In this document: in pieces, positions 1-64,000 of the stretch
How the letters are laid out: every line of letters begins with the position of its first letter
Position numbering within the stretch: position 1 is the stretch's first letter
Source: an uncultured Acidimicrobiales bacterium
GTDB lineage: Bacteria; Actinomycetota; Acidimicrobiia; Acidimicrobiales; SHLQ01
Direction: 5' to 3'
NCBI GenBank assembly: GCA_938038785.1
Contig: CALHTB010000013.1
Span: 1 to 64,000 of the forward strand
DNA length: 64,000 bases
Position numbers and translations under genes: made by a program
The notes under the pieces: generated by a model
What the model saw: the letters and a program-made list of their open reading frames with translations, nothing else
What the model was told of the DNA's origin: nothing
Database searches by the model: none

Positions 1-210
1 GCTGTCGGCCACCCCGTGGTGATCAACCCCGATCGTGCCCTCGCCAAGGTCGCGGCCGACCGCGAGTGGGAAGTCCGCACGTTCTCGAACAAGCTCTCGC
101 TGTCAAAGCGGGTTGGCGACCATGCCCGAACCGGTGCGATCGTGGCTGGCGCGGGCGCGCTTGCCGGCGGTGCCAGCTGGTACCTCCGCAGCAAACGTCG
201 CACGAGCTAG
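1..210 (+). CDS. HAD-IB family hydrolase, C-terminal fragment
   Basis: The reading frame is open from the first base and ends with TAG at 208-210, so only about 69 C-terminal residues are present. The visible start (GHPVVINPDRALAKVA) matches the conserved end of HAD subfamily IB phosphatases (SerB-like), where a 'VNPDR.L...A...GW' motif follows the last catalytic segment. The tail ends with a hydrophobic, Gly/Ala-rich stretch and a basic SKRR end, as in membrane-associated members fused to or acting with acyltransferases. Substrate cannot be told from this fragment. The next gene is convergent. Confidence 0.6.
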   Translation, partial: AVGHPVVINPDRALAKVAADREWEVRTFSNKLSLSKRVGDHARTGAIVAGAGALAGGASWYLRSKRRTS

Positions 211-226
211 CTGTCAGCCGACGACG

Positions 227-1594
227 TCAACCAACGATTCGGAACACGCCACCGGTGCGGCTGAGAACGTAGAGCGTGCCGTCGTTGCCTAGACCGAAGC
301 TCGACAGTTCGCTGATGTTCGATACGTCGATCTGCTCGGGGCTTGCGCTGTCATCGACGCGATAACCAAACACCTCGCCGCTGCAGAAGTCGCCATAGAC
401 ATAGGTGCCGTAGAGCTCGGGAATGGCTGTTCCCCGGTACACCTCTCCCCCGGTAATCGAGCACCGCCCGCCATGGGCATAGGTGATAACCGGCGCCACG
501 TGGTCGTCGGGGATCGTGCCGCTGCGATACGTCTCGAGCCCTTCAGTCTCGTTCCAACCGAGGTTCGCCCCGTTGCCCCCACCATCAGCGGCGCGCAACA
601 CGGTGACCTCTTCGAACCGGTCTTGGCCAACGTCGGCGATCCAAAGATCGCCGGTGATCGAATCGAACCCGAAGCGCCAAGCGTTTCGAATGCCCCACAC
701 GAACACCTCCGGTGCATCGCCGTCGACGAACGGATTGTCGGGAGGAATGCGGTACCCCTCATCGGTGTCGACATCGATCCGCAGCACCGCACCGTGCGGT
801 GTGTTCGGGTTCTGGCCGTGATCCCCCGGGTCACCGCCACCACCGCCATCTCCCATCCCGATATAGAGGTAGCCGTCGGGCCCAAAGGCAAGCCCGCCAC
901 CGTTGTGGTTGCCGCGTGGTTGGTTGATCTGCAGCAGGATCTCTCGCGTTGCGGTGTCTGCCGCATTGCCAGACATCGTGTATCGGGCCACGTTCGTATT
1001 CCCATTGCCATCGGTGAAGTTCACGTAGAGCCGTTCACCGTCGGGCGAGAACGCAAGTCCGAGCAGACCCTGTTCGTTTCCGAGGGTCACCGTGCCGCGA
1101 ATGTCCAGCGTGGTGTCAGCGCCATCGGCAGTGCCGTCGGGAAGACGCACGATCCGGCCGGCCTGTTCGATCACGAAGATGTCGTTGGTGTTGGGTCGCG
1201 GGGCCAGGCCAATGGGGCTGCTGAGCGTGGCTACTAGCTCGAGGTCGAGCGGCACTTGGTCAACGGGCGTCGACGAAATTTCGGGTGCAGCCGTAGTAGT
1301 CGTCGTTGTGGTTGTTGTCGTTGTTGTCTCTGCGGCGGCGGTAGTTGTAGTGGAGGTCGTCGTCGAGTCGATGATCTCACCGTCATCGGCCTCGGCTGTT
1401 GTCTCGGCTTCGGTCGTTGGCTCTGCGGCGGCATCGGTCGTGGTTACCTCCGGCAGCACCGGCGTGAGCTCACCATCAACTACCGGTGTGGGTTCGCCTT
1501 GGGCAGCCGTCGGCGCGTCGCCACCGCATCCGGCCAGCCCAAGCGCGACACTCAACGCAAGACCAAACCTCAAAGATGCTTGTCGAACGTTCAT
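227..1594 (-). CDS. Exported PQQ-type glucose/sorbosone dehydrogenase lipoprotein
   Basis: 455-residue protein. The ATG at 1594 is chosen because it begins a lipoprotein signal (basic start, hydrophobic core, LAGC with Cys23); the longer frame adds unrelated residues. Residues about 75-105 are a Thr-rich linker, which would hold the domain away from the membrane. The rest is a six-bladed beta-propeller of the glucose/sorbosone dehydrogenase family: the blocks RGNHNGGGLAFGPDG, YIGMGDGGG, NPNTPHGAVLRID and NAWRFGFD are typical of soluble aldose sugar dehydrogenases using PQQ and calcium. Probable role is periplasmic oxidation of aldose sugars. Convergent with the HAD gene; single gene. Confidence 0.8.
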   Translation of the reverse strand: MNVRQASLRFGLALSVALGLAGCGGDAPTAAQGEPTPVVDGELTPVLPEVTTTDAAAEPTTEAETTAEADDGEIIDSTTTSTTTTAAAETTTTTTTTTTTTAAPEISSTPVDQVPLDLELVATLSSPIGLAPRPNTNDIFVIEQAGRIVRLPDGTADGADTTLDIRGTVTLGNEQGLLGLAFSPDGERLYVNFTDGNGNTNVARYTMSGNAADTATREILLQINQPRGNHNGGGLAFGPDGYLYIGMGDGGGGGDPGDHGQNPNTPHGAVLRIDVDTDEGYRIPPDNPFVDGDAPEVFVWGIRNAWRFGFDSITGDLWIADVGQDRFEEVTVLRAADGGGNGANLGWNETEGLETYRSGTIPDDHVAPVITYAHGGRCSITGGEVYRGTAIPELYGTYVYGDFCSGEVFGYRVDDSASPEQIDVSNISELSSFGLGNDGTLYVLSRTGGVFRIVG

Positions 1595-1657
1595 GTCCCC
1601 ACACTGACGAATCCGTGCGCACTTGCCCACCCTGTAGGTGGTGAATTGCACAAATAT

Positions 1658-2875
1658 TTACGAAATCGGACGCTCGACCACAAAGCATGCGGTGGTTGTG
1701 GTGCTTCCACCGATGTTGAGCGTTGCCACCTTCTCGGCACCGTCAACTTGATAGGCGCCTGCTTCGTTGGCCACCTGCTTGGTGGCATCGAGCAGCATTC
1801 GAGCTCCGGTTGCTCCAACAGGATGTCCACCGCCGATCAAGCCTCCACTCGGGTTCACCGGCATGCGGCCGTCACGCTCTAGCGAACCGTCCTCGACCGC
1901 CTTCCAACTCTCTCCCGGTGCGGTGATGCCGAAGTGATCAATCGCCAGGTACTCCGACGGTGTCATGCAGTCGTGTGTCTCGATTGCGTCAAGGCCGTCG
2001 ACGTCGGTCCCGGCCCGTCCCAGCGCATCGGTGATGGCCGTACGTACCTGCGGCATGACGAAAGTCGAGTCACTGTTGCGATCGAGCTTTTGACGCAAGC
2101 CAAGGCCTACGGTCGTGTGGCCCCATCCAGAAATCGACGACTTCGGAACCCGCCCGCGACCGGCAAGCCAGCGATCCGACACCAAGATCAGCCCGACTGC
2201 ACCATCGGTTATCTGGGTGACATCGTTGCGGCGAAGACGTCCGGCCACCACGGGGTTCACCTCGTCGTCGTCGGTGCACGTCTCGGCCGAGAGCGCCCAA
2301 CCGCGGGTTTGCGCGTTTGGATTGTCCTTGGCGTTGCGAAGGTTCAGCTCGCCAATGGCTCGAAGGTGCACATCGTCGAGGCCGTAGCGACGGTCGTACT
2401 CGTCGGCGAGATGGTTGAAGGTCTCGGGCCAAATGTAGGTAGCGCCCTCGGTATCGGGCCCAACCCAGGCCGCGGCTTCCTGAACAGCTGCGGCTTCTCC
2501 TCCGGGCATGGTCTTCTCTTGCTCGACCCCCAGCACAAGTACACAGTCGTACCGACCGCTCTCGATCTCGGCCATTGCCGAAAGGGTGGCCATCGACGAC
2601 GAAGCACACGCCGCCTCGTGGCGCATGGCTGGCACGCCCCACAACTCGGGAAGCACCGTTGCAGGCATTGCCCCGAGGTGGCCCTGCCCGGTGTAGAGCT
2701 GGCCGAACGCGTTGCCTACGTGGATGGTCTCGATGTCGGCCAGGTCGATCTGAGCCGCAGCAACCGTCAACCGGACGGTGTCCTCCACGAGCGATTCGAC
2801 CGACCCGCCAGACTTCGCCAAATTCGCAGCAAAGTCAGATTGGTGCCCGCCAAGAATGTTCACCGATGTACTCAT
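1658..2875 (-). CDS. Thiolase-family acetyl-CoA acetyltransferase / SCP-x type
   Basis: 405-residue cytosolic enzyme of the thiolase superfamily. The nucleophilic Cys is Cys90 in HEAACASSS, and the C-terminal GGGHPVGATGARM block carries the His that activates it. Lack of the classical degradative-thiolase N terminus and the sequence style resemble the lipid-transfer/SCP-x thiolases common in actinobacteria, acting in beta-oxidation of fatty acids or sterol-like side chains. The ATG at 2875 (MSTSV) is preferred; an ATG-free upstream start at 2890 adds five residues. A palindromic repeat block fills the 180 bases upstream. Nothing ties it to the inositol operon next door. Substrate unknown. Confidence 0.75.
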   Translation of the reverse strand: MSTSVNILGGHQSDFAANLAKSGGSVESLVEDTVRLTVAAAQIDLADIETIHVGNAFGQLYTGQGHLGAMPATVLPELWGVPAMRHEAACASSSMATLSAMAEIESGRYDCVLVLGVEQEKTMPGGEAAAVQEAAAWVGPDTEGATYIWPETFNHLADEYDRRYGLDDVHLRAIGELNLRNAKDNPNAQTRGWALSAETCTDDDEVNPVVAGRLRRNDVTQITDGAVGLILVSDRWLAGRGRVPKSSISGWGHTTVGLGLRQKLDRNSDSTFVMPQVRTAITDALGRAGTDVDGLDAIETHDCMTPSEYLAIDHFGITAPGESWKAVEDGSLERDGRMPVNPSGGLIGGGHPVGATGARMLLDATKQVANEAGAYQVDGAEKVATLNIGGSTTTTACFVVERPIS

Positions 2876-2892
2876 GCGTCCCCCTGCCATCG

Positions 2893-3057
2893 AGGTACCA
2901 CGAACCTTTCACGCAAAAGGAACCTGGCACCTTTTTGGTGAATGGTACCAGGTACCTCGGGAGAGAATCGTTGCAAAATCAACGTTGGCCTCAGGTACCA
3001 GGTACCAAACGGGGAAAACGAACCTGGCACCTTTTTGACGAAAGGTGCCAGGTACCT
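2893..3057. repeat. Palindromic repeat block (family B, ACCTGGCACC type)
   Basis: Two copies of a hairpin lie exactly 100 bases apart. The second is near perfect: ACCTGGCACCTTT (3022-3034), 6-base loop, AAAGGTGCCAGGT (3041-3053). The first (2922-2953) has the same left arm and a right arm with two mismatches. Two further half-copies (AGGTACCAGGTACC at 2993-3006; a degenerate one at 2893-2920) fill the gap. The block ends one base before the stop codon of the aldolase gene. Could be a REP-like element or bidirectional terminator. Confidence 0.8.
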
Positions 3058-3945
3058 CTACACGGTGCGCCAGGGTTTGGCGGTGGCTACGGCGAGAGCT
3101 CGGAGCTCGGCTACCCGGTCGCTTACCTCGCCCGCTATAACACCGGCACGGTCTTCGATGCTGGCGTCTGATGCAGGGCGCCAAATCGCCCGGCCGCCCG
3201 TGAAACCCGAGCATCCGTTGCGGAATGCCACCTCGAGTTGCGCCTTGTAGGCCTCGTAGGTGACGCCCGACGAGAGCAATACCCACGGTTGACGGCACGC
3301 CGCATCGACGGCGGCACACGCATCGTCCCAACCATCGGGGTTTGTGGGGTCGCCAGGGAACTCGAGCTTCAACACATCGATCGGCAGCGGTGAGAGCTCT
3401 TCGACGGTTTGCAGCACGATGCCAGGTCGGTCGGCGTCAGCCATGCCGAAGGCAACCGGCTCTACGAGCAGCGCAAGGTCGAGCTCGGCACAGATCACCG
3501 CGGTGTCCTCCACCACTTGGCGTTGCTGTGCTGCATGCTCGGTGCGTTCGGGCGAGTACGGCAACAGCAGCTTGGCCGCCCCGGCTCCGTGTCGCTTCAC
3601 ATCGGCGGCGTTCCAGTCGGGCATCATCTGCGTTGGGCCAGCCCACGGATCTTGCATGTAGCCCTGTGCCTCGAGAGCGGCCATGAAACCCTGGCTACCA
3701 ACAATGGCCCCGCTCTCGATTGCCTGCGGAAGGCTGTACTCAGGCTCGAGCATCACCCCACTCGCCTGAGGGCCAACGCCGCTGATCAAGGCCAACTTGA
3801 ACTCGGTGATCTCCGCGTTGGTCGCAGCGCCAGGCAACACCGCCTTGAGCGAATCGCGGTGGTCAATGGCGAGGATCGCAAACACGCCTTCGTCGGTGGT
3901 GAGGGTGTCGATGCCGCGCATCTTTCCCGGTGTCATTGCTGTCAT
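3058..3945 (-). CDS. LacD/YihT-like class I aldolase, probable DKGP aldolase (IolJ role)
   Basis: 295-residue TIM-barrel aldolase of the tagatose-bisphosphate aldolase (LacD) group. Visible motifs are AIDHRDSLK (residues 26-34), AKLLLPY (124-130), VEPV (161-164) and DVLKLEFPGD, whose Lys193 corresponds to the Schiff-base lysine of LacD. The same fold occurs as the DUF2090 domain fused to IolC in many proteobacteria, where it cleaves 2-deoxy-5-keto-gluconate-6-phosphate to DHAP and malonic semialdehyde. Standing last in this iol operon, six bases after iolB, it is the best candidate for that step; the B. subtilis type class II IolJ is absent here. The function is inferred from family and position. 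Confidence 0.7.
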   Translation of the reverse strand: MTAMTPGKMRGIDTLTTDEGVFAILAIDHRDSLKAVLPGAATNAEITEFKLALISGVGPQASGVMLEPEYSLPQAIESGAIVGSQGFMAALEAQGYMQDPWAGPTQMMPDWNAADVKRHGAGAAKLLLPYSPERTEHAAQQRQVVEDTAVICAELDLALLVEPVAFGMADADRPGIVLQTVEELSPLPIDVLKLEFPGDPTNPDGWDDACAAVDAACRQPWVLLSSGVTYEAYKAQLEVAFRNGCSGFTGGRAIWRPASDASIEDRAGVIAGEVSDRVAELRALAVATAKPWRTV

Positions 3946-3951
3946 CGTGTC

Positions 3952-4917
3952 CTAGTCGTCGGTGGGCTTGTCGCCCGAAACTTTGTATGGGTCATCGCCG
4001 GCAACGTCGGCACCAGGTGGAAGTCCTCCCGGGTTGCCGAGGTTCGGGGTTTGCATGACGGGCTGTTTCCACGCTCCCGCATCGTCGTTCTCCCACGCAT
4101 CATGAATCCACGTGTGGCCGGCATCGAAGCACGGAGGTGTTGTCCGTTCCTTGTCGACAAGCTCGCCTGCCAGGTAGTTCAGGAAGAACATGTTCGAACT
4201 CGGACATGACACCGTCGAGTGGTAGCCCTTCGGCACAAGAGCGGTGTCGCCGTCGTGCATCACCAAGGTCTCGTCGAAGTCGCCGTCGGGGGTCCAGTTG
4301 CGGTGCATGATGAAGCCGTTGCCCGGGTCCATTCGGAAGTAGTAGGTCTCTTCGAGATACGGCGAGCCGTCCTCGCCATCGTGGCGGTGAGGCGCCCAGC
4401 CAGCCCACATACCCCGTGGCACGTACACCTCGTACAGGATGAGCCGCTCGGCATCGATCGGCGGAGCAAGAACGTGGTTGACCTGGCGGTGCGACGCACC
4501 GCCGCCACGAACTTCGCTCTTCATCTCTTCGGGGACGATCAACCGAGTGGGGTAGAGCCCCTCAGCAGGAGCAGAGCCAATAGCGAACTCGAACTCGCCA
4601 TCAGCAGCGGTGATCTCGATCTCGTCGCCAGGAGTCACGTAGACGATGCTCGGCATCTGCTCGAACACACTGGTCCGGCCAACCTCGAAGGTGTGATCAC
4701 CCGCTTTAACGACACCGTTTCCGGTAAGCGGCACGATTGCCGTCTCCTGGTCGGGCCGGTGATCGGTGTGGCTGGTTCCCGCGGCCAGGTTCACCACCGA
4801 GAAACTCAGGAATCTCCATCCCGCCGATTCCGGCGTGACATCAAGACGCACCCCGTCACCACCCGAATTTTGGACAAGGCTGTTAGAGGCTGCCCGTCGA
4901 TCGCTGTTGATGTTCAT
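3952..4917 (-). CDS. iolB: 5-deoxy-glucuronate isomerase IolB
   Basis: 321-residue double-cupin isomerase that turns 5-deoxy-glucuronate, the product of IolD, into 2-deoxy-5-keto-gluconate. Family landmarks include the first cupin (NLAAGTSHTDHRPDQE), the central HRQVNHVLAP and the second cupin with SPYLEETYYFRM, GFIMHRNWTPDGDFDETLVMHDGDTALVPKGYH split around metal-binding His/Glu residues. The ATG at 4917 is preferred over an in-frame TTG at 4929 because GGGAG lies six bases before it. That ATG overlaps the stop of the upstream SDR as ATGA (4914-4917), implying translational coupling. Confidence 0.92.
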   Translation of the reverse strand: MNINSDRRAASNSLVQNSGGDGVRLDVTPESAGWRFLSFSVVNLAAGTSHTDHRPDQETAIVPLTGNGVVKAGDHTFEVGRTSVFEQMPSIVYVTPGDEIEITAADGEFEFAIGSAPAEGLYPTRLIVPEEMKSEVRGGGASHRQVNHVLAPPIDAERLILYEVYVPRGMWAGWAPHRHDGEDGSPYLEETYYFRMDPGNGFIMHRNWTPDGDFDETLVMHDGDTALVPKGYHSTVSCPSSNMFFLNYLAGELVDKERTTPPCFDAGHTWIHDAWENDDAGAWKQPVMQTPNLGNPGGLPPGADVAGDDPYKVSGDKPTDD

Positions 4918-5780
4918 GAATTCTCCCAAGGGAAGTGTCGAGGTACTGGTTCGAAAGGTGCAGCGGGGCCTTGGCCCGGCATGGTCTGGTCGAAGTCGAT
5001 AGAAGCGCCCGACATCAGGCCCGACTCATCACTGAGCATGAAGCAGATTCCGCGGGCGACTTCCTGAGGCTTGAGCAGCCGGCCATGTGGCTGCACCTTC
5101 TCGGCCTCTTCGAGCCAGTTGTCGGGGGCGTCGTGGAACTTCTTCTGCACGCCATCTTCGGCGGGGGTGTCCATCCAGCCCGGGTTAATCAGGTTGACCC
5201 TGATTTGTTCCATGCGAAGCGAGTAGCCAGCGTGGCGCACCATTGCTTCAAGGCCATGCTTGGCCACGACGTACGGGAACAGCTCGCCAATGCCACCGTG
5301 ATGGGCGATCGAGCCGACGAGCGCCATCGACCCGTGGACACCTTCGCGCTCCATGATCGTGGCGAGCCCGGTGATGAGTAGACCTGGCGCTTTCACGTTG
5401 ACAGCGAGCATCTCGTCCCACATGTCGCCGGTGGTGTTCCACACCGTGCCGCGCCATGTGGCAGCCGCGCACATGGCTGCTGCGTGGACCGTTCCGTACT
5501 TCTCATCGACGGTCGACACGACGAGCTCGGCGCCTTCGGTTGTGGCCATATCGGCGGAGAGAAAGCTGACCGAACAGCCGTCACCGTCGAGGCGCGCGGC
5601 CGAGGCGTCACCCTTGGCCTGATCGCGCCCGACGAGCAAAATCGCCCCAGCCCCTCGGGCCTTTAACAGCTCGGCCACGGCATAGCCAAGGCCTTGCGAC
5701 CCGCCAGTGACGACACAGGTCTTGCCCGCGAACGACCCGAACGAATACGGGTCAGAAGTGATCGATTGGTCGATGCTCAT
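4914..5780 (-). CDS. Short-chain dehydrogenase/reductase in the iol operon
   Basis: 288-residue classical SDR. It has the nucleotide-binding TGGSQGLG (residues 25-32), catalytic Ser157 (GSIAHHG) and the YxxxK pair Tyr170/Lys174. It is coupled at both ends by 4-base ATGA overlaps, upstream to iolG (5777-5780) and downstream to iolB. Likely acts on a hydroxyl or ketone of a cyclitol or deoxy-sugar acid, for example interconverting inositol isomers together with the Gfo/Idh/MocA enzymes. The exact substrate cannot be read from the sequence. It is not one of the standard iol genes of Bacillus. Confidence 0.75.
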   Translation of the reverse strand: MSIDQSITSDPYSFGSFAGKTCVVTGGSQGLGYAVAELLKARGAGAILLVGRDQAKGDASAARLDGDGCSVSFLSADMATTEGAELVVSTVDEKYGTVHAAAMCAAATWRGTVWNTTGDMWDEMLAVNVKAPGLLITGLATIMEREGVHGSMALVGSIAHHGGIGELFPYVVAKHGLEAMVRHAGYSLRMEQIRVNLINPGWMDTPAEDGVQKKFHDAPDNWLEEAEKVQPHGRLLKPQEVARGICFMLSDESGLMSGASIDFDQTMPGQGPAAPFEPVPRHFPWENS

Positions 5781-6778
5781 GCAGTGATCTCCGATGTCTT
5801 GACGGGGCGGCCTTCTCGATGGCTCTTCAGTGCAGCAATGCCAGCGACGAGTGGGGCTCGGCCGTCTTCGATACCGAGCAGCATGTTGCCTGTTGAGAGA
5901 CCTTCAGCGAACGCAACCCACTCGTTGGTAAAGCTCTCGGTGTAGCGCTCGATGAAGAAGTATGGGATGGGTTCGAGCTGCGTGCCTGTAGCGGTGTGCA
6001 GCTCGGTCGAGTGCGGGCGAGGGTTCTCCGAGATCGCCATACCCAACGAACCGAACGCCTCAACTCGCTGGTCGTACCCGTAAACCGCTTGACGGCTGTT
6101 GTCGATGTAGGTGAGGGTGCCATTCTCGTGCGTGAGTAGAAGCATGGCCGTGTCGATGTCACCTGCTTGGCCGATAGCCGGATCGATGCGGTTGGCGCCC
6201 TTTGCAAAGACCTCGACGATCTCGCTACCGGTGACAAACCGGGCCATGTCGAAGTCGTGGATCGTCATGTCGTTGAACATGCCGCCCGATACCTCGATGT
6301 ACTCGATCGGCGGCGGGGCCGGGTCGCGACTGGTGATCTTGACCATGTGCAGCTCGCCCAGAGCGCCGCTTGCGGCGGCCTGCTGCACCGCAGCATGGGC
6401 CGGGTCGAAGCGCCGGTTGAATCCGATCTGGATCGGGACGCGAGCAGTGTTGATCGCGGCGGCGGCCCGGTCGACTTCAGCAAGGTTCAGCGACACGGGC
6501 TTCTCGAGAAAGATCGACTTGCCCGCTTCGGCCGCAGCAACGGCGAGGTCTACGTGTGTGTCGGTGCTGGTACAGATCGCAACAGCATCAACATCGCTCG
6601 ACATAATCTCGTCGACGGTCTCGGCTCGATCACACCCGATCGCGTCGGCCACCGCCTGTGCGCTCTCCGAGTGGATGTCGTAGACAGCCACGACGTCGAG
6701 ACCATCGACGTGTTGGGTGATGATGTCTGCGTGCATCTTGCCGATGCGCCCGAGACCAAAGATGGCGATTGACGTCAT
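5777..6778 (-). CDS. iolG: Inositol 2-dehydrogenase IolG (Gfo/Idh/MocA family)
   Basis: 333-residue NAD-dependent dehydrogenase. N-terminal Rossmann fold with GLGRIGKMHAD (residues 8-17), EKPVS with Lys93, and the C-terminal substrate motif GGMFNDMTIHDFDM with Asp170 and His174, which is characteristic of myo-inositol dehydrogenases; FNRRFDP (120-126) is also an IolG hallmark. Oxidises myo-inositol to 2-keto-myo-inositol (scyllo-inosose). Starts and ends in ATGA overlaps with neighbours (6775-6778, 5777-5780). Of the three Gfo/Idh/MocA proteins in the operon this is the one closest to true IolG. Confidence 0.88.
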   Translation of the reverse strand: MTSIAIFGLGRIGKMHADIITQHVDGLDVVAVYDIHSESAQAVADAIGCDRAETVDEIMSSDVDAVAICTSTDTHVDLAVAAAEAGKSIFLEKPVSLNLAEVDRAAAAINTARVPIQIGFNRRFDPAHAAVQQAAASGALGELHMVKITSRDPAPPPIEYIEVSGGMFNDMTIHDFDMARFVTGSEIVEVFAKGANRIDPAIGQAGDIDTAMLLLTHENGTLTYIDNSRQAVYGYDQRVEAFGSLGMAISENPRPHSTELHTATGTQLEPIPYFFIERYTESFTNEWVAFAEGLSTGNMLLGIEDGRAPLVAGIAALKSHREGRPVKTSEITA

Positions 6779-7725
6779 GAAGGTTCTCCTACCTGAGCGG
6801 CGTATTGCTCTCGGAATCGTTCGATGAGGGTGCGCACGGGTGTTGCGGTTCGGCCGAGGATTCGATCCGTCCGAGGCGTCGTGAGCGAGGTGTCGTACGG
6901 GACCGGCGCGGCGAGCATCGAGGCCGGGTCGGGTGGCCCGAAATCGAGCAGGTCAGCGTCGAGGTCAAAGACGTCGCAGGTGAGCTCAGCGAGATCGCGG
7001 CGAGTAACGGCGTCAGCGCCACAGCAATGGAAGACGCCCGTGCCGTGTTTCTCGCCGATCGCAAGCATGATCTCGCCGCATTCGAGGGCAAGCGATGGCG
7101 TCGCCACCATGTTGATGTCGTCGGCTTCCCACACCGTGAACGGTTCGTTGGCCGAAAGCGAATCGACGATGCTGGCCACGAAGTAGCCAAACCCTCGGTC
7201 TTGGGCACGAGGAGTGGAGGGCCGAGCCAGGTGCTGTCCGTTGACACCGCTCACACGAGCGACCGCTCCCCCGGCTTCGAGCGCAACCATTTCTGACGCA
7301 AGTTTCAGCGTGCCGTACAGGTTGATGGGGTTCGGGGGTGTGAGTTCGTCGGCGCCGCCTTGCGTGCCGTCGAATACCCAGTCGGTCGAGACGAGCACGT
7401 AGCTGGCATCGACCCCTTCGATCGCTGCCTGGGCGGTGTGGCGCGTTGCGTTCACGTAGGCATTCCATGACGCCTGGCGGTCGGCATACATCCGGTCCCA
7501 GTCGTTCATGATTGCGCAGTGGACGACAAGGTCCGGGTCGAAGCTGTCGATGCTGGCTCGGACGTCAGCGCCGTTGGTCATGTCGACCTTCGACACGGCG
7601 TAAGCGGCATCAGGTGGCGGGACGAAGGTGTGCGCAGTCGTCAGCACATCGTGGCCACCGTCGACTGCGGCACGCACGATGTTCGACCCGACAAAGCCGC
7701 CGCCACCACTGATCCACACCCTCAT
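6775..7725 (-). CDS. RmlD-like NAD-dependent reductase/epimerase
   Basis: 316-residue extended-SDR protein resembling dTDP-4-dehydrorhamnose reductase. N-terminal GGGGFVGS, STDWVFDG at residues 113-120 (a signature of the RmlD group) and catalytic Tyr137/Lys141. No rhamnose genes lie nearby, so rhamnose synthesis is unlikely. Its position between the Rieske-desaturase and iolG, with ATGA overlaps on both sides (7722-7725 and 6775-6778), suggests reduction or dehydrogenation of a cyclitol or sugar intermediate in the same pathway. Substrate not identified. Confidence 0.7.
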   Translation of the reverse strand: MRVWISGGGGFVGSNIVRAAVDGGHDVLTTAHTFVPPPDAAYAVSKVDMTNGADVRASIDSFDPDLVVHCAIMNDWDRMYADRQASWNAYVNATRHTAQAAIEGVDASYVLVSTDWVFDGTQGGADELTPPNPINLYGTLKLASEMVALEAGGAVARVSGVNGQHLARPSTPRAQDRGFGYFVASIVDSLSANEPFTVWEADDINMVATPSLALECGEIMLAIGEKHGTGVFHCCGADAVTRRDLAELTCDVFDLDADLLDFGPPDPASMLAAPVPYDTSLTTPRTDRILGRTATPVRTLIERFREQYAAQVGEPS

Positions 7726-9158
7726 GCGTCGCCCCCGCCATTTGTGACAATTGGGGTCAGACCCCGGAGGTCAGTTTCGATGCGGGCGTTGCGCACGCGA
7801 ACGGGGTAGGTGGTGAGCGGCGTTAGGACTGGGCGGCGGGTTCCTTCACCGGTTCGCAAGTCGAAGCGCCCGTTGTGCTTTGGGCATTCGATCTCACAGC
7901 CGAGGACGGTTCCGTTCGTGAGGTCGGCGTCACCGTGAGTACACGTGCGGTCGACGAGTGCGAAGTCACCTTGTTCGGTGCACGCCAACAACAACGCGGC
8001 GCCGTTGATGTCGATGGCCTGCAGTCCACCCGGAGCGAGATCGGCTGGGCCGAGATCAACCCAACCATCGGCGTTCGGCTCTCCGGCCCACTCAAAGCCT
8101 TGAACGATCGGACCTCGCCGTCCGGGCACATCGGGGATGTGTCGAGGCAGCTCCCACGACGGATCCTTGGCCTGCTCACGAAAGGCGTGGATGATCTCCT
8201 TGTAGGCGGCGATTGTGCCTGGCATCGGCTCCGGCAGCTGATCGCGAATTTCGGCGTGAAGCTGCGGAAGGTTGTAGTACGGCACCGCGGGGAACATGTG
8301 GTGCTCGACGTGGTAGTTCATGTTCAGATACAGAAACCGAAAGATCGGGTTCATCAACACGGTCCGCGTCGAGTACCGGTGGTCGAGTTGATCCTCTCGC
8401 AGACCCGCATGTTGGGTGACGCCAAAGAACAGCACCAGCCACGCTCCATAGAACGTGGGCCCCCCGATGAGCAATAGCGGGTAGACCGAGCGGCTCAGAA
8501 TCGCCCACACCACCGTGGCCAGCCAGATCGCCACATAGATGCGCGCTTCGGTGAAGACACGATGACGCTCGCTTTCGGGCACGAGCACGTCGATGTTGTC
8601 GTCAGACTTGCCCAACGCATGCTTGACGGTGGTGCGCATCATCGAGGTGCCACCCTCGATGTGGGTGAACATCCAAGCCAGCTTTGCGATCGACGGCGGG
8701 CGAGGAAAGACGATCTCGGCATCTCGTCCGACGATGATCGTGTCGGTGTGATGGCGGAAGTGAGACCAGCGCCAGTAGGTCGCCTCACGTGCGAGCATGA
8801 AGCTCGCTGGGTAGTACACCAAGTCGTTCAACCACTGCGTTCGAAACGCCGTGCCGTGCCCGCACTCGTGCCAGCGAGCGTCCGTTGAACCACCGACCAA
8901 CATGCCGTACGCGAAGAAGCCGGGGACTGCCCACCAACTGCCTCGCTGACTCCATGCAAAGACCCCCGACGCCACGATGAGGGCTACCCAGATGGCCAAG
9001 TCGATTCCCGGCCGGGAGTTTTGACGAACGCTCAGCTCGCGCAGCCGCACCGGGTCGATGTCAGCCTGGAACCATTGCGCGTTTGCCAGCCCGCGCTCCT
9101 CGGCCCGCGAAGACTCGACGCCGGTAAGGCTGTAGTCACGGCGGGCCACGGACGTCAT
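7722..9158 (-). CDS. Fused fatty-acid-desaturase-type oxygenase with C-terminal Rieske domain
   Basis: 478-residue fusion. Residues 1-330 are a membrane di-iron oxygenase of the FA_desaturase family: His boxes HECGH (97-101), HFRHH (133-137) and HVEHH (283-287), with hydrophobic segments around 55-90 and 205-250. Residues 365-460 are a Rieske [2Fe-2S] domain with C406-T-H408 and C425-P-K-H428, so the electron carrier is built in. Such enzymes hydroxylate or desaturate unactivated carbons. ATGA overlaps connect it with the dehydrogenase before it and the RmlD-like gene after it, so it is made with the inositol enzymes. A methyl-ether or cyclitol hydroxylation is possible but unproven. The last codons lie within a dispersed palindrome (7745-7773). 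Confidence 0.78.
   Translation of the reverse strand: MTSVARRDYSLTGVESSRAEERGLANAQWFQADIDPVRLRELSVRQNSRPGIDLAIWVALIVASGVFAWSQRGSWWAVPGFFAYGMLVGGSTDARWHECGHGTAFRTQWLNDLVYYPASFMLAREATYWRWSHFRHHTDTIIVGRDAEIVFPRPPSIAKLAWMFTHIEGGTSMMRTTVKHALGKSDDNIDVLVPESERHRVFTEARIYVAIWLATVVWAILSRSVYPLLLIGGPTFYGAWLVLFFGVTQHAGLREDQLDHRYSTRTVLMNPIFRFLYLNMNYHVEHHMFPAVPYYNLPQLHAEIRDQLPEPMPGTIAAYKEIIHAFREQAKDPSWELPRHIPDVPGRRGPIVQGFEWAGEPNADGWVDLGPADLAPGGLQAIDINGAALLLACTEQGDFALVDRTCTHGDADLTNGTVLGCEIECPKHNGRFDLRTGEGTRRPVLTPLTTYPVRVRNARIETDLRGLTPIVTNGGGDA
7745..7773. repeat. Family C palindrome inside a coding end
   Basis: The pattern is TGAC, four bases, GGGGTC-A-GACCCC, four bases, GTCA. The identical architecture recurs at 49104-49132, and related partial copies lie at 25676-25695 and 63872-63890. 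Here it encodes the residues around GLTPI near the C terminus of the desaturase-Rieske protein. Confidence 0.75.
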
Positions 9159-10123
9159 GGCAGGTACAACTCGGGAGTCTCAAACGACGCAACCTCGACC
9201 GACCCACCATTGGCGATCGATGTCAGCGCGGCCTCGGCCACTAGCTGTGCAGCGAGGCCGTCCACCGCCGATGGTCCAATTGCTGCCGGCGCATCGAGCG
9301 ACTCGACCCACTGCCGATCTTGAATGCGGTATGCGTCTGCGAACCAGCCGAACCAATCATCACCGATCGGGGTGCGGTAGTCGCCGTCGATACGAAGGCG
9401 GGGCCGCTGCGGGGCGCTGGTCATGGCCATCCCGTTTAGGCCGGTCACTTCGACCTCGACGTCGTAGGCATAGCTGTCATCACTGAACTCAACCGTGGCG
9501 GTGGCGCCGGATTCGAGCCGCAGGACGAGCAGAACGTGCATGAGTCCTCCTGGACGCGGAACGGCGCGAGCGTCGACGTCGACGACCTTGCCCCCAAGCC
9601 AGTGCACCGTATGAATGTCGTGGATCAACGACTGTACGAGGACTGTGGCAGGCGGTCGGGCTTCGGCGTTGGTATTGCGGTGTGTGCACCGCAAATAGTG
9701 GAGCTCACCAAGGGCCGGAAGTTGCTCGGCCAACATCGAGTGCGCGGGATCGACCTCCCGCATGAACCCAACCTGCACCCGTCGAGAGCCAAGCTCAAGC
9801 TCCTTGTCGATGACCGCCCGAGCGCCATCGAGATCATGGCTCAGTGGCTTCTCACACAGGACTCGACTTCCTGCATCGAGCGCCAGAAGCGTCAGGTCGG
9901 CATGGGTGTCATCGGGGGATGCAATTACCACGCCATCCCATCCAGCAGCGGCGCAACCCTCGACGTCTACGGTGATGTCAACCCCGTTGGCTTTGTGCGC
10001 GTCGAGATCTGGGTGCGGAAACGGGTCGGCGATCGCGGCAAGCTCGACACCGGGAAGAGCGGCGAGCGTGTCGGCGTGGAACCGGCCCATGCCACCGGCC
10101 CCGATGACAGCCAGCTTCTTCAT
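9155..10123 (-). CDS. Gfo/Idh/MocA family dehydrogenase (second in operon)
   Basis: 322-residue NAD(P)-dependent oxidoreductase. The ATG at 10123 begins MKKLAVIGAGGMGRFHAD, the Rossmann motif, and follows GGGGAATGAG; the longer frame overlaps iolD and is rejected. EKPLSHD supplies the catalytic Lys, and SLIHDIHTVHWLGG the substrate-side Asp/His pair. It resembles inositol/scyllo-inositol dehydrogenases in a general way but lacks the exact IolG C-terminal motif. It follows iolD by 31 bases and overlaps the oxygenase gene as ATGA (9155-9158). Probable role is oxidation of another inositol isomer or of the oxygenase product. Confidence 0.78.
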   Translation of the reverse strand: MKKLAVIGAGGMGRFHADTLAALPGVELAAIADPFPHPDLDAHKANGVDITVDVEGCAAAGWDGVVIASPDDTHADLTLLALDAGSRVLCEKPLSHDLDGARAVIDKELELGSRRVQVGFMREVDPAHSMLAEQLPALGELHYLRCTHRNTNAEARPPATVLVQSLIHDIHTVHWLGGKVVDVDARAVPRPGGLMHVLLVLRLESGATATVEFSDDSYAYDVEVEVTGLNGMAMTSAPQRPRLRIDGDYRTPIGDDWFGWFADAYRIQDRQWVESLDAPAAIGPSAVDGLAAQLVAEAALTSIANGGSVEVASFETPELYLP

Positions 10124-10154
10124 CTCATTCCCCAAAACTGCGAAGCAAACAGGG

Positions 10155-12014
10155 TCATGTGATTCGCTGCGCCTTCTTGCCCTCGACCATGTCGGCCTTG
10201 GCCTCGAGCACCGAGTCGAGGTCGCTGACCTCGGGCACTCCGACTTCCCAGAACGAACCGCCCTCGGTCCAGCTGTATGCATCGGTCACCAACGCGATGA
10301 CATAGGTGCGATCGGCGTCTTTCGCTCGGGCATATGCAGCCTCGAGCTCGTCGATGCTGGTGACCGTTTCAGACAGCGCGCCTTGGGCTTCGGCGTGCTT
10401 GGCGAAATCGACCGGCACCGGGTTCACAACGGTTGGGTTGTCCTTGATCAGGTTGTTGAACGGGTTGCCGCCCATTCCCGTTTGCAGTCGGTTGATCACC
10501 GCGAACCCGCCGTTGTCGCACACGATGACGATCATCTTGTGGCCGTGAATGACCGAGCTGTAGATGTCGCTGTTGAGCATCATGTACGAACCGTCGCCGG
10601 TGAACACGACGACGTCTTTGTCGGGCATTGCCATCGCCGCGCCCCACCCGCCGGCGGTCTCGTACCCCATGCAGCTGTAGCCGTACTCGCAGTCAAAGCT
10701 GTTGAGGTGCTTGGCCCGCCAGCCGTTGTTGACCTCGCCGGGGAACCCACCAGCTGCGGCGAGCGCAAAGGTGTTCTCATCAGCAAGCCGATCGATGGCG
10801 CCAACGACCTGGGCGTATGTCGGCAGGCCTGTGTCGCCGGTTGCATCCTTTGCAGCGATCTTGTCGATGTAGGCGTTGTGTTGGGCGATCTCGGTCGAGA
10901 GCGTCGTGCTCCATTCGTCGGGCGCACGGTAATCACCAAGGCCGAGCGTCATTTCTGCCAACGTCACCTTCGCATCGCCGACGAGCGGTACCGACTGACG
11001 CTTCGTTGCGTCGAAGCGAGCGGTGTTGAGCTGGATGATCCTGACCGCATCGTTCTTGAAGACGGTCCATGAGCCGGTGGTGAAGTCGAGCAACCGGGTG
11101 CCAACGGCGAGGACCACATCGGCCTCCCCAGCGAGTGCGTTCGCCGACGTACCACCGGTAACCCCGATCGGGCCGCCATACATCGGGTGGTCCCATTGCA
11201 TGCACGCCTTGCCGGCAACGGTCTCGACGACCGGGATGTTGTGGGCCGTCGCGAACGCGGCAAGCTCGGGCTCGGCGAGGCTGTAGTGCACTCCCCCGCC
11301 AGCGACGATCAGCGGCTTCTTGGCCGAGCTCAGCAACGAGATCGCCTCGTCGAGCTGACGCTTGTCGGCCCGAGGGCGCGCTATGTCGTGCACCGTCTCG
11401 GCAAAGAAGCTCGTTGGGAAGTCCCACGCTTCAGCACCAACGTCTTGGGGCAGGCCAATGAATGCTGGCCCGCAATCGCCGGGGTCGAGCATCGTGTGAA
11501 TCGCATGCGGCAGGGAGCTGGTGAGCTGCTCGGGACGCACGATCCGGTCCCAATATCGAGTGACCGCACGGAAGCTGTCGTTGACGGTTTGGGTGGGGTC
11601 GTTGAAGTGTTCGACCTGCTGCAGCACAGGGTCGGGGATGCGGCTGGTGAACGTGTCACCGGCAATCAGCAAAAGCGGTATGCGGTTGCTGTGGGCAACA
11701 CCTGCCGCAGTGACCATGTTGGTTGCACCAGGGCCAACCGAGCTCGTGGCGACCATGATCTGTCGCCGCCGGGTCGCCTTAGCGTAGGCCACTCCAGCTA
11801 GGGCCATCCCTTCCTCGGTCTGACCGCGGAAGGTTGGCAGGGCCTCCTTCTGACGCTCGAGCGCGTGACCAAGCGACGTCACATTGCCGTGTCCGAAGAT
11901 GCCATAGACACCACCAAACAGCGGGGCGACCGAGCCATCACGTTGCACAGACTTCTGTGCAATCAAGTACTTCACAATCGCCTGTGAGGTGGTCAAACGA
12001 ACAGTGTCAGTCAT
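10155..12014 (-). CDS. iolD: 3D-(3,5/4)-trihydroxycyclohexane-1,2-dione hydrolase IolD
   Basis: 619-residue thiamine-diphosphate enzyme that opens the ring of trihydroxycyclohexanedione to give 5-deoxy-glucuronate. Visible family features: N-terminal FGGVYGIFGHGNV, FRGQTEEGMA with the cofactor-activating Glu, the SSVGPGATNM block, and the C-terminal TPP motif beginning FTGDGSYMMLNSDIYS and continuing to DNGGFAVINRLQ. Length is normal for IolD. AAGGAG lies eight bases before the ATG at 12014. About 200 bases without a gene precede it, so it may head its own sub-operon that runs to the aldolase. Confidence 0.93.
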   Translation of the reverse strand: MTDTVRLTTSQAIVKYLIAQKSVQRDGSVAPLFGGVYGIFGHGNVTSLGHALERQKEALPTFRGQTEEGMALAGVAYAKATRRRQIMVATSSVGPGATNMVTAAGVAHSNRIPLLLIAGDTFTSRIPDPVLQQVEHFNDPTQTVNDSFRAVTRYWDRIVRPEQLTSSLPHAIHTMLDPGDCGPAFIGLPQDVGAEAWDFPTSFFAETVHDIARPRADKRQLDEAISLLSSAKKPLIVAGGGVHYSLAEPELAAFATAHNIPVVETVAGKACMQWDHPMYGGPIGVTGGTSANALAGEADVVLAVGTRLLDFTTGSWTVFKNDAVRIIQLNTARFDATKRQSVPLVGDAKVTLAEMTLGLGDYRAPDEWSTTLSTEIAQHNAYIDKIAAKDATGDTGLPTYAQVVGAIDRLADENTFALAAAGGFPGEVNNGWRAKHLNSFDCEYGYSCMGYETAGGWGAAMAMPDKDVVVFTGDGSYMMLNSDIYSSVIHGHKMIVIVCDNGGFAVINRLQTGMGGNPFNNLIKDNPTVVNPVPVDFAKHAEAQGALSETVTSIDELEAAYARAKDADRTYVIALVTDAYSWTEGGSFWEVGVPEVSDLDSVLEAKADMVEGKKAQRIT

Positions 12015-12215
12015 CAGAAGCTCCTTCTCGGGAGGAAACGGTGGAGGCGGAATGCTGCTGGCATGGCGAACCGAGTTGGACGCCGGAGACGGCTGGTAGA
12101 GCGTCGAGCGAAGCCCGACCTTGCAAGCGAGCGAAGCGATGCGCAGCCTGAGGGCGAAGCCGACGGGCTGACAGTCGATCGGAGGCGCCCAGTTCAGCGG
12201 GGATCGAACAGTCCA
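12015..12215. other. Gene-free gap between iolD and the upstream dehydrogenase
   Basis: About 200 bases hold the iolD ribosome binding site and one family D repeat. No convincing small gene was seen; short frames here have no start signal. An internal promoter for the distal half of the operon could lie here, but no clear -10/-35 pair was found. Confidence 0.5.
12098..12161 (+). repeat. Family D GC-rich repeat, copy 1
   Basis: Degenerate element with the blocks GAGCGTCGAGCGAAGC, GAGCGAAGCGATG and GAGGGCGAAGCC. The same blocks occur in order at 25763-25832 and, inverted and more divergent, at 23971-24032. It sits just upstream of the iolD start. Confidence 0.5.
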
Positions 12216-13388
12216 TTACGACTCCGCCAGGTTGACGACGTCTTGCCAAGTCCCCGTCTCGGTCGACTTGATAAGCGCGGCTTGCACGCTGACGTAGTCG
12301 ACCGCTTCTTTGAAACTTGCCGAGTGCTTGGTCCCAGCCGAGACGGCCTTCAGATACTCGTAGTCCTCGATAGTCACGAGGTCTTCGAACGCGATGCTGT
12401 TGGCATCGCCGGGCACAAAGTTGCCGTGGTACGGGTAACGATCGCCTCCGCGAACGGTCGTGTAACCGCGGGCTTCGTCTTTTAGAAGGAACAAGCCCAT
12501 CTCGTTCATCGTCTCAAGGTTCCAATTGGCGGCGCCCTTGGTGCCGTAGACGTCGAAGGCATTCTGGCTCTCTGGTCCGATGATGTTACGGCTAGTTTCG
12601 AACGTTCCGATGGCACCGTTCTCGAACTCGCAGAAGGCACCGAAGTAGTCCTCGTTGGTGACTTCGCCGGTGGGGTCACCGGGTTCGCCGCGGTCGTAGT
12701 GGGTGCCGCCCTCTTTGGGAAGCGGACGTTCGGTGATGAACGTCTTTTGCATACCCATGACGCGCTTGATCGGGCCGACGAGCATGTGCGCCATGTCCAT
12801 CGAATGACTGAGGATGTCGGTGCTCACGCCGTAACCCGACTGATCGACCTTGAACCGCCAGCTGAGCAGGCCCATTGGGTCGGACCCGTACATCGAAAAG
12901 AAGCGGCCGCGGTAGTTGGTGATCTCACCGAGCTCGCCGTCCTCGATCAGGCCCTTCAAATATTGAACGAGCGGGGCGAAACGATAGTTGTAGCCAACCC
13001 CGGTGATGACCCCAGCGTTGCGGGCGGCCTTCTCGGCGCGCACGGTTTGATCGGGGCGTCCACCGACGGGCTTTTCACAGAAGATGTGCTTCCCGGTCTC
13101 AGCAGCAGCGACGCAGATCTCTTCGTGGAGCATGTTTGGCGCGGTGCAGGTGACCACATCGATGTCGTCGCGGTCCATGATGTCGCGCCAATCAGCGACA
13201 GCGTCTTCGAAGCCGAAGTCGTGGATGGCTTGGTCGCGGCGCTCTTGCATGTTGTCGGCACACACCGCGAGGACCGGGTTGTAATCCCGGTCGGGAAAGA
13301 GCTGTGGGATTCGGGCATAACTTCGGCTGTGCGCTTGGCCCATCCAGCCAAGTCCAATCACGGCGATTCTGAGGGGTTGACGATCCAT
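12216..13388 (-). CDS. Gfo/Idh/MocA family dehydrogenase (third in operon)
   Basis: 390-residue NAD(P)-dependent oxidoreductase, longer than IolG. Rossmann motif GLGWMGQAHSRSY near residue 12, catalytic-type EKPVGG, and the C-terminal MDMAHMLVGPI with an acidic/His pair. This length and the GYNYRFAPL block are seen in actinobacterial dehydrogenases of inositol, scyllo-inosose or sugar acids. It ends about 11 bases after the start region of nothing else: its stop at 12216 faces the repeat-bearing gap, and the 2-hydroxyacid dehydrogenase stop (13400) precedes it by 11 bases, so it is part of the same transcript. Substrate unknown. Confidence 0.78.
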   Translation of the reverse strand: MDRQPLRIAVIGLGWMGQAHSRSYARIPQLFPDRDYNPVLAVCADNMQERRDQAIHDFGFEDAVADWRDIMDRDDIDVVTCTAPNMLHEEICVAAAETGKHIFCEKPVGGRPDQTVRAEKAARNAGVITGVGYNYRFAPLVQYLKGLIEDGELGEITNYRGRFFSMYGSDPMGLLSWRFKVDQSGYGVSTDILSHSMDMAHMLVGPIKRVMGMQKTFITERPLPKEGGTHYDRGEPGDPTGEVTNEDYFGAFCEFENGAIGTFETSRNIIGPESQNAFDVYGTKGAANWNLETMNEMGLFLLKDEARGYTTVRGGDRYPYHGNFVPGDANSIAFEDLVTIEDYEYLKAVSAGTKHSASFKEAVDYVSVQAALIKSTETGTWQDVVNLAES

Positions 13389-13399
13389 TGCGTTATTCC

Positions 13400-14317
13400 T
13401 TAGTTGCGTTCGCTGTCGAGGACAGCGGGGTTGAGAAGTTGTGTGGGTTGATCACCTGCAAGCGCCATCGCGACCTGTTCGAAGGCCATTGTCTCCATGC
13501 GGGCGCGGCCGGCCTGCGTGTTCGATGCGATGTGAGGGGTGACGATGACGTTGTCCATGTGCAGGAGTGGGTGGTCAGCGTCGAGGGGTTCGGGGTCGGT
13601 TACGTCGAGCCCGGCGCCCATGAGGTGTCCGGAATTGAGCGCGTCGACGAGATCGTCGGTCACCACGATCGGGCCACGAGCACAATTGATCAGAATCGAA
13701 CCCGGTTTCATTGCGGCGAGAGCGTCGGCGTCGATAAGTCCCACGGTCGACGGGGTGGCTGGTGCGTGAATGGACAGCACATCGGCCTCGGCGAGCAGCT
13801 GATCAATACTTACCGACTGGGCCGAGGCCGGGTCGGTGATGATCACCCTCATGCCGATCGCTTCGGCGATCGCGGAAACGGCTTGGCCAATGCGCCCAAA
13901 GCCGAGCAGCCCGAGTGTTCGGCCTTGCAGTTCCATACTTCGCTGGTGGTTGACGTAGTCGCCGGTTGCAGCGCGCAGCCGATTCGCCGACGCGTTGAGC
14001 TCGTGCGCGACCGACATCATTAACGCGACGGTGTGCTCGGCGGTAGAGGTCGTTGGGCCGTCGGGAGTGTTCGTGACGAGTATGCCGCGGTCGGTCGCCG
14101 CGTCGAGATCAACGGCGTCATAGCCAATTCCGATTCGGGCGAGGATTCGAAGGTTCGGGATCGAATCAAAGACATCAACGCTGTACGGTTCGCCGCCAGC
14201 GAACACCGCGGTCGCTTGGGCCCGCTCAGCTTGGTCAGGGCCAACCGCAACCAAACCGGCATCGTGATGACGATCGATCAGATGGCCGGGAACTCCCCGA
14301 ACCCACCAGGCCATCAT
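13400..14317 (-). CDS. D-isomer-specific 2-hydroxyacid dehydrogenase
   Basis: 305-residue NAD-dependent dehydrogenase. It carries LGLLGFGRIGQAV (cofactor binding), NCARGPIVVTDDLV with the substrate Arg region, the Glu in the LDVTDPEPL block and the catalytic His in TPHIAS. The start at 14317 (MMAWW) is chosen because the longer frame reads through two dispersed repeats, giving a nonsensical Cys/His-rich repeat peptide. May interconvert keto acids and hydroxy acids or reduce a sugar-acid intermediate of the pathway. It is separated from iolC by the repeat pair, so its expression relative to iolC may be reduced. Confidence 0.8.
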   Translation of the reverse strand: MMAWWVRGVPGHLIDRHHDAGLVAVGPDQAERAQATAVFAGGEPYSVDVFDSIPNLRILARIGIGYDAVDLDAATDRGILVTNTPDGPTTSTAEHTVALMMSVAHELNASANRLRAATGDYVNHQRSMELQGRTLGLLGFGRIGQAVSAIAEAIGMRVIITDPASAQSVSIDQLLAEADVLSIHAPATPSTVGLIDADALAAMKPGSILINCARGPIVVTDDLVDALNSGHLMGAGLDVTDPEPLDADHPLLHMDNVIVTPHIASNTQAGRARMETMAFEQVAMALAGDQPTQLLNPAVLDSERN

Positions 14318-14331
14318 CGTGCCACCAAAGA

Positions 14332-14436
14332 TTTGTACACAGAAACTGACCGCATAGGTATGAAACCGTGTACAAAAACTGACCGCGGAGATTTGTACAC
14401 AGAAACTGACCGTATGGGTATGAAACCGTGTACAAA
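14332..14436. repeat. Family A palindromic repeat, tandem pair
   Basis: Two 45-base units (14332-14376, 14392-14436) with an exact 60-base period. Each starts TTTGTACACAGAAAC and ends GAAACCGTGTACAAA, with an ACCGYATRGGTA-like core. The pair ends two bases from the iolC stop codon. Related units occur at 23059-23104 and 61310-61415. Confidence 0.9.
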
Positions 14437-14438
14437 TC

Positions 14439-15395
14439 TCATGCGTTGTCTCGTTCGGCGAGGAGGGTGGTGATGTCGTCGGCGGTTGGCATGTCGTCGG
14501 CGCACATGAGTCGGCTGGCGACGATTGCTCCAGCGGCGTTGCCCCACTTGATGATGGTTTCGGGGTCCCAGCCTTCGAGCAGCCCATGGCAGAACGCTCC
14601 GCCAAACGCGTCGCCCGATCCGAGGCCACTTACGACGTCGACAAGATACGGCGGCACCGACACCCGGGCGCCGTCTGCGGTGGCGATCATGACGCCGTCA
14701 CCACCGAGCTTCATTACGGCCATCTCGAGGCCGGCTTCGAGTAGGCGGTCGGCCGCCTCGTTGAGATCGCGCGTGCCGACGGCGATCTCGCATTCGTCCT
14801 TGTTGCCAATGGCGATCGTGAACTGATCGAGCATTGGCGCTATCGCTTCACTGGCTTGCTCGGGCGATTCCCAAAACATGGGGCGCCAGTCGAGGTCGAG
14901 CACGGTGTGGCTCTTGCGGCCACGAACGTTCAACAGCTCGGTGCACGTGGCCGCCGATGTCTCGTCGGAAAACCGAGACGCTGGCAACCAGAAGATCGGC
15001 ACGTCACGAACCACATCATGATCAACGTCGTCGACCGCGATGTTCTGGTCGGGGGCACGGGGCTCGCGGTAGAAGATGATCGACGGATCCTCTGGCGGAT
15101 CAAGCTCGGCAAACGCTAAGGGCGTCTGTAGGTCGGGGTCGGTAGTGATGAAGCGGTTGTCGACGTTGAACGTGTGCTCGAGGGCGTAACGGACGTAGTC
15201 GCCAAACTGATCGTCGCCGACCTTGGTGCACAACGCAGCACGACGTCCAAGGCGAGCGGCGGCAACCGCGACGTTCGTGGCTGTACCCCCGATGGACTTA
15301 CGGAACGACGTGACGTGTCGCATCGGCTCGCCAACTTGTTCGGCATAGAGGTCGACGCTGACTCGACCGAGGGTGAGTAGTTCGAGGTCGGTCAT
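14439..15395 (-). CDS. iolC: 5-dehydro-2-deoxygluconokinase IolC (PfkB family)
   Basis: 318-residue carbohydrate kinase that phosphorylates 2-deoxy-5-keto-gluconate at C6. N-terminal LGRVSVDLY with GGTATNVAVAAARLG (residues 36-50) is the substrate-side PfkB signature; GLGSGDAFGG (257-266) is the ATP/anion-hole motif with catalytic Asp262. FYREPRAPDQNI and LDLDWRPMFW are typical of IolC. GGAG lies seven bases before the ATG at 15395. Unlike proteobacterial IolC it lacks the C-terminal DUF2090 aldolase domain; a LacD-like aldolase is encoded separately at the operon end. Confidence 0.88.
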   Translation of the reverse strand: MTDLELLTLGRVSVDLYAEQVGEPMRHVTSFRKSIGGTATNVAVAAARLGRRAALCTKVGDDQFGDYVRYALEHTFNVDNRFITTDPDLQTPLAFAELDPPEDPSIIFYREPRAPDQNIAVDDVDHDVVRDVPIFWLPASRFSDETSAATCTELLNVRGRKSHTVLDLDWRPMFWESPEQASEAIAPMLDQFTIAIGNKDECEIAVGTRDLNEAADRLLEAGLEMAVMKLGGDGVMIATADGARVSVPPYLVDVVSGLGSGDAFGGAFCHGLLEGWDPETIIKWGNAAGAIVASRLMCADDMPTADDITTLLAERDNA

Positions 15396-15424
15396 GGTGT
15401 ATCTCCGAGCGCGCTGGCGCTAGG

Positions 15425-16231
15425 TCACTTTCCGGCGATCGCCGCTTCGAGCTCGTGTTGGAGCTGTTCGAGTTCTGCGCCGCCGGCCATGAGCTGGGTC
15501 AGCTCTTGCTGGGTGATTTCTTCCTTGGCGAAGTTGCCCATGGATTGGCCGCGGTTCAAGATCAGGAAGCGATCGCCTACCGGGTACGCGTGTGCCGGGT
15601 TGTGCGTAATGAAAATGACACCCAAGCCACGCTTGGCCGCCTCGACGATGTAGCGAAGCACGACGCCTGACTGCTTTACGCCAAGTGCCGAGGTTGGCTC
15701 ATCGAGGATGAGCACCTTTGCGCCGTAGTACACCGCGCGCGCAATGGCGACCGACTGGCGTTCGCCACCCGACAGGGTGCCGACGGGCTGTTCGGTGTCG
15801 CGAATGTCGATGCCCATCTTGGCCATCTCTTCCTTCGCAATTTGCTTCGCCTGTGGTTTGTCGACCCAGCGCACAGGGAACACACCCTTGGTTGGCTCGG
15901 CGCCAAGGAAGAAGTTTCGCCATACCGACATGAGCGGCACCATGGCGAGGTCTTGGTACACCGCTGCAATTCCGGCGTCGAGCGCTTCGCGCGGCGAGTT
16001 GAAATCGACCGCCTTGCCTTCGAGCCGGAACTCGCCGGCATCGTGCTTGTGCACGCCGGCAAGGATCTTGATGAACGTCGACTTACCAGCGCCATTGTCG
16101 CCCAGTACGCAGGTGACTTCGCCCGCACGAACTTCGGTGGTGACGCCTTGGAGAGCGATGATGTTGCCGTAGAACTTGCCAATATCATCCAGCTCGAGCA
16201 GAGGCTGGTCGGTCGGAAATGGTGCAGTCAT
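15425..16231 (-). CDS. Sugar/cyclitol ABC transporter ATP-binding protein
   Basis: 268-residue single ABC domain. Walker [11 protein letters not shown]-loop YQDLAMVP, signature LSGGERQ, Walker [13 protein letters not shown] and the H-loop His in FITHN. CUT2-type ATPases (RbsA, XylG) usually have two ABC cassettes and about 500 residues; this is a one-cassette type, as in FrcA. The ATG at 16231 follows GGAGGAG and overlaps the permease stop as ATGA (16228-16231). It powers uptake through the permease upstream in the transcript. The substrate is inferred to be an inositol because of the surrounding catabolic genes. Confidence 0.88.
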
Positions 16232-18330
16232 CGGGACTCCTCCGCTTTGGTCTTGATGAAGTTGTTGGCAATCACCGCGGTCAGCAAAATGATTCCGAGG
16301 AAGGCGAAGCGCCAGTCCGAGTTCCATCGGGCTGACGGAATGCCCTGCTTGGTCATGGCTACGATCACCGCACCAATCGCCGCTCCAAACGCTGAGCCGT
16401 AGCCGCCGGTGAGCAACGTCCCGCCAACAACCGCTGCGATGATGTACTCGAACTCGAGTCCGTTACCCGCAACCGACTGCACGGTGTCGAGACGGAAGGC
16501 GAGTAGCAAGCCCACCAGCCATGCAGCAACTGACACGATCATGAACAGCTGAGTCTTGGTACGTGCGGCGGGCACGCCTACCTGTCGGGCGGCTTGCTTG
16601 TTGCCGCCAACAGCAAAGATCCACGACCCGAACTTCGTCCGGCCGAGCAGCCAGGTGGCGAACAGCGAGAAGCCGATGAACCACAGGATGCTGATACGGA
16701 AGCCAGCTCGAGGAATGTTGGCGTCAAGTTCGGCCTGAGTAGTGAACAGCAATTTCACGATGAGGCCGATCGCCATTGCGGTTCCGCCGACCTTCGCCAT
16801 CTGCGTGCCGAGGTTGTCGGCAGTGGCTTCCTGGAATCGACGCTGGGTGAACAACGTCGAACAGACGGCCCATACAAAGATGACGAGGGCGGTTGCCAGC
16901 AAGACCGAGAACAACTCGGAACGGAACTTGACCGATGCTGACTGGCTTCGGATGAAGAAAGCGAGGGCAACAAGGATCGCCGAGAACACCGTCAACACCA
17001 CGCCGCGTGTAGCCGGAGTGTTTCGTCCAGCCTTGTTGGCCGCGATAGCGAGAGCGAGCAGGCCCGCAAGCAACGTGACGCCAAAGAGGATCGCGCGTAG
17101 GCCCTGTTCGGTGGCCATGAACATGAAGGCGTAGACCGAGAAGGAGGAGGCGGCTGCGATGCTGGCCACGTTGACGAACGTCTGCGACTGGGTATTGCTG
17201 TCGTTGGCGCTCTTCTTGAACGCCTTGTAACCAGCAAATGCGCCGGCACCGATGACGAAGGGCCAACGAAGAGCACCGACCAGATCGAGGACTGGCTCTT
17301 GGGAGTCGACGTCGAACACGACGGCGAAGACCATGGCGAGCACCGAGGCGCCAACGCCAGCTCCGAGCAACATCGAAACCGAGCCGTCGAGCTTGACGCC
17401 GCCTGGCGATTGACGCTCGTAACGCCACATGCAAAAGCCGACAAAGGCGGCCAGGCCAGCAACACCGATGATGACTGCCGCGATGGTGTTGGCGGACACG
17501 CCATCGGAGTTGTGCATGTACAGAATGCCTGCGACGACTCCGGCAATACCGGCCCCGAAGATCGGTATACCACCGGCGTTGAGCTTGTCACGGTGGGTAA
17601 AGTTGAGCTCGGCGACCGCTAAGGCGATAAGCGCGAGACCGCCGAGGATGCCGATGGTGTAGATGGCATCGCGGGATTCGAACTGATGCTCATTGCGAAT
17701 CCAGACCGTGGCAAACACCGGTTCCCAAAATTCGTGACCGCGGCCCTGAGCTTCGCTGATGCGACCAACGGTGAGGTTGTCGATGATCAGCTTCGAGAAA
17801 CCGAGTTTGAAGCCACGCAATATGAAGAACGTGGCCAAGGTGACAATGAAGCTGGGCAACCCCGTTCTCTCCACCATCGTGCCGTTGATCCAGCCAAGTG
17901 CTAGTGCAAACAGCAGTGAGAGCGGGATGGCGACCCACAGGGTCAGTCCGGCGCCACCGAGGTCGCCGACATCTTTCACCAGAAGAATGGTGATGATGGC
18001 AAAGGTGCCGGTGGCGGCACCCGAAGAAAGGTCAAATTCGCCGCCGATCATCAACAGCGAAACTGCTACGGCCATAATGCCGAGCGTTGCGGACACGTCG
18101 AGGATCGACGACATGCCGCCTGCGGTTCCGAATTCCCGCGAAACCGCCCAGAAGAACGCCCAGATGGCGGCGGCGCCCACGATCGAGCCGATCTCGGGGC
18201 GTACGAACAAGCGCTGGAACACACCTCGATAGGCAAGGCGCTCATCGACACCAGCAAGTGTTGCGGCCATCGCGTCAGCTGCTGCACTTGCGTCGCTGTT
18301 ACCCACCTGTGGGACGGCAGTGTCAGACAT
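16228..18330 (-). CDS. Oversized CUT2-type ABC transporter permease with central membrane insertion
   Basis: 700-residue membrane protein, about twice the usual 320-400 of RbsC/XylH permeases. The first about 190 residues (with [14 protein letters not shown]) and the last about 140 ([37 protein letters not shown]) match the two halves of the BPD_transp_2 family. Between them, roughly residues 200-555, lie about nine extra hydrophobic segments, with polar loops such as [20 protein letters not shown] lies just before the ATG at 18330. Forms the inner-membrane channel with the ATPase that follows and the binding lipoprotein that precedes. Confidence 0.85.
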
Positions 18331-18369
18331 TTCGTTTCTCTCCCCCTACGGACATACACACAAACGAAC

Positions 18370-18397
18370 GGGGGCCGGCCCACTGGGCACGGCCCCC
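18370..18397 (-). terminator. Hairpin between binding-protein and permease genes
   Basis: GGGGGCCG (18370-18377) pairs with CGGCCCCC (18390-18397), with an inner GCCC/GGGC stem. There is no strong T-run, so it may be an attenuator or an mRNA-stabilising stem that favours the binding-protein message over the permease, a common arrangement in ABC operons. Confidence 0.55.
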
Positions 18398-18431
18398 AAA
18401 CGTCATTTCAACAAGTTGCTACTCCGAAGAG

Positions 18432-19439
18432 TTAGCGGGTTCCAGCCTCAACAAGCGCCTTAACGTCCGTTGCGTTGTCCTGCGTTACAAAGCCAGGACC
18501 GGTGAGGATTGGAAGGCCACCACCAAGGGTGTTCGAGTTGGTGTTCTCGAGGTACATCAAGATGACTGGGATGTAACCCTGGAGGTACTGCTGCTGGTCA
18601 ACGGTGTGGAGCACATCGCCGGCCTCGATTGCATCGAGGAGCTCGGGCGTGATGTCGAATCCGCCGATGACGAGGTCACGGCCGAGTGCATCAGCTGCAC
18701 GAAGGCCAGACATGGTGATGACTGGGCCTACACCCATGAATCCGTCGATGTCTGGGTCAGCCGAGAGCGCCGCGTTAATTGCTGCTTCCTGTGCTGCCTG
18801 GTCAGCGTCGAGGTCCATGAACTCTGAGACCACTTCACCGCTGAAGGTGTTTGCAAGGCCATCGCAGCGCTCGATGAGAGCACCGTTGTCTGGCTCCTGG
18901 CGACCACAGAGGATCTTGGTTGCACCCGCATCGTTGAAGCGGAGGCCCGCGCCCTCGCCAGCGATAACTTCGGTCTGTCCCACGTGAGTGGTAGCGCCGA
19001 GTGCCTGGAAGTCGTTAGCGCCCGAGTTGAGCGTGTACACCGGAATGCCAGCAGCAACAGCTGCCTGCAGGCCGGGTGCTACAGCGTCAACGTTTGGAAG
19101 CGAAGCGGCGATGCCGTTCGAACCTGCGGCGACAGCTGCATCGATGAGCTCAGCCTGGACAGCAGCGTCGTTGTTCGAGCCCTGCCAGACCAATTCAACG
19201 CCAACGTCAGAAGCTGCTGCTTCGGCGCCACGCTTGAGGACAGACCAGAATGGTCCGTCGTCTGAGTGGGTGATCATGTGGAAGGTGAGGTCGCCGGACT
19301 GTGTGGCTTCTACTACTTCGTCGCCACCGTCCCCGCCGTCATCTCCACCTGCGGTTTCTGCTGGTGCGTCGCTGCCGCCACATGCGGCTGCGATCATCAC
19401 GAGAGCTAGGAAAATCCCCAGCAAACGCTTGTTCTTCAT
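18432..19439 (-). CDS. Sugar/cyclitol-binding lipoprotein of the ABC transporter
   Basis: 335-residue type I periplasmic binding protein (Periplasmic_binding_4 group, like RbsB or inositol-binding IbpA). Signal peptide MKNKRLLGIFLALVMIAAAC ends in a lipobox with Cys20, followed by an acidic, Gly-rich linker (about 24-45). Core segments HDDGPFW-like SDDGPFWSVLKRG, GIAASLPNVDAV and GFDITPELLDAI are typical of the hinge and binding-site region. AGGAGGGG precedes the ATG at 19439. Captures the substrate outside the membrane and delivers it to the 700-residue permease. A hairpin downstream may raise its relative expression. Confidence 0.88.
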   Translation of the reverse strand: MKNKRLLGIFLALVMIAAACGGSDAPAETAGGDDGGDGGDEVVEATQSGDLTFHMITHSDDGPFWSVLKRGAEAAASDVGVELVWQGSNNDAAVQAELIDAAVAAGSNGIAASLPNVDAVAPGLQAAVAAGIPVYTLNSGANDFQALGATTHVGQTEVIAGEGAGLRFNDAGATKILCGRQEPDNGALIERCDGLANTFSGEVVSEFMDLDADQAAQEAAINAALSADPDIDGFMGVGPVITMSGLRAADALGRDLVIGGFDITPELLDAIEAGDVLHTVDQQQYLQGYIPVILMYLENTNSNTLGGGLPILTGPGFVTQDNATDVKALVEAGTR

Positions 19440-19511
19440 ATTTCCCCTCCTGATTGGGCTTTCTTTGTTGTTCTCGAGGTCCGACTATCGACCCACAAAC
19501 TGACCATGAGG

Positions 19512-20423
19512 TCAGGCAGCGAGCCGAGCTTCGAGCTCTCGGAGATAGTTGACGTTCTGCTGAACGTCTTCGATTGGTCCCTTACCTGGCAACGGTTCGG
19601 CGCCTGTGATTGCTGTGTCCTGTTCGAGGACATACCAGCCGTCATACCCGCTGCTTTCTAGCGAACCTATTACACGATCGATGTCGAGGTCACCTCGCCC
19701 CACGTTTGGGAACAGCCCGTTCTGGACTGCCTCCATAAGTGTGAGCTCGCCATCGTTGAGTTGTTTTGCGATCGAGAGGGTGCAGTCCTTGATGTGCACG
19801 AGGCCCACGCGATCGGCGTGATTGTCGACAAAGTCGACCGGGTCGTACCCGCCGACGGCGAAGTGTGCGGTGTCGAGCACGAAGCGAATTCCCGAGTTGT
19901 CGACCGTTCGCTGGATCTCATCTTTGGTCTCGATGATGGTGCCGACATGTTCGTGGAGTACCTGGGTAAGCCCGTGAGCTTCGGTGATCTCTTCGATGCG
20001 GTCGAACATAATCCAGGTGTGGTCCCACTCGGCGTTGCTGAGTTCGCGACGCGGCGCCCAGTCCCAGGTGGTGACCGGTGAGCTGTTGAAGTAGGTCGCG
20101 CCAGTGGCCTGGAGGAGCTTGGCCATGTCTTCGCACCGGCGCAGCGTTTCGGCCGCCTCGGCCGGGTCGTGAACGAGCACCGGAACGAACGCGGCCAGCA
20201 GGTCGAGGTTGTATTCGCCGAGAACGGAGTTCAGCTCGGCGGGGTCGGAAGGGAGATACCCCTCCGAGCCAAGCTCCGTTGCTGGAAAACCCATCTGCGC
20301 CATCTCGGAGAGAACTCGATCAACAGGCAGTTGGACACCCCAGCCAGGCACTTCACAGATTCCCCAAGAAATGGGAGCTGTAGCCATGCGATTCATGAAA
20401 CTCATGTGCGTGTGCAACCTCAT
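19512..20423 (-). CDS. iolE: IolE-like inosose dehydratase (sugar phosphate isomerase/epimerase family)
   Basis: TIM-barrel protein of about 303 residues. The start APISWGICEVPGWG and the metal-site blocks LHEHVGTIIET, FVLDTAHFAVGG, VGLVHIKDC and WYVLEQDT (Glu/Asp/His ligands) match 2-keto-myo-inositol dehydratase (IolE) and its IolI relatives. It dehydrates inosose to the trihydroxycyclohexanedione used by IolD. Four in-frame ATGs lie at 20423, 20405, 20396 and 20387, none with a good ribosome site. 20423 is chosen because TAGATAT lies seven bases before it, the spacing of a leaderless transcript; this is uncertain. First gene of the minus-strand operon, downstream of a LacI operator. Confidence 0.8.
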   Translation of the reverse strand: MRLHTHMSFMNRMATAPISWGICEVPGWGVQLPVDRVLSEMAQMGFPATELGSEGYLPSDPAELNSVLGEYNLDLLAAFVPVLVHDPAEAAETLRRCEDMAKLLQATGATYFNSSPVTTWDWAPRRELSNAEWDHTWIMFDRIEEITEAHGLTQVLHEHVGTIIETKDEIQRTVDNSGIRFVLDTAHFAVGGYDPVDFVDNHADRVGLVHIKDCTLSIAKQLNDGELTLMEAVQNGLFPNVGRGDLDIDRVIGSLESSGYDGWYVLEQDTAITGAEPLPGKGPIEDVQQNVNYLRELEARLAA

Positions 20424-20464
20424 TGCGTCATATCTAGCGTCTACTTTGTGACCGAGCGGAGCGA

Positions 20465-20480
20465 AGTAGAGCGCTCTACT
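20465..20480. promoter_or_regulatory. Probable LacI operator 1 (iol side)
   Basis: Perfect 16-base palindrome AGTAGAGCGCTCTACT with the central CG typical of LacI-family operators. It lies about 42 bases upstream of the chosen iolE start, in the divergent region shared with the lacI gene. Confidence 0.8.
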
Positions 20481-20656
20481 CGGTGACGGTCGCCACAACG
20501 TAGTCAATGAGGACAGACTTCGTCAACTCATCCCGCCAAGAATTCTTTGGAGCGGTCGACAATGACTACAACGAGAAAAGGGGGTGGAAGAGGGCTTACA
20601 CCTTGATTTTGTTGGAATCTGGATTCCATGTCCATAGGTTACCGCTCAGTAAAAAG

Positions 20657-20668
20657 TAGAGCGCTCTA
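20657..20668. promoter_or_regulatory. Probable LacI operator 2 (lacI side)
   Basis: Second copy of the palindrome: TAGAGCGCTCTA perfect, with the preceding AAAGTAGAG matching operator 1. It overlaps a TATACA -10-like box (20667-20672) and lies about 35 bases before the lacI start, which fits autoregulation. Confidence 0.8.
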
Positions 20669-20703
20669 TACATCTTCCATTTGTTTCGCTATGGTGCCAG
20701 GCC

Positions 20704-21696
20704 ATGGGCCAGCCAACAATGGACGATGTCGCTGCACACGCCGGGGTGTCGCGCGCCCTCGTGTCTCTGGTCATGCGCGATTCACCTCGAGTCGCCGAGA
20801 AAAGCCGCACCAAGGTGCTGGCATCGGCCGCCGAGCTTGGTTACCGCCCAAACGCGTGGGCTCGAAATCTTGCATCGGGGCAGACCAACACCATCGGCGT
20901 CATGCTGAATGACCTGCACAACCCGTACTTCACCGAGCTCGCCGAAGGTGTTGCCGAAGCAGCCGACGAGTCCGGCATGAAGGTCCTTATCACCTCGGGC
21001 TGGCAACGCGAGTCCGGCGAGCACGCAGCCATCGAGACGCTGCTCAACCTACGGACCGACGGCATCGTCCTTGGCGCAGCGCGATTCTCGGGCGAGGTGT
21101 TTGAAGAGGTCGCCGACCAAGCGCCAACGGTCGCCGTGGCTAACTTTGGCCTACCCGACTCCATGGACACGGTCTGCAACCACGAGTCGCATGGGTCCGA
21201 ACTTGTCGTCGAACACCTGGTGTCGCTAGGCCACTCGCGCATTGCCCACATCGACGCAGGAAATGCTCCAGGCGCACCCGAACGCCGCCGCGGGTTCATG
21301 ACCGCGATGACCGATAGAGGCCTCGCCCCAATCGTCTTCGACGGTGACTTCCATGAGAACGCTGGCTTTCGGGCCGCCGAAAGTCTGATGAAGCTGAACG
21401 AGCCACCAACCGCCATCTTCGCGGCGAACGACCTCTCGGCAACCGGCGTACTTGCACATCTGCGCAGCATCGGTGCCAGCGTGCCCGAAGACGTTTCGGT
21501 AGTTGGATACGACGACACCGTGCTCGCCGGCCTCGGCGCCCTCTCACTCACGACGATCCACCAGCCCAGACAACTCTTCGGTCGACGGGCAACCGAACTG
21601 CTCCTCGAACGAATCGATGGACGAACCGCTGCCAAACACGAGCTCATCGAGCCACACCTCGTCGTCCGCTCGACAACCGGACCAGTGACACCGTAA
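20704..21696 (+). CDS. LacI-family transcriptional regulator of the cyclitol cluster
   Basis: 330-residue repressor-type protein. The helix-turn-helix begins at residue 5 (MDDVAAHAGVSRALVSLVMR), followed by the hinge GYRPNAWARNLASG and a periplasmic-binding-like sensor domain (IGVMLNDLHNPYF, AIFAANDLSATG, VVGYDDT). It is transcribed divergently from the iol operon, and two identical palindromes flank the divergent promoters, so it probably represses both directions until an inositol-type ligand binds. xylA follows 27 bases downstream. The target set is inferred, not shown. Confidence 0.88.
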   Translation: MGQPTMDDVAAHAGVSRALVSLVMRDSPRVAEKSRTKVLASAAELGYRPNAWARNLASGQTNTIGVMLNDLHNPYFTELAEGVAEAADESGMKVLITSGWQRESGEHAAIETLLNLRTDGIVLGAARFSGEVFEEVADQAPTVAVANFGLPDSMDTVCNHESHGSELVVEHLVSLGHSRIAHIDAGNAPGAPERRRGFMTAMTDRGLAPIVFDGDFHENAGFRAAESLMKLNEPPTAIFAANDLSATGVLAHLRSIGASVPEDVSVVGYDDTVLAGLGALSLTTIHQPRQLFGRRATELLLERIDGRTAAKHELIEPHLVVRSTTGPVTP

Positions 21697-21723
21697 CTAC
21701 TCGCCCGACAACGAAAGCCAGCC

Positions 21724-23055
21724 ATGACCGACTTCTTCACCGACATCACCGAACCAGTCGCCTACGAAGGCCCAGACACAGACAACCCCTTTGCCTTCCG
21801 GTGGTACGACAAAGACCGGGTTGTACTCGGGAAGACCATGGAAGAGCAGCTTCGCATGGCGGTCTGTTATTGGCACAGCTTTGCGTGGGTTGGCGCCGAC
21901 ATCTTCGGCACTGGAACCTTTGATCGTCCGTGGTTCAACCCGTCGATGGATCCAATGGACGCCGCCCGGCTCAAGATGGACGCGGCGTTCGAGTTCTTTC
22001 ACAAGCTCGGCGTCCCGTTTTGGAGTTTCCACGACCGCGACATTGCACCGGAAGGCGAGACGTTCGCCGAGAGCTGTGCGAACTTCGACACCATGGTTGA
22101 CTACGCCGAGGCCAAGATGGCCACCACCGGCACGAAGGTGCTTTGGGGAACCGCGCAGGCGTTTGTGAACCCTCGCTACGCCGCAGGCGCGTCGACCAAC
22201 CCAAACCCCGATGTGTTTGCTCACGCCGCGGCACAGGTGAAGCACTGCATCGACGCCACGCATCGCTTGGGCGGTTCAAACTATGTGCTCTGGGGTGGGC
22301 GCGAGGGCTACGAGATGTTACTCAACACCAACATGGCTCAAGAGCTCGATCAGCTTGGCCGCTTCCTGCACATGGTCGTCGACTACAAGAAACAGATTGG
22401 CTTCGAGGGCACGATCCTCATCGAGCCAAAGCCTCAGGAACCCACGAAACACCAGTACGACTACGACTCGGCCACGGTGTACGGCTTCCTGCAGAACTAC
22501 GGCCTTGAGAACGACATCAAGGTCAACATTGAGGTGAACCACGCCACGCTGTCGGGCCACGACTTCAACCACGAAGTCAAGCAGGCAGTGACCAACGGCA
22601 TCTTCGGTTCGGTCGATGCCAACCGTGGCGATGATCGCCTTGGCTGGGACACCGACCAGTTTCCAAACTCGGTCGAGCAGATGAGCCTCGGCGTCTACGA
22701 GATTCTTCTCGGAGGCGGCTTTGACACCGGCGGCTTCATGTTCGACACCAAGCTTCGACGTCAGAGCATGCACCCCAACGACCTGTTCCATGGCCACGTC
22801 GGTGCAATGGACACCATGGCCCGGAGCCTCCTCGTCGCAGCCGCGCTCATCGAAGACGGCGAGATTGCATCGCTCGTCGAAGAACGGTACTCGGGCTGGG
22901 GAACCGACCGAGGGCAAAAGATCCTCGCCGGCGAGGTCGGCCTAGCCGAGCTGCACGCAGACGTATTGGCCAACAACATCGACCCAACTCCGGTCAGCGG
23001 CCAACAAGAAATGATCGAGAACATCGTCAACCGCACGATCGAACGAGTTCGCTAG
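21724..23055 (+). CDS. xylA: Xylose isomerase
   Basis: 443-residue aldose-ketose isomerase, full length for the group II XylA. Catalytic and metal residues are visible: SFHDRDI with His103 and Asp106, [23 protein letters not shown] with the bridging Glu, [10 protein letters not shown], and GSVDANRGD. Converts D-xylose to D-xylulose, or related aldoses. It sits directly after the LacI gene and before the PhyH dioxygenase. No xylulokinase is in the window. Either the cluster also handles xylose or the enzyme isomerises a sugar made in the cyclitol route. A family A repeat begins three bases after its stop. Confidence 0.9.
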
Positions 23056-23058
23056 AGA

Positions 23059-23104
23059 TTTGTACACCGTTTCGAACCGTATAGGTATGAAAACCGTGTA
23101 CAAA
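23059..23104. repeat. Family A palindromic repeat, single unit
   Basis: A 46-base unit beginning TTTGTACACCGTTTC, with a CCGTATAGGTA core and ending CCGTGTACAAA. It starts three bases after the xylA stop codon and ends 19 bases before the next start. Confidence 0.88.
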
Positions 23105-23123
23105 AACATTATGAGGGGGTCTT

Positions 23124-23966
23124 GTGTATGAAGTAGACGTCGACACGATCGACGACAACATTGAAACGATCATCGATGAGCTCCTTACGGGCGATGGCGC
23201 GGTCGCCATTCGAGGCGCGTTCGATGCATCGCAGGTAGCCGAAGCGCGCGAACTGCTCATGGAGTACTCCAAGGACGAGGACAAGGAGACGCACTTCCAG
23301 GGAGCAAACGCCGACATAATGCACCTGCAGCGGCGGGTCTGGAACTTGCTTGCTAAGGGCAAGATCTTCGAGGACATGGTGCAGCAACCCGACGTTGTGA
23401 AGATCACGTCAGCGTTCCTCGGCAATCAGTTTCACCTTGGTTCGATCGCTGCGAACCGGCTGCTTCCTGGCGGCCCTGGCCAAGAGCCGCACATCGACTA
23501 TCCGTACTGGGACATGTATGACCGTGAGGGGTTTCCCGCTCGCATTAATTCGAGCTACCCCCTCAACCTGCAGGTCACCATTCCCCTCGATCCGTTCAAC
23601 GAGGTCTCCGGTGCGAGTGGCTTCATGCCAGGCTCACAGGTAAATCTGAACTATCCCGAGAAGGAAGATCGCGAAGGATTCTTCGCCAACTGCGGGCGCA
23701 TGTCGGGCGACCCTGGTGACGCGATCTTGTTCAACGGCATGGTGTGGCACTGCGCCATGCCCAATGAGAGCGACCACGACCGCACGGCAGTGCTCATCGA
23801 GTACTTGCCCAAGTTCGTGATCCCGCTCGAAGACCAGTTATCGGGCGTGCCCCAAGATGTTGTGGACCGAGGCACCCCACTGTTCCACCGGTTGATCGGA
23901 ATCGGCAGGCCATACCCCAAGCTCTTCGACGAAGCCGACGGCAAGAACACCATCGGGAGAGACTGA
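23124..23966 (+). CDS. Phytanoyl-CoA dioxygenase (PhyH) family Fe(II)/2-oxoglutarate oxygenase
   Basis: 280-residue jelly-roll oxygenase. The iron triad is visible as His123 and Asp125 (PHIDYPYWD) with distal His209 (MVWHCAMPN), and Arg220 (DRTAV) would bind 2-oxoglutarate. The GTG at 23124 is the start because GGGGG lies five bases before it; the nearby ATG at 23128 is out of frame. PhyH enzymes hydroxylate aliphatic carbons of small molecules and can remove O-methyl groups by hydroxylation. Co-directional with lacI and xylA, so probably part of the cyclitol regulon. Substrate unknown. Confidence 0.82.
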   Translation: MYEVDVDTIDDNIETIIDELLTGDGAVAIRGAFDASQVAEARELLMEYSKDEDKETHFQGANADIMHLQRRVWNLLAKGKIFEDMVQQPDVVKITSAFLGNQFHLGSIAANRLLPGGPGQEPHIDYPYWDMYDREGFPARINSSYPLNLQVTIPLDPFNEVSGASGFMPGSQVNLNYPEKEDREGFFANCGRMSGDPGDAILFNGMVWHCAMPNESDHDRTAVLIEYLPKFVIPLEDQLSGVPQDVVDRGTPLFHRLIGIGRPYPKLFDEADGKNTIGRD

Positions 23967-23970
23967 CTTT

Positions 23971-24032
23971 TCTCGCAGTCGCAATCCGAGCCCTAGCGGG
24001 CTCTCGATGCTCGGCGGTTAGCCGGAGGCCGC
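23971..24032 (-). repeat. Family D GC-rich repeat, inverted copy, with hairpin
   Basis: Read on the minus strand it contains GCCGAGCATCGAG and CGGATTGCGAC, both shared in the same order with 25763-25832. An internal hairpin GAGCCC-TAGC-GGGCTC spans 23988-24003. It lies between the convergent PhyH and CBM9-like genes. Confidence 0.55.
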
Positions 24033-24062
24033 GCCCGTTCGAACCGGCTTCGCAGCTTCGAC

Positions 24063-25148
24063 TCACTCTTCGTCGAGGATGCTGTTGACCATGGAGTCGA
24101 AGTCGTCGGTGCTTAGGTCGTCTCCGTCGCGGGTCTGATCGGGTTTGTCGCCGACCCCCGCTTCGGTGCCGGCTGCAGCAGCTGCGAGGGCTGCTTCAGA
24201 CTTCTTGCGCCGGCGTTCGAACCACAACCCGCCGATCAGGATCGATGCCGCCGACACGACTGCAGCGATGAGCAGCGTCTGATCACCCTCGGACTCGTTG
24301 TCAGTAGCGGCGTCGGTCTCGACGACCTCGCTTACCGTTTCGGTCGCTGCGTCTGCCGCGGTGTCGTCTATAGCGGTGTCCTCAACTGCGGCTTCGGCTG
24401 GTTCATCGTCGGGTTCGGCTACAGCGTCGATGGCCGGGCCTCCGAGGAACACTCCCTTACCGAATACCGATGGGTCTTGGTAGGAGGTGTCCGAAACATC
24501 TGCGTTAGACCAGCTGATCTTCAGGTCACGGTCTCCACCGCTCGACCCGTTCGCTTGCATCTGGATGCCGAACTCGGCTCCGTCGGCGATTTGGGCGATG
24601 CCATCGAGGTCGATGGCAACTTCGAAGCCCCAACCTGCAGTTGTGGCGAAGACGAATCCGCTCGTTGGGAATTGCGGCGCTCCCAGGCCCGAGAGCGACA
24701 GCGCTTCTGGGTCACTGTTCCCTCGATCGACCGCGGAGATCGTCACCTGGCCGATCCCATCGCCATAGGAGGTCGCTGTGAGGTCAGCGAAGTTCAGGTA
24801 AATCTCAATCGAGTCTTCGTTCCAATAGTTGTCACCGTTGCGCCCGGCAACGATGTTCTCGTCGGTGATCGTGGCAGCGACATACAAAACCTGTTCGCTC
24901 GCGGCTACCTGCCACCGCAGTTGCCCGGTAGTTGCCGGGTCAGCCGACGGAAGGGGGCCATCGGTGGTGACGAACGCCGGAAGGGTAGCCCAGTCACCGA
25001 GGTCTCCGTCGAGCGAAATGCTCCCGGCGTCAAGAACGGGTACGACCACCAACTCACCATCAACGGATTCGGGCGCCTGGGCACCAGCTGCAGGCATCGC
25101 AAGCAGCATCAGCAATGACAGGAAGGACACGAACCGACAGAGGGGCAT
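24063..25148 (-). CDS. Exported, membrane-anchored protein with carbohydrate-binding (CBM9-like) domain
   Basis: 361-residue protein. Signal peptide (LCRFVSFLSLLMLLAMPAAGAQA), then residues about 38-230 resemble family 9 carbohydrate-binding or DOMON-type beta-sandwich domains (ISLDGDLGDWATLPA, LYVAATITDENIV, NEDSIEIYLNF). An acidic Ala/Thr/Glu-rich linker follows, then one membrane helix (TLLIAAVVSAASILIGGLWF) and a cytoplasmic acidic tail. ATG at 25148; a TTG two codons upstream is less likely. Probably a cell-surface binding or sensing protein. No catalytic residues were recognised. Confidence 0.65.
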   Translation of the reverse strand: MPLCRFVSFLSLLMLLAMPAAGAQAPESVDGELVVVPVLDAGSISLDGDLGDWATLPAFVTTDGPLPSADPATTGQLRWQVAASEQVLYVAATITDENIVAGRNGDNYWNEDSIEIYLNFADLTATSYGDGIGQVTISAVDRGNSDPEALSLSGLGAPQFPTSGFVFATTAGWGFEVAIDLDGIAQIADGAEFGIQMQANGSSGGDRDLKISWSNADVSDTSYQDPSVFGKGVFLGGPAIDAVAEPDDEPAEAAVEDTAIDDTAADAATETVSEVVETDAATDNESEGDQTLLIAAVVSAASILIGGLWFERRRKKSEAALAAAAAGTEAGVGDKPDQTRDGDDLSTDDFDSMVNSILDEE

Positions 25149-25208
25149 ACGCAAACGGTACCTGTCGTTTTCCGCGCGATCCCCTCGGGCAGTTCGCGGC
25201 GAGCCGTT

Positions 25209-25715
25209 CTAACGGGGCGGGCGCCGTTTCACGTCAGCCCGAAACACCAAACCGAGGTAGATGAACAGACCTGCCGCGATGCCGATGACAGCGAGTAGGC
25301 CTCCCGAAAGGGCCTGATCGGGGGCGTCCACGCCGATCCGAATCGTGCCGGTGTTCGTCGCACCATCTGCCGACCTGACCGAGTACCCGACTTCGTAGTT
25401 GCCCGACGGCAACGCGCCCACGACCGTGCCGGTGAGCGTTCGACCGTCGACAGACACCTCGATGGGAAAAGCAGTGCCGTCGAGCTTGGTGACAGTGACC
25501 TCGGCACCGTCGGCGATCAGTAACGAGTCGAACTCGAAGACCACATCACGCAAGACCGATACCGAAGCGCCATCAACAGGCGAAACCGACAAAAGCCGGG
25601 CCTGAGCCCCCACCGGCGCACTCACCCCAAAGAGCACCGCAAGGACAACGAGAGCGCTAACCCCACGCGCGACAGCGGGTCCGACCCCAGTCAACGCGAG
25701 AGCCTGTATACGCAT
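25209..25715 (-). CDS. CopC-domain exported protein with C-terminal membrane helix
   Basis: 168-residue protein. Signal peptide ending at VGAQA, then a CopC/YobA-like immunoglobulin fold (LLSVSPVDGASVSVLRDVVFEFD and LPSGNYEVGYSVRSADGATNTGT), then a membrane anchor (LLAVIGIAAGLFIYLGLVF) and a basic end. The mature start is Arg rather than the copper-binding His of CopC, so copper binding is doubtful. The start at 25715 is preferred; the longer frame runs through the tRNA gene. Bases 25676-25695, within the signal-peptide code, match the family C palindrome. Sixty bases separate it from the CBM9-like gene after it. Confidence 0.65.
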   Translation of the reverse strand: MRIQALALTGVGPAVARGVSALVVLAVLFGVSAPVGAQARLLSVSPVDGASVSVLRDVVFEFDSLLIADGAEVTVTKLDGTAFPIEVSVDGRTLTGTVVGALPSGNYEVGYSVRSADGATNTGTIRIGVDAPDQALSGGLLAVIGIAAGLFIYLGLVFRADVKRRPPR

Positions 25716-25762
25716 CGAGGACTGCGAAGCCGCGTGCGGGAGTGAGGGACGAACGACCAGGC

Positions 25763-25832
25763 TCCGCCTCCGGCGCAGCAGCCGAGCATCGAGGAGCGCA
25801 GCGACGGATTGCGACAGCTGGAGGGCGAAGCC
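25763..25832 (+). repeat. Family D GC-rich repeat, copy 2
   Basis: Contains GCCGAGCATCGAG, GAGCGCAGCGACGGATTGCGAC and GAGGGCGAAGCC in order (given here as blocks). It matches copy 1 (12098-12161) in the last two blocks and the inverted copy (23971-24032) in the first two. Confidence 0.55.
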
Positions 25833-25849
25833 CGGGAAATATCGCCGAC

Positions 25850-25876
25850 GCCAATCTCGCCTACGGCGAGATTGGC
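25850..25876. terminator. Perfect palindrome at the 3' end of the selenocysteine tRNA
   Basis: GCCAATCTCGCC, a 3-base loop, and GGCGAGATTGGC form a perfect 12-base stem. It shares its last four bases with the tRNA 3' GCCA. It lacks a T-run but lies where a terminator or processing signal for the tRNA would be. Confidence 0.6.
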
Positions 25877-25968
25877 GGAGGTGGACGGGAATCGAACCCG
25901 CCATACGGGGATCGCCCGTATCACCCGCTTTGAAGGCGGGGGAGCCCACCAGGTACTCAGACACCTCC
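25873..25968 (-). tRNA. selC: tRNA-Sec (anticodon TCA)
   Basis: 96 bases including the encoded CCA. The minus-strand sequence has an acceptor stem GGAGGTG/CACCTCC with discriminator G, an anticodon stem CCCGC/GCGGG around loop CTTCAAA (anticodon TCA, reading UGA), a long variable arm (ATACGGG/CCCGTAT) and a T arm with GGTTCGATTCC. Size, long variable arm and anticodon are those of bacterial selenocysteine tRNA. The eighth acceptor pair is a T/C mismatch, which is unusual. No SelA, SelB, SelD or clear selenoprotein is in the window. Confidence 0.9.
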
Positions 25969-26016
25969 ATGGCCAGATCATGATAGCGATCAGTCCCGAC
26001 AAAGGACGCCCAATAG

Positions 26017-26178
26017 CTACATCGAGTCGCGATCGGTTCCATCTTGTGGGATGCCGCGCTGGGAATGAATGCCGTCGGGGTCCTGTGACTGAGCGCGGAC
26101 GATCATGAACACGATGAGGCCGCCAACGACGGCGAAGACCACGAAGATGATGAGCGCGTACAGCGCCAGTAGCGCCAC
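26017..26178 (-). CDS. Small single-span membrane protein after the sigma factor
   Basis: A 53-residue frame begins at GTG 26176-26178, seven bases after the sigma-factor stop, and ends with TAG at 26017. The first about 29 residues are strongly hydrophobic (LIIFVVFAVVGGLIVFMIV within them), followed by a polar tail. The position suggests co-transcription with the sigma gene. No family recognised and no strong ribosome site seen, so it could be chance. Confidence 0.4.
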   Translation of the reverse strand: MALLALYALIIFVVFAVVGGLIVFMIVRAQSQDPDGIHSQRGIPQDGTDRDSM

Positions 26179-26184
26179 GTGGGC

Positions 26185-27120
26185 CTAGACGGCGAGAAGG
26201 TCGCGTGCGCCGGTGTCGCTGCTTGGGTGACGCAGCTTCGACATTGCACGGGCTTCGATCTGACGAATGCGCTCACGGGTGAGGTTGAAGTGTTCGCCAA
26301 CCTCTTCGAGAGTGCGTGGTTCGCCACGGTCGAGGCCGAAGCGGAGCTTCAAGATCTCGCGTTCGCGCTCGTCAAGCGGTGACAACAGACGGCTGATCTC
26401 GTCGGGAAGCAGCGCGGTTGCTGCGACTTCGAACGGTGAGTCAGCGCCACGGTCTTCGACAACGTCGCCGAGTTCGGCGTCGCCGTCCTCACGAAGTGGT
26501 TCGGAGAGCGACAGTGGTTCGGCAGCGAAACGAAGCGCCTCGGTGACTTTGTCTTCGGGGAGCTCAACCTCAGCGGAGAGCTCGGACAGGGTGGCAGGAC
26601 GGCCGAGCTTGAGCTCTAGGCGTGAGCGGGCCTTCTGCAGACGAGTGAGGGTGTCGCCAGCGTGTACTGGGAGACGAATGGTGCGACCGGTGTTCGCGAT
26701 ACCGCGGGTGATGGCCTGACGAATCCACCAGGTGGCATACGTCGAGAACTTGAAGCCCTTGCGCCAGTCGAACTTCTCGACGGCGTGCATGAGGCCGAGG
26801 TTGCCCTCTTGGATGAGGTCCAGGAGTGGCAGACCTGATGCCTGGTACTTCTTCGCGATCGAAACAACGAGACGAAGGTTGGACTGAACGAAGGTGCGCT
26901 CGGCCTCTTCGCCGCGACGTAGGTCGCGGTTCAGCTCGCGGCGCTTGGCAGCGGTGAGGTCACCGGCGGCGTCGATCGCTTCTCGAGCTTCGGCGCCCTT
27001 CTCGATGGCCTGGGCGAGGCGAACCTCGTCGTCCTTTGTCAGGAGCGGGTATTGACCAATGTCGGTGAGATATAACCGGACAAGATCTTCTTCGTCCCGC
27101 TCGACACGCTCTTTCGCCAC
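26185..27120 (-). CDS. RNA polymerase sigma factor, SigA-like group 2
   Basis: 311 residues. Region 1.2 ([25 protein letters not shown] split across residues 12-36), region 2 with [33 protein letters not shown] and the -10-reading [15 protein letters not shown], region 3, and region 4 with [15 protein letters not shown] and the [25 protein letters not shown]. It lacks the long N-terminal region 1.1 and the non-conserved insert of the primary RpoD, so it is probably an alternative sigma (SigB/SigF-of-actinobacteria or HrdB-like paralogue). GTG start at 27120 after AGAGGA. The 180-base leader holds no gene. Confidence 0.88.
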
Positions 27121-27303
27121 GAGGTTCCTCTTCTACAAAGTTTCCAGTGGCGAGGTTTCCACCACTGTTGTTGACTACGACTCCCACGAATGTGGGTGAT
27201 GCAGTTGTTTCGACTGGTTTCCAGCCGACCTGAAGGGAAACCCTACCGACCGTTCTGGTCCCCGACACCGCGCCTGTAGCGGAAAATGTGCCGAAAGTAA
27301 CAG

Positions 27304-28152
27304 TTAGCCCCCGTTACAACCGACGACAGTGATCTCTATCCACGAGGTCCCAACTGCAGGATTCGTGGAATTTAGGGCGTATTGAGCGCTCCAATCTCCA
27401 CAGACAATGGCTGTTCCACTAAGGGTACCGTCAGCATTGAGCGCGAAACCAGGGGCTAATTCACCTAATCCAGTGAGCTCTACTGATTGCAAAATTCCGC
27501 CGATCTTGTCGTTTGCAGCGACGTTGATAGCAAAGGAGTCGCCTGGTCGGAGAGTAAAGCGGTCGAACACCGCCTTTGGGAGCTCGAGGAACTCGACATC
27601 TACGACCTCGACTGGCTGGGCGAGTGCAAGCGATCGGTCGTCGAGAGCATCACTCTCATCTGGCTCGGCGAGTGCAAGATCTTCGGGGACGGCAGCAGCG
27701 ACACCTTGAGAGGCTTCGGGCTCGACGATGGGAGCACGCTCGACGACGTCGAGCACCTGAGTTTCGACCGGCTCGTCGGCTTGGACGAGGGTCGTCGGCG
27801 GGGCTGCCGACGTGCTTGTCGCTGGTGCATCTGAAGCGGGCACAACCTCGGTGGTGGATACCGCTTCGGTTGTCGGAACAGGTGCCACCGTTGATTCGGT
27901 GACGCCTACCGAAGCTGCGGTGAGGGTCGACGCTGGCAGGTCGACGCTCGGTTGACCCAAGATCAAGCCGATCACTCCACCCAACATGACGATGCCGGTG
28001 AACGCGCCGAGGCTTGTGAGAAGAAGACGCATCCCGCTTGGTCCCGTGTCCTTGGGAGTCGGCTGTGGCGCCATCTTGGGGGTCGGCTCGGGTTCGGCCG
28101 CGGTTGGCGAATCGGCTGGTGCAGGTTCGGGAGTATCAGCAGGAGCGTCCAT
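27304..28152 (-). CDS. Single-span membrane protein with Pro/Thr-rich linkers and Ig-like C terminus
   Basis: 282 residues. A Pro/Ala-rich cytoplasmic start (1-40), one membrane helix (LLLTSLGAFTGIVMLGGVIG, about 42-62), a long Thr/Val/Ala/Glu-rich extracellular linker, then a C-terminal domain of about 85 residues (RPGDSFAINVAANDKIG; LAPGFALNADGTLSGTA) resembling putative Ig (He_PIG) modules, with a Cys pair (VCGDWS, VVGCNGG) that could form a disulphide. It is probably a surface protein; function unknown. Similar modules occur in the giant protein at 40436-45022. Confidence 0.6.
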   Translation of the reverse strand: MDAPADTPEPAPADSPTAAEPEPTPKMAPQPTPKDTGPSGMRLLLTSLGAFTGIVMLGGVIGLILGQPSVDLPASTLTAASVGVTESTVAPVPTTEAVSTTEVVPASDAPATSTSAAPPTTLVQADEPVETQVLDVVERAPIVEPEASQGVAAAVPEDLALAEPDESDALDDRSLALAQPVEVVDVEFLELPKAVFDRFTLRPGDSFAINVAANDKIGGILQSVELTGLGELAPGFALNADGTLSGTAIVCGDWSAQYALNSTNPAVGTSWIEITVVGCNGG

Positions 28153-28192
28153 GCTAGGTACTACGACCTATACGGCTCCTCTGGATGCAGAA

Positions 28193-29887
28193 CTAGCGGA
28201 ACCCGTTGGTTATCGGCAGTCGGCGGTCTCGACCGAAGCCTTTCTTGGTCACCCTCGCACCGAGCGGGGTCTGGCGGCGCTTGAATTCGCTGATGTCGAC
28301 CAGGCGACAGATTCGCTTCACGGTGTCCTCATCGAAACCCATGTCGATGAGCTCGGCCTGGGTGCGATCGCCTTCGATGTAGGCCTCGAGCAGTGGGTCG
28401 AGCTCTTCGTACGGTGGAAGGCTCTGGTCATCTCGCTGGTCGGGGCGAAGCTCGGCCGACGGCGGCTTCGTGATGACCGACTCGGGGATAATCTCTCGCC
28501 CGGCTCGCTCGTTGAACCGACGAGACAGCGCGTACACGTCGAGCTTGTACACATCTTTGATGACCGCGTACGCACCGGCGGTATCGCCGTAGAGCGTCGA
28601 ATAGCCAACGGCAGCTTCGCTCTTGTTACCGGTTGTCAGTACCAGCCAGCCGAACTTGTTCGTCAGGCCCATGAGGATGACGCCGCGAATTCGAGATTGG
28701 AGGTTCTCCTCGGTGAGGCCCTCCTCTCGCCCGGCGAACGACTCGGCAAACATCTCGAGGAAGGCAGCGTGGCCTGGCTCGATTGGAATGGTTCGATGCG
28801 AGACACCGAGGCGTTCGGCGAACTCTTCGGCATCGGTCACCGAGTGGTCACTCGAGTAGCGGCTCGGCATGAGGACGCAGTGCACGTTCTCGGGGCCGAG
28901 CGCATCTGCGGCGATCGCAGCGGTGAGGGTCGAATCGATACCACCGGACAAGCCGAGGCAGATGTCTTGGAAGCCGTTCTTGCGAACGTAGTCACGGGTC
29001 GCAAGAACCAGCGCCTCGTGCAGTTCGTCGAGCTCGTTGAGGAGCGGGGCAATTCGCGGAGACGAGCCTTCACTCTCACGACCCGTCGACTCGGAGATGT
29101 GGACCACGGGGAACGTGGCCTCGACCGAGGCTTCGCTGGTGATGGCTGGAACGTCGACGACCAACATCTCTTCTACACAGTGACCAGCTCGGGCCATGAG
29201 GTTGCCCTCGGCGTCGAGCACGAACGACGATCCGTCGAACACCAGCTCGTCCTGGCCGCCGACTTGGTTGCCATAGACAAACGGGATGCCACCGGACTCG
29301 GCGACCCGTTTGGCCATCTCTTCTTGACGGCGCTCGGTCTTGCGGCGGTAGTACGGCGACGCATTCATGTTGACGATGATCTGGGCACCGCCGGCCGCCA
29401 GCGATGGGATCGGCCCGCCTGCGATCCATCCGTCTTCACAGATCGAGAGGCCGACGCGAATGCCGGCGATCTCGTGGAGCTGCATTGGCTCGGTGCCCGA
29501 TAGGAACACGCGCTCCTCGTCGAAGACGCCGTAGTTCGGCAGCGCTCGCTTGTGGTACGTGTCCTTGACTTCTCCGTCAGCTACTACGGCGAGAGCGTTG
29601 TAACTCTGGCCGTGACCTTCGCCGTCGGCGAAGCCGATCACCGCGGCACAGTGCCCGGTGATGTCGGCTGCGAGCTCGTGAAGAACGCGAATGTTGTCGG
29701 CGATGAACTGGGGCTTCAGCAGCAGGTCTTCGGGTGGATACCCGGTGATGGTGAGCTCGGGGAACAGGGCGAGGTCGGCGCCTTCGCGCTCGGCGTCGCG
29801 CATCCACTTGCGGACAAGCTCAGCGTTGCCTGCAAGGTCACCGACCTTGGTGTTGATCTGACAAATAGCGACACGGAGAACAGCCAC
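28193..29887 (-). CDS. nadE: Glutamine-dependent NAD synthetase
   Basis: 564-residue two-domain enzyme for the last step of NAD synthesis, amidating deamido-NAD with glutamine. The N-terminal nitrilase-type glutaminase domain has the Glu (FPELTITGYPPED), Lys (HKRALPNYGVFDE) and Cys (SICEDGW) triad. The C-terminal synthetase has the ATP-binding PP-loop LGLSGGIDSTL and the block LTTGNKSEAAVGYSTLYGD with residues of the active site. GTG start at 29887. Stands alone between a membrane protein gene and a divergent YCII gene. Confidence 0.95.
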   Translation of the reverse strand: MAVLRVAICQINTKVGDLAGNAELVRKWMRDAEREGADLALFPELTITGYPPEDLLLKPQFIADNIRVLHELAADITGHCAAVIGFADGEGHGQSYNALAVVADGEVKDTYHKRALPNYGVFDEERVFLSGTEPMQLHEIAGIRVGLSICEDGWIAGGPIPSLAAGGAQIIVNMNASPYYRRKTERRQEEMAKRVAESGGIPFVYGNQVGGQDELVFDGSSFVLDAEGNLMARAGHCVEEMLVVDVPAITSEASVEATFPVVHISESTGRESEGSSPRIAPLLNELDELHEALVLATRDYVRKNGFQDICLGLSGGIDSTLTAAIAADALGPENVHCVLMPSRYSSDHSVTDAEEFAERLGVSHRTIPIEPGHAAFLEMFAESFAGREEGLTEENLQSRIRGVILMGLTNKFGWLVLTTGNKSEAAVGYSTLYGDTAGAYAVIKDVYKLDVYALSRRFNERAGREIIPESVITKPPSAELRPDQRDDQSLPPYEELDPLLEAYIEGDRTQAELIDMGFDEDTVKRICRLVDISEFKRRQTPLGARVTKKGFGRDRRLPITNGFR

Positions 29888-30036
29888 GCTTTGAGGCTAC
29901 GAGGCGAGGCGGGTGTTGGGTTGCATGGGGTTCGTCAACCGGGCGGTCGCGTTTCTGCTTTCGCCGTGGACGGCCGGCACCTAAGGTCGAACGACGCGGA
30001 CGCAGCGGAGCGTCCAACGACAGAAACGGAAATGTG

Positions 30037-30369
30037 ATGCCACAGTACATGTTGAGTTTTCACGGCGTTATGTCCATGGAGGACATGCCGACCGATCAGG
30101 CAGCTATCGACGCGGTCATGGCTGAGTGGGGCGCATGGTACGCGAGCATGGGCGACAGCCTCGTCGACGGCGGAGCTCCCATCAGCCACTCGACAGCCAT
30201 CGGTAGCGATGGGCCAATCGACGCTCCTGCGAGTCTGACCGGCTACACCATCATCCAGGCAGCGGACATGGAAGCTGCAACCGCCATTGCCCAAGGCTGC
30301 CCCGTGTTGCCAAACGGCCACAGCGTGCAAATCTCCGAGTGCATCGACATGGGCCCACCTCCGGCGTAA
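30037..30369 (+). CDS. YCII/DGPF-domain protein
   Basis: 110-residue protein of the YCII-related ferredoxin-like fold (MPQYMLSFHG, WGAWYASMGDSLVDGGAPI, GYTIIQAADMEAATAIAQGCPVL). Members are often small dimeric proteins next to ECF sigma factors in actinobacteria and have unknown chemistry, possibly dismutase- or lactone-related. ATG at 30037 is chosen; a GTG immediately before it is equally possible. It is a single gene convergent with the hydrolase after it. Confidence 0.8.
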   Translation: MPQYMLSFHGVMSMEDMPTDQAAIDAVMAEWGAWYASMGDSLVDGGAPISHSTAIGSDGPIDAPASLTGYTIIQAADMEAATAIAQGCPVLPNGHSVQISECIDMGPPPA

Positions 30370-30396
30370 ACGCCAGCTCATGCTCCGACAGTGGAG

Positions 30397-31224
30397 CTAT
30401 GAGCTCAGAAACTCGAGGAGCAGTCTGGCGAACTCGTCCGCACGCTCCCACATGAACCAGTGCGACGCGCCGGACATGACGCGCATCTCGTTGTTTCCGA
30501 TAGCCGACGAAACAGCGCGGCCTTGGACCAGCGGGAAATGCGGGTCAGCATCGGCCCACACGATGAGCGTTTCGGAATCGATCGCAGGAAACAAGTTGGT
30601 GACCCGAGGCAGAGCGGCCTGATATCCCGCGCACATTCGGCGAAGGTGAGCAAGCGATTCGGACCGAGAGAACCCGTCCCACAGGTCGTCCTTCACCGCC
30701 GCCGACAAAGCGGCCTCGGACAGAAACGTCCGCTGCGCTCGCTCGAAGACCACCTTCGGTGCCCACTTCAAGATGATCTGGTTCAACCCGAGGCGCCGCA
30801 TGACGTCGATGTCCCACGACGTCTTCACATCGCCGTCGGCGAGAAAGTTGGTGAGCACGAGTTGATGGATTCGCTCGGGCGACTTCGCCGCGGCTGCCAC
30901 GACAGCATGCGCCCCCATGTCGAAGCCGACCGGAATTGCCCGGTCGATTCCGAGTGCGTCGAGCACCGCAACGAAGTGTCGACCCAGGTGGAACGGCGTT
31001 GCCCCGCCGGTGTGGGCATCGGAATGACCCAGGCCTGGCCAGTCGAAGGCGACCAGCCGACGTCCCGAGCCGTCCAACGCCGAAAAGACCCGCGACCAGA
31101 TCTGGAGGTTGTCGGGATAGCCGTGGACGAACACTAGAGGTGGGAGCTCGTCGGAGCCCGATTGCTCGGCAACTCGGACGCCTCCGAACTCGGTCGGGAT
31201 CATCGATGTGTGGAGGAGCGTCAC
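30397..31224 (-). CDS. Alpha/beta hydrolase (haloalkane dehalogenase/epoxide hydrolase-like)
   Basis: 275 residues. Oxyanion-hole HGYPD (34-38), nucleophile Asp102 in the elbow GFDMGAH, a late acid residue and catalytic His in GASHWFMWE. An Asp nucleophile places it with epoxide hydrolases and dehalogenases rather than esterases. Its GTG start overlaps the stop of the FAD oxidoreductase as GTGA (31221-31224), making it the third gene of an overlapping three-gene operon. Substrate probably made by its partners; not identified. Confidence 0.78.
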   Translation of the reverse strand: MTLLHTSMIPTEFGGVRVAEQSGSDELPPLVFVHGYPDNLQIWSRVFSALDGSGRRLVAFDWPGLGHSDAHTGGATPFHLGRHFVAVLDALGIDRAIPVGFDMGAHAVVAAAAKSPERIHQLVLTNFLADGDVKTSWDIDVMRRLGLNQIILKWAPKVVFERAQRTFLSEAALSAAVKDDLWDGFSRSESLAHLRRMCAGYQAALPRVTNLFPAIDSETLIVWADADPHFPLVQGRAVSSAIGNNEMRVMSGASHWFMWERADEFARLLLEFLSS

Positions 31225-32633
31225 GCGCTGTCCTTCATTTCACAGTCCTTCATTGCGCGGTCGGCGGCAAGCACGCCCGACACCGAACAGAAGCTGATCC
31301 ACTGCCCGGGATGGGTCCAGCTTCCCGCCAAGTACAGACCGGGCATGTGCGCAATGCGATGAGGCAGGCGCCCCAGCAAGAGCTGTCGGCGAGCCATGAC
31401 GAGGTTCATCGCGTCGTCGCGAAGCCGAAACTCGCGTCCCCAATCAGAGACCAAGCGGCGGCCCACGATCTGCACGTCCTCGATCCCGTCGCGCCACCAG
31501 GCCTGGTCGACCAGCCGCTCGAGCAGCGCCGCTTGGCCAGATTCGCCCAGCTCGACCGCGCGATCGTGCGAGAGCGGGGCAACGATTCGACCCGGGCGCT
31601 CGCCGTTGCTGCCCTGCGGATCGCCACCGGAAATGAACGCGGTCGCTTGCTTCGGGGTGCCGTCGACCTGGAAGTTGATCTCCGCTGACGGCGTTCCTCG
31701 AACCGCTAGATATGCGGTCACGCCGGGCGATTGCAGCGGGCCAGCCATTCGAAGCTTGAGCGAGCGAGGGAGCGGTGCATCGATCAGGTCGAGCAAGGCG
31801 GTCGCACCACCAACGTCGCTGATCACGATGTCGGCATCGAGCTGGCCACCGGACTCGGTCGTGACCCCAGTGACCCCGGTGACCCCGGCCGAATCATGAT
31901 TGATCGACGCGACGGGGGTCGATGTTTCAACCACGACTCCAACACGACGCAGCTCGGCCTCCAACAGAGCAATGACTCGGTGGATGCCGCCCGCGGGCCG
32001 CGCAGCCCCGTCGCGATGGATAAGCGCAGGTACGAGCGCCAGCGGCCCCGGCGCCCGACCGGGATCACCGCCGGCGATGTACGTCCAAATGCGGACGGCG
32101 TCGGCAGCGACTCCGGTGAGATTGTTGCGACGAAGCACCTGGTCGAGCGAAAGCGCCGCCCAGGCCCCGGCCCGCCAGGCGCCGGTCTTCAACGGTTCAA
32201 GAGGATGGTGAGGTCGAACGAGCAAGGGGGCGAGATGCGCGAGTGCGCTGGCCGCGCGGTTGGCAAAGGTTCGGTACGTCTCGCCGGTTCCGGGCTCGAC
32301 TGCATCGATCGCGGCAACGGTCTCCTCGAGGTCCGAACAGATTGCGATCGCCTGACCGTTGGCGAGCTGCATTCGATACGCCGGATCCATCTCGACCATG
32401 TCGAGCGAGTCGAGCCCGAGGCCGACCTGCTCGAACGCCCATGCAAGGCGAATACGGTCGAGCAGGATGTACGGCCCGCCATCGAACACCATTCCGTCGA
32501 GCTCGAGGCCTGAGGCCAAACCGCCAACGACACTCCGGGCTTCGAGCAGTGTGACGTCAGCTCCGAGCTGACGCGCTCGAAGTGCGGCGACAATGCCACC
32601 CACACCACCGCCAACCACGACGACCCTGGTCAT
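31221..32633 (-). CDS. Phytoene-desaturase-like FAD-dependent oxidoreductase
   Basis: 470-residue flavoprotein of the amine-oxidase/CrtI superfamily. N-terminal VVVGGGVGGIVAALRARQLGADVTLLEA-type dinucleotide fold (residues 3-30), GGLASGLELDG, and the C-terminal FAD motif LYLAGSWTHPGQWI followed by SVSGVLAADRA. The ATG at 32633 overlaps the upstream ferritin/DUF362 gene as ATGA (32630-32633); the upstream extension is rejected. Catalyses desaturation or isomerisation of a hydrophobic substrate, perhaps a carotenoid-like lipid. The other operon members give no direct clue to it. Confidence 0.8.
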   Translation of the reverse strand: MTRVVVVGGGVGGIVAALRARQLGADVTLLEARSVVGGLASGLELDGMVFDGGPYILLDRIRLAWAFEQVGLGLDSLDMVEMDPAYRMQLANGQAIAICSDLEETVAAIDAVEPGTGETYRTFANRAASALAHLAPLLVRPHHPLEPLKTGAWRAGAWAALSLDQVLRRNNLTGVAADAVRIWTYIAGGDPGRAPGPLALVPALIHRDGAARPAGGIHRVIALLEAELRRVGVVVETSTPVASINHDSAGVTGVTGVTTESGGQLDADIVISDVGGATALLDLIDAPLPRSLKLRMAGPLQSPGVTAYLAVRGTPSAEINFQVDGTPKQATAFISGGDPQGSNGERPGRIVAPLSHDRAVELGESGQAALLERLVDQAWWRDGIEDVQIVGRRLVSDWGREFRLRDDAMNLVMARRQLLLGRLPHRIAHMPGLYLAGSWTHPGQWISFCSVSGVLAADRAMKDCEMKDSA

Positions 32634-34480
32634 GGGGCGCTGGGCGGACGCAACCCGAGAGCTCGGCGTGCGATCCACCGCACGAACCGCAGCGGAGCGG
32701 GCAACTTCTCGACTTCGACGAAGACTTCGTCCATTGGCGGAGCGAAGACCGCACCCGACCGACTGAGGTACGCAAACACCGGATACGAAAGGTCGGACAT
32801 GAGGCCCGAGATGACGTTGTCTCGCGGGTTGCGCCAACCGACAATCTCCTCATCGGTGCCCAGGACGGCAATCTCAGATCGCGAATCACCAAACCACTCC
32901 AAGGCACGGCGCAGCGTCGGGCTATTGATCGACCGAGCCGAGCCGGTGTGGCGAAGTGCGATGAGGTCACAGGAGAGCGCATCGGTGCTCGCATACAAGC
33001 GCTTCGGACTAACCGTGTGCGGCCCGGCCATTAGCCCGAACAATCCGTCGGGGCACTTGTCCCAGGCATCGATCATCGCTAGGTGCGGCGGAGCGGTTAT
33101 TGCTGCGGTCAACGCCGCAACCGAGTGATCGTAGGTTCGCTGCCAGAATACGTTCTCGGCGGTGCCCGCAATGAGTGCCTCGAGTGCTGCCGTCGTTGCG
33201 TGCAGGTGCTCGCGAGGATGGCTGCGGAGCCGAACCATCGAGATTCGAAGGTCGGCGTCGCGCCATGCGGTGCTGATCTCGACCGGCCCGAGAATCGGAG
33301 GCTCAACGATACTGCTGACCTCAGCGGTGCAGTCAATGACGTCGCATGCGGGAGCGACCCCGAAGTGCTCTGCAACATCGAGCACCGAGCGATTCGAGTA
33401 CAGCGCGCTGTAGAGGTTCGGTCCGTCCATGACGGTCACCGTGGCACCCCGAGCCTGGAGCTCATCGACAACCAACGAGACGAACACCGGGTCGATCACA
33501 CTCGATGTGTCGTCGGTCGAGTACCCCATCATCCACGAAGACAAGAGTGCGATTGATCGGCCGTGAACGGGTCCGAGAAGGTCGAGGGCCGCGTTGACCG
33601 CTTCGGTTCGGGTGTGTGTCGAGTCGGCGAAAATCGAGACGCTCGCACCGGACCCGAACACCGCCTCACCGACCGCAGGTACGGACGAGTCGGCTGAACT
33701 CACTATGTGATAATCCGGCGGTGAGAAGCGGGGCCCGATGGCCTCGAGTGCCGACGCGATGCTCTGGGCGGTGACGCCGCCTCGTAACCAGTCGTACTCG
33801 TCGAGCACGTTCGCGACGGTCTCAAAGACCATGCGATGCTCGCGTTCTTCCCGGCCGATCCGGGTGAAGGCTTCGAGGTTCTCACCATCGAGTTCGGCCT
33901 CAAGCTCGATGAGGCGATCCCAGCAGAGCTCGGCGGTCTCCTCTGCGTCGACGTTGTAGATGCAGAATTCGCGGAAGGACTTGTGTTTGAGCTCGGCTCG
34001 CAGGTCGGGAGATAGCTTCCCCACCAATCGAGCTGCTTGCGCCAAGCCATCGACGAGAACGTTGCGTAACGGTGCTGCCGATCGAGGTACGTGGTGCTTC
34101 AACGCGGACGACCAACCTGCGAGGTATCCCGAGGTCTGCTCGATGGTGGTGCGAGCAAGACCGACAGGGTTGTCGACATCGCGTACCAGCGTTCCTCGAA
34201 TGAGAACGGTGTGAGCCTCCTCATCACGCCACACCTGTGTGAACGCATGACGGAGGATCTCGATGACCTCGATCGGTGCAACGAGATGTTCGAGCCGCTG
34301 GCCGAGAATGTCTTCGCGGTAGGCGTACGACACCAACTGTTCTCGCTCAAGAGCGAGCATGGCAAGACGCCGATACTCCCCTGCTGGGTCTCTCTCGAAT
34401 TCGACCCGAAGCTCGGCGAGGAGCGCTTCACACTCGGCGAGAATGAGCCCAGGCTCAGGAGGTGAGGACATCGAGCTCAT
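32630..34480 (-). CDS. Fusion of a ferritin-like di-iron domain and a DUF362-like domain
   Basis: 616 residues. The first about 225 are helical and carry two ferritin-type iron motifs, EEAH (87-90) and EREH (212-215), with further Glu in LEREQLV and DAEETAELCWDRLIELE, so a di-iron site is likely. Residues about 280-560 resemble DUF362 proteins (VSIFADSTHTRTEAVNAAL, ATVTVMDGPNL, IDAWDKCPDGLFGLMAG), a family of unknown function often linked to Fe-S proteins, but no CxxC ferredoxin motif is present. ATG at 34480 has GGAGAG very close; an ATG at 34471 is an alternative. First gene of the operon with the FAD enzyme and the hydrolase. Confidence 0.65.
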   Translation of the reverse strand: MSSMSSPPEPGLILAECEALLAELRVEFERDPAGEYRRLAMLALEREQLVSYAYREDILGQRLEHLVAPIEVIEILRHAFTQVWRDEEAHTVLIRGTLVRDVDNPVGLARTTIEQTSGYLAGWSSALKHHVPRSAAPLRNVLVDGLAQAARLVGKLSPDLRAELKHKSFREFCIYNVDAEETAELCWDRLIELEAELDGENLEAFTRIGREEREHRMVFETVANVLDEYDWLRGGVTAQSIASALEAIGPRFSPPDYHIVSSADSSVPAVGEAVFGSGASVSIFADSTHTRTEAVNAALDLLGPVHGRSIALLSSWMMGYSTDDTSSVIDPVFVSLVVDELQARGATVTVMDGPNLYSALYSNRSVLDVAEHFGVAPACDVIDCTAEVSSIVEPPILGPVEISTAWRDADLRISMVRLRSHPREHLHATTAALEALIAGTAENVFWQRTYDHSVAALTAAITAPPHLAMIDAWDKCPDGLFGLMAGPHTVSPKRLYASTDALSCDLIALRHTGSARSINSPTLRRALEWFGDSRSEIAVLGTDEEIVGWRNPRDNVISGLMSDLSYPVFAYLSRSGAVFAPPMDEVFVEVEKLPAPLRFVRWIARRALGLRPPSAP

Positions 34481-34580
34481 TACTCTCCATATTCACATAC
34501 TCTCCGATTCTGCGTGCGCCGCTGGCATGAAGACCAAGGTCCGACACCCAGCAAACCCTCTCGCGAACCCAACCCCAAAT

Positions 34581-34598
34581 TAGATGTCAGACCCCGTA
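34581..34598. repeat. Partial family C element
   Basis: GATGTCAGACCCC on the plus strand (minus GGGGTCTGACATC) matches one half of the palindrome at 49104-49132. It lies just before the small wHTH gene. Confidence 0.4.
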
Positions 34599-34612
34599 GC
34601 TAATCTCTGGCT

Positions 34613-34978
34613 ATGGAGATGTGGGAAGTGCATGCGGACGGAACAGCGGGTGCGTTGCGGGGACGGCCGCTTCGGTATGTGTTGGTCCAAATCATGTACG
34701 AAACCCACACCCCGATGAGCATCCCCGAGCTCATCGAAGCATGTGAAGCCGCCGGTGTCATCTTCGACGGTCGAGCATCAAAGATCATCTCCGACGCCTT
34801 GCGTTGGGAAGTACGCCGAGGCCGAATCATCCGCCTCGGCCGCGGCATCTATATCCGTGGTGTTGTCCCCCGGGGAACCCTGTGGCGCATTCGCAAACGC
34901 GTCGCCGAGTACCGCGAGTTCCTCGAACAACTCACCCCACCAATCTGGCAGCAACTCAACACGCCACTCCTCCAGTAA
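34613..34978 (+). CDS. Small winged-helix-like protein of unknown function
   Basis: 121 residues. The middle (MSIPELIEACEAAGVIFDGRASKIISDALRWE then RRGRIIRLGRGIYI, given in parts) looks like a winged helix: a recognition helix followed by a two-strand wing ending in the G.GIY motif seen in AbiEi-type antitoxin N-terminal domains. No toxin partner is adjacent. The ATG at 34613 has no clear ribosome site. May be a DNA-binding regulator; function not known. Confidence 0.55.
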   Translation: MEMWEVHADGTAGALRGRPLRYVLVQIMYETHTPMSIPELIEACEAAGVIFDGRASKIISDALRWEVRRGRIIRLGRGIYIRGVVPRGTLWRIRKRVAEYREFLEQLTPPIWQQLNTPLLQ

Positions 34979-35272
34979 CCCGGCACCCAAACAACATCCA
35001 AGAATCTGCCCGAGGGTCAAGGTGGCTGGCTATTGCGCGCCCACGATTCGTCTTCTCACGCCCTGTGACAGGCCAACCGTGCGAATCAACGCCGTCAATG
35101 TCTGTCGAACGTCAATCAAGACAGCATCGGGGAAACCTCGGGCAGCAAATGTGGGCGCGAAGCGCACGATTCGCCCGTGTCATAGCGACAATGTCGGTCG
35201 CTCACTGATGTCAGTTCAAGGTTGTCGCTACTACGCGGGCAGAACACGCCTGCATCGGAGCAGAGTCGAGCC
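34979..35272. other. Gene-free stretch of about 290 bases
   Basis: Lies between the small wHTH gene (ends 34978) and the azlD stop (35273). No credible coding frame, tRNA or strong hairpin was found. The base composition is slightly less GC-rich than the neighbours. Confidence 0.5.
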
Positions 35273-35575
35273 TCAGAGCGCTCGAAGAAGGGCGGTTGTG
35301 ACCGCCGCACTGAGGACCACGACGATGAATGGGGCCCGACGCCACACGAGCAACCCTGCAACGGCAACTCCAGCCAGGCGCTCGTCGAACACCAGCGACT
35401 TGCCGTTTGCGACTGTTAGCTGCACGATCACTGCCATCACGACCGCTGCCGGAATCAGACCTGCAGCGCGGGCAAGCGTCGGGCGACGTTCGAGCAACGG
35501 ACCCACGAGGAAACCACCAGCCAAACGCTGACCCCACACCCCAACGGTGAGCGCGACGATGGCGAGCACGCTCAT
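35273..35575 (-). CDS. azlD: AzlD-family branched-chain amino acid export subunit
   Basis: 100-residue protein with four hydrophobic segments (LAIVALTVGVW, AAGLIPAAVVMAVIVQL, RLAGVAVAGLLVW, FIVVVLSAAVTTALL), the size and profile of AzlD. Works with AzlC in exporting branched-chain amino acids or analogues such as azaleucine. The ATG at 35575 overlaps the azlC stop as ATGA (35572-35575). Confidence 0.82.
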   Translation of the reverse strand: MSVLAIVALTVGVWGQRLAGGFLVGPLLERRPTLARAAGLIPAAVVMAVIVQLTVANGKSLVFDERLAGVAVAGLLVWRRAPFIVVVLSAAVTTALLRAL

Positions 35576-36261
35576 GATTCCGGCTCCTTCGACAGGAGAA
35601 TCGCGATAGCGACGCCGCCCAAGCTCAAGATGATCGGCAACCCGGCAGGCGCGAACGGCAACAGCACCAAACACAACAAGCCACCGGCAATACCGGCAAC
35701 GCGTCCATCTGCGGTGCGGAGCAAGTTGCCAATGATTGCGAGCAAGGCCGCTGGGAAGACGGCGTCGAGACCCAGCCGTTGGGTATCTCCCAGGACATCA
35801 CCGAGGAACGTTCCAACCCCAATGCCGATGAACCAGCCGAGGTACATTCCGGCGGTCGTTCGCCAGAACTCGCGCTCGACACCGTCGGCCGTCGGTTGCT
35901 GCACCGCAATCGCCACGTTCGGGTCGAATGCATTGAGCGACGCGGCGACTCGCCGAAGCGTGCCATCGGGTAGGCGGGGCGTCAGGCTGACCGCAAGGAT
36001 GCCAAACCGGGTCGCCACGATGACCCCCGCAAGAATCGCCGCCCACTCCCCTCCTCCTGCATCGATCACGGCGAGGTAGGCGAACTGCGATGTTGCCGAG
36101 AAGATCACCGACGACGCCACGAACGCTCGCATCGCCGACGTTCCGTTGTCGATCAGCACAACCTGCAAGGTCACACCGAGCGAGAAGAACGTGATCGCCA
36201 TCGTCGCGAAGTCGGCCAGCGAAAGCCGAGGCGCAGGTGCGACGGCCGGCTCGGTGGACAT
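35572..36261 (-). CDS. azlC: AzlC-family branched-chain amino acid exporter
   Basis: 229-residue inner-membrane protein. The conserved start region (DFATMAITFFSLGV...) and SSVIFSATSQFAYLAVIDAGGGEWAAIL-type block (residues about 50-78) are AzlC features; Pro/Gly-rich loops separate about six to seven helices. Pairs with the overlapping azlD. No Lrp-type regulator is adjacent. Confidence 0.85.
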   Translation of the reverse strand: MSTEPAVAPAPRLSLADFATMAITFFSLGVTLQVVLIDNGTSAMRAFVASSVIFSATSQFAYLAVIDAGGGEWAAILAGVIVATRFGILAVSLTPRLPDGTLRRVAASLNAFDPNVAIAVQQPTADGVEREFWRTTAGMYLGWFIGIGVGTFLGDVLGDTQRLGLDAVFPAALLAIIGNLLRTADGRVAGIAGGLLCLVLLPFAPAGLPIILSLGGVAIAILLSKEPES

Positions 36262-36322
36262 AGACCAACCCTAAACCGGCAGGGCGTGGGACTTCGGGCC
36301 GGTCGGTACGCTCGTGATCGAC

Positions 36323-37120
36323 ATGACCGATGGACAGCTGCCCAACGTTGTCGCCCCAAAGGTGGCCTACCCAACCATTGCTCTAGCTGCGGTGAACCTG
36401 GCCGTGTACATCGAGACGACCGTCGTCGGCCTCACCGGGGCAGTTCCATGGTGGATCGCTACCGCCTGCAACACCCTTTGGGCGTACGTGGCCTACACAC
36501 CGCTACACGAATCGGTTCACCGCAACATCGACCGGGAACGACCGTGGGTCAACACCGTCGTCGGCATGTTTGGTGCGCTGCCGCTCTTTCACAATGTTGA
36601 GCTCCACAAGCTGACCCACCTTGGTCATCACGCACATCTGAACAACGCAGCGAAGGACACCGACCACTGGGTCGCTGGTTCGAATCCGTTGTCGGTGCTC
36701 GCTCGCTGCGCGACGTTGTTCGTCGTTCACTACGTGCACGGCATTCGGCTTGCTCGAAAGTCATCAACGTCGGCGGTACGACTTCGCCGAGCAGCGTGGC
36801 AGAACGCGGTCACCATCTTGCCCATCGTTCTGACAGGTGTGTTCATCTCGTGGCCTTTGGCGTTTGCGGTCCAGGTCTTGCCTGGACTGTTGGCTGCCAC
36901 GATCCTCGGCCTGACGTTCGATTGGCTCCCCCATCATCCCCACGAAAGTAGCGATGCACGCGAAGGCACGCGCATCGTCGAGGCTCCGGGCAAGGCGAAC
37001 CTGCTACTCACCTACGTTTATCTCTGGCAGAACTACCACCAGGCTCATCACGTCCGTCCGACGATTCCGTTCTACCTCTACCGCCAACACCACGAGCTCG
37101 ACCGATCGCAACGTTCGTAG
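36323..37120 (+). CDS. Fatty acid desaturase / beta-carotene hydroxylase-like membrane enzyme
   Basis: 265 residues with four hydrophobic stretches and the His clusters HESVH, HKLTHLGHHAH, WLPHHPH and NYHQAHH, which form the di-iron site of membrane desaturases and hydroxylases. Size and the short spacing resemble CrtR-type carotenoid hydroxylases and related sterol/fatty-acid hydroxylases. Start is uncertain between GTG 36314 and ATG 36323. Single gene, convergent with the TetR gene. Substrate unknown. Confidence 0.78.
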   Translation: MTDGQLPNVVAPKVAYPTIALAAVNLAVYIETTVVGLTGAVPWWIATACNTLWAYVAYTPLHESVHRNIDRERPWVNTVVGMFGALPLFHNVELHKLTHLGHHAHLNNAAKDTDHWVAGSNPLSVLARCATLFVVHYVHGIRLARKSSTSAVRLRRAAWQNAVTILPIVLTGVFISWPLAFAVQVLPGLLAATILGLTFDWLPHHPHESSDAREGTRIVEAPGKANLLLTYVYLWQNYHQAHHVRPTIPFYLYRQHHELDRSQRS

Positions 37121-37777
37121 TCAGCCGGTGATGTGTTTCTCAAGGCCGTCGAGAATTAGATCGAGCGTGAATCGAAACTCGTCGGGTGTTTCCTTTCCAG
37201 CTTGATGAAAGTGGATGTGTTCGTGAACGTGAGGAATCGTTTCGTCGGAGAGCATCGCCTGAACGCGAACTCCCGTTTCCTCCGCTCGTGAATCGAGCTG
37301 TTTGAACGCAACCTTCTGTTGGGCGAACCCCTGAATGTGGTTGGTGAGCGCATGGAAGCCAAGGTCAGCGATCTCGGAAGGTAGCCCGCTGCTCGCAAGC
37401 GCCTCGAGGAGATACTCCATCAGTCGAAGTCGATGCGGGCCGGGCCACGTCGTCGACCAGATCGGAACAGCCCAAGGATGCCGGAGCTGCGCCTCAAGGG
37501 TCGACTCGGAGATCTGTTGTGCGGTTGCTCGCCACCCGTGCTCGCCATTGGGTGCATCCACTTCCTTGGCTACCTGATCGACGAGCGCCTCGACGAGCGC
37601 CTCCTTGTCGGAGATGTAGTGGTAGAGCGACATCACACCACAATCAAGTTCATTCGCAAGCCGACGCATGCTCAGCTTCTCGATGCCGTCAGTGTCGGCC
37701 ATTTTTGTGGCGGTCTCGGCGATGTTCGCGAACGTGAGAACCGCCTCTCCTTCTCGAACCTTCTTCGGTCTTCCCAC
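37121..37777 (-). CDS. TetR-family transcriptional repressor
   Basis: 218 residues. The N-terminal HTH (TFANIAETATKMADTDGIEKLSMRRLANELDCGVMSLYHYI in parts) is of the TetR class with a TetR_C-like effector domain after it. The GTG at 37777 is the best start because GGAGG lies seven bases upstream (37785-37789); a GTG at 37798 would place that site inside the gene. It is divergent from the DUF6326-like gene, whose promoter carries repeated CGTACAG motifs, the likely operator. Ligand unknown. Confidence 0.82.
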   Translation of the reverse strand: MGRPKKVREGEAVLTFANIAETATKMADTDGIEKLSMRRLANELDCGVMSLYHYISDKEALVEALVDQVAKEVDAPNGEHGWRATAQQISESTLEAQLRHPWAVPIWSTTWPGPHRLRLMEYLLEALASSGLPSEIADLGFHALTNHIQGFAQQKVAFKQLDSRAEETGVRVQAMLSDETIPHVHEHIHFHQAGKETPDEFRFTLDLILDGLEKHITG

Positions 37778-37807
37778 TTGGGTTCCTCCGCGTGCCACGG
37801 GACACGG

Positions 37808-37835
37808 TTGACTTTTCCGTACAGCGTACTACAGT
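37808..37835 (+). promoter_or_regulatory. Promoter of the DUF6326-like gene with overlapping repeat operator
   Basis: TTGACT (37808-37813), 16-base spacer, TACAGT (37830-37835); the start codon follows seven bases later, implying a leaderless mRNA. GTACAGCGTAC lies in the spacer and CGTACAGTGCACG just after the start codon, likely TetR contacts. Confidence 0.65.
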
Positions 37836-37842
37836 CACCTTC

Positions 37843-38337
37843 ATGAATTATCGTACAGTGCACGAAAACCCGCCATCCATCCGATCTACTCGGTCTGACC
37901 GACCAGCCGGCTTACCCAAGTGGGCCGCTGGTCAGTCGATCGACACGCCGACCCTGCTGTCCACCTTGTGGATCGCGGTGCTCTTCGCTGATGCGTTCCG
38001 CGGTCTTCACGAGACACTTCGTCCAGGGTTCGTCGATGAACTCGCACACGAGGGCACGGTTTACGGCAACGAAGTCACTGACGAGATCTTGCTCGGATCG
38101 GGCTTCACCCTTGCCTTCCTATGTGCCATTGTCGTCTTGGCGCGCGTTCTCCCGCGACGAGTCAACCGAGTCGTGAACATCGTCGGCGCGATCATGATGA
38201 TTTCGGGCGTCTTGGCGAGCTGGCCTAAGGATCCTGACGATCTCGTCTTCGGTACGGTTCAGATCGTCGGCTCAGCCCTCGCGATTTTCATCAGCGTCCG
38301 GTGGAAACAGGACGAGCCGATCGTTGGCCAGCCATGA
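37843..38337 (+). CDS. DUF6326-like four-helix membrane protein
   Basis: 164 residues. After a short polar start come four hydrophobic helices (TLLSTLWIAVLFADAF, LGSGFTLAFLCAIVVLARVL, IVGAIMMISGVLASW, FGTVQIVGSALAIFIS) and an RVNRVVNI link typical of the DUF6326 family. Divergent TetR genes often regulate such integral membrane proteins. ATG 37843 follows a -10 box by seven bases, so the message appears leaderless. Function unknown. Confidence 0.72.
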   Translation: MNYRTVHENPPSIRSTRSDRPAGLPKWAAGQSIDTPTLLSTLWIAVLFADAFRGLHETLRPGFVDELAHEGTVYGNEVTDEILLGSGFTLAFLCAIVVLARVLPRRVNRVVNIVGAIMMISGVLASWPKDPDDLVFGTVQIVGSALAIFISVRWKQDEPIVGQP

Positions 38338-38510
38338 TCCATCTGTTCGCCACTATCGCCGCGAAAGTGTTCGTCATCGTCGTTGAGGCAACATCTCGCG
38401 GACCCCTCCCCTTCGCCGTACTCGGGAAGATCCTCCTTATCGGACACGCCACCCGAGCCATCACCGCAGTGCCACACATCCCACGCGGCTACGCGTCGGA
38501 CCGTCACTGA
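38334..38510 (+). CDS. Small hydrophobic protein overlapping the DUF6326-like gene
   Basis: 58 residues. Its ATG overlaps the stop of the previous gene as ATGA (38334-38337), which suggests coupled translation. The first about 40 residues are moderately hydrophobic. No family recognised, and the short length leaves real doubt. Confidence 0.4.
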   Translation: MIHLFATIAAKVFVIVVEATSRGPLPFAVLGKILLIGHATRAITAVPHIPRGYASDRH

Positions 38511-38579
38511 CCCATCGCCGAAAACTCTCGACCATCGAGCGCTAGCCAGCTACCTCCGATCGAACCTACGCTGCGATCC

Positions 38580-40427
38580 ATGGCAACAAATCGTGACGTC
38601 TTCGCAATGCTGTCCGAGCTCATCACCCTCACCACCCTCGAGGAGGAGAGTCCGCAGTCGTTCAAGGTTCGCGCCTATGAGAACGCGAAGCTCGGGCTCG
38701 AAGCGCACGGTGAAGACATCACTGGCCTCACCGTTACCGAGCTCACCAAGATCAAGGGCGTCGGAAAGGCCACGGCTAGCAAGATCCGAGAGCTTGTCGA
38801 CGGCGGTTCGGTCGAGAAAGTCGAGAAGCTGCGAGCGAAGTACCCGCCCGAATTTGTTGATCTCAGCCGCATCCCTGGCGTTGGTCCAAAGAAGTTGAAG
38901 CTCATCCGCAAGGAGCTTGGTATCGAGAACGTCGAACAGCTTCGCCAAGCAATCGCCGACGAGAAACTCCGCGACCTGCCCGGCATGGGAGAGACCAGCG
39001 AGGCGAAGATCGCCAAGGCAATCGATCGCCTGGGGCTCACCGGCAAAGACCGCCGCACCCCAATCGCCGATGCGATGCCGCTGGCCGAACGGTTGGTGGC
39101 TGATTTCGAAGCGATCCCGGGAGTGGTCGCCGTTGAGTACTGCGGCAGCCTCCGTCGGATGTCCGAGACGATTGGAGACATCGACATCACGGTGGCGTCG
39201 AAGAAACCAGCCGCGGTTATGAAGGCCTCGGTCGACCACAGCGAATGTGCTGACGTCGTGGTCAACGGCGAGACCAAGACATCCTTCCTCACTCGGGAAG
39301 GCCTGCAGATCGACGTGCGTGTCGTCGAGCCCGACCAGTTCGGGGCCGCTGTCATGTACTTCACCGGATCGAAGGCCCACAACATTGCGCTTCGCCAACG
39401 AGCACTCGATCGGAACATGCTGCTCAACGAGTACGGCCTGATCGACACAAGCGACGAATCGCTCGAGGGGGACGATCGCCCGGTCGTGGCAAGCAAGACT
39501 GAAGCCGAGATCTACGCCGCCCTCGACATGGCCTACGTCGAACCACCGCTTCGCGAAGGCCAAGGCGAGGTTGAGGCCGCCGCAGTGACTGGCCCGACAA
39601 CAAAGGCCAAGAAAAAGACCCCCGCCAAAAAGGCACCCAAGGCCAAGTCAAAGAACGACGAGGAAGAGCTCGAAGGCCTGCCCGAGCTGATCCAGCGTGA
39701 ACACATCCATGCCGATCTCCACTATCACACCGCCCGTTCTGGCGATGGGCGTTCGTCGGTCGAGGACATGGTGAAGGTCGCTGCCGAAACCGGCTACGAC
39801 TTTCTCGCCATCACCGACCACGGCGTCGACCTCGCCATCAACGGCTCTACCGCCGAGGAGATGCTCGAGCATCGAGATCACATTGCCCGAGTACAGGAGG
39901 AATATCCCGACATGCTCCTCATGTGGGGATGCGAGCTCAATATCGACGGCAAAGGTGGGCTCGACTACGACGATGACTTCCGAGCCCTGTTCGACTACAC
40001 GGTTGCGTCAGTGCACAGCCACTATGACCAGAAGCCCAACCTGCAGACCGACCGGTTGATCGCAGCCATATCCGACCCGACCGTGAACTCGATCGGGCAC
40101 CTCAGCGGCCGCTACATCGGCCGCCGCCCGGGCATCGAGTTCGATGTCGACGCGGTGCTTGATGCGTTGCTGCACTTCGATGTCGCCCTCGAGGTCAACG
40201 GTGCGCTTCAGCGACTCGATGCTGCTTCAGATGTAGTTCGTCGGGCTGTCGACCGAGAGGTGAAGCTGGTGATCAACACCGATAGTCATCACACCTCCGA
40301 GCTCGGTCGCATGGATTATGGCGTGCGAACTGCACAACGCGGCTGGGCACCCAAGGACCTTGTCGTGAACTCGTGGGATCGTGACCGCTTTATGTCGTGG
40401 GTCGCTGATCGCCCCAAACGGACGTGA
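38580..40427 (+). CDS. polX: DNA polymerase/3'-5' exonuclease PolX
   Basis: 615-residue repair polymerase. Residues about 1-310 hold the helix-hairpin-helix 8-kDa and X-family polymerase regions (IKGVGKATASKI, IPGVGPKKLKLI, GSLRRMSETIGDIDITV with catalytic Asp pair). Residues about 370-600 are a PHP phosphoesterase domain with HADLHYHTARSGDGRSS, ITDHGVD and INTDSHHTSELG metal sites. Between them is an unusual Lys/Ala-rich linker (about 335-360, TKAKKKTPAKKAPKAKSK) followed by acidic residues. Fills short gaps in base-excision repair. Convergent with the giant surface gene, eight bases apart. Confidence 0.92.
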   Translation: MATNRDVFAMLSELITLTTLEEESPQSFKVRAYENAKLGLEAHGEDITGLTVTELTKIKGVGKATASKIRELVDGGSVEKVEKLRAKYPPEFVDLSRIPGVGPKKLKLIRKELGIENVEQLRQAIADEKLRDLPGMGETSEAKIAKAIDRLGLTGKDRRTPIADAMPLAERLVADFEAIPGVVAVEYCGSLRRMSETIGDIDITVASKKPAAVMKASVDHSECADVVVNGETKTSFLTREGLQIDVRVVEPDQFGAAVMYFTGSKAHNIALRQRALDRNMLLNEYGLIDTSDESLEGDDRPVVASKTEAEIYAALDMAYVEPPLREGQGEVEAAAVTGPTTKAKKKTPAKKAPKAKSKNDEEELEGLPELIQREHIHADLHYHTARSGDGRSSVEDMVKVAAETGYDFLAITDHGVDLAINGSTAEEMLEHRDHIARVQEEYPDMLLMWGCELNIDGKGGLDYDDDFRALFDYTVASVHSHYDQKPNLQTDRLIAAISDPTVNSIGHLSGRYIGRRPGIEFDVDAVLDALLHFDVALEVNGALQRLDAASDVVRRAVDREVKLVINTDSHHTSELGRMDYGVRTAQRGWAPKDLVVNSWDRDRFMSWVADRPKRT

Positions 40428-40435
40428 AGTCTGGG

Positions 40436-43400
40436 TCAGAACCCGGTATCGACGATGAGATCGCTGTCGATCCATGAGCGTTCGCCGTTCGGAAGCTCGA
40501 CCAGGGTCGCGACCTTGCCGTTCGACAGTTTTCGGGTTTTGCCGAAAGTCCAAACGACCGCATCATGGCGGAGCTTGAACAAGCCTTGGTTCCAGTCGCT
40601 GTCAACAGTCCTGTTGCGAGGGGTATTCGTTACCGAAACGAGGATCTCTCTACGTGCAAACCTCCACCGGAAAAGGGCGAAGACCAGGGGGGCGAGCGCA
40701 AGCGACGACAGTTGAACCGATGTCAACCGCACCCGCAACAAGCCACCGAACAGCGTTGAGAACCGATCGGCAAGCTCACCAAAGGTGTCCACGCCAAGCC
40801 CGTCCTCTGCGTCAACGCGGTCGTTCGCCGGCGACAGAACGTTCGCGCTAAGCACCTCGACAGTCGCCGTTGCCTCCGCACCAGATTCATCGGTGATCGT
40901 GTAGGTAAACGAGAGATCACCAGCGAAGCTTGGCGGCACGCTGACTCGAAGCATGTTGTCTTCAATAACCACCGAACCTACCTCGGGTTGCGAGACTGCG
41001 ATGATCATCGCAGCTCCGCCAAAGGTGTCATTCTCGAGCGGATTGAACAGCACCATGTCCTCTGATGCGCCAAGCCTGTCAGGGAGAGCTTGAATTTCGA
41101 CAAAGGCCAAACTTGGAGGCGCGGAGGTTGGTGTAGAGGTTGGAGGGCTGGCCTCGGAAACGGTCGTGGTGGGCGGCGTCGTTGTCGTGGGAGCAACCGT
41201 CGTCGTTGTCGTGGGCGCAACCGTCGTGGTCGTTGTCGTGGGAGCAGCCGTCGTCGTGGTTGTCGTCGACGACGGCGCCTGAACCCTCGGAGCTACCGGC
41301 AGGGTGGTCGTAGTTGTGGTCGTAGTTGTGGTGGTAGGCGCAACCGTCGTGGTCGTGGTTGTCGTAGGCGCAACCGTCGTGGTCGTAGTTGTCGTAGGCG
41401 CAACCGTCGTGGTCGTAGTTGTCGTAGGCGCAACCGTCGTGGTCGTAGTTGTCGTAGGCGCAACCGTCGTCGTGGTTGTCGTAGGCGCAACCGTCGTGGT
41501 CGTAGTGGTTGTTGTAGTGGTTGTGGTCGGAATCGGGATCACGGACCATCCGAACGTTCTCGAATCCGTTGCACCTAGGGGGTCGGTGACCTGCACGGTA
41601 ACCAGTCCCGAAGAGGTGGGTGATCCACTTATGACGCCAGTTGTCGGATCGATCGTGAGGCCAGCGGGCAGACCCGTAGCTGACCACGTCAGCGGTTCCC
41701 CATCTGGGTCTACTGCAACCGGCGAGACGGAGACCGTGTCGCCGGCGGTTGTGAACTGCGCTGGCAATGCCCCGAGAATAGGTGGACGGTTGACGTTGTT
41801 GATATCGATGTCAATTGCCGTTGTTGACGACAAGTCCCCATCAGAGACGGTGACTACGACCGCGTACGCACCTGCGCTGGTGAATAGCGGAGTTCCAGAG
41901 ATCTCGCCCGACGCAGGGTCGATGGTGAGCCCGGCGGGAAGACCGGTCGCCGACCACGTGAGAGCATCCCCATTTGGGTCGGTGCCGACAAGGGACAGAG
42001 AGAACGCAACGCCCTCGGTCCCAACAGTCGGGGCAACAGGAGCTATCGATGGCGCAACATTTGGGGGTGGCGTGATGCTCCACGAGAAATCATCAGAGTC
42101 CAACAGCGAACCGTCAGACACGTGCACCGTTGGGTTGAACACTCCCGACGTCGCCGACGGAATCGTTCCCGATATCACGCCAGAAACCGGGTCGAGGGTA
42201 ACTCCGGGCGGCAAACCAACCGCTATCCATGACAGGGCATCGGCGTCGGGGTCTTGGGCAGTGAGCTGGATCGAAACCGCGTCGCCAGATGTATTCGTCT
42301 GGTCTATGAGCGGGTCAAGTTGCGGTGCACGGTTGACGTCAGCGACGTCGATTGTAAATACGGTGACAGCCTGTTCGCCGAACGGGTCCTGAACCGTGAC
42401 CGTCGCGGCGTATTGGCCTGCGCTGGTGAAGGTTGGCGTACCGCTAATCACACCAGTAGCGGAGTCGATTGTGAGTCCGGCTGGGAGGCCAGTTGCTGAC
42501 CATGTCACTGCGTCGTCGTCGGGATCAGCTCCGACCACGCTGAAGGAAAACCCCGAGTTCTCCGCTGCGGACAAGAGGCCTGGGTTCTGAACCGTCGGCG
42601 GCCGATTTACATTCGTGACCGTCCAGTCGAACTGGGTCGAATCAGTAGCACTTCCGTCGGTGGCCGTGACCGTGACGGTGTGGGAACCTGCAGAATCGAA
42701 CGAGACGGTGCCACTGATCACTCCGGTCGTCGCGTCTATCGACAGCCCCGCTGGCAAGCCGGTCGCCGACCATGACAGCACGTCGCCGTCAACGTCGGAC
42801 CCTGTCATCGGGAGCGAGATGACGTCTCCCTCAGCCGTGGTCTGGTCGACCACTGGGTCGACGACTGGCGGCTCATTCGTCTCAAGGACAGTCCACGTAA
42901 AAAAGAGGGCATCGGCGAAATCACCATCGACTGCCCTGACAAAAATCGAATAAACGCCTGCCGAGGTCGCTGAAAGGGTGCCTTGGATCTCCCCGGTTCC
43001 CGCTGGAGCCGTAATGCCGTCCGGCAGAGGATCGAATACCGCAATGAACACCGCATGGCCATCAGGGTCAGACGCAGTTGCGGTGAAGTTGATTACGTCA
43101 CCCTCGTTGCTGACCCGATCAGGGATGGGGTCGAGTACCGGGGGCTGGTTCCTGTTGATAACCCACTCAAACGATGTCGAGCCAGTCTCGTACCCATCAA
43201 ACGCCTCGACGGTCACGTTGAACAGACCAGCTTGGATGAACGACAACGTGCCGCTAATTACGCCGGTGGCTGGATCGATCGAAACTCCGCTGGGCAATCC
43301 AGTTGCGGACCATACAAGCGTGTGCCCATCAGCATCAGTCCCCTGGATAGCCAGGTTGACGGGCAGACCTTCGGTGTCGATTTGATCTCCCGGGTTAACA

Positions 43401-45022
43401 ACGACCGGCGGCTCGTTTACCAGCTCGGCGATGTCGATGACTATTTCCTCACGGTCGGAGGATGTGCCATCGAAGACAACAACCGTCGGCGTATGCGAGC
43501 CGGCAGTTCCTAAGGCCGGAGTACCCGTGATCTCGCCCGTGGACGGGTCAATACTCAGACCGCTTGGCAGCCCGGTCGCCGACCAAGTCAGCACATCGCC
43601 GTCGAGGTCAACCGCTGTCATCTGGGCAGAAAAAGGTGCCAACTCAGAACCAGAGAATGCGGGTGGCATGTCAATAACGGGAGGGTTACCCGGTACGGGT
43701 TCAACCGAGTTCGATAGCTCCGAGGTGAAGTTCTGAATCAGCGATGAGTTTCGAGTGACCGTGGCCGTATACGCACCGGGTGCGGAAGGCACAGGAATTG
43801 TGCGCACAGCCGGAAACTGTTGGAACGTAGTGGACACGCTGTCGACGAACACCTCAGCCTCGGGCACTGCACCTGGGCTGGTGTCACTTTGGAAAACCTC
43901 GATGAGATATGCCCCGGCTAGTTCTTGGTCGAACTCGACCTCAACAAAGGTCGTCGTGCCATTGTCGACTGCGCTGCGTATGAACGGCTTGTTCAGGCCG
44001 CTGTTGCTTCCCCCATCGAGGTCACCAGGATCGTTCGGAGTCGGTCCGTCGTTCCCTAAGTCGATTCCAGCGATGCTCTGCCCCGAGAACGTGTTTCCCA
44101 AGAGCTCGACGGTGTTGGGGGTCAGAGTATCGAGAAGAACAACTCCGACTGCTCCGTCGACAAACGCATTGCCTTCGCCGGGAACGCTGCCACCGATGGT
44201 CAGGTTGACACCGCTGACCGCACGCACGCCTTGGTCATTGTCGTTAAACGTGTTGTTGGTGATCGTGCTGTCCTGAACAGTCGTAAGTTGCACGGCTGCA
44301 TCAGACGCGTTCTCGAACGTGTTATTCGTGATCTCAATGTTGCTGACCGAGGTTGCGTCGAGCGAGATGTTGTTTGGCAAGCTGGTGTTAGAGACGGGCG
44401 AGGTTCCGAAGAGCGAATCGGCAACGATTGAATCGTTTGCGCGCAGCGCCAGCGCGGTATCTCCAAAGCCTCCAATGGCAAGAGCTCGGAACTCCAGCCG
44501 ATCGAGAGCGACGAGTCCTTGGCTTCCTGGCGGAAGGTTCTGGCCGCCAATTTCGATCACTGGATCGCCGGCATAGGTCGGTTGGGTCGAGCCATCGAGG
44601 ATCATTGGATACTCGATCTCGGGGAAGACCGATGGTGGTCGAATTAACCAGACCCCCTGCTGATAGTTCGGGTCGGAGACGGGTATGTCAAAGCCGATGT
44701 TCGTCAGCGCCGGATCGGCGTTGCCTTCTTCAATTGCTGCCAGCAAGGTGCATTCGTCTGCACCCTCACTGTTTACGCCGCCGGTGCTGCACACCCCGTC
44801 TCCGGGATTGGCGTCCCCAAATGCTCCAGTCGAGTTGACTACGCCGCTGGTCAGGCCATGGGCGCTCGACGCCAGGAACGCCGAGAGAACACCCAGGATT
44901 ACGAGCAATGAAATCGAACGTCTGAACCGATCAACCAAGCGCACCGGTGCGCGACCGCGCGGACGAGTTGACGCGCCAAACTCGTCCTCCGCCGGTTTCG
45001 CTTCATTTCGAATACCACTCAC
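40436..45022 (-). CDS. Giant surface protein with CSLREA-like start, beta-helix and eight Ig-type repeats
   Basis: 1528 residues. A signal/anchor helix (about 36-55), a CSLREA-like segment (GDGVCSTGG ... CTLLAAIEEGNA), a right-handed beta-helix (about 110-330; repeated Asn-rich turns NNTFENAS, NNTFNDND), eight putative-Ig/He_PIG repeats of about 90 residues (each with TWSATGLPAGLTID and DPATGVISGTP type motifs), a Thr-rich linker, one cadherin-like domain (NPLENDTFGG, SFTYTITDESG), a membrane helix and a small cytoplasmic domain. Probably a cell-surface adhesin or matrix protein. GTG start at 45022, with no clear ribosome site. PolX is convergent. Confidence 0.8.
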   Translation of the reverse strand: MSGIRNEAKPAEDEFGASTRPRGRAPVRLVDRFRRSISLLVILGVLSAFLASSAHGLTSGVVNSTGAFGDANPGDGVCSTGGVNSEGADECTLLAAIEEGNADPALTNIGFDIPVSDPNYQQGVWLIRPPSVFPEIEYPMILDGSTQPTYAGDPVIEIGGQNLPPGSQGLVALDRLEFRALAIGGFGDTALALRANDSIVADSLFGTSPVSNTSLPNNISLDATSVSNIEITNNTFENASDAAVQLTTVQDSTITNNTFNDNDQGVRAVSGVNLTIGGSVPGEGNAFVDGAVGVVLLDTLTPNTVELLGNTFSGQSIAGIDLGNDGPTPNDPGDLDGGSNSGLNKPFIRSAVDNGTTTFVEVEFDQELAGAYLIEVFQSDTSPGAVPEAEVFVDSVSTTFQQFPAVRTIPVPSAPGAYTATVTRNSSLIQNFTSELSNSVEPVPGNPPVIDMPPAFSGSELAPFSAQMTAVDLDGDVLTWSATGLPSGLSIDPSTGEITGTPALGTAGSHTPTVVVFDGTSSDREEIVIDIAELVNEPPVVVNPGDQIDTEGLPVNLAIQGTDADGHTLVWSATGLPSGVSIDPATGVISGTLSFIQAGLFNVTVEAFDGYETGSTSFEWVINRNQPPVLDPIPDRVSNEGDVINFTATASDPDGHAVFIAVFDPLPDGITAPAGTGEIQGTLSATSAGVYSIFVRAVDGDFADALFFTWTVLETNEPPVVDPVVDQTTAEGDVISLPMTGSDVDGDVLSWSATGLPAGLSIDATTGVISGTVSFDSAGSHTVTVTATDGSATDSTQFDWTVTNVNRPPTVQNPGLLSAAENSGFSFSVVGADPDDDAVTWSATGLPAGLTIDSATGVISGTPTFTSAGQYAATVTVQDPFGEQAVTVFTIDVADVNRAPQLDPLIDQTNTSGDAVSIQLTAQDPDADALSWIAVGLPPGVTLDPVSGVISGTIPSATSGVFNPTVHVSDGSLLDSDDFSWSITPPPNVAPSIAPVAPTVGTEGVAFSLSLVGTDPNGDALTWSATGLPAGLTIDPASGEISGTPLFTSAGAYAVVVTVSDGDLSSTTAIDIDINNVNRPPILGALPAQFTTAGDTVSVSPVAVDPDGEPLTWSATGLPAGLTIDPTTGVISGSPTSSGLVTVQVTDPLGATDSRTFGWSVIPIPTTTTTTTTTTTTVAPTTTTTTVAPTTTTTTTVAPTTTTTTTVAPTTTTTTTVAPTTTTTTTVAPTTTTTTTTTTTLPVAPRVQAPSSTTTTTTAAPTTTTTTVAPTTTTTVAPTTTTPPTTTVSEASPPTSTPTSAPPSLAFVEIQALPDRLGASEDMVLFNPLENDTFGGAAMIIAVSQPEVGSVVIEDNMLRVSVPPSFAGDLSFTYTITDESGAEATATVEVLSANVLSPANDRVDAEDGLGVDTFGELADRFSTLFGGLLRVRLTSVQLSSLALAPLVFALFRWRFARREILVSVTNTPRNRTVDSDWNQGLFKLRHDAVVWTFGKTRKLSNGKVATLVELPNGERSWIDSDLIVDTGF
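41339..41520 (-). repeat. 30-base tandem repeat encoding the Thr-rich linker
   Basis: A 30-base unit starting CAACCGTCGTGGTCGTAG recurs at 41341, 41371, 41401 and 41431, with shortened copies after. Units code for VAPTTTTTTT. Copy number is likely to vary between strains. Confidence 0.85.
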
Positions 45023-45147
45023 TAGTACTTTTCATCGGCAGAATTATGGAAATCCTGACTATGCCGAATTGCCCGATCTTGGGTAGCAACATCGACGCTC
45101 CGGTAGCGGCAACTCGTCCCAAAGGGCGCACTTCTTGGAAAACGAGC

Positions 45148-45177
45148 GAGGGAGCTCGCCAAAAGGCGAGCTCCCTC
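45148..45177 (-). terminator. Strong hairpin terminator after the GSII gene
   Basis: GAGGGAGCTCGCC, four-base loop AAAA, GGCGAGCTCCCTC: a perfect 13-base stem. In the minus direction it follows the GSII stop by about 50 bases and is trailed by CGTTTTCC. Confidence 0.75.
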
Positions 45178-45227
45178 ATTAACCACTACTAGTACTAGGC
45201 CAACACAAAGCCGTTGGACAAGCGTCG

Positions 45228-46238
45228 TTAGGCGAGAGCCGAACCGATCGTGTCGGTCAGCAACGCCGCAACAACATAGGGGTCGGCATTCGCGTTCGGG
45301 CGACGATCCTCGATGTAGCCCTTTTGATCTTGCTCGACCTGCCACGGAATACGGATGGATGCACCACGATCGGACACGCCGTAGCTGAACTGATCGAAGC
45401 GCTGAGTCTCGTGCGCTCCGGTAAGCCGCTCTTCGATGCCGATGCCGTAGCCCGCAAGGTGCTTCTCTGGAACGCCGTCGGCGCCCATTGCCTCACATGC
45501 CGCGATGATCGGGTCGTAGCCCTCCCGCATGGCCTTGGTCGAGAAGTTCGTGTGCATGCCTGCACCGTTCCAGTCGCCCTTCATGGGCTTGGCTGCGATA
45601 GATACTTCGATGTTGAACTCTTCGCCAGCCCGATACAACAAGTAGCGGGCAATCCAAAGGTGGTCGCCCACTTCCACGGTTCCGGCTGGGCCGATCTGGA
45701 ACTCCCACTGGCCGGGCATGACCTCGGCGTTGGTGCCGGAGATCTTGAGCCCAGCAGCGATGCACCAGTCGGTATGAAGCTCGACGAGGTCACGACCAGC
45801 AATTCGGAGTGCGCCAACACCGCAGTAGTAGGGACCCTGTGGACCGGGGTAGCCCGCAGGCGGGAACCCGTATGGCCACTTGGTCTCTGGGTCGAGAAGG
45901 GTGTATTCCTGCTCGAGGCCGAACCATGGCTCCTGGTCGCCGTAGTTGTCTTCGGCCGCTCGAGCGAGCGAGCGAGTGTTGGTCGGAATCGGTGTCATGT
46001 CGACGAACATCGACTCGCACATAACAAGGATGTTGTCTCCACCGCGGATGGGGTCCGGGAAGGTTGAGACAGGCTTGAGAACGATATCGCTCTTATCGCC
46101 TGGGGCCTGGTTGGTGCTCGAACCGTCGTAACCCCAGATCCCTGGCTCTTCGCCATCTTGCAAAATCTTGGTCTTAGAACGAACTTCCTTCGTCGGCTCA
46201 GTGCCGTCGATCCAGATGTATTCAGCTCGGTAAACCAT
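45228..46238 (-). CDS. Type II glutamine synthetase (GSII)
   Basis: 336 residues, the short eukaryotic-like form. GYDGSSTNQA, WFGLEQEYTL (metal-site Glu), GKDWNGAGMHTN-like DWNGAGMHTNFST, GIEERLTGAHET and the ATP-site NRGASIRIP-like DRGASIRIP are present. Makes glutamine from glutamate and ammonia. ATG 46238 has GGAG eight bases upstream. A divergent GSI-type gene lies 220 bases away, and the pairing with a GlnR-like regulator suggests nitrogen control. Confidence 0.92.
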   Translation of the reverse strand: MVYRAEYIWIDGTEPTKEVRSKTKILQDGEEPGIWGYDGSSTNQAPGDKSDIVLKPVSTFPDPIRGGDNILVMCESMFVDMTPIPTNTRSLARAAEDNYGDQEPWFGLEQEYTLLDPETKWPYGFPPAGYPGPQGPYYCGVGALRIAGRDLVELHTDWCIAAGLKISGTNAEVMPGQWEFQIGPAGTVEVGDHLWIARYLLYRAGEEFNIEVSIAAKPMKGDWNGAGMHTNFSTKAMREGYDPIIAACEAMGADGVPEKHLAGYGIGIEERLTGAHETQRFDQFSYGVSDRGASIRIPWQVEQDQKGYIEDRRPNANADPYVVAALLTDTIGSALA

Positions 46239-46458
46239 CCGAGGTACTCCTTGGTTGCGGGTTGAGTGCACCCCTGAGGGGCAGTTGTCTCATGTTCGAA
46301 CAGACATTGCTGTTCCAATAGACAAGGTGACGGTAGCCGGGAGATCCACTCGCGCGCCCACCGGCACTGTTAACGCCGTGTGAAACGCTGCGCATGGCAC
46401 ACCTGACGAAGTGGCCGATTTTGCGCGCGCACGCCACCATGGGGAGAGGAGGCTCCGC

Positions 46459-47784
46459 ATGGAACCACAAGAAAAATACGTGCTTCGTACCGTCGAAGAG
46501 CGAGGGGTGCGACTGGTTCGTCTGTGGTTCACCGACGTACTCGGGCAGCACAAGTCGGTGGCGATCTCACCAGCAGAACTGGAGAAGGTGTTCGACGAAG
46601 GTCTGCAGTTCGACGGATCCTCGATCGATGGCTTTAGTCGGGTGCAAGAAAGCGATGTGCTTGCTCGCCCTGACGCCCGAACATTTGAACTGCTCCCATG
46701 GGCACGCGATGACGAACCGAGCGGACTGATGTTCTGCAATATCGAACGGCTCGACGGCTCGCCATTTGCCGGCGACCCGCGCCAGGTACTCCAACGCAAT
46801 CTCACCAAGGCGCTCGACGCTGGCTTTACCTTTTTCGTGGCACCCGAGATCGAGTTCTTCTACTTCGAGAGTGACGACCCAACCAACGTCGTTCCCGTCG
46901 ACACTGCGTCGTACTTCGATCTCACCACCGCCGACGTTGCCAGCGACCTTCGTAAGACCACGCTTCACATGCTCGAGGCGCTTTCGATTCCTGTCGAGTA
47001 CAGCTTCCACGAGGACGCACCTAGTCAGCACGAGATCGACCTTCAATACACCGAGGCACTCGCGATGGCCGACTCGATCATGACGTTCCGGCTCGTCGTC
47101 AAGAAGATCGCTCAGGAGCGCGGCGTCCATGCAACGTTCATGCCAAAGCCTCTCGACAACGTTCAGGGCTCGGGCATGCACACGCACATGTCGTTGTGGC
47201 GTGACGGAAAGAACGCCTTCTATGACGGCGACCACGAATATGGCCTCAGCACGATCGCCCAACAGTTCATCGCTGGCACCCTGCGTCATGCACGCGAGAT
47301 CACCGCGGTCACCAACCAGCTTCTCAACTCCTACAAACGTCTCAACGATGGCCTCGAGGCGCCCCGATATGTGTCGTGGGCACGAAACAACCAAAGCACC
47401 CTCGTTCGTGTTCCGGTGACGAAGCCCGGCAAGCCGGATGCAACCCGGATCGAGTACCGGTCCCCCGACCCCGCGTGCAACCCGTACCTTGCGTTCTCGC
47501 TGATCCTGGCTGCGGGGATGAAGGGCATCGAAGAGGGCTACGACCTCCAAGCTGAAACCAAGGCCAACCTGTTCGACCGCAACGAGGCAGCAAGCGCTGG
47601 GGTGCAAGGCCTGCCGAGGTCCCTCGATGAGGCGCTCGTTGAGATGGAAGGTTCCGAGCTGGTTCGTGAGGCGCTCGGCGAGCACATCTTCGAATGGTTC
47701 CTGCGCAATCGCCGAGCTGAATGGGCTGAGTACTCCCGCCAGGTCACGCCATTCGAACTCAACCGCTATCTCAGGCAGTGGTGA
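46459..47784 (+). CDS. glnA: Type I glutamine synthetase family protein
   Basis: 441 residues. GSI landmarks: FDGSSIDGFSRVQESD, metal-site FFVAPEIEFFYF, GSGMHTHMSLW, and ARNNQSTLVRVP with the ATP-site residues. The Tyr of the adenylylation loop in regulated GSI enzymes is not seen; the equivalent block reads NLFDRNEAA, so adenylylation control is probably absent. The ATG at 46459 follows GGAGAGGAGG; the longer frame is rejected. Six bases separate its stop from the GlnR-like gene, suggesting one transcript. Glutamine synthesis is the likely role, though a gamma-glutamyl-amine ligase is possible. Confidence 0.88.
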   Translation: MEPQEKYVLRTVEERGVRLVRLWFTDVLGQHKSVAISPAELEKVFDEGLQFDGSSIDGFSRVQESDVLARPDARTFELLPWARDDEPSGLMFCNIERLDGSPFAGDPRQVLQRNLTKALDAGFTFFVAPEIEFFYFESDDPTNVVPVDTASYFDLTTADVASDLRKTTLHMLEALSIPVEYSFHEDAPSQHEIDLQYTEALAMADSIMTFRLVVKKIAQERGVHATFMPKPLDNVQGSGMHTHMSLWRDGKNAFYDGDHEYGLSTIAQQFIAGTLRHAREITAVTNQLLNSYKRLNDGLEAPRYVSWARNNQSTLVRVPVTKPGKPDATRIEYRSPDPACNPYLAFSLILAAGMKGIEEGYDLQAETKANLFDRNEAASAGVQGLPRSLDEALVEMEGSELVREALGEHIFEWFLRNRRAEWAEYSRQVTPFELNRYLRQW

Positions 47785-47790
47785 CCAAGA

Positions 47791-48474
47791 GTGACAACGC
47801 CAACAGTCCTTCTATATCCCACCCCAATGGGAACGAGCCTGACCAAAGTGCTCGACATCCTCGGCTTCGAATGGAAGGCCGTGTCCGACCCGTCCTCGGC
47901 CGAAGCGCTCGAACCGCTCACCGGATGGTCGGGCGCGATCATCACGGTCGACGGCAACCCGGACGAAGCTTTCCGAATCGCGAAGTGGATGCGGTCGCGC
48001 GACGATGCCGCCGCAGCAACGCTCATGCTTGTCTCGGCCGACTCGCTTCCCGAACTTGCCGACAACACCGACCATTTCGACGACTTCTGCCTCACGCCGT
48101 TTCATCCGAGCGAGCTCGAGGCCCGTCTCGAGCACATGGTCCAACGACATGTTGATGACCCCAACAGCTCAATCATCTCGTTCGGCCCCCTCAGCCTCAA
48201 CGTCGAGACGTATCAAGCAATGGTCGACGGTCGGGCGCTCGACCTCACCTATATGGAGTACGAGCTGCTGCGGTTCCTCACCGCCGAACCGGGCAAGGTC
48301 TTTAGTCGTGAAGTGCTCCTCAGCGAAGTGTGGGGATACGACTACTACGGCGGTGCGCGAACTGTCGACGTACACATTCGACGACTTCGCTCAAAGCTCG
48401 GCGAAGAACACGCCAACCTCATCTCAACCGTCCGCTCCGTCGGCTACCGCCTCGGCACCGCCGACTGGCGCTGA
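47791..48474 (+). CDS. glnR: GlnR-like OmpR-family orphan response regulator
   Basis: 227 residues. An N-terminal receiver-like domain (about 1-115) is followed by a C-terminal winged helix (LDLTYMEYELLRFL, FSREVLLSEVWGYDYYGGARTVDVHIRRLRSKL in parts, VGYRLG). The output domain matches actinobacterial GlnR closely, and the receiver is degenerate, as in GlnR, which works without a paired kinase. GTG start at 47791, just after the GSI gene. Probably activates or represses nitrogen-assimilation genes. No clear GlnR box was found nearby. Confidence 0.7.
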   Translation: MTTPTVLLYPTPMGTSLTKVLDILGFEWKAVSDPSSAEALEPLTGWSGAIITVDGNPDEAFRIAKWMRSRDDAAAATLMLVSADSLPELADNTDHFDDFCLTPFHPSELEARLEHMVQRHVDDPNSSIISFGPLSLNVETYQAMVDGRALDLTYMEYELLRFLTAEPGKVFSREVLLSEVWGYDYYGGARTVDVHIRRLRSKLGEEHANLISTVRSVGYRLGTADWR

Positions 48475-48648
48475 GTTTCGCTCGGACTTCCGCCGAGATC
48501 CGCGGACGCCAACATGGTCGTCCGCTCCGCTCCCTCCCCTACATCGCTTTCTGAAGGCGACGTTTGGGGCGTCAGCAACAAACTCGAGTTCGGGGAAGCC
48601 CGCCAGGGCTGATCCGATACGTGTTCAGGTTTCGGGAACCTTCTGTCG

Positions 48649-49095
48649 ATGGTGGACGTAGAACTCTTATGCGGCGCTTCCTGTTTCTCCTTTGCCAACG
48701 TCAACTTGGACACGGCCGAAGGGCGCCCTGAGTACCGCTTGTGCGGCGGACAAATGGCGTGGCTCTCCCAAGTTGGCGAGAACCAGTTCCGCCGGCTCCC
48801 AAGGCAGTTACCTGAGATTCGCGGTGGGGACCACCTTGGGTGGGATGACGAAGGATGCGCCGAAAGCGGCATCCCCGGCCAGTTCGCCAGCCTGTTCAAC
48901 GAAGCAGTAACCGTCGACGTGCTATCCGATGGATCTGGTTTCAGCATCACCCCGGCCAACGGCGACGGTGATCCGCACTACTTCACCAAGCTCGATCCGC
49001 CACCGGTTGTCGATGTTGCACCCACAACGACCCTCAACGTCCCGACCACCACCACCGAACCACCGCGAACAACCACCACCGAAGCTGGCAACTAG
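48649..49095 (+). CDS. Hypothetical protein with Thr-rich tail, possibly truncated
   Basis: 148 residues. The first part (MVDVELLCGASCFSFANVN) has two Cys residues but no signal peptide, and the tail is a Thr-rich stretch like the linkers of exported proteins here. A linker at the very C terminus is odd and may mean the protein has lost a following domain, or its own N terminus. Preceding bases 48475-48648 contain no gene. No family recognised. Confidence 0.4.
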   Translation: MVDVELLCGASCFSFANVNLDTAEGRPEYRLCGGQMAWLSQVGENQFRRLPRQLPEIRGGDHLGWDDEGCAESGIPGQFASLFNEAVTVDVLSDGSGFSITPANGDGDPHYFTKLDPPPVVDVAPTTTLNVPTTTTEPPRTTTTEAGN

Positions 49096-49103
49096 CGCTT
49101 GGC

Positions 49104-49132
49104 TGACATCTGGGGTCTGACCCTGGATGTCA
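49104..49132. repeat. Family C palindrome, best copy
   Basis: TGAC, four bases, GGGGTC-T-GACCCT, four bases, GTCA; flanked by C/G so that CTGACATC pairs with GATGTCAG. It stands between the hypothetical gene and the MDR gene. Same architecture as 7745-7773. Confidence 0.8.
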
Positions 49133-49157
49133 GTTTGGGATGGGCCAGACTGTTGCG

Positions 49158-50243
49158 ATGAGTGAGCTTCCTTCGACGATGTCAGCTGTGTACCTGATGG
49201 GACATGGTGGGTTCGACATGCTCGAATACCGGACCGATGTGCCGGTGCCTAGCGTCGGGCCCGGCGACGTATTGATCAGCGTTGGCGCCGCCGGTGTCAA
49301 CAACACCGACGTCAACACACGCATCGGCTGGTACTCAAAGTCGGTTACCACTGCAACGAACGATGGCGGCAGCGATGGTTACGACGACGCGGTCACTGAC
49401 GACGGCGGCTGGGCTGGCGAAGCGCTCAGCTTCCCCCGCATTCAGGGTGCCGATGCTGCGGGCACGATCGTTGCTGTCGGCAGCGATATCGACCCGAGCC
49501 GAATTGGTGAACGGGTCATGACCCGGACGATGCAAACCGCAGGATGTACCGACGCCACAGCCTGCGTAACCATGGGTTCTGAACTCGACGGCGGCTTCGC
49601 GCAGTTCGTTCGCGTCGACAGCACCGAGGCGTTTGCGATCACCTCCACGCTCACCGATGTCGAGCTTGCCTCGTTTCCGTGCGCCTACTCAACAGCGGAG
49701 GGCATGCTGCACCGAGTGCAGCTCAACAAGGGCGAGCGTGTGCTCATAACCGGAGCGTCCGGCGGTGTCGGTTCTGCGGCGATTCAGCTCGCTGCCCGCC
49801 GCGGCGCACACGTGACCGCAGTTGCCTCGAAGGCCAAGTGGCCCCAGCTCGACGGCCTCGGCTCCGAGCAACTCCTCGACCGCAACGCCGATCTCATTGC
49901 CGAGCTCGGCAAGGAGTCGTTCGATGTTGTGGTCGACGTCGTCGCTGGCCCCAGCTGGCCAGCGCTGCTCGAGGTTCTCGTCAAGCAGGGACGGTACGTC
50001 TGTGCTGGCGCGATTGCCGGGCCGCTTGTGGAGCTCGACGTTCGGACCCTGTACCTGAAGGACCTCATGTTGATGGGCTGCACCTACCAGCCTCGCGAAG
50101 TGTTCGAGAACTTGGTTCGCTACATCGAGGCCGGCGAAATTCGTCCGATGGTCTCCAACACGTACCCGCTCACCGACATCGCCAAGGCGCAACAGGATTT
50201 CCTAGACAAGACCTACCCAGGCAAGCTCGTCCTGATCCCGTAA
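49158..50243 (+). CDS. Medium-chain zinc-type alcohol dehydrogenase/quinone reductase family protein
   Basis: 361 residues. GroES-like N terminus (LISVGAAGVNNTDVN), a Gly/Asp-rich loop (about 75-100), HPL-lacking middle, and a Rossmann half with VLITGASGGVGSAAIQLAARRGAHV. The usual zinc-binding Cys and His pattern is not complete, so it may be a zinc-free quinone or enoyl reductase. ATG 49158 is chosen over 49140, which lies next to the palindrome; MSAVYLMGHGG at 49179 is another possibility. Substrate unknown. Downstream, a small gene is convergent. Confidence 0.75.
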   Translation: MSELPSTMSAVYLMGHGGFDMLEYRTDVPVPSVGPGDVLISVGAAGVNNTDVNTRIGWYSKSVTTATNDGGSDGYDDAVTDDGGWAGEALSFPRIQGADAAGTIVAVGSDIDPSRIGERVMTRTMQTAGCTDATACVTMGSELDGGFAQFVRVDSTEAFAITSTLTDVELASFPCAYSTAEGMLHRVQLNKGERVLITGASGGVGSAAIQLAARRGAHVTAVASKAKWPQLDGLGSEQLLDRNADLIAELGKESFDVVVDVVAGPSWPALLEVLVKQGRYVCAGAIAGPLVELDVRTLYLKDLMLMGCTYQPREVFENLVRYIEAGEIRPMVSNTYPLTDIAKAQQDFLDKTYPGKLVLIP

Positions 50244-50255
50244 GGACGGTACAGC

Positions 50256-50435
50256 TTACTCGTAGAAGTTGGTTTCGCTGAGGGTCAGCGCTTCGCTGCC
50301 GGCGTGCTCGGCGTCGACCGAGCTCTTGGTTGTCGACCCCAAGAGCGCCGCGAAGATGGCACCGCTCATCATGATCCCCACCGGGAAGACGACGAGCAGC
50401 AAGACGACGATGAGAATTCCTCCAACCATGGACAT
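50256..50435 (-). CDS. Small membrane protein divergent from ridA
   Basis: About 59 residues with one strong membrane helix (MVGGILIVVLLLVVFPVGIM) and a polar tail. Start is uncertain: ATGs at 50435 and 50429 are plausible, while one at 50462 would overlap the ridA start codon. No family recognised. Confidence 0.5.
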   Translation of the reverse strand: MSMVGGILIVVLLLVVFPVGIMMSGAIFAALLGSTTKSSVDAEHAGSEALTLSETNFYE

Positions 50436-50460
50436 GAGCGTAGCGGCTACGCTCTGCCAC

Positions 50461-50805
50461 ATGTCGAAGCCAGTCGGTCCTTACACACCCCTCGTCCGCG
50501 CCGGGAACACGCTCTACGTGTCCGGTCAGCTCGGTTTGAAAGATGGTGCGCTTGTCGAGGGCCTCGATGCCCAGGTTCGTCAAGCGGTCGCCAACCTCGC
50601 CACCCTGCTTGCTGAAGAGGGCGCCTCGCTCAGCAACATCGTGAAAACCACGGTGCTACTCGACAACATCGACGACTATGCCGAGATGAACACTGCCTAC
50701 ACCGAATCGCTCGGTGATGTGCGTCCCGCTCGCGCCGCGTTCGCGGTCGAAGCGTTGCCACTCGGCGGGTTGGTCGAGATCGAAGCAATCGCGGTGGTCG
50801 ACTAA
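50461..50805 (+). CDS. ridA: RidA-family enamine/imine deaminase
   Basis: 114 residues. GPYTPLVRAGNTLYVSGQLGL, the NLATLLAEEGASLSNIVKTTVLLDNIDDY region and RPARAAFAVEALPLGGLVEIEAIA match the YjgF/RidA fold; Arg in RPAR is the catalytic Arg. Hydrolyses reactive enamines and imines from PLP enzymes. Its stop overlaps the convergent binding-protein gene by four bases (50802-50805). Confidence 0.92.
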   Translation: MSKPVGPYTPLVRAGNTLYVSGQLGLKDGALVEGLDAQVRQAVANLATLLAEEGASLSNIVKTTVLLDNIDDYAEMNTAYTESLGDVRPARAAFAVEALPLGGLVEIEAIAVVD

Positions 50806-51977
50806 CCGTCCACTTCTTCTTCGAGCGACTCGGACTCTTCGGCACTCGTCGGGTCGGAAGATTGTTCTGAGTCTTCCGAGTCGACGACAGCTGAACCGTC
50901 GTCGGTTTCGTTCTCCTGGCTTCGCAGGATGCTAAGCGCCTCTCGCTGCGTCTCGAAAACCTTCCGAAGACGTGACATATCCGAGCCAAGGTCGCGGCGG
51001 TCACCCGCGAAGTTCGGCACAAGCACCTCTGATGCATCGTCTGCGTTGACTGCGCAGCAGCGAACGAGCTCGGCCCGATATTCAACCTCGTTCGCCCAGA
51101 TCCAGGTCATTGCATCGTTCATCGCATCAGTAAATCGTTTGCTGAGTTTCGGGTTTTCTTCAACCCAATCGATTCTGGCAACGGCGACCCAGAGCGGGCA
51201 TCGCCCAAAGCCAGGGCACAGCTCAAGATCGAGGTTTGCCACTAAGTCGTTCGACGATCGGAGGAGTTCTGATGTCACGGGGTCAAAGGTTGCTGCTGCG
51301 TCGACCTCCCCGCTGCGGAGTTGGACAGCAATCTCGTTTGCGTCGAGTGTGGTGAAGTTGACGAGAAGTGGATTACATCCATCACGAAGCACCATCTCGC
51401 GGACGGCAATGGCCGAAACCGAGCCCCGGGAGTCAACCGCGACAGTCTTCGCCTCGAGATCGCAGCCTGCAACAATACCGGCCTCGGTCGAAGCGATGAG
51501 CGACATACTTCCCCTGGCATCTGTTGACACAGCGTCGGTGGCATCGAGGTACGCAAGCGAACGGATGCGCTGGTTGTTTGCTTGCAACGCAACGTCGGCC
51601 GACACCAAACCAATGGTTGCCGTCTGGACGCCGATAGCCGTGGAGACGCCACTTTCGCTGGTCACCGGTACGTACTCGATTTGTATTCCTTGTTCTCGGA
51701 AGAACCCGCGAGCATCGGCGATCCAAAGTGGAGAGACACTTAGCGAGCTGCGGGCGGCCACCCGAATCGGGGTCAGAGCGGGCTCGCTTGTTGGAGGTAC
51801 GTCGGGTTCCTCGAACGCAACCGCTTCAGGAGGGCTTGAATCGACGGCGTCAGACGCGTTGGACGTGTCATTCGAGCTGGTGGTGCTGTTCGCTCCACAC
51901 GCCGCCGCCAGCAGCGCAATGAGCAAAAGGAATGCAAGGTTGGTTCCGCCGACACCTTTTGGAAGAAGTCGAGCCAT
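50802..51977 (-). CDS. Orphan ABC substrate-binding lipoprotein (NMT1/SsuA-like)
   Basis: 391 residues. Lipobox LLAAAC near residue 25, a Ser/Asp-rich linker, then a type II periplasmic-binding domain (PLWIADARGFFREQGIQIEYV, RSGEVDAAATFDPV) like nitrate/taurine/thiamine-precursor binders. A very acidic Ser/Glu tail ends it. No permease or ATPase gene is near, so it must use a transporter encoded elsewhere or act as a sensor. ATG 51977 chosen over 52010. Confidence 0.75.
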   Translation of the reverse strand: MARLLPKGVGGTNLAFLLLIALLAAACGANSTTSSNDTSNASDAVDSSPPEAVAFEEPDVPPTSEPALTPIRVAARSSLSVSPLWIADARGFFREQGIQIEYVPVTSESGVSTAIGVQTATIGLVSADVALQANNQRIRSLAYLDATDAVSTDARGSMSLIASTEAGIVAGCDLEAKTVAVDSRGSVSAIAVREMVLRDGCNPLLVNFTTLDANEIAVQLRSGEVDAAATFDPVTSELLRSSNDLVANLDLELCPGFGRCPLWVAVARIDWVEENPKLSKRFTDAMNDAMTWIWANEVEYRAELVRCCAVNADDASEVLVPNFAGDRRDLGSDMSRLRKVFETQREALSILRSQENETDDGSAVVDSEDSEQSSDPTSAEESESLEEEVDG

Positions 51978-52127
51978 GGCTATGTTTCGGCACTCTGCAG
52001 CGGAAATCAACTACAAACCCCACGCAACCCAGTTTTGCTACACCGCAGACGTGGTCCGAGTAAGAACAATCCAAGATCGTTCCAGTGGCTTTCAACGCAG
52101 TGCAATGCACCGATACGGTGACCCTCG

Positions 52128-53021
52128 ATGACCCGACTTTCGCTCAATCGCCGAGGCTTTCTTTCGGCGAGCGCATCCCTCATGTTTCTGACGGCGTGCG
52201 GTGGCGCCAACCCCGCCACCATCCTTACCGGTTCGGGTGACTTGAAACCCGACCGTCTCGGCGTCCGTTTCCCCGACGGGTTGCGGGCTCCAAGCGTTGC
52301 CGTCACCGGCCACGGTCCCCAGCGGTTTCCATTCGTGCTCGTGGCGACCGACGGTCTCCCCATGACTAACGAGGTGCCTGCGCAGATAGAGATCGAGGTT
52401 CTCTTCGGCGGCGAGACCTTCAGCACCGAAACCGTGGCTGCGCGAGGAGTGGGACAGTTCACCCCGTACTACCCGCTCACGTTTACCCCCGATGAGCCAG
52501 GTGTCTACGTTGCGAGAACCGAGTTCAGCGACTTCGACGTTGAGTTCCTCGTGGTTGAGCGTGGCGAAACGCCGTTGTTTCAGGTGGGCGAGCCGCTACC
52601 GGCCTTCACCACACCAACCTTCGATGATGCTGCCGGCGTCAACCCCGTGTGCACCCGCTCCCCCGAGCCGTGTCCGTTTCACGACATCACCCTTGCCGAC
52701 GCGATCTCGAACGGGAAGCCAACGGCGATGCTCATAGCAACGCCAGCTTTCTGTCAGACCGACGTCTGCGGCCCAAACCTCGAGTGGCTCATCGAAGTCG
52801 CCGCAGCCCGTACCGATATCAACGTCATCCACGCCGAGGTCTACGCGGATTTTGAGCGTGACAACACCAGTCCGATTCCGAGCCGAGCGCCGATGCTCGA
52901 AGAGTGGGACATTGCGTTCGAGCCGTCGCTGTTCGTGCTCAACTCGTCGGGCACAATCGTCGACGCCCGCCACTTCGCCTTCGACCGCGACGAAATCGCC
53001 GAAGCCTTGGCCCTGATCTGA
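52128..53021 (+). CDS. Exported lipoprotein with thioredoxin-like C-terminal domain
   Basis: 297 residues. The N terminus NRRGFLSASASLMFLTAC combines a twin-Arg start with a lipobox (Cys25 or so). The middle is a beta-rich region, and residues about 175-297 look thioredoxin-like with FCQTDVCGP (C-x4-C), a variant of the CxxC redox site, and FEPSLFVLNSSG before a final strand. Could be an extracytoplasmic thiol-redox or copper-delivery (Sco-like) protein. The exact partner is unknown. Convergent with erpA. Confidence 0.65.
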   Translation: MTRLSLNRRGFLSASASLMFLTACGGANPATILTGSGDLKPDRLGVRFPDGLRAPSVAVTGHGPQRFPFVLVATDGLPMTNEVPAQIEIEVLFGGETFSTETVAARGVGQFTPYYPLTFTPDEPGVYVARTEFSDFDVEFLVVERGETPLFQVGEPLPAFTTPTFDDAAGVNPVCTRSPEPCPFHDITLADAISNGKPTAMLIATPAFCQTDVCGPNLEWLIEVAAARTDINVIHAEVYADFERDNTSPIPSRAPMLEEWDIAFEPSLFVLNSSGTIVDARHFAFDRDEIAEALALI

Positions 53022-53022
53022 C

Positions 53023-53343
53023 TTACGAGAACGAGGAGCCGCAGCCGCAGGTGCGCTCGGCGTTCGGGTTCGTGATCTTGAACCCGGTTTCCTGAATCGA
53101 CTCGGTGTAGTCGAGGGTGGCGCCTTGGAGCATTTCGGCTGAGGAGGCATCGCTGACCAGGCGTACGTCGCCGTACTCCTGAATCTTGTCGTCGTCGGCG
53201 ACCTCTGAGTCGAAGAACATCTCGTAGCTGAAGCCCGAGCAGCCGCCGGGGCGAACTGCCACGCGTAGCGCGAGACCTTCTTCGTCTTCGGCGCCAATGA
53301 GTTCGGCGACCTTGACGGTGGCCTTGTCGGTGAGTGCAATCAT
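53023..53343 (-). CDS. erpA: Iron-sulfur cluster insertion protein ErpA/IscA family
   Basis: 106 residues, A-type Fe-S carrier. The three ligand Cys are Cys35 (GGCSGFSYE) and Cys99/Cys101 (TCGCGSS). ATG at 53343 follows GAGAGG; the longer frame is rejected. Transfers [4Fe-4S] or [2Fe-2S] clusters to apo-enzymes, for example those of central metabolism. Divergent from the Mrp gene, 111 bases away. Confidence 0.92.
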   Translation of the reverse strand: MIALTDKATVKVAELIGAEDEEGLALRVAVRPGGCSGFSYEMFFDSEVADDDKIQEYGDVRLVSDASSAEMLQGATLDYTESIQETGFKITNPNAERTCGCGSSFS

Positions 53344-53454
53344 GATGATCCTCTCGAGTTCTGAGCTGTGCACAGTGTCCTATGCCTTGTTTTCAGTGTA
53401 TCGGACGCGATAGCGGCAAAGTCGAGCCGAAATATGGGCCGATAGAATCCCTAT

Positions 53455-54633
53455 ATGAGCGAACTCCCCACAACCGAGGACCTCATGGGCGTGCTCGGCG
53501 GGGTAATCGACCCCGAACTCGGCTCGAACATCGTCGAGCTGGGCATGGCCAAGAGCGCCAAGGTCACCAATGAGGGCATTGCCCAGATCACCATCGCACT
53601 CACCACATCTGGATGCCCGCTTCGTTCACAGATTCAAAAAGACGTGAAGGCTCGTGTCCTTAGTCTTCCGGGCGTCGTCAAGGTCAAGATCAACTGGACC
53701 GAGCTCGACCAGGAAGAAAAGGCCAACGTCATGGCCGTGGCTCGCTTTAACGTGAGCCAAAACGCGCCGGACACCGCGGTTCCCTCGACGACCCGCTGCG
53801 TGCTGATCGCCAGCGGTAAGGGGGGCGTGGGCAAGTCCTCGGTTACCGCAAACCTTGCCTCAGCACTCGCAATCCAGGGCTACCGGGTCGGGGTGCTCGA
53901 TGCAGACATCTGGGGATACTCAATTCCGCGTCTGCTCGGCATCGATGGTCGGCTCGAAGGGTCGGTTGATTCCGGCAAGATTACGCCGCACACCATCTCG
54001 ATGGGTGCAGGCGAACTCGAAGTGGTGTCGATGGGCTTTCTCGTCGACTCCGAAGACACTGCGTTAATGTGGCGCGGGCTCATGCTCAATCGAGCCGTGC
54101 AGCACTTTCTCCAAGACGTCGAGTGGGGCGAGCTCGACTATTTGTTGATCGACATGCCGCCGGGAACTGGTGACGTGCAAATGGGGCTCGCCAAGCTGCT
54201 CCCCCACGCGGAGATGCTCGTCGTCACGACTCCGTCGAAGTTGGCTCAAACGGTCGCGGTTCGGGTGGCGAACATGGGGCGTAGCAATTATCTGCGAGTC
54301 GCTGGCGTCATCGAGAACATGAGCGCGTTCGTCGACGAGGACGGCAAGACCCACGAAGTGTTTGGAACCGGTGGCGGCGAAGACCTGGCCAAGCAGATCG
54401 ATGCACCGCTCATTGGCCAGATTCCGCTCGATCGTTCCGTCGTTGACGGTGGCGACACCGGAACGCCTGCCGTACTCGGTGGCGGCGCTGCGGCTGATTC
54501 GATTCGAGCGATTGCTCACCAGGTCGTCACCGAGCTCATACCTCCGGTCGACATGTCAGGCTGCTCGACGCGCATCATCGATCAAGCGTTAGAGAACCTC
54601 AAAGCAATGGACGCTGCTGAAGCCGATTCTTAA
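53455..54633 (+). CDS. mrp: Mrp/NBP35-family iron-sulfur carrier ATPase
   Basis: 392 residues. An N-terminal MIP18/DUF59 domain (about 1-85, GVIDPELGSNIVELGM with TSGCPL) precedes a deviant Walker A ATPase (ASGKGGVGKSS, 119-129; LDADIWGYSIPRLLG; LIDMPPGTGD). The CxxC that bridges the cluster in Mrp/ApbC is missing: the block after ENMS reads AFVDEDGKTHEVFGTGGG, as in other actinobacterial Mrp. Divergent from erpA, so both may be expressed for Fe-S assembly. Confidence 0.9.
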   Translation: MSELPTTEDLMGVLGGVIDPELGSNIVELGMAKSAKVTNEGIAQITIALTTSGCPLRSQIQKDVKARVLSLPGVVKVKINWTELDQEEKANVMAVARFNVSQNAPDTAVPSTTRCVLIASGKGGVGKSSVTANLASALAIQGYRVGVLDADIWGYSIPRLLGIDGRLEGSVDSGKITPHTISMGAGELEVVSMGFLVDSEDTALMWRGLMLNRAVQHFLQDVEWGELDYLLIDMPPGTGDVQMGLAKLLPHAEMLVVTTPSKLAQTVAVRVANMGRSNYLRVAGVIENMSAFVDEDGKTHEVFGTGGGEDLAKQIDAPLIGQIPLDRSVVDGGDTGTPAVLGGGAAADSIRAIAHQVVTELIPPVDMSGCSTRIIDQALENLKAMDAAEADS

Positions 54634-54674
54634 GCGTCGCCTTAAAGTGCGAGTACTAGTGCCGAATAATTGGT

Positions 54675-54997
54675 ATGCGACGGATATTTTTGGCAGCCCT
54701 GTTTCTCCTTCTTGCAAGTTGTAGCGGAGGCGAGGCAGAGCACCGCGTGCTCTTCATTGGCAACAGCTATACCCACTACAACGACATGCCTTCCATGGTC
54801 GAGAAGATCACCTCCAAGAACGGTGTGAAAATCGAAACGACGATGATCGCTCCTGGCGGTGCCTACCTGCACGAGCACACGGCAGCTACATCGCTGCGCT
54901 GGAGATCGCCGATGCGATCATCGCACCGCCAATCCTCGAAGCGCCCAGAGTAAGCGGCGTCGACGACGAGGCCGCGCAGACGCTTCTCGCTACATAA
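54675..54997 (+). pseudogene. Internally deleted GDSL/SGNH-type lipoprotein gene
   Basis: The start is intact: a lipoprotein signal (MRRIFLAALFLLLASC) then VLFIGNSYTHYND, the GDSL-like block I of SGNH hydrolases. After about residue 68 the frame changes. Reading on from 54881 in another frame gives GSYIAALEIADAII and a short end at TAA 54995-54997, which looks like the C terminus of the same family (the 'HP...GSYL.A' region). The middle of the protein, with blocks II-IV, is missing, so this looks like a deletion plus frameshift remnant. Confidence 0.65.
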
Positions 54998-55006
54998 GGC
55001 CGTTGG

Positions 55007-55588
55007 TTACGAAACGTCGTAGCCCTCGGGAAGACCGGGTGCGAAGCTCTCGCAGTCGACGGTGACACTTCCGAGTCCGATCGACTCACCAACTCCGGCC
55101 GAGCCTTCTGCATCGACAAACCGCAGTGCGCTACCTCGGATGGTGTCGGACTGCACGAAGAGATCGGCTGGCTTGTCGATTGCAAGTTCGAGAATCCGGT
55201 CATTGCCAACCAATACCGATACGTACGGTTGACCGAGGAACGCCTGGACGATCACCTGAGTTGGTTCGTCGCTCTCGGGATCCTCGCCAACCCCGAGGGC
55301 CAAGATGTCGCCGGCGCCGGCGGCCCAGCATTCGAACGCAAAGTTGTATTGGGTTGAACCGATCGTGACATGACCTTCGGAGACGAGCTCGCTCGACGGC
55401 ACACGTTCGATGGTCGTTGGCACATCGGCCAGAGCTTCGGTGGTTGTCGTGGTGGTTGTCGTGGTGGTCGTCGTTGGGGCATCCGTTGTTGTCGAGGTCG
55501 GCGCGGCGATCTCGGGCGCAGCCGAACTACATGCTGCGGTGAGAAGAAGCACGCCGAGGACAGCAATGTGAAACGGGGGGACTCGCAT
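55007..55588 (-). CDS. Lipoprotein with Thr-rich linker, LpqH-like
   Basis: 193 residues. Lipobox LTAAC (Cys20), a Thr-rich linker (about 31-50), then a small beta-rich domain (TIGSTQYNFAFECWAAG; TVDCESFAPGLP) whose two Cys may form a disulphide. The pattern resembles actinobacterial 19-kDa-antigen-type lipoproteins. Function unknown. Its end lies just after the decayed GDSL gene. Confidence 0.65.
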   Translation of the reverse strand: MRVPPFHIAVLGVLLLTAACSSAAPEIAAPTSTTTDAPTTTTTTTTTTTTEALADVPTTIERVPSSELVSEGHVTIGSTQYNFAFECWAAGAGDILALGVGEDPESDEPTQVIVQAFLGQPYVSVLVGNDRILELAIDKPADLFVQSDTIRGSALRFVDAEGSAGVGESIGLGSVTVDCESFAPGLPEGYDVS

Positions 55589-55624
55589 GGCGGAAAAACC
55601 TTAGTGGCCGTTGCCCGTGCCGTC

Positions 55625-56023
55625 CTATTCGCCGACCAAAACCATCGATCCCGTTTCGAGAGCATCGAGCACGTCGGGTTCGACAACAACGATCGGGCAT
55701 GAGGTCCCGTACAAGGTCTCAGCAACCATAGCCCCCGCGACAAGATTGAAATCTCCCTTGGTGAGCACTAACGCCCGGGGCCCCATGCCGCACCGGAGAG
55801 CCTCGCCCAGCACTCCGGGCGTTCCTGACGACCCCCGAGACCCTGGCATCGCAACGATCTTTCCAGCCACCGACTGGCCCACTTGTGGATGTTGACGATC
55901 GATGATCACGCCGGTGGAGGGGTCAAGGCCTCCCCAGAGACTCAGCGGCTCACTCAAGGCGAGCACTTCACCTTCCGCTGAACCGGCCAGCAGCAATCGG
56001 CCGGTAATTCGTTCGGGTGTCAC
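55625..56023 (-). CDS. Aconitase X small (swivel, DUF126) subunit
   Basis: 132 residues. DUF126 features include LSLWGGLDPSTGVIIDRQHPQVGQS and GSRGSSGTPGVLGEAL with the conserved Ser of the active site. Complements the large subunit to form AcnX, a hydro-lyase whose known activities are cis-3-hydroxy-L-proline dehydration and mevalonate-5-phosphate dehydration. GTG start overlaps the large subunit stop as GTGA (56020-56023). Confidence 0.85.
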   Translation of the reverse strand: MTPERITGRLLLAGSAEGEVLALSEPLSLWGGLDPSTGVIIDRQHPQVGQSVAGKIVAMPGSRGSSGTPGVLGEALRCGMGPRALVLTKGDFNLVAGAMVAETLYGTSCPIVVVEPDVLDALETGSMVLVGE

Positions 56024-57270
56024 CGGCCAACCCCGAGCACGATTTCTCCTTCGATGGCCGACTCCACACAGTCGATGAGACCGCCAAAGGCCACGTCAAT
56101 GTCCAGCATTCCCGGTGCGTAGTAGGCCCACTTGGCCGAGTTGGTCATAACCGTTCCGGCCACGCCGACCGCTTGTGGCGGGTAGTAGGTGCACGTATCG
56201 AGCACGAGTTGCACCCCGGCGTTGACGAGCTCCTCTTCCCAACCTCTGAGCTGAAGCTCGGCCCGCACGGCGCGGCTTGTGGTGACAAGCACGTTCACCG
56301 ACGGATCGACCTTTCGATTACCCAACGCGTCCCGAAGCGAGGCGAACTCGGTGATCGAAAAGTGCGGTGTACCAAGACACACAGCATCAAGAGATCCTGA
56401 CGTCTTCGCCGACAGCGCCTTGAGCGCTCCGTCCAAAACCGTCGCGTCGACCCGCGTTGTCTTGACGTTGCGACCGCCGGTGGCATCGGCGAGCGTTGGG
56501 GCCTCTGGGGTGACGCCAACGACATGGAACATCTCAACTGCACCCGAGGTGGCAGCGGCGGCCGCAATCGCTTTGAGATCGTCCTCGGTGGCCGACGGCA
56601 GCCCATCGACGACAGGCACCGAAGTACCTGCTTGTTGGCCCAGCACGATTCCAAGTACGTGCGGCAAGACCGGGTCGTCGAACGCCGAATCGGCGAGATC
56701 AAGACGAAAAATCTGAGTGCCGAGCCGACCCTCATCGGTGTGCAGACCAGCGAGGGGCACGCGTCCAACGATGGCGGCGCTGACGTCCAACATGTCGCCG
56801 TACTTGTTCGTTCGCGCTCCCAGGGCCGAGTTGAAGAACGAGACTGCGTTGGACTCCGAACCGACGATTTGCTGACCGAAGCTCGGACGGCCCTCGTCGT
56901 GTTGATATGGCGCACAAGACCACATCGACGAACACCCGAGCTCCTCGTAAATCTCCATGAGCCGAAGGGCCCCCGTAACCGCGTCCGGTGACTGCTCGGC
57001 CGGGCGAAGGTTGGGTTGGTGGCAATCGATCAGGCTTGCGTTCGTGTGGGTCGGGACCGCAAGGTCGGCACCGGCCTCGAGCAGGAACTCAGCGAAGTCC
57101 ACGCTGAGCTGACCCGAGTAGTGACACGAGTTGATGTGCGCGAACTCGATGTCGACAAACGACGTTGCACCGGTGGCCTCACCCGTAGCGACCATCAGGC
57201 GCATCGCTAGTTGATGTGCCTTGCCCAAGTCTCCTGCGAGCAACGCAGCTTCGTGGTCGGTGAGCTTCAC
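56020..57270 (-). CDS. Aconitase X catalytic (DUF521) subunit
   Basis: About 416 residues. Conserved blocks FVDIEFAHINSCHYSG, LAVPTHTNASLID, MWSCAPYQ, GSESNAVSFFNSALGARTNKYGD (split), VLDTCTYYPP and NSAKWAYYAPG match the AcnX catalytic domain; Cys residues in SCAPYQ and DTCTYY are the likely Fe-S ligands. The GTG at 57270 (VKLTDHEAALLAG) is the family start; the longer frame is spurious. It follows the SDR gene by 16 bases. Among reported substrates, cis-3-hydroxy-L-proline is the best guess for a bacterium, but context does not prove it. Confidence 0.85.
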   Translation of the reverse strand: MKLTDHEAALLAGDLGKAHQLAMRLMVATGEATGATSFVDIEFAHINSCHYSGQLSVDFAEFLLEAGADLAVPTHTNASLIDCHQPNLRPAEQSPDAVTGALRLMEIYEELGCSSMWSCAPYQHDEGRPSFGQQIVGSESNAVSFFNSALGARTNKYGDMLDVSAAIVGRVPLAGLHTDEGRLGTQIFRLDLADSAFDDPVLPHVLGIVLGQQAGTSVPVVDGLPSATEDDLKAIAAAAATSGAVEMFHVVGVTPEAPTLADATGGRNVKTTRVDATVLDGALKALSAKTSGSLDAVCLGTPHFSITEFASLRDALGNRKVDPSVNVLVTTSRAVRAELQLRGWEEELVNAGVQLVLDTCTYYPPQAVGVAGTVMTNSAKWAYYAPGMLDIDVAFGGLIDCVESAIEGEIVLGVGR

Positions 57271-57286
57271 GAAGGCGAAATTCGGC

Positions 57287-58057
57287 TCAGCCGCGTGGCC
57301 ACAGCGTCTCGGTGTTGCCGTCGACGCCAATGATCTGGCCGGAGATGTGTCGGCCGTAGTCGCTGCACAGGAACACGATGAGGTCTGCGATCTCTTCAGG
57401 GTCGACGTAGCACTGCATCGAGGTGCCAACGGCGTACAGACGGCGGACGTCTTCGGGGTCCATGTTCTCGACCTCGGCGTGACCAGCAATGACCCGCTCC
57501 ATGCGGTCACCGTTCACGTTGCCCGGTACGACTCCGTTCACTCGGACGTTGTCGGGGCCAAGTTCCATGGCGAGGGTCTCGGTGAAACCCGTAACAGCCC
57601 ATTTCGCCGCGGCGTAGGGGGCGCGGGTTGGGTAACCCAAGATTCCGGCACCCGAGACCAGGTTCACGATGGCGCCACTCTTCTGGGCCTTGAACACGGG
57701 AGCGACCCGACGAACGCAATAGAACTGTGCGTCGATGCAGACCGCCATCGTGTGACGCCACTCCTCGTCGGTGACATCTTCAACCAGCTTCGTTGGGCCC
57801 GCGACGCCTGCGTTGTTGACCATGAAGTCGAGACCGTCGGGAAGGATCTCATCGAAGATTGCGTCGAGTTGCGACGAGTCTGTGACGTCACATGTCCAAG
57901 TCTGGATGTCGTCGGGAAGGGTTTCGAGACCACTTGGATCGATGTCGCAGGTCATTACCTCGGCACCAAGTGCATGCATTGCCAGCGCCGTTGCTCGGCC
58001 CATGCCATCACCACCCGCGGTGATGAACGCACGCTTGCCAGCAAGTGAGATCTCCAT
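57287..58057 (-). CDS. Short-chain dehydrogenase/reductase with AcnX
   Basis: 256 residues. AGGDGMG cofactor motif (14-20), Ser135, Tyr148/Lys152. ATG at 58057 is preferred because AGGAGGA ends six bases before it; the ATG at 58063 touches it. First gene of the operon with both AcnX subunits. It lies just downstream of a 10-base inverted repeat, probably a TetR-type operator. It likely reduces or oxidises the substrate or product of AcnX. Confidence 0.82.
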   Translation of the reverse strand: MEISLAGKRAFITAGGDGMGRATALAMHALGAEVMTCDIDPSGLETLPDDIQTWTCDVTDSSQLDAIFDEILPDGLDFMVNNAGVAGPTKLVEDVTDEEWRHTMAVCIDAQFYCVRRVAPVFKAQKSGAIVNLVSGAGILGYPTRAPYAAAKWAVTGFTETLAMELGPDNVRVNGVVPGNVNGDRMERVIAGHAEVENMDPEDVRRLYAVGTSMQCYVDPEEIADLIVFLCSDYGRHISGQIIGVDGNTETLWPRG

Positions 58058-58075
58058 GGTCATTCCTCCTAGTAA

Positions 58076-58106
58076 CTGAACGATCTAGTACTGGACGATC
58101 GTTCAG
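58076..58106. promoter_or_regulatory. Inverted-repeat operator of the SDR-AcnX operon
   Basis: CTGAACGATC (58076-58085) and GATCGTTCAG (58097-58106) are perfect inverted repeats 11 bases apart. GAACGATCGTTC-type sites are typical of TetR-family repressors. The regulator gene is not in the window. Confidence 0.7.
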
Positions 58107-58147
58107 CCAGTCTGACCACGTAGGTCCGGCCGTGCAACAGCGGCGAG

Positions 58148-58684
58148 TTATTCGCGATCGGTCGGCGGCGGCGTAATCATCTCGATCGACCAGGTGCCGT
58201 CTCGTTCAACTCGTACGTAACACCCAAGCACCGCATCTTCAGACGGAAGGTCGAGCGGCTTCTCACCATGCAGGATCGTCGCCGTTGCGGTGGTGCCGTC
58301 TTCTCGCAGTCGAGTAAGCGCAAAGTAGCCGCTGGCCTTGGCCACAAACGGACGTATCGCCTCGTCGATGAGCTCGTTCGGGATATCAGCTGCATCGCCT
58401 CGGCTGGCCAAGCTCCACTTGGTGAACTGCGAAGGACGCAGCCGAAGGTCGGCGGCCTTTAGCCGGCGCACCAGCTGCCGGCTGTCGCACGGTTCAGCCC
58501 CAAGCTCAATCGCACGATCTCGAGTGATGATGTCGATGTCATAGTGATCGCCCTGGAACCCAACGCGCCTGCATCCCAACCGTCGAGCGAACTCGTGAAG
58601 CTCGCCAAGGTCGGTGTCAGACACCAGGTGACACCAGTATGTATCTCGCCAAGGCCAGCGAGCCTCGTCGACGAGAATTGCCAT
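58148..58684 (-). CDS. DUF4031 domain protein
   Basis: 178 residues. The first about 80 match DUF4031 (ILVDEARWPWRDTYWCHLVSD, RVGFQGDHYDI, RQLVRRLKAADLR), whose biochemical role is unknown. The rest is a less conserved domain with FALTRLREDGTTATATILHG. Convergent/divergent neighbours give no function. ATG start 58684. Confidence 0.75.
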   Translation of the reverse strand: MAILVDEARWPWRDTYWCHLVSDTDLGELHEFARRLGCRRVGFQGDHYDIDIITRDRAIELGAEPCDSRQLVRRLKAADLRLRPSQFTKWSLASRGDAADIPNELIDEAIRPFVAKASGYFALTRLREDGTTATATILHGEKPLDLPSEDAVLGCYVRVERDGTWSIEMITPPPTDRE

Positions 58685-58747
58685 GACCTCAGAGTAGAGC
58701 GGTAGGCATCATTCCTTCGCGTCCGCGTGCCTGGCACACTCGACAGG

Positions 58748-59152
58748 GTGAGCGCAGCCGTTAACACCGACCGAGTTGAAGCCGTCGATCCCGACGTCAT
58801 CAGCTTGACGATCCCAGCGGCAATGCGCTTTGTTCGGTTGGCCCGTATCGGCGCTGCATCGATCGCCCGACGCAAGGGTCTGTCAGTTCGAGCAATCGAC
58901 GACCTGCGCCTTGCTATCGACGAGTCATTCGCCTTGCTTCTGCGTGACACCGACCATCGCGGTTCGGTCGACGTCACCTTCGAGGTAGACAATCACGAAC
59001 TTGTGGTGCTTGTAGTTCAACGACTGACCGACGGCGCACTCGACCCCAACGCCGAAGACCTCGTCCGCTTCGAGATCGTCATCGAAGACCTCGTCGACCG
59101 CTACGAAGCAAACCCCGAACTCGGCGTAGTGCAGTTCTCAAAGAAGCTGTAA
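58748..59152 (+). CDS. RsbW-like anti-sigma factor kinase (HATPase)
   Basis: 134 residues. IPAAMRFVRLARIGAASIA and DDLRLAIDESFALLL form the N-box helix of GHKL-type ATPases used as anti-sigma factors, with ELVVLVVQR and DLVDRYEAN following. It is shorter than histidine kinases and lacks a dimerisation domain. Probably binds a SigB/SigF-like sigma or an anti-anti-sigma partner; none is adjacent. GTG starts at 58727 and 58748 are both possible. Confidence 0.7.
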   Translation: MSAAVNTDRVEAVDPDVISLTIPAAMRFVRLARIGAASIARRKGLSVRAIDDLRLAIDESFALLLRDTDHRGSVDVTFEVDNHELVVLVVQRLTDGALDPNAEDLVRFEIVIEDLVDRYEANPELGVVQFSKKL

Positions 59153-59156
59153 CCGG

Positions 59157-59597
59157 CTATTTCTTGCCTGAGCTTCCGAAGCCGCCTTCGCCTCGTTCGC
59201 TGTCTGGGAGTTCGTCAACCTCGACGAAGTTGGCGTGCTCAACTCGCTGGATGACCAGCTGGGCAATACGGTCGCCGCGCTCGATGACGAATGGTTCGGA
59301 CGGGTCGAGGTTCACCAGAATGACCTTGAGCTCGCCGCGGTAGCCCGAGTCGATAAGACCGGGCGTGTTGAGGCAGGTCACACCGTGTTTGAGAGCAAGA
59401 CCTGACCGAGGCTGCACAAAGCCGGCATACCCCTCGGGGATCGCAATGGCTGCTCCAGTCGGCACAAGGCCGCGGCCGCCCCCGGGTTCGAGGGTCATCG
59501 CCTCGGCAGCTACGAGGTCGGCACCTGCATCGCCGGCTGTGGCGTAAGCCGGCATTTTGAGGTCTGGATCGAGTCGACGTAACGGAATCTCCAACAC
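59157..59597 (-). CDS. dut: dUTP diphosphatase
   Basis: 146 residues, trimeric dUTPase. The five motifs are visible, including [41 protein letters not shown] and the C-terminal [10 protein letters not shown]. Prevents uracil incorporation and makes dUMP for thymidylate synthesis. GTG start. Convergent with the anti-sigma gene, five bases apart. Confidence 0.95.
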
Positions 59598-59639
59598 GAG
59601 TCCAACCCTATGCGCCCCGACGGTCGGTAACGTAGCCGG

Positions 59640-60191
59640 ATGCTTGCATGGATGGACCTAGAGATGACCGGCCTCGACCCCGACCGTCACGTCATTGTCG
59701 AGATCGCGACGCTTCTCACCGACGACAATCTCGAACTCATTGCCGAGGGTCCCGATTTGGTCATCTACCAACCCCCCGAAGTGATGGCCGAGATGGATGA
59801 CTTCGTCCGCAAAATGCACACGAAGTCGGGACTTCTGCCACAGATCGAAGCCTCGACCATCAGCCTCGAAGACGCCGCCGCACAGACGATGGCCTTCTTA
59901 AAGGAACACATCCCCGAGGAGCGCACAGTTCCGCTTTGCGGAAACTCGATCGGCACCGATCGCCGCTTCCTGGCCAAGCACACCTCGGAGATCGAGGAGT
60001 TCCTGCACTACCGGTCGGTCGACGTTTCGACAATCAAGGAGCTCGCTCGTCGTTGGTATCCCGGTGTGGTCGAGAACGCACCGAAAAAGGGCCTGTCGCA
60101 TCGAGCCCTCGACGACATTCGCGAGTCGGTAGCCGAGCTGCAGTACTACCGTTCTGTTGTGTTCCGCGACGTTCCGTCGACCGAAGCGTGA
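59640..60191 (+). CDS. orn: Oligoribonuclease
   Basis: 183 residues, DEDDh exonuclease that degrades nanoRNA to mononucleotides. [11 protein letters not shown] with Asp6/Glu8, [12 protein letters not shown], and the [12 protein letters not shown] block with the His and Asp are all present. GTGA overlap with the MBL gene after it (60188-60191). Confidence 0.95.
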
Positions 60192-61306
60192 GCGACGAGG
60201 CGTCAGCAGCCGACACATCAAAACCTCAGAAATCCGAGCGCCGAACCCCGTCAGGTGAAGCCGAGGAGGTCGCACCGGGGATCTTGCGGATCATGCTGCC
60301 GATCGAACTGCCTGGGCTTGGCCATGTGAACTGTTACGCCCTCGAGGACGAGCGAGGCATTGCGCTCATCGACCCCGGCCTAGCCGATGGGGTCAGCCAT
60401 CAGGTCCTGACCGACTGCCTCGCTGATGCCGGACTCGACATCACTCGGGTGCACACTGCAGTTGCTACCCATAGCCACTTCGATCACTTCGGTGGCATCG
60501 CTCGTCTGCGCAAGCTCGACACTGCCCAACCCGTGGCGGTCTACGCTCATGCCACGTTCGGGAAAGTCTGGCGAGACGCCTACGACGAACTTCTCGCAGG
60601 CCAAGGTGAAGATTCAGCCAGCCTCGAAACCCGAAGCGACGAAGAAGTGCACGACTATCTTCTGGAGCTCGCTGGCAGCCTGCGCCGAGACACCCCTTGG
60701 GGTACGAAGACCGATGGCTTTCCGGTGGAGCTCATCAGGTCGTGGTCTGACGGGATCAACCCAATCGATACCCTGCGACCACCCGACGTCACTCACCCGG
60801 TGCACGATGGCGACACCATCATGCTCGGCGGCCGTCCGTGGACAGCTATGCATACGCCCGGCCACGCCGACGACCACCTGTGTCTATGGAATGGCGAGCT
60901 CGGCGTCATGTTCGGCGGGGATCACCTGCTTCCAAACATCACTCCGCACATTTCGGGGTTCTCGGCGTACGAGGATCCGCTCGGTGAGTTCTTTGCATCG
61001 CTCGAACGCGTGGGGTTGCTCGACGAGGTGAACCTGGCGCTTCCCGCCCACGGCGACCCGTTTGGCGATCCGTCTGGTCGGTCGGCTGCAATCGCCGACC
61101 ATCATCACGGCCGGCTCGATCGCATTCGTGAGATCGGCGATGAGATCGGAAACCAACCGGTCGATGAGTACATGAAGCTGCTCTTCCGAGAGCGTTCGTG
61201 GGGAATGATGGCGGCCAGCGAAACCTACGCCCACCTCGAATGGCTCCGGCTTCACAGCAGCGCCAAGCGCACCGACGAAGGCTCAACCCCGCACTACCGC
61301 CTCTAG
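60188..61306 (+). CDS. Metallo-beta-lactamase fold hydrolase
   Basis: 372 residues. HSHFDHFGG (His95, His97, Asp99, His100) is the zinc-binding motif, followed by HTPGHADDH (metal His) and GDHLLPNITP. An N-terminal disordered stretch of about 25 residues precedes the fold. GTG 60188 is chosen because of its overlap with the orn stop. Resembles the larger MBL hydrolases with a C-terminal helical extension (DHHHGRLDRI). Substrate unknown. A family A repeat pair begins three bases after its stop. Confidence 0.82.
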   Translation: MSDEASAADTSKPQKSERRTPSGEAEEVAPGILRIMLPIELPGLGHVNCYALEDERGIALIDPGLADGVSHQVLTDCLADAGLDITRVHTAVATHSHFDHFGGIARLRKLDTAQPVAVYAHATFGKVWRDAYDELLAGQGEDSASLETRSDEEVHDYLLELAGSLRRDTPWGTKTDGFPVELIRSWSDGINPIDTLRPPDVTHPVHDGDTIMLGGRPWTAMHTPGHADDHLCLWNGELGVMFGGDHLLPNITPHISGFSAYEDPLGEFFASLERVGLLDEVNLALPAHGDPFGDPSGRSAAIADHHHGRLDRIREIGDEIGNQPVDEYMKLLFRERSWGMMAASETYAHLEWLRLHSSAKRTDEGSTPHYRL

Positions 61307-61309
61307 GTT

Positions 61310-61415
61310 TTTGTACACAGTTTCAGACCGTATAGGTAGGCAGATCGTGTACAAATCTCCCGCTGGGTTTTTGTACACGGTTTCAGACCGTATAGGTAGG
61401 GAAACCGTGTACAAA
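61310..61415. repeat. Family A palindromic repeat, best tandem pair
   Basis: Two 46-base units (61310-61355, 61370-61415) with an exact 60-base period. The second has perfect 15-base arms, TTTGTACACGGTTTC and GAAACCGTGTACAAA, around CAGACCGTATAGGTAGG. It fills the gap between the convergent MBL and ccdA genes, three bases from one stop and seven from the other. Confidence 0.92.
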
Positions 61416-61422
61416 TCTCGAG

Positions 61423-62346
61423 TTAGGCGTCGGCGAGGGGCATTTCTGGAGGCATCTGTGCCTTGCGGCTGCGACGGACCACGAAGCCGGCAATGATCAG
61501 CGCCACGTTGATGGCCACAAATGGCCAGCCGAGGAAGGCAGTTCGGGTGGTCTCCCAACCAAAGACTTCGATTGGTGAGGCGAACCAGTTGTTCATGCTC
61601 GACTGAATGCCGCTTGCACGGAGCATGAAGTCGTTGAGCCATGGGGTGGGCTCGTTGCCGCTGTCGCTGAATACCTGAATTTCCCAGATGCCGTAGCCAA
61701 TCATGTACGGCCCAACGAGCAGGAGGAGAATGGCCGAGAAGATGTTGATCTTCGGAAGCAACGCCCGGAACTTGTTGACCAGCTCACGCTTGCCGAGGGC
61801 CATAAGGAGGGTGAGGACGGTGGCGAGCAAGCCCATTCCCAGGCCGTAGCTCAGGAAGGCCCCGAACTGGGTGGTGAAACCGCCGGTCGACGCCGACACG
61901 CCGACAGCTGCGCTGAAAACGCCGATCGTGCAGGTAAGCGAGGCAATGGCGTACGACATGCCGAAGAGGAACATCGATCCGAACGAACCCGACTTGCCGC
62001 CCTTGTTGAGCTTCGGAAGGCTCAGCGTGATCGACTTACCCGCAAGCATGTAGATGCCGAGGCCAATCAAGCCAACGCCAAGAGCGATGTTGAAGTACGG
62101 CAGGATCTCGGCGAGCGCCGACTGGAGGCCGCCGAGAATGACGCCTACAAACCCGAAGACGACCATGATGCCGAGGCTCAACGCAAGGCCGACGCCCTGC
62201 GCTCGGTTGAGTGACGAAATGCGGCTCGTCGAATCGTCCTTCTGGCCGAGGAACATGCCGAGGTATGCGGGTAACAGCGCGAAGCCGCAGGGGTTGATCA
62301 GTGCGACCATTCCTGCGCCAAACGCAAAGGGGCTAAAGAATTCCAT
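61423..62346 (-). CDS. ccdA: CcdA-like cytochrome c biogenesis/thiol-transfer membrane protein
   Basis: 307 residues, about seven membrane helices. Redox Cys20 (INPCGFALLPAYLG) and Cys139 (SLTCTIG) are the CcdA/DsbD-beta pair. It transfers reducing power across the membrane to extracytoplasmic thioredoxins. The TlpA-like lipoprotein after it on the minus strand (12 bases upstream in transcription) is its probable partner. Confidence 0.88.
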   Translation of the reverse strand: MEFFSPFAFGAGMVALINPCGFALLPAYLGMFLGQKDDSTSRISSLNRAQGVGLALSLGIMVVFGFVGVILGGLQSALAEILPYFNIALGVGLIGLGIYMLAGKSITLSLPKLNKGGKSGSFGSMFLFGMSYAIASLTCTIGVFSAAVGVSASTGGFTTQFGAFLSYGLGMGLLATVLTLLMALGKRELVNKFRALLPKINIFSAILLLLVGPYMIGYGIWEIQVFSDSGNEPTPWLNDFMLRASGIQSSMNNWFASPIEVFGWETTRTAFLGWPFVAINVALIIAGFVVRRSRKAQMPPEMPLADA

Positions 62347-62358
62347 TGCTCAATTCTC

Positions 62359-62949
62359 CTACGACAGCAATTCGGTGTTGATGGTTTCGGTAAGGGTTTC
62401 GGCGTTAAACACGCCCGAGTGAACCCTTATGACTTGATGGTCGGCATCGAGGAAGACCGTGGTGGGCATTCCGATGCCTTCGAACAGGCGGAAGATCTGT
62501 CCGTCGAGGTCTTGACCGGTGGTAAAGGTCACGCCGGTTTCCTCAAGCAGCGATGTGGAAGCCTCGGTCCGATCTGAGGTCGCCAAACCGAGGAAGGTCA
62601 CTTGCCCGTCAAGGTCGTTGGCGACGGATTCGAAATCTGGCAGCTCGGCCACACACGTCGGGCACCAGGAGGCAAAAAAGTTGAGTACGACCGGGCCGTC
62701 TGGCAGGTCGGCAAAGGCGGCTGTGCCACCGTCGAACGTCTCGTACGTGAAGTTGACGGCCTCGCCAGCGGCGGAGCTATCAACCTCGCCGCTCTCAGCG
62801 CCGGGCGAAAGAGGTTCTTGGCCGAGCTGGATAGTGTCGCTCCCCGAGGATCCACAGGCGGCCGCGATTGCCGACAGCGCAAGCAGCAACGCAACGAGGC
62901 GGTTTGCCCGGCGGGGGCGGCCTGTAGCTGTGGTGTTGCTGATGGACAT
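62359..62949 (-). CDS. TlpA/ResA-like thioredoxin lipoprotein
   Basis: 196 residues. Lipobox IAAAC (Cys32), then an AhpC/TSA-Redoxin fold with active site WCPTC (Cys96, Cys99), a LPDGPVVLNFFASWC lead-in and the cis-Pro in GMPTTVFLD. It probably reduces thiols for cytochrome c maturation, taking electrons from the CcdA-like partner that follows. The ATG at 62949 is chosen over a GTG at 62964; neither has a strong ribosome site. Confidence 0.85.
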   Translation of the reverse strand: MSISNTTATGRPRRANRLVALLLALSAIAAACGSSGSDTIQLGQEPLSPGAESGEVDSSAAGEAVNFTYETFDGGTAAFADLPDGPVVLNFFASWCPTCVAELPDFESVANDLDGQVTFLGLATSDRTEASTSLLEETGVTFTTGQDLDGQIFRLFEGIGMPTTVFLDADHQVIRVHSGVFNAETLTETINTELLS

Positions 62950-63090
62950 GTTTCGGGCTTTCACAGGTGGGGATCTATCTCTTGGATACGAGCGTGAACA
63001 CCCAGTATTGGCGACCCAATTCCGCCATTGGGTAAGAAACCTGGAAGTTCACTGGCTGTTTCGAAGTGCCTTTCCTCTACATTCGGCGTC

Positions 63091-63900
63091 GTGAGCAGCA
63101 ACTCTGAGCGCGAAGCCCCAGTCAATTCTGACAGCAACTCTACGGGCGTTCGGCGAGGTGCTGCTGAACTGGTGCCTCCACCGACAAGTGGCCGTGCTTT
63201 TACGACGACCCGCCGGGTGTCGATCGATGACGCCACATCAGATGGCCGGATGGAGTTCGACGCGATCGCTCGGTTCCTACAAGACGTCGGTAATGACGAC
63301 ACCGACGATGCTGGTTTGGCCGAGCTCGGCCTCGCCTGGGTGGCTCGTCGGTCAACGATCGAGGTCACCTCGCCGGCGAGCGCTCGTGAACTGCTGACCA
63401 TGACCACGTGGTGTTCGGGAACGGGTCGTCGTTGGGCCGAACGTCGAACAACTCTCCGGGGCGAACAGGGTGCCCACATCGAGGCTTCCGCGATCTGGAT
63501 TCACCTCGATGCCACAAGCGGGCGTCCAGTGCCGTGGGGCGACGGGTTCGCCGACACCTATCTCGAAGCCTCCCAAGGCCGTCAGGTCGACTCGAAGTTA
63601 CGTCACGACAAGACGTTGCCAGCCGGCGACAGCAACCTATGGAGCTTTCGCCAAACCGACATGGACGGCTTCGGACACGTCAACAACGCGGCCTACCTTG
63701 CGATCGCTGAAGAGCACCTCGACCTCGACGGCCCACAGCGGGTGGAGATCGAGTGGCGCTCCCCCAGCATGGCGAGGGAACGTCTTCAGATCCATCGCAC
63801 TAGCGGGCAGCTTTGGGTGCTCGCCGAAGACAACACCCTCCGAGTAACGATTACCGCCGAGCCATTGGGACAGCAATTGGGGACAGGCCCCACGCGCTAG
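63091..63900 (+). CDS. Acyl-ACP thioesterase-like double hotdog protein
   Basis: About 269 residues. Two hotdog halves: FTTTRRVSIDDATSDGRMEFDAIARFLQDVG (in parts, about 40-70) and FRQTDMDGFGHVNNAAYLAIAEE, whose D..G.VNN motif supplies the catalytic Asp/His/Asn. WCSGTGRRWAERRT is typical of the fatty-acyl-ACP thioesterase family. Releases free fatty acids from ACP. GTG start at 63091. The last eleven residues (LGQQLGTGPTR) come from a degenerate family C palindrome (63872-63890). Confidence 0.75.
   Translation: MSSNSEREAPVNSDSNSTGVRRGAAELVPPPTSGRAFTTTRRVSIDDATSDGRMEFDAIARFLQDVGNDDTDDAGLAELGLAWVARRSTIEVTSPASARELLTMTTWCSGTGRRWAERRTTLRGEQGAHIEASAIWIHLDATSGRPVPWGDGFADTYLEASQGRQVDSKLRHDKTLPAGDSNLWSFRQTDMDGFGHVNNAAYLAIAEEHLDLDGPQRVEIEWRSPSMARERLQIHRTSGQLWVLAEDNTLRVTITAEPLGQQLGTGPTR
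63872..63890. repeat. Degenerate family C element in a coding end
   Basis: GCAATTGGGGACAGGCCCC matches ACAATTGGGGTCAGACCCC at 7748-7765 in most positions. It encodes the C-terminal residues of the thioesterase. Confidence 0.5.
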
Positions 63901-64000
63901 TGAAGCGTTTTAGGGTAGTAGTCGGCTGCGGGGGTAGCGCCGGCCTCGGTGGTGAAGTCGCCGTCGAACGGCCAGTCGGCAACTTGACCTGGCAGCGGCC
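63897..64000 (-). CDS. Partial CDS at the right edge, unknown
   Basis: A minus-strand frame is open from 64000 and ends with TAG at 63897-63899. It encodes about 34 C-terminal residues (ending ADYYPKTLH), overlapping the thioesterase stop by three bases. The pattern PLPGQVADWPFDGDF is not one recognised here. The start lies outside the window. Confidence 0.55.
   Translation of the reverse strand, partial: PLPGQVADWPFDGDFTTEAGATPAADYYPKTLH

What the first reader, a model, noticed from the sequence alone, without database searches (positions are those of the whole stretch)
3058..23966. Cyclitol catabolic island with two oxygenases built into an inositol operon
The sequence shows IolE, IolC, IolD, IolG, IolB and a LacD-like aldolase, enough for myo-inositol to DHAP and malonic semialdehyde, plus a dedicated ABC importer. 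It also shows a fused desaturase-Rieske oxygenase, a PhyH dioxygenase, two more Gfo/Idh/MocA dehydrogenases, an RmlD-like reductase, an SDR, a 2-hydroxyacid dehydrogenase and xylose isomerase. Standard iol clusters have none of the oxygenases. Inference: the real substrate may be an O-methyl or otherwise substituted inositol (pinitol, ononitol and the like) that the oxygenases first demethylate or hydroxylate.
Basis: partly seen in the sequence, partly recalled or inferred. Interest (0 to 1): 0.8.

Follow-up and report, generated by a model that had tools for sequence, protein, structure and literature searches.

The report
MocD-MocE oxygenase fusion in inositol operon
An uncultured actinobacterium carries an inositol-degrading operon into which a fused oxygenase has been slotted, related to one that rhizobia use to break down a methylated inositol derivative, so the operon can probably also handle methylated inositols.

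Summary
The gene content is real. Window 3058-20507(-) reads as one inositol (iol) operon with an ABC importer; a LacI-type regulator, XylA and a PhyH dioxygenase diverge from it (20704-23966). MocDE is a removable cassette: three relatives have the same operon without it. PhyH is a separate module, found also without MocDE. A palindromic operator, found in 15 of 18 LacI/IolE intergenic regions examined, suggests one regulon. Some MocDE loci in Actinomycetota and Alphaproteobacteria hold a divergent PanB-like (C1-transfer) gene, which fits formaldehyde release; the window does not. It is not a canonical moc locus: no MocR, no MocF in the cluster, SBP below the model's cut-off. Demethylation and substrate are unproven; O-methyl-inositol is favoured over rhizopine. 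New variant of a known kind.

The parts
3058..3945 (-). LacD/IolJ-type aldolase, last gene of operon
   Evidence: Pfam DeoC; NF009498 191.2 bits over cut-off 184
3022..3053 (-). terminator-like hairpin directly after the aldolase gene
   Evidence: 13-pair stem, the longest of 11 terminator-like sites; the number of such sites does not exceed shuffles (11 vs 14.1)
3952..4929 (-). IolB, 5-deoxy-glucuronate isomerase
   Evidence: TIGR04378 224.6 bits over cut-off 205
4914..5780 (-). SDR dehydrogenase
   Evidence: NF004847 290 bits over cut-off 240
5777..6778 (-). IolG, inositol 2-dehydrogenase
   Evidence: TIGR04380 398.6 bits over cut-off 355
6775..7725 (-). RmlD-like NAD-dependent reductase/epimerase
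   Evidence: Pfam PF04321
7722..9158 (-). MocD-MocE fusion: desaturase-type oxygenase (res. 74-310) + Rieske ferredoxin (res. 371-452)
   Evidence: Pfam; co-linear with adjacent MocD|MocE genes; invariant His boxes in 49 aligned sequences; tree
9155..10282 (-). Gfo/Idh/MocA dehydrogenase 2 (likely start near 10123)
   Evidence: Pfam; relatives; start inferred
10155..12014 (-). IolD, trihydroxycyclohexane-1,2-dione hydrolase
   Evidence: TIGR04377 820.2 bits over cut-off 715
12216..13388 (-). Gfo/Idh/MocA dehydrogenase 3, levoglucosan-dehydrogenase-like
   Evidence: NF052479 296.7 bits, below cut-off 650
13400..14629 (-). D-2-hydroxyacid dehydrogenase (likely start near 14320)
   Evidence: Pfam PF02826/PF00389; start inferred
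14439..15395 (-). IolC, 5-dehydro-2-deoxygluconokinase
   Evidence: TIGR04382 340.7 bits over cut-off 300
15425..16327 (-). ABC importer ATPase, single domain (likely start near 16231)
   Evidence: Pfam PF00005; start inferred
16228..18330 (-). ABC importer permease, 700 aa, two BPD_transp_2 stretches
   Evidence: Pfam PF02653
18432..19439 (-). solute-binding protein, nearest to the rhizopine SBP model
19512..20507 (-). IolE/MocC-type TIM barrel (likely start near 20396)
   Evidence: TIGR04379 164 bits, below cut-off 290; start inferred
20465..20480 (.). putative operator 1, perfect 16-bp palindrome
   Evidence: core conserved in relatives
20655..20670 (.). putative operator 2, same 12-bp palindromic core
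20704..21696 (+). LacI-family regulator
   Evidence: Pfam LacI + Peripla_BP_3
21724..23055 (+). XylA, the only one found in the genome (73% complete)
   Evidence: TIGR02630 657 bits over cut-off
23124..23966 (+). PhyH-family Fe(II)/2-oxoglutarate dioxygenase, His/Asp/His/Arg kept
   Evidence: Pfam PF05721; alignment A3 of 19 sequences

Best explanation
A LacI-controlled operon of an Acidimicrobiales bacterium imports a cyclitol by an ABC transporter and degrades it by the iol pathway. Its MocD-MocE fusion is a membrane, presumably diiron, monooxygenase with its own tethered Rieske ferredoxin. Fed by a ferredoxin reductase encoded elsewhere (candidate on contig C71), it hydroxylates the methyl of an O-methylated inositol or inosose; the hemiacetal collapses to formaldehyde plus the free cyclitol, which IolG or a sister dehydrogenase oxidises and IolE-D-B-C and the LacD-type aldolase cut to DHAP and malonic semialdehyde. 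MocDE is an optional cassette that extends an inositol operon to methylated inositols. Shown here: gene content, homology, synteny, cassette presence/absence, a conserved palindrome pair. Inferred: regulation, O-demethylation, substrate, order of steps, reductase partner. The confidence is for O-demethylation of an O-methyl cyclitol, amino or not; rival 1 is the amino part of it.
Confidence: 0.66

Rival explanations
1. It is a true rhizopine system: the substrate is 3-O-methyl-scyllo-inosamine, demethylated by MocDE, deaminated with the help of a MocA-like Gfo dehydrogenase and passed to the iol pathway (the amino case of the best explanation).
For: SBP scores 188.7 bits on the rhizopine SBP model, far above the SBPs of two rhizobial LacI-mocDEF clusters (39.6 and 36.0). 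MocDE homology. Extra Gfo/Idh/MocA enzymes.
Against: Model cut-off 420 not reached; LacI instead of a MocR-type regulator, and no aminotransferase or other nitrogen gene among the operon's Pfam hits. S. meliloti 1021 carries LacI-mocDEF (NC_003078, 94.9% identity over 93% of the query) yet is reported not to degrade rhizopine (PMC8343143, passage; it may simply lack mocABC). A relative with the iol-MocDE block is L068, Ilumatobacter isolate FRAM18, which I take from its name to be marine and so unlikely to meet nodule compounds.
Confidence: 0.13
2. MocDE hydroxylates or desaturates a non-methylated cyclitol (deoxy-inositol such as quercitol, C-methyl-inositol) or another alicyclic compound rather than demethylating an ether.
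For: Desaturase-type enzymes catalyse several oxidations (family knowledge). MocDE relatives occur outside iol clusters. A second oxygenase, PhyH, in the same divergent pair suggests that other modified substrates are handled.
Against: PanB-like and PurU genes near some relatives point to a C1 product.
Confidence: 0.15
3. The oxygenases are bystanders: a plain myo-inositol operon with unrelated genes that happen to sit in it.
For: Iol operons in genomes with neither a MocDE nor a PhyH hit exist in the order, e.g. G014 and G234.
Against: MocDE overlaps both neighbours by 4 bp, and the arrangement recurs in other families of the order (G051, G253, and loci among L043-L069).
Confidence: 0.06

Closest known systems
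mocDEF of the rhizopine catabolism locus (Sinorhizobium meliloti L5-30, Rhizobium leguminosarum)
   Same: MocD-type oxygenase and MocE-type Rieske ferredoxin; dependence of rhizopine use on iol enzymes reported (PMC5789663 passage; title of Galbraith 1998 in a reference list)
   Different: D and E fused; reductase not in cluster; LacI-family regulator instead of MocR; built into the iol operon; SBP below rhizopine model cut-off; host an actinobacterium. The authentic L5-30 proteins were not compared directly.
LacI-mocDEF clusters of rhizobia (fixV-type regulator, PMC3538637 passage; L030-L034)
   Same: LacI-family gene divergent from mocDE; IolE-like TIM barrel, SBP/ABC and IolG nearby in L030 and L034
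   Different: separate D, E, F genes; SBPs of L030 and L034 of another subfamily (39.6 and 36.0 vs 188.7 bits); in the tree they lie apart from the actinobacterial fusions
myo-inositol (iol) catabolic gene clusters
   Same: IolG, E, D, B, C and aldolase, sugar/inositol-type ABC importer
   Different: MocDE, PhyH, RmlD-like, LGDH-like and hydroxyacid dehydrogenase additions; the survey PMC9430895 has no 'moc' or 'Rieske' in its main text (term search)
AlkB-AlkG (alkane monooxygenase fused to its electron carrier, PDB 8f6t)
   Different: carrier here is a Rieske ferredoxin; 14% identity; Z in a range that may only reflect a common arrangement; polar substrate presumed

Membership tests
rhizopine catabolism (moc) locus | MocD + MocE homologues | tested here: met
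   co-linear tblastn with adjacent MocD|MocE-type genes; as a fusion
rhizopine catabolism (moc) locus | MocE ferredoxin model TIGR02377 at cut-off | tested here: not met
   58.8 bits vs cut-off 136.15
rhizopine catabolism (moc) locus | MocF reductase in the cluster | tested here: not met
   no reductase among operon Pfam hits; best candidate on contig C71, 38% to L030 MocF
rhizopine catabolism (moc) locus | MocB at NF052284 cut-off | tested here: not met
   188.7 bits vs 420
rhizopine catabolism (moc) locus | MocR-type regulator | tested here: not met
   regulator is LacI family
rhizopine catabolism (moc) locus | orthologues of MocA and MocC | not tested
   Gfo/Idh/MocA and IolE-like proteins are present, but authentic MocA and MocC were not at hand for comparison
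rhizopine catabolism (moc) locus | growth on rhizopine | not testable with these tools
   uncultured genome
myo-inositol iol pathway | IolG, IolD, IolB, IolC over NCBIfam cut-offs | tested here: met
myo-inositol iol pathway | IolE over cut-off | tested here: not met
   164 vs 290 bits; AP_endonuc_2 TIM barrel by Pfam
myo-inositol iol pathway | malonic semialdehyde dehydrogenase IolA | tested here: met
   TIGR01722 693 bits vs cut-off 448.5 on contig C83, unlinked
desaturase-type diiron oxygenase | three histidine boxes | tested here: met
   H97/H101, H133/H136/H137, H283/H286/H287 and further His invariant in 49 aligned sequences; box motif itself recalled; iron content not testable
catalytic Rieske (ring-hydroxylating type) oxygenase | mononuclear iron catalytic domain behind the Rieske domain | tested here: not met
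   Rieske domain ends the protein and no such Pfam domain is hit; best matches are ferredoxins
PhyH Fe(II)/2OG dioxygenase | HxD...H...R residues | tested here: met
   H123, D125, H209, R220 invariant in 19 sequences; motif recalled

The most novel reading that the evidence does not exclude
A widespread, largely unrecognised family of O-demethylases for O-methylated cyclitols: desaturase-type enzymes fused to a Rieske ferredoxin (and in Verrucomicrobiota/Acidobacteriota also to a reductase), plugged as a cassette into actinobacterial inositol operons and, in some members of two phyla, partnered with a dedicated PanB-like enzyme that captures the released formaldehyde as a C1 unit.
Probability: 0.4. 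Interest if true: 0.75.

Novelty: new variant of a known kind. Interest (0 to 1): 0.6.

Why it matters
O-methylated inositols are common plant products (family knowledge; quebrachitol as photosynthate in PMC5889025, of which I saw the listing and the start of the abstract). My searches of an open-access library showed no described bacterial demethylation route for them in the rows listed (8 of 9 papers, 20 of 140, 12 of 81), which is no proof of absence. If this reading holds, the oxygenase complex known from rhizobial rhizopine catabolism is one branch of a broad enzyme family, and presence or absence of a single cassette in otherwise similar operons makes its function directly testable. The PanB-like neighbour would be a new way to deal with formaldehyde.
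Full report
What is there. The minus strand from 20507 to 3058 encodes IolE, a solute-binding protein, permease, ATPase, IolC, a D-2-hydroxyacid dehydrogenase, an LGDH-like Gfo dehydrogenase, IolD, a second Gfo dehydrogenase, the desaturase-Rieske fusion, an RmlD-like reductase, IolG, an SDR, IolB and a LacD-type aldolase. Gaps are at most 201 bp; perm/ATPase, Gfo2/fusion, fusion/RmlD, RmlD/IolG and IolG/SDR overlap by 4 bp each (the starts of IolE, ATPase, hydroxyacid dehydrogenase and Gfo2 used there are my inference). A terminator-like hairpin with a 13-pair stem follows the aldolase gene (terminator-like sites as a class are no more common than in shuffles, 11 against 14.1). LacI, XylA and PhyH run the other way.

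Host and spread. The nearest named relatives are uncultured Acidimicrobiales; G010, G001 and G002 (same genus) have contigs of the same lengths as CALLAA010000048, SHLQ01000013 and CAJQNJ010000006. In the genus 8 of the 11 genomes examined, the own one included, have MocDE at E up to 1e-20; in the whole set of 59 relatives it is 11. My count: 23 of those 80 loci have iol and ABC or Gfo genes around MocDE; two loci with only weak single matches (L046, L060) were left out of that count. ORFs of about 670-830 aa in Verrucomicrobiota, Acidobacteriota and others suggest a third fused part; the one tested, L109, has FA_desaturase, Rieske and a FAD/NAD reductase. In a tree of 96 MocD domains the actinobacterial rows, all of fusion length except one cut by a contig end, form one group of 46 (100/100), and the iol label, assigned by me, is clustered (8 changes against 26.4 shuffled, 0 of 500; near-copies favour this).

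Linkage in the order. Of 298 Acidimicrobiales genomes, 41 have MocDE (E up to 1e-40), 18 have PhyH (1e-30) and 54 have IolD (1e-100). MocDE and IolD share 28 genomes, PhyH and IolD 17 (p 5e-15 and 4e-13, kinship not corrected). 21 of 44 MocDE matches lie within 20 kb of IolD; the other 23 do not, or sit on other contigs. 12 of 19 PhyH matches lie within 13 kb of IolD. Of the 7 other PhyH matches, 5 (G005, G007, G016, G018, G264) sit beside LacI and/or IolE and SBP; G204 and the second G003 copy do not.

Cassette. In G004 (same genus) and G013, G016 (same family) the Gfo2 and RmlD alignments end 28, 11 and 29 bp apart with no MocDE between. G004 and G013 have none in the genome at the threshold used (93% and 90% complete); G016 has one elsewhere, without iol genes. 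All three genomes keep PhyH. Thus MocDE behaves as an add-on and PhyH belongs to the LacI side. The SBP of G004 is sister to that of cassette-bearing G005, so the importer seems not to depend on the cassette.

Regulation. The LacI-IolE intergenic region holds AGTAGAGCGCTCTACT (20465-20480) and a second copy of its core (20655-20670). Two sites in the window at up to 3 mismatches, 0.12 expected, reached by 1 of 100 shuffles; two in the whole genome at up to 2 mismatches, none for the reversed control pattern (genome 73% complete). The core GAGCGCTC is present in 15 of 18 intergenic regions examined, window included, twice in 11 of the 15; it is missing in G001, G154 and G264, where my annotation shows no LacI next to IolE (in G002 the site is present though my script listed no LacI gene). 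This is the best evidence that LacI-XylA-PhyH and the iol-MocDE operon are one regulon; binding is not shown.

C1 chemistry. Clustering of neighbours found a PanB-family gene in 9 of 80 MocDE loci (L037, L038, L039, L058, L077, L086, L103, L111, L115), and it follows mocDEF in L031 and L032. L058 and L031 score far below the panB cut-offs. L037 and L031, the two rows printed, are 48-83% identical to the other moc-linked copies and 30-34% to the housekeeping PanB of the window's genome. PurU follows mocDEF in L034, and a class III alcohol dehydrogenase-like gene (291.9 bits on the mycothiol formaldehyde dehydrogenase model, below its cut-off of 512.9) follows the unlinked MocDE of G016. These fit a C1 product of MocDE. 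Against: the window's operon and most of the 80 loci have no such PanB gene, and the window's genome shows one PanB only.

Verdict. Real, conserved, and best explained by a known kind of chemistry in a new setting; a new variant of the mocDEF/iol theme. The demethylase reading is likely but not shown.

Noticed in passing
L037, L038, L039, L058, L077, L086, L103, L111, L115 (and L031, L032): A divergent PanB (ketopantoate hydroxymethyltransferase) subfamily sits with MocDE in some Actinomycetota and Alphaproteobacteria; possible formaldehyde sink.
   Followed up: partly
L109 and other Verrucomicrobiota/Acidobacteriota loci among L071-L116: ORFs of about 670-830 aa: MocD, MocE and a FAD/NAD reductase in one chain (domains shown for L109 only).
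   Followed up: partly
L075, L079, L090, L097, L100, L101, L105, L106: A family of about 300 aa that recurs close to MocDE; the L100 member, the one scanned, has no Pfam match at 0.001.
   Followed up: no
L061, L106; PMC5132102: XylA-type genes also lie near MocDE in L061 (63% to window XylA) and L106 (30%), and P. syringae xylA2 is reported immediately downstream of mocDEF (passage); the reason is unclear.
   Followed up: no
16228-18330: The permease is 700 aa with its BPD_transp_2 matches in two stretches, and the ATPase has only one ABC domain: an odd importer layout.
   Followed up: no
SBP 18432-19439, permease 16228-18330 and relatives: SBP and permease diverge unevenly in the genus (85-88% and 75% identity to G010/G001, about 50-65% to other congeners) while IolD stays at 83-90%; the SBP tree does not show a clear exchange.
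   Followed up: partly
L038, L039, L040, and G003:C28:21696-22790 (L021): A second IolB-like gene (35-37% to IolB) lies between IolC and the hydroxyacid dehydrogenase in several relatives.
   Followed up: no
20613-20628 and L125 8051-8072: Other palindromes near the operators; the 22-bp one in G013 resembles a catabolite-response element (by recall).
   Followed up: no
G261:C1:389252-390298, G289:C42:5337-6374: MocDE matches with one in-frame TGA, possibly decayed copies.
   Followed up: no
45228-47784: GlnII and type I glutamine synthetase genes side by side, diverging.
   Followed up: no
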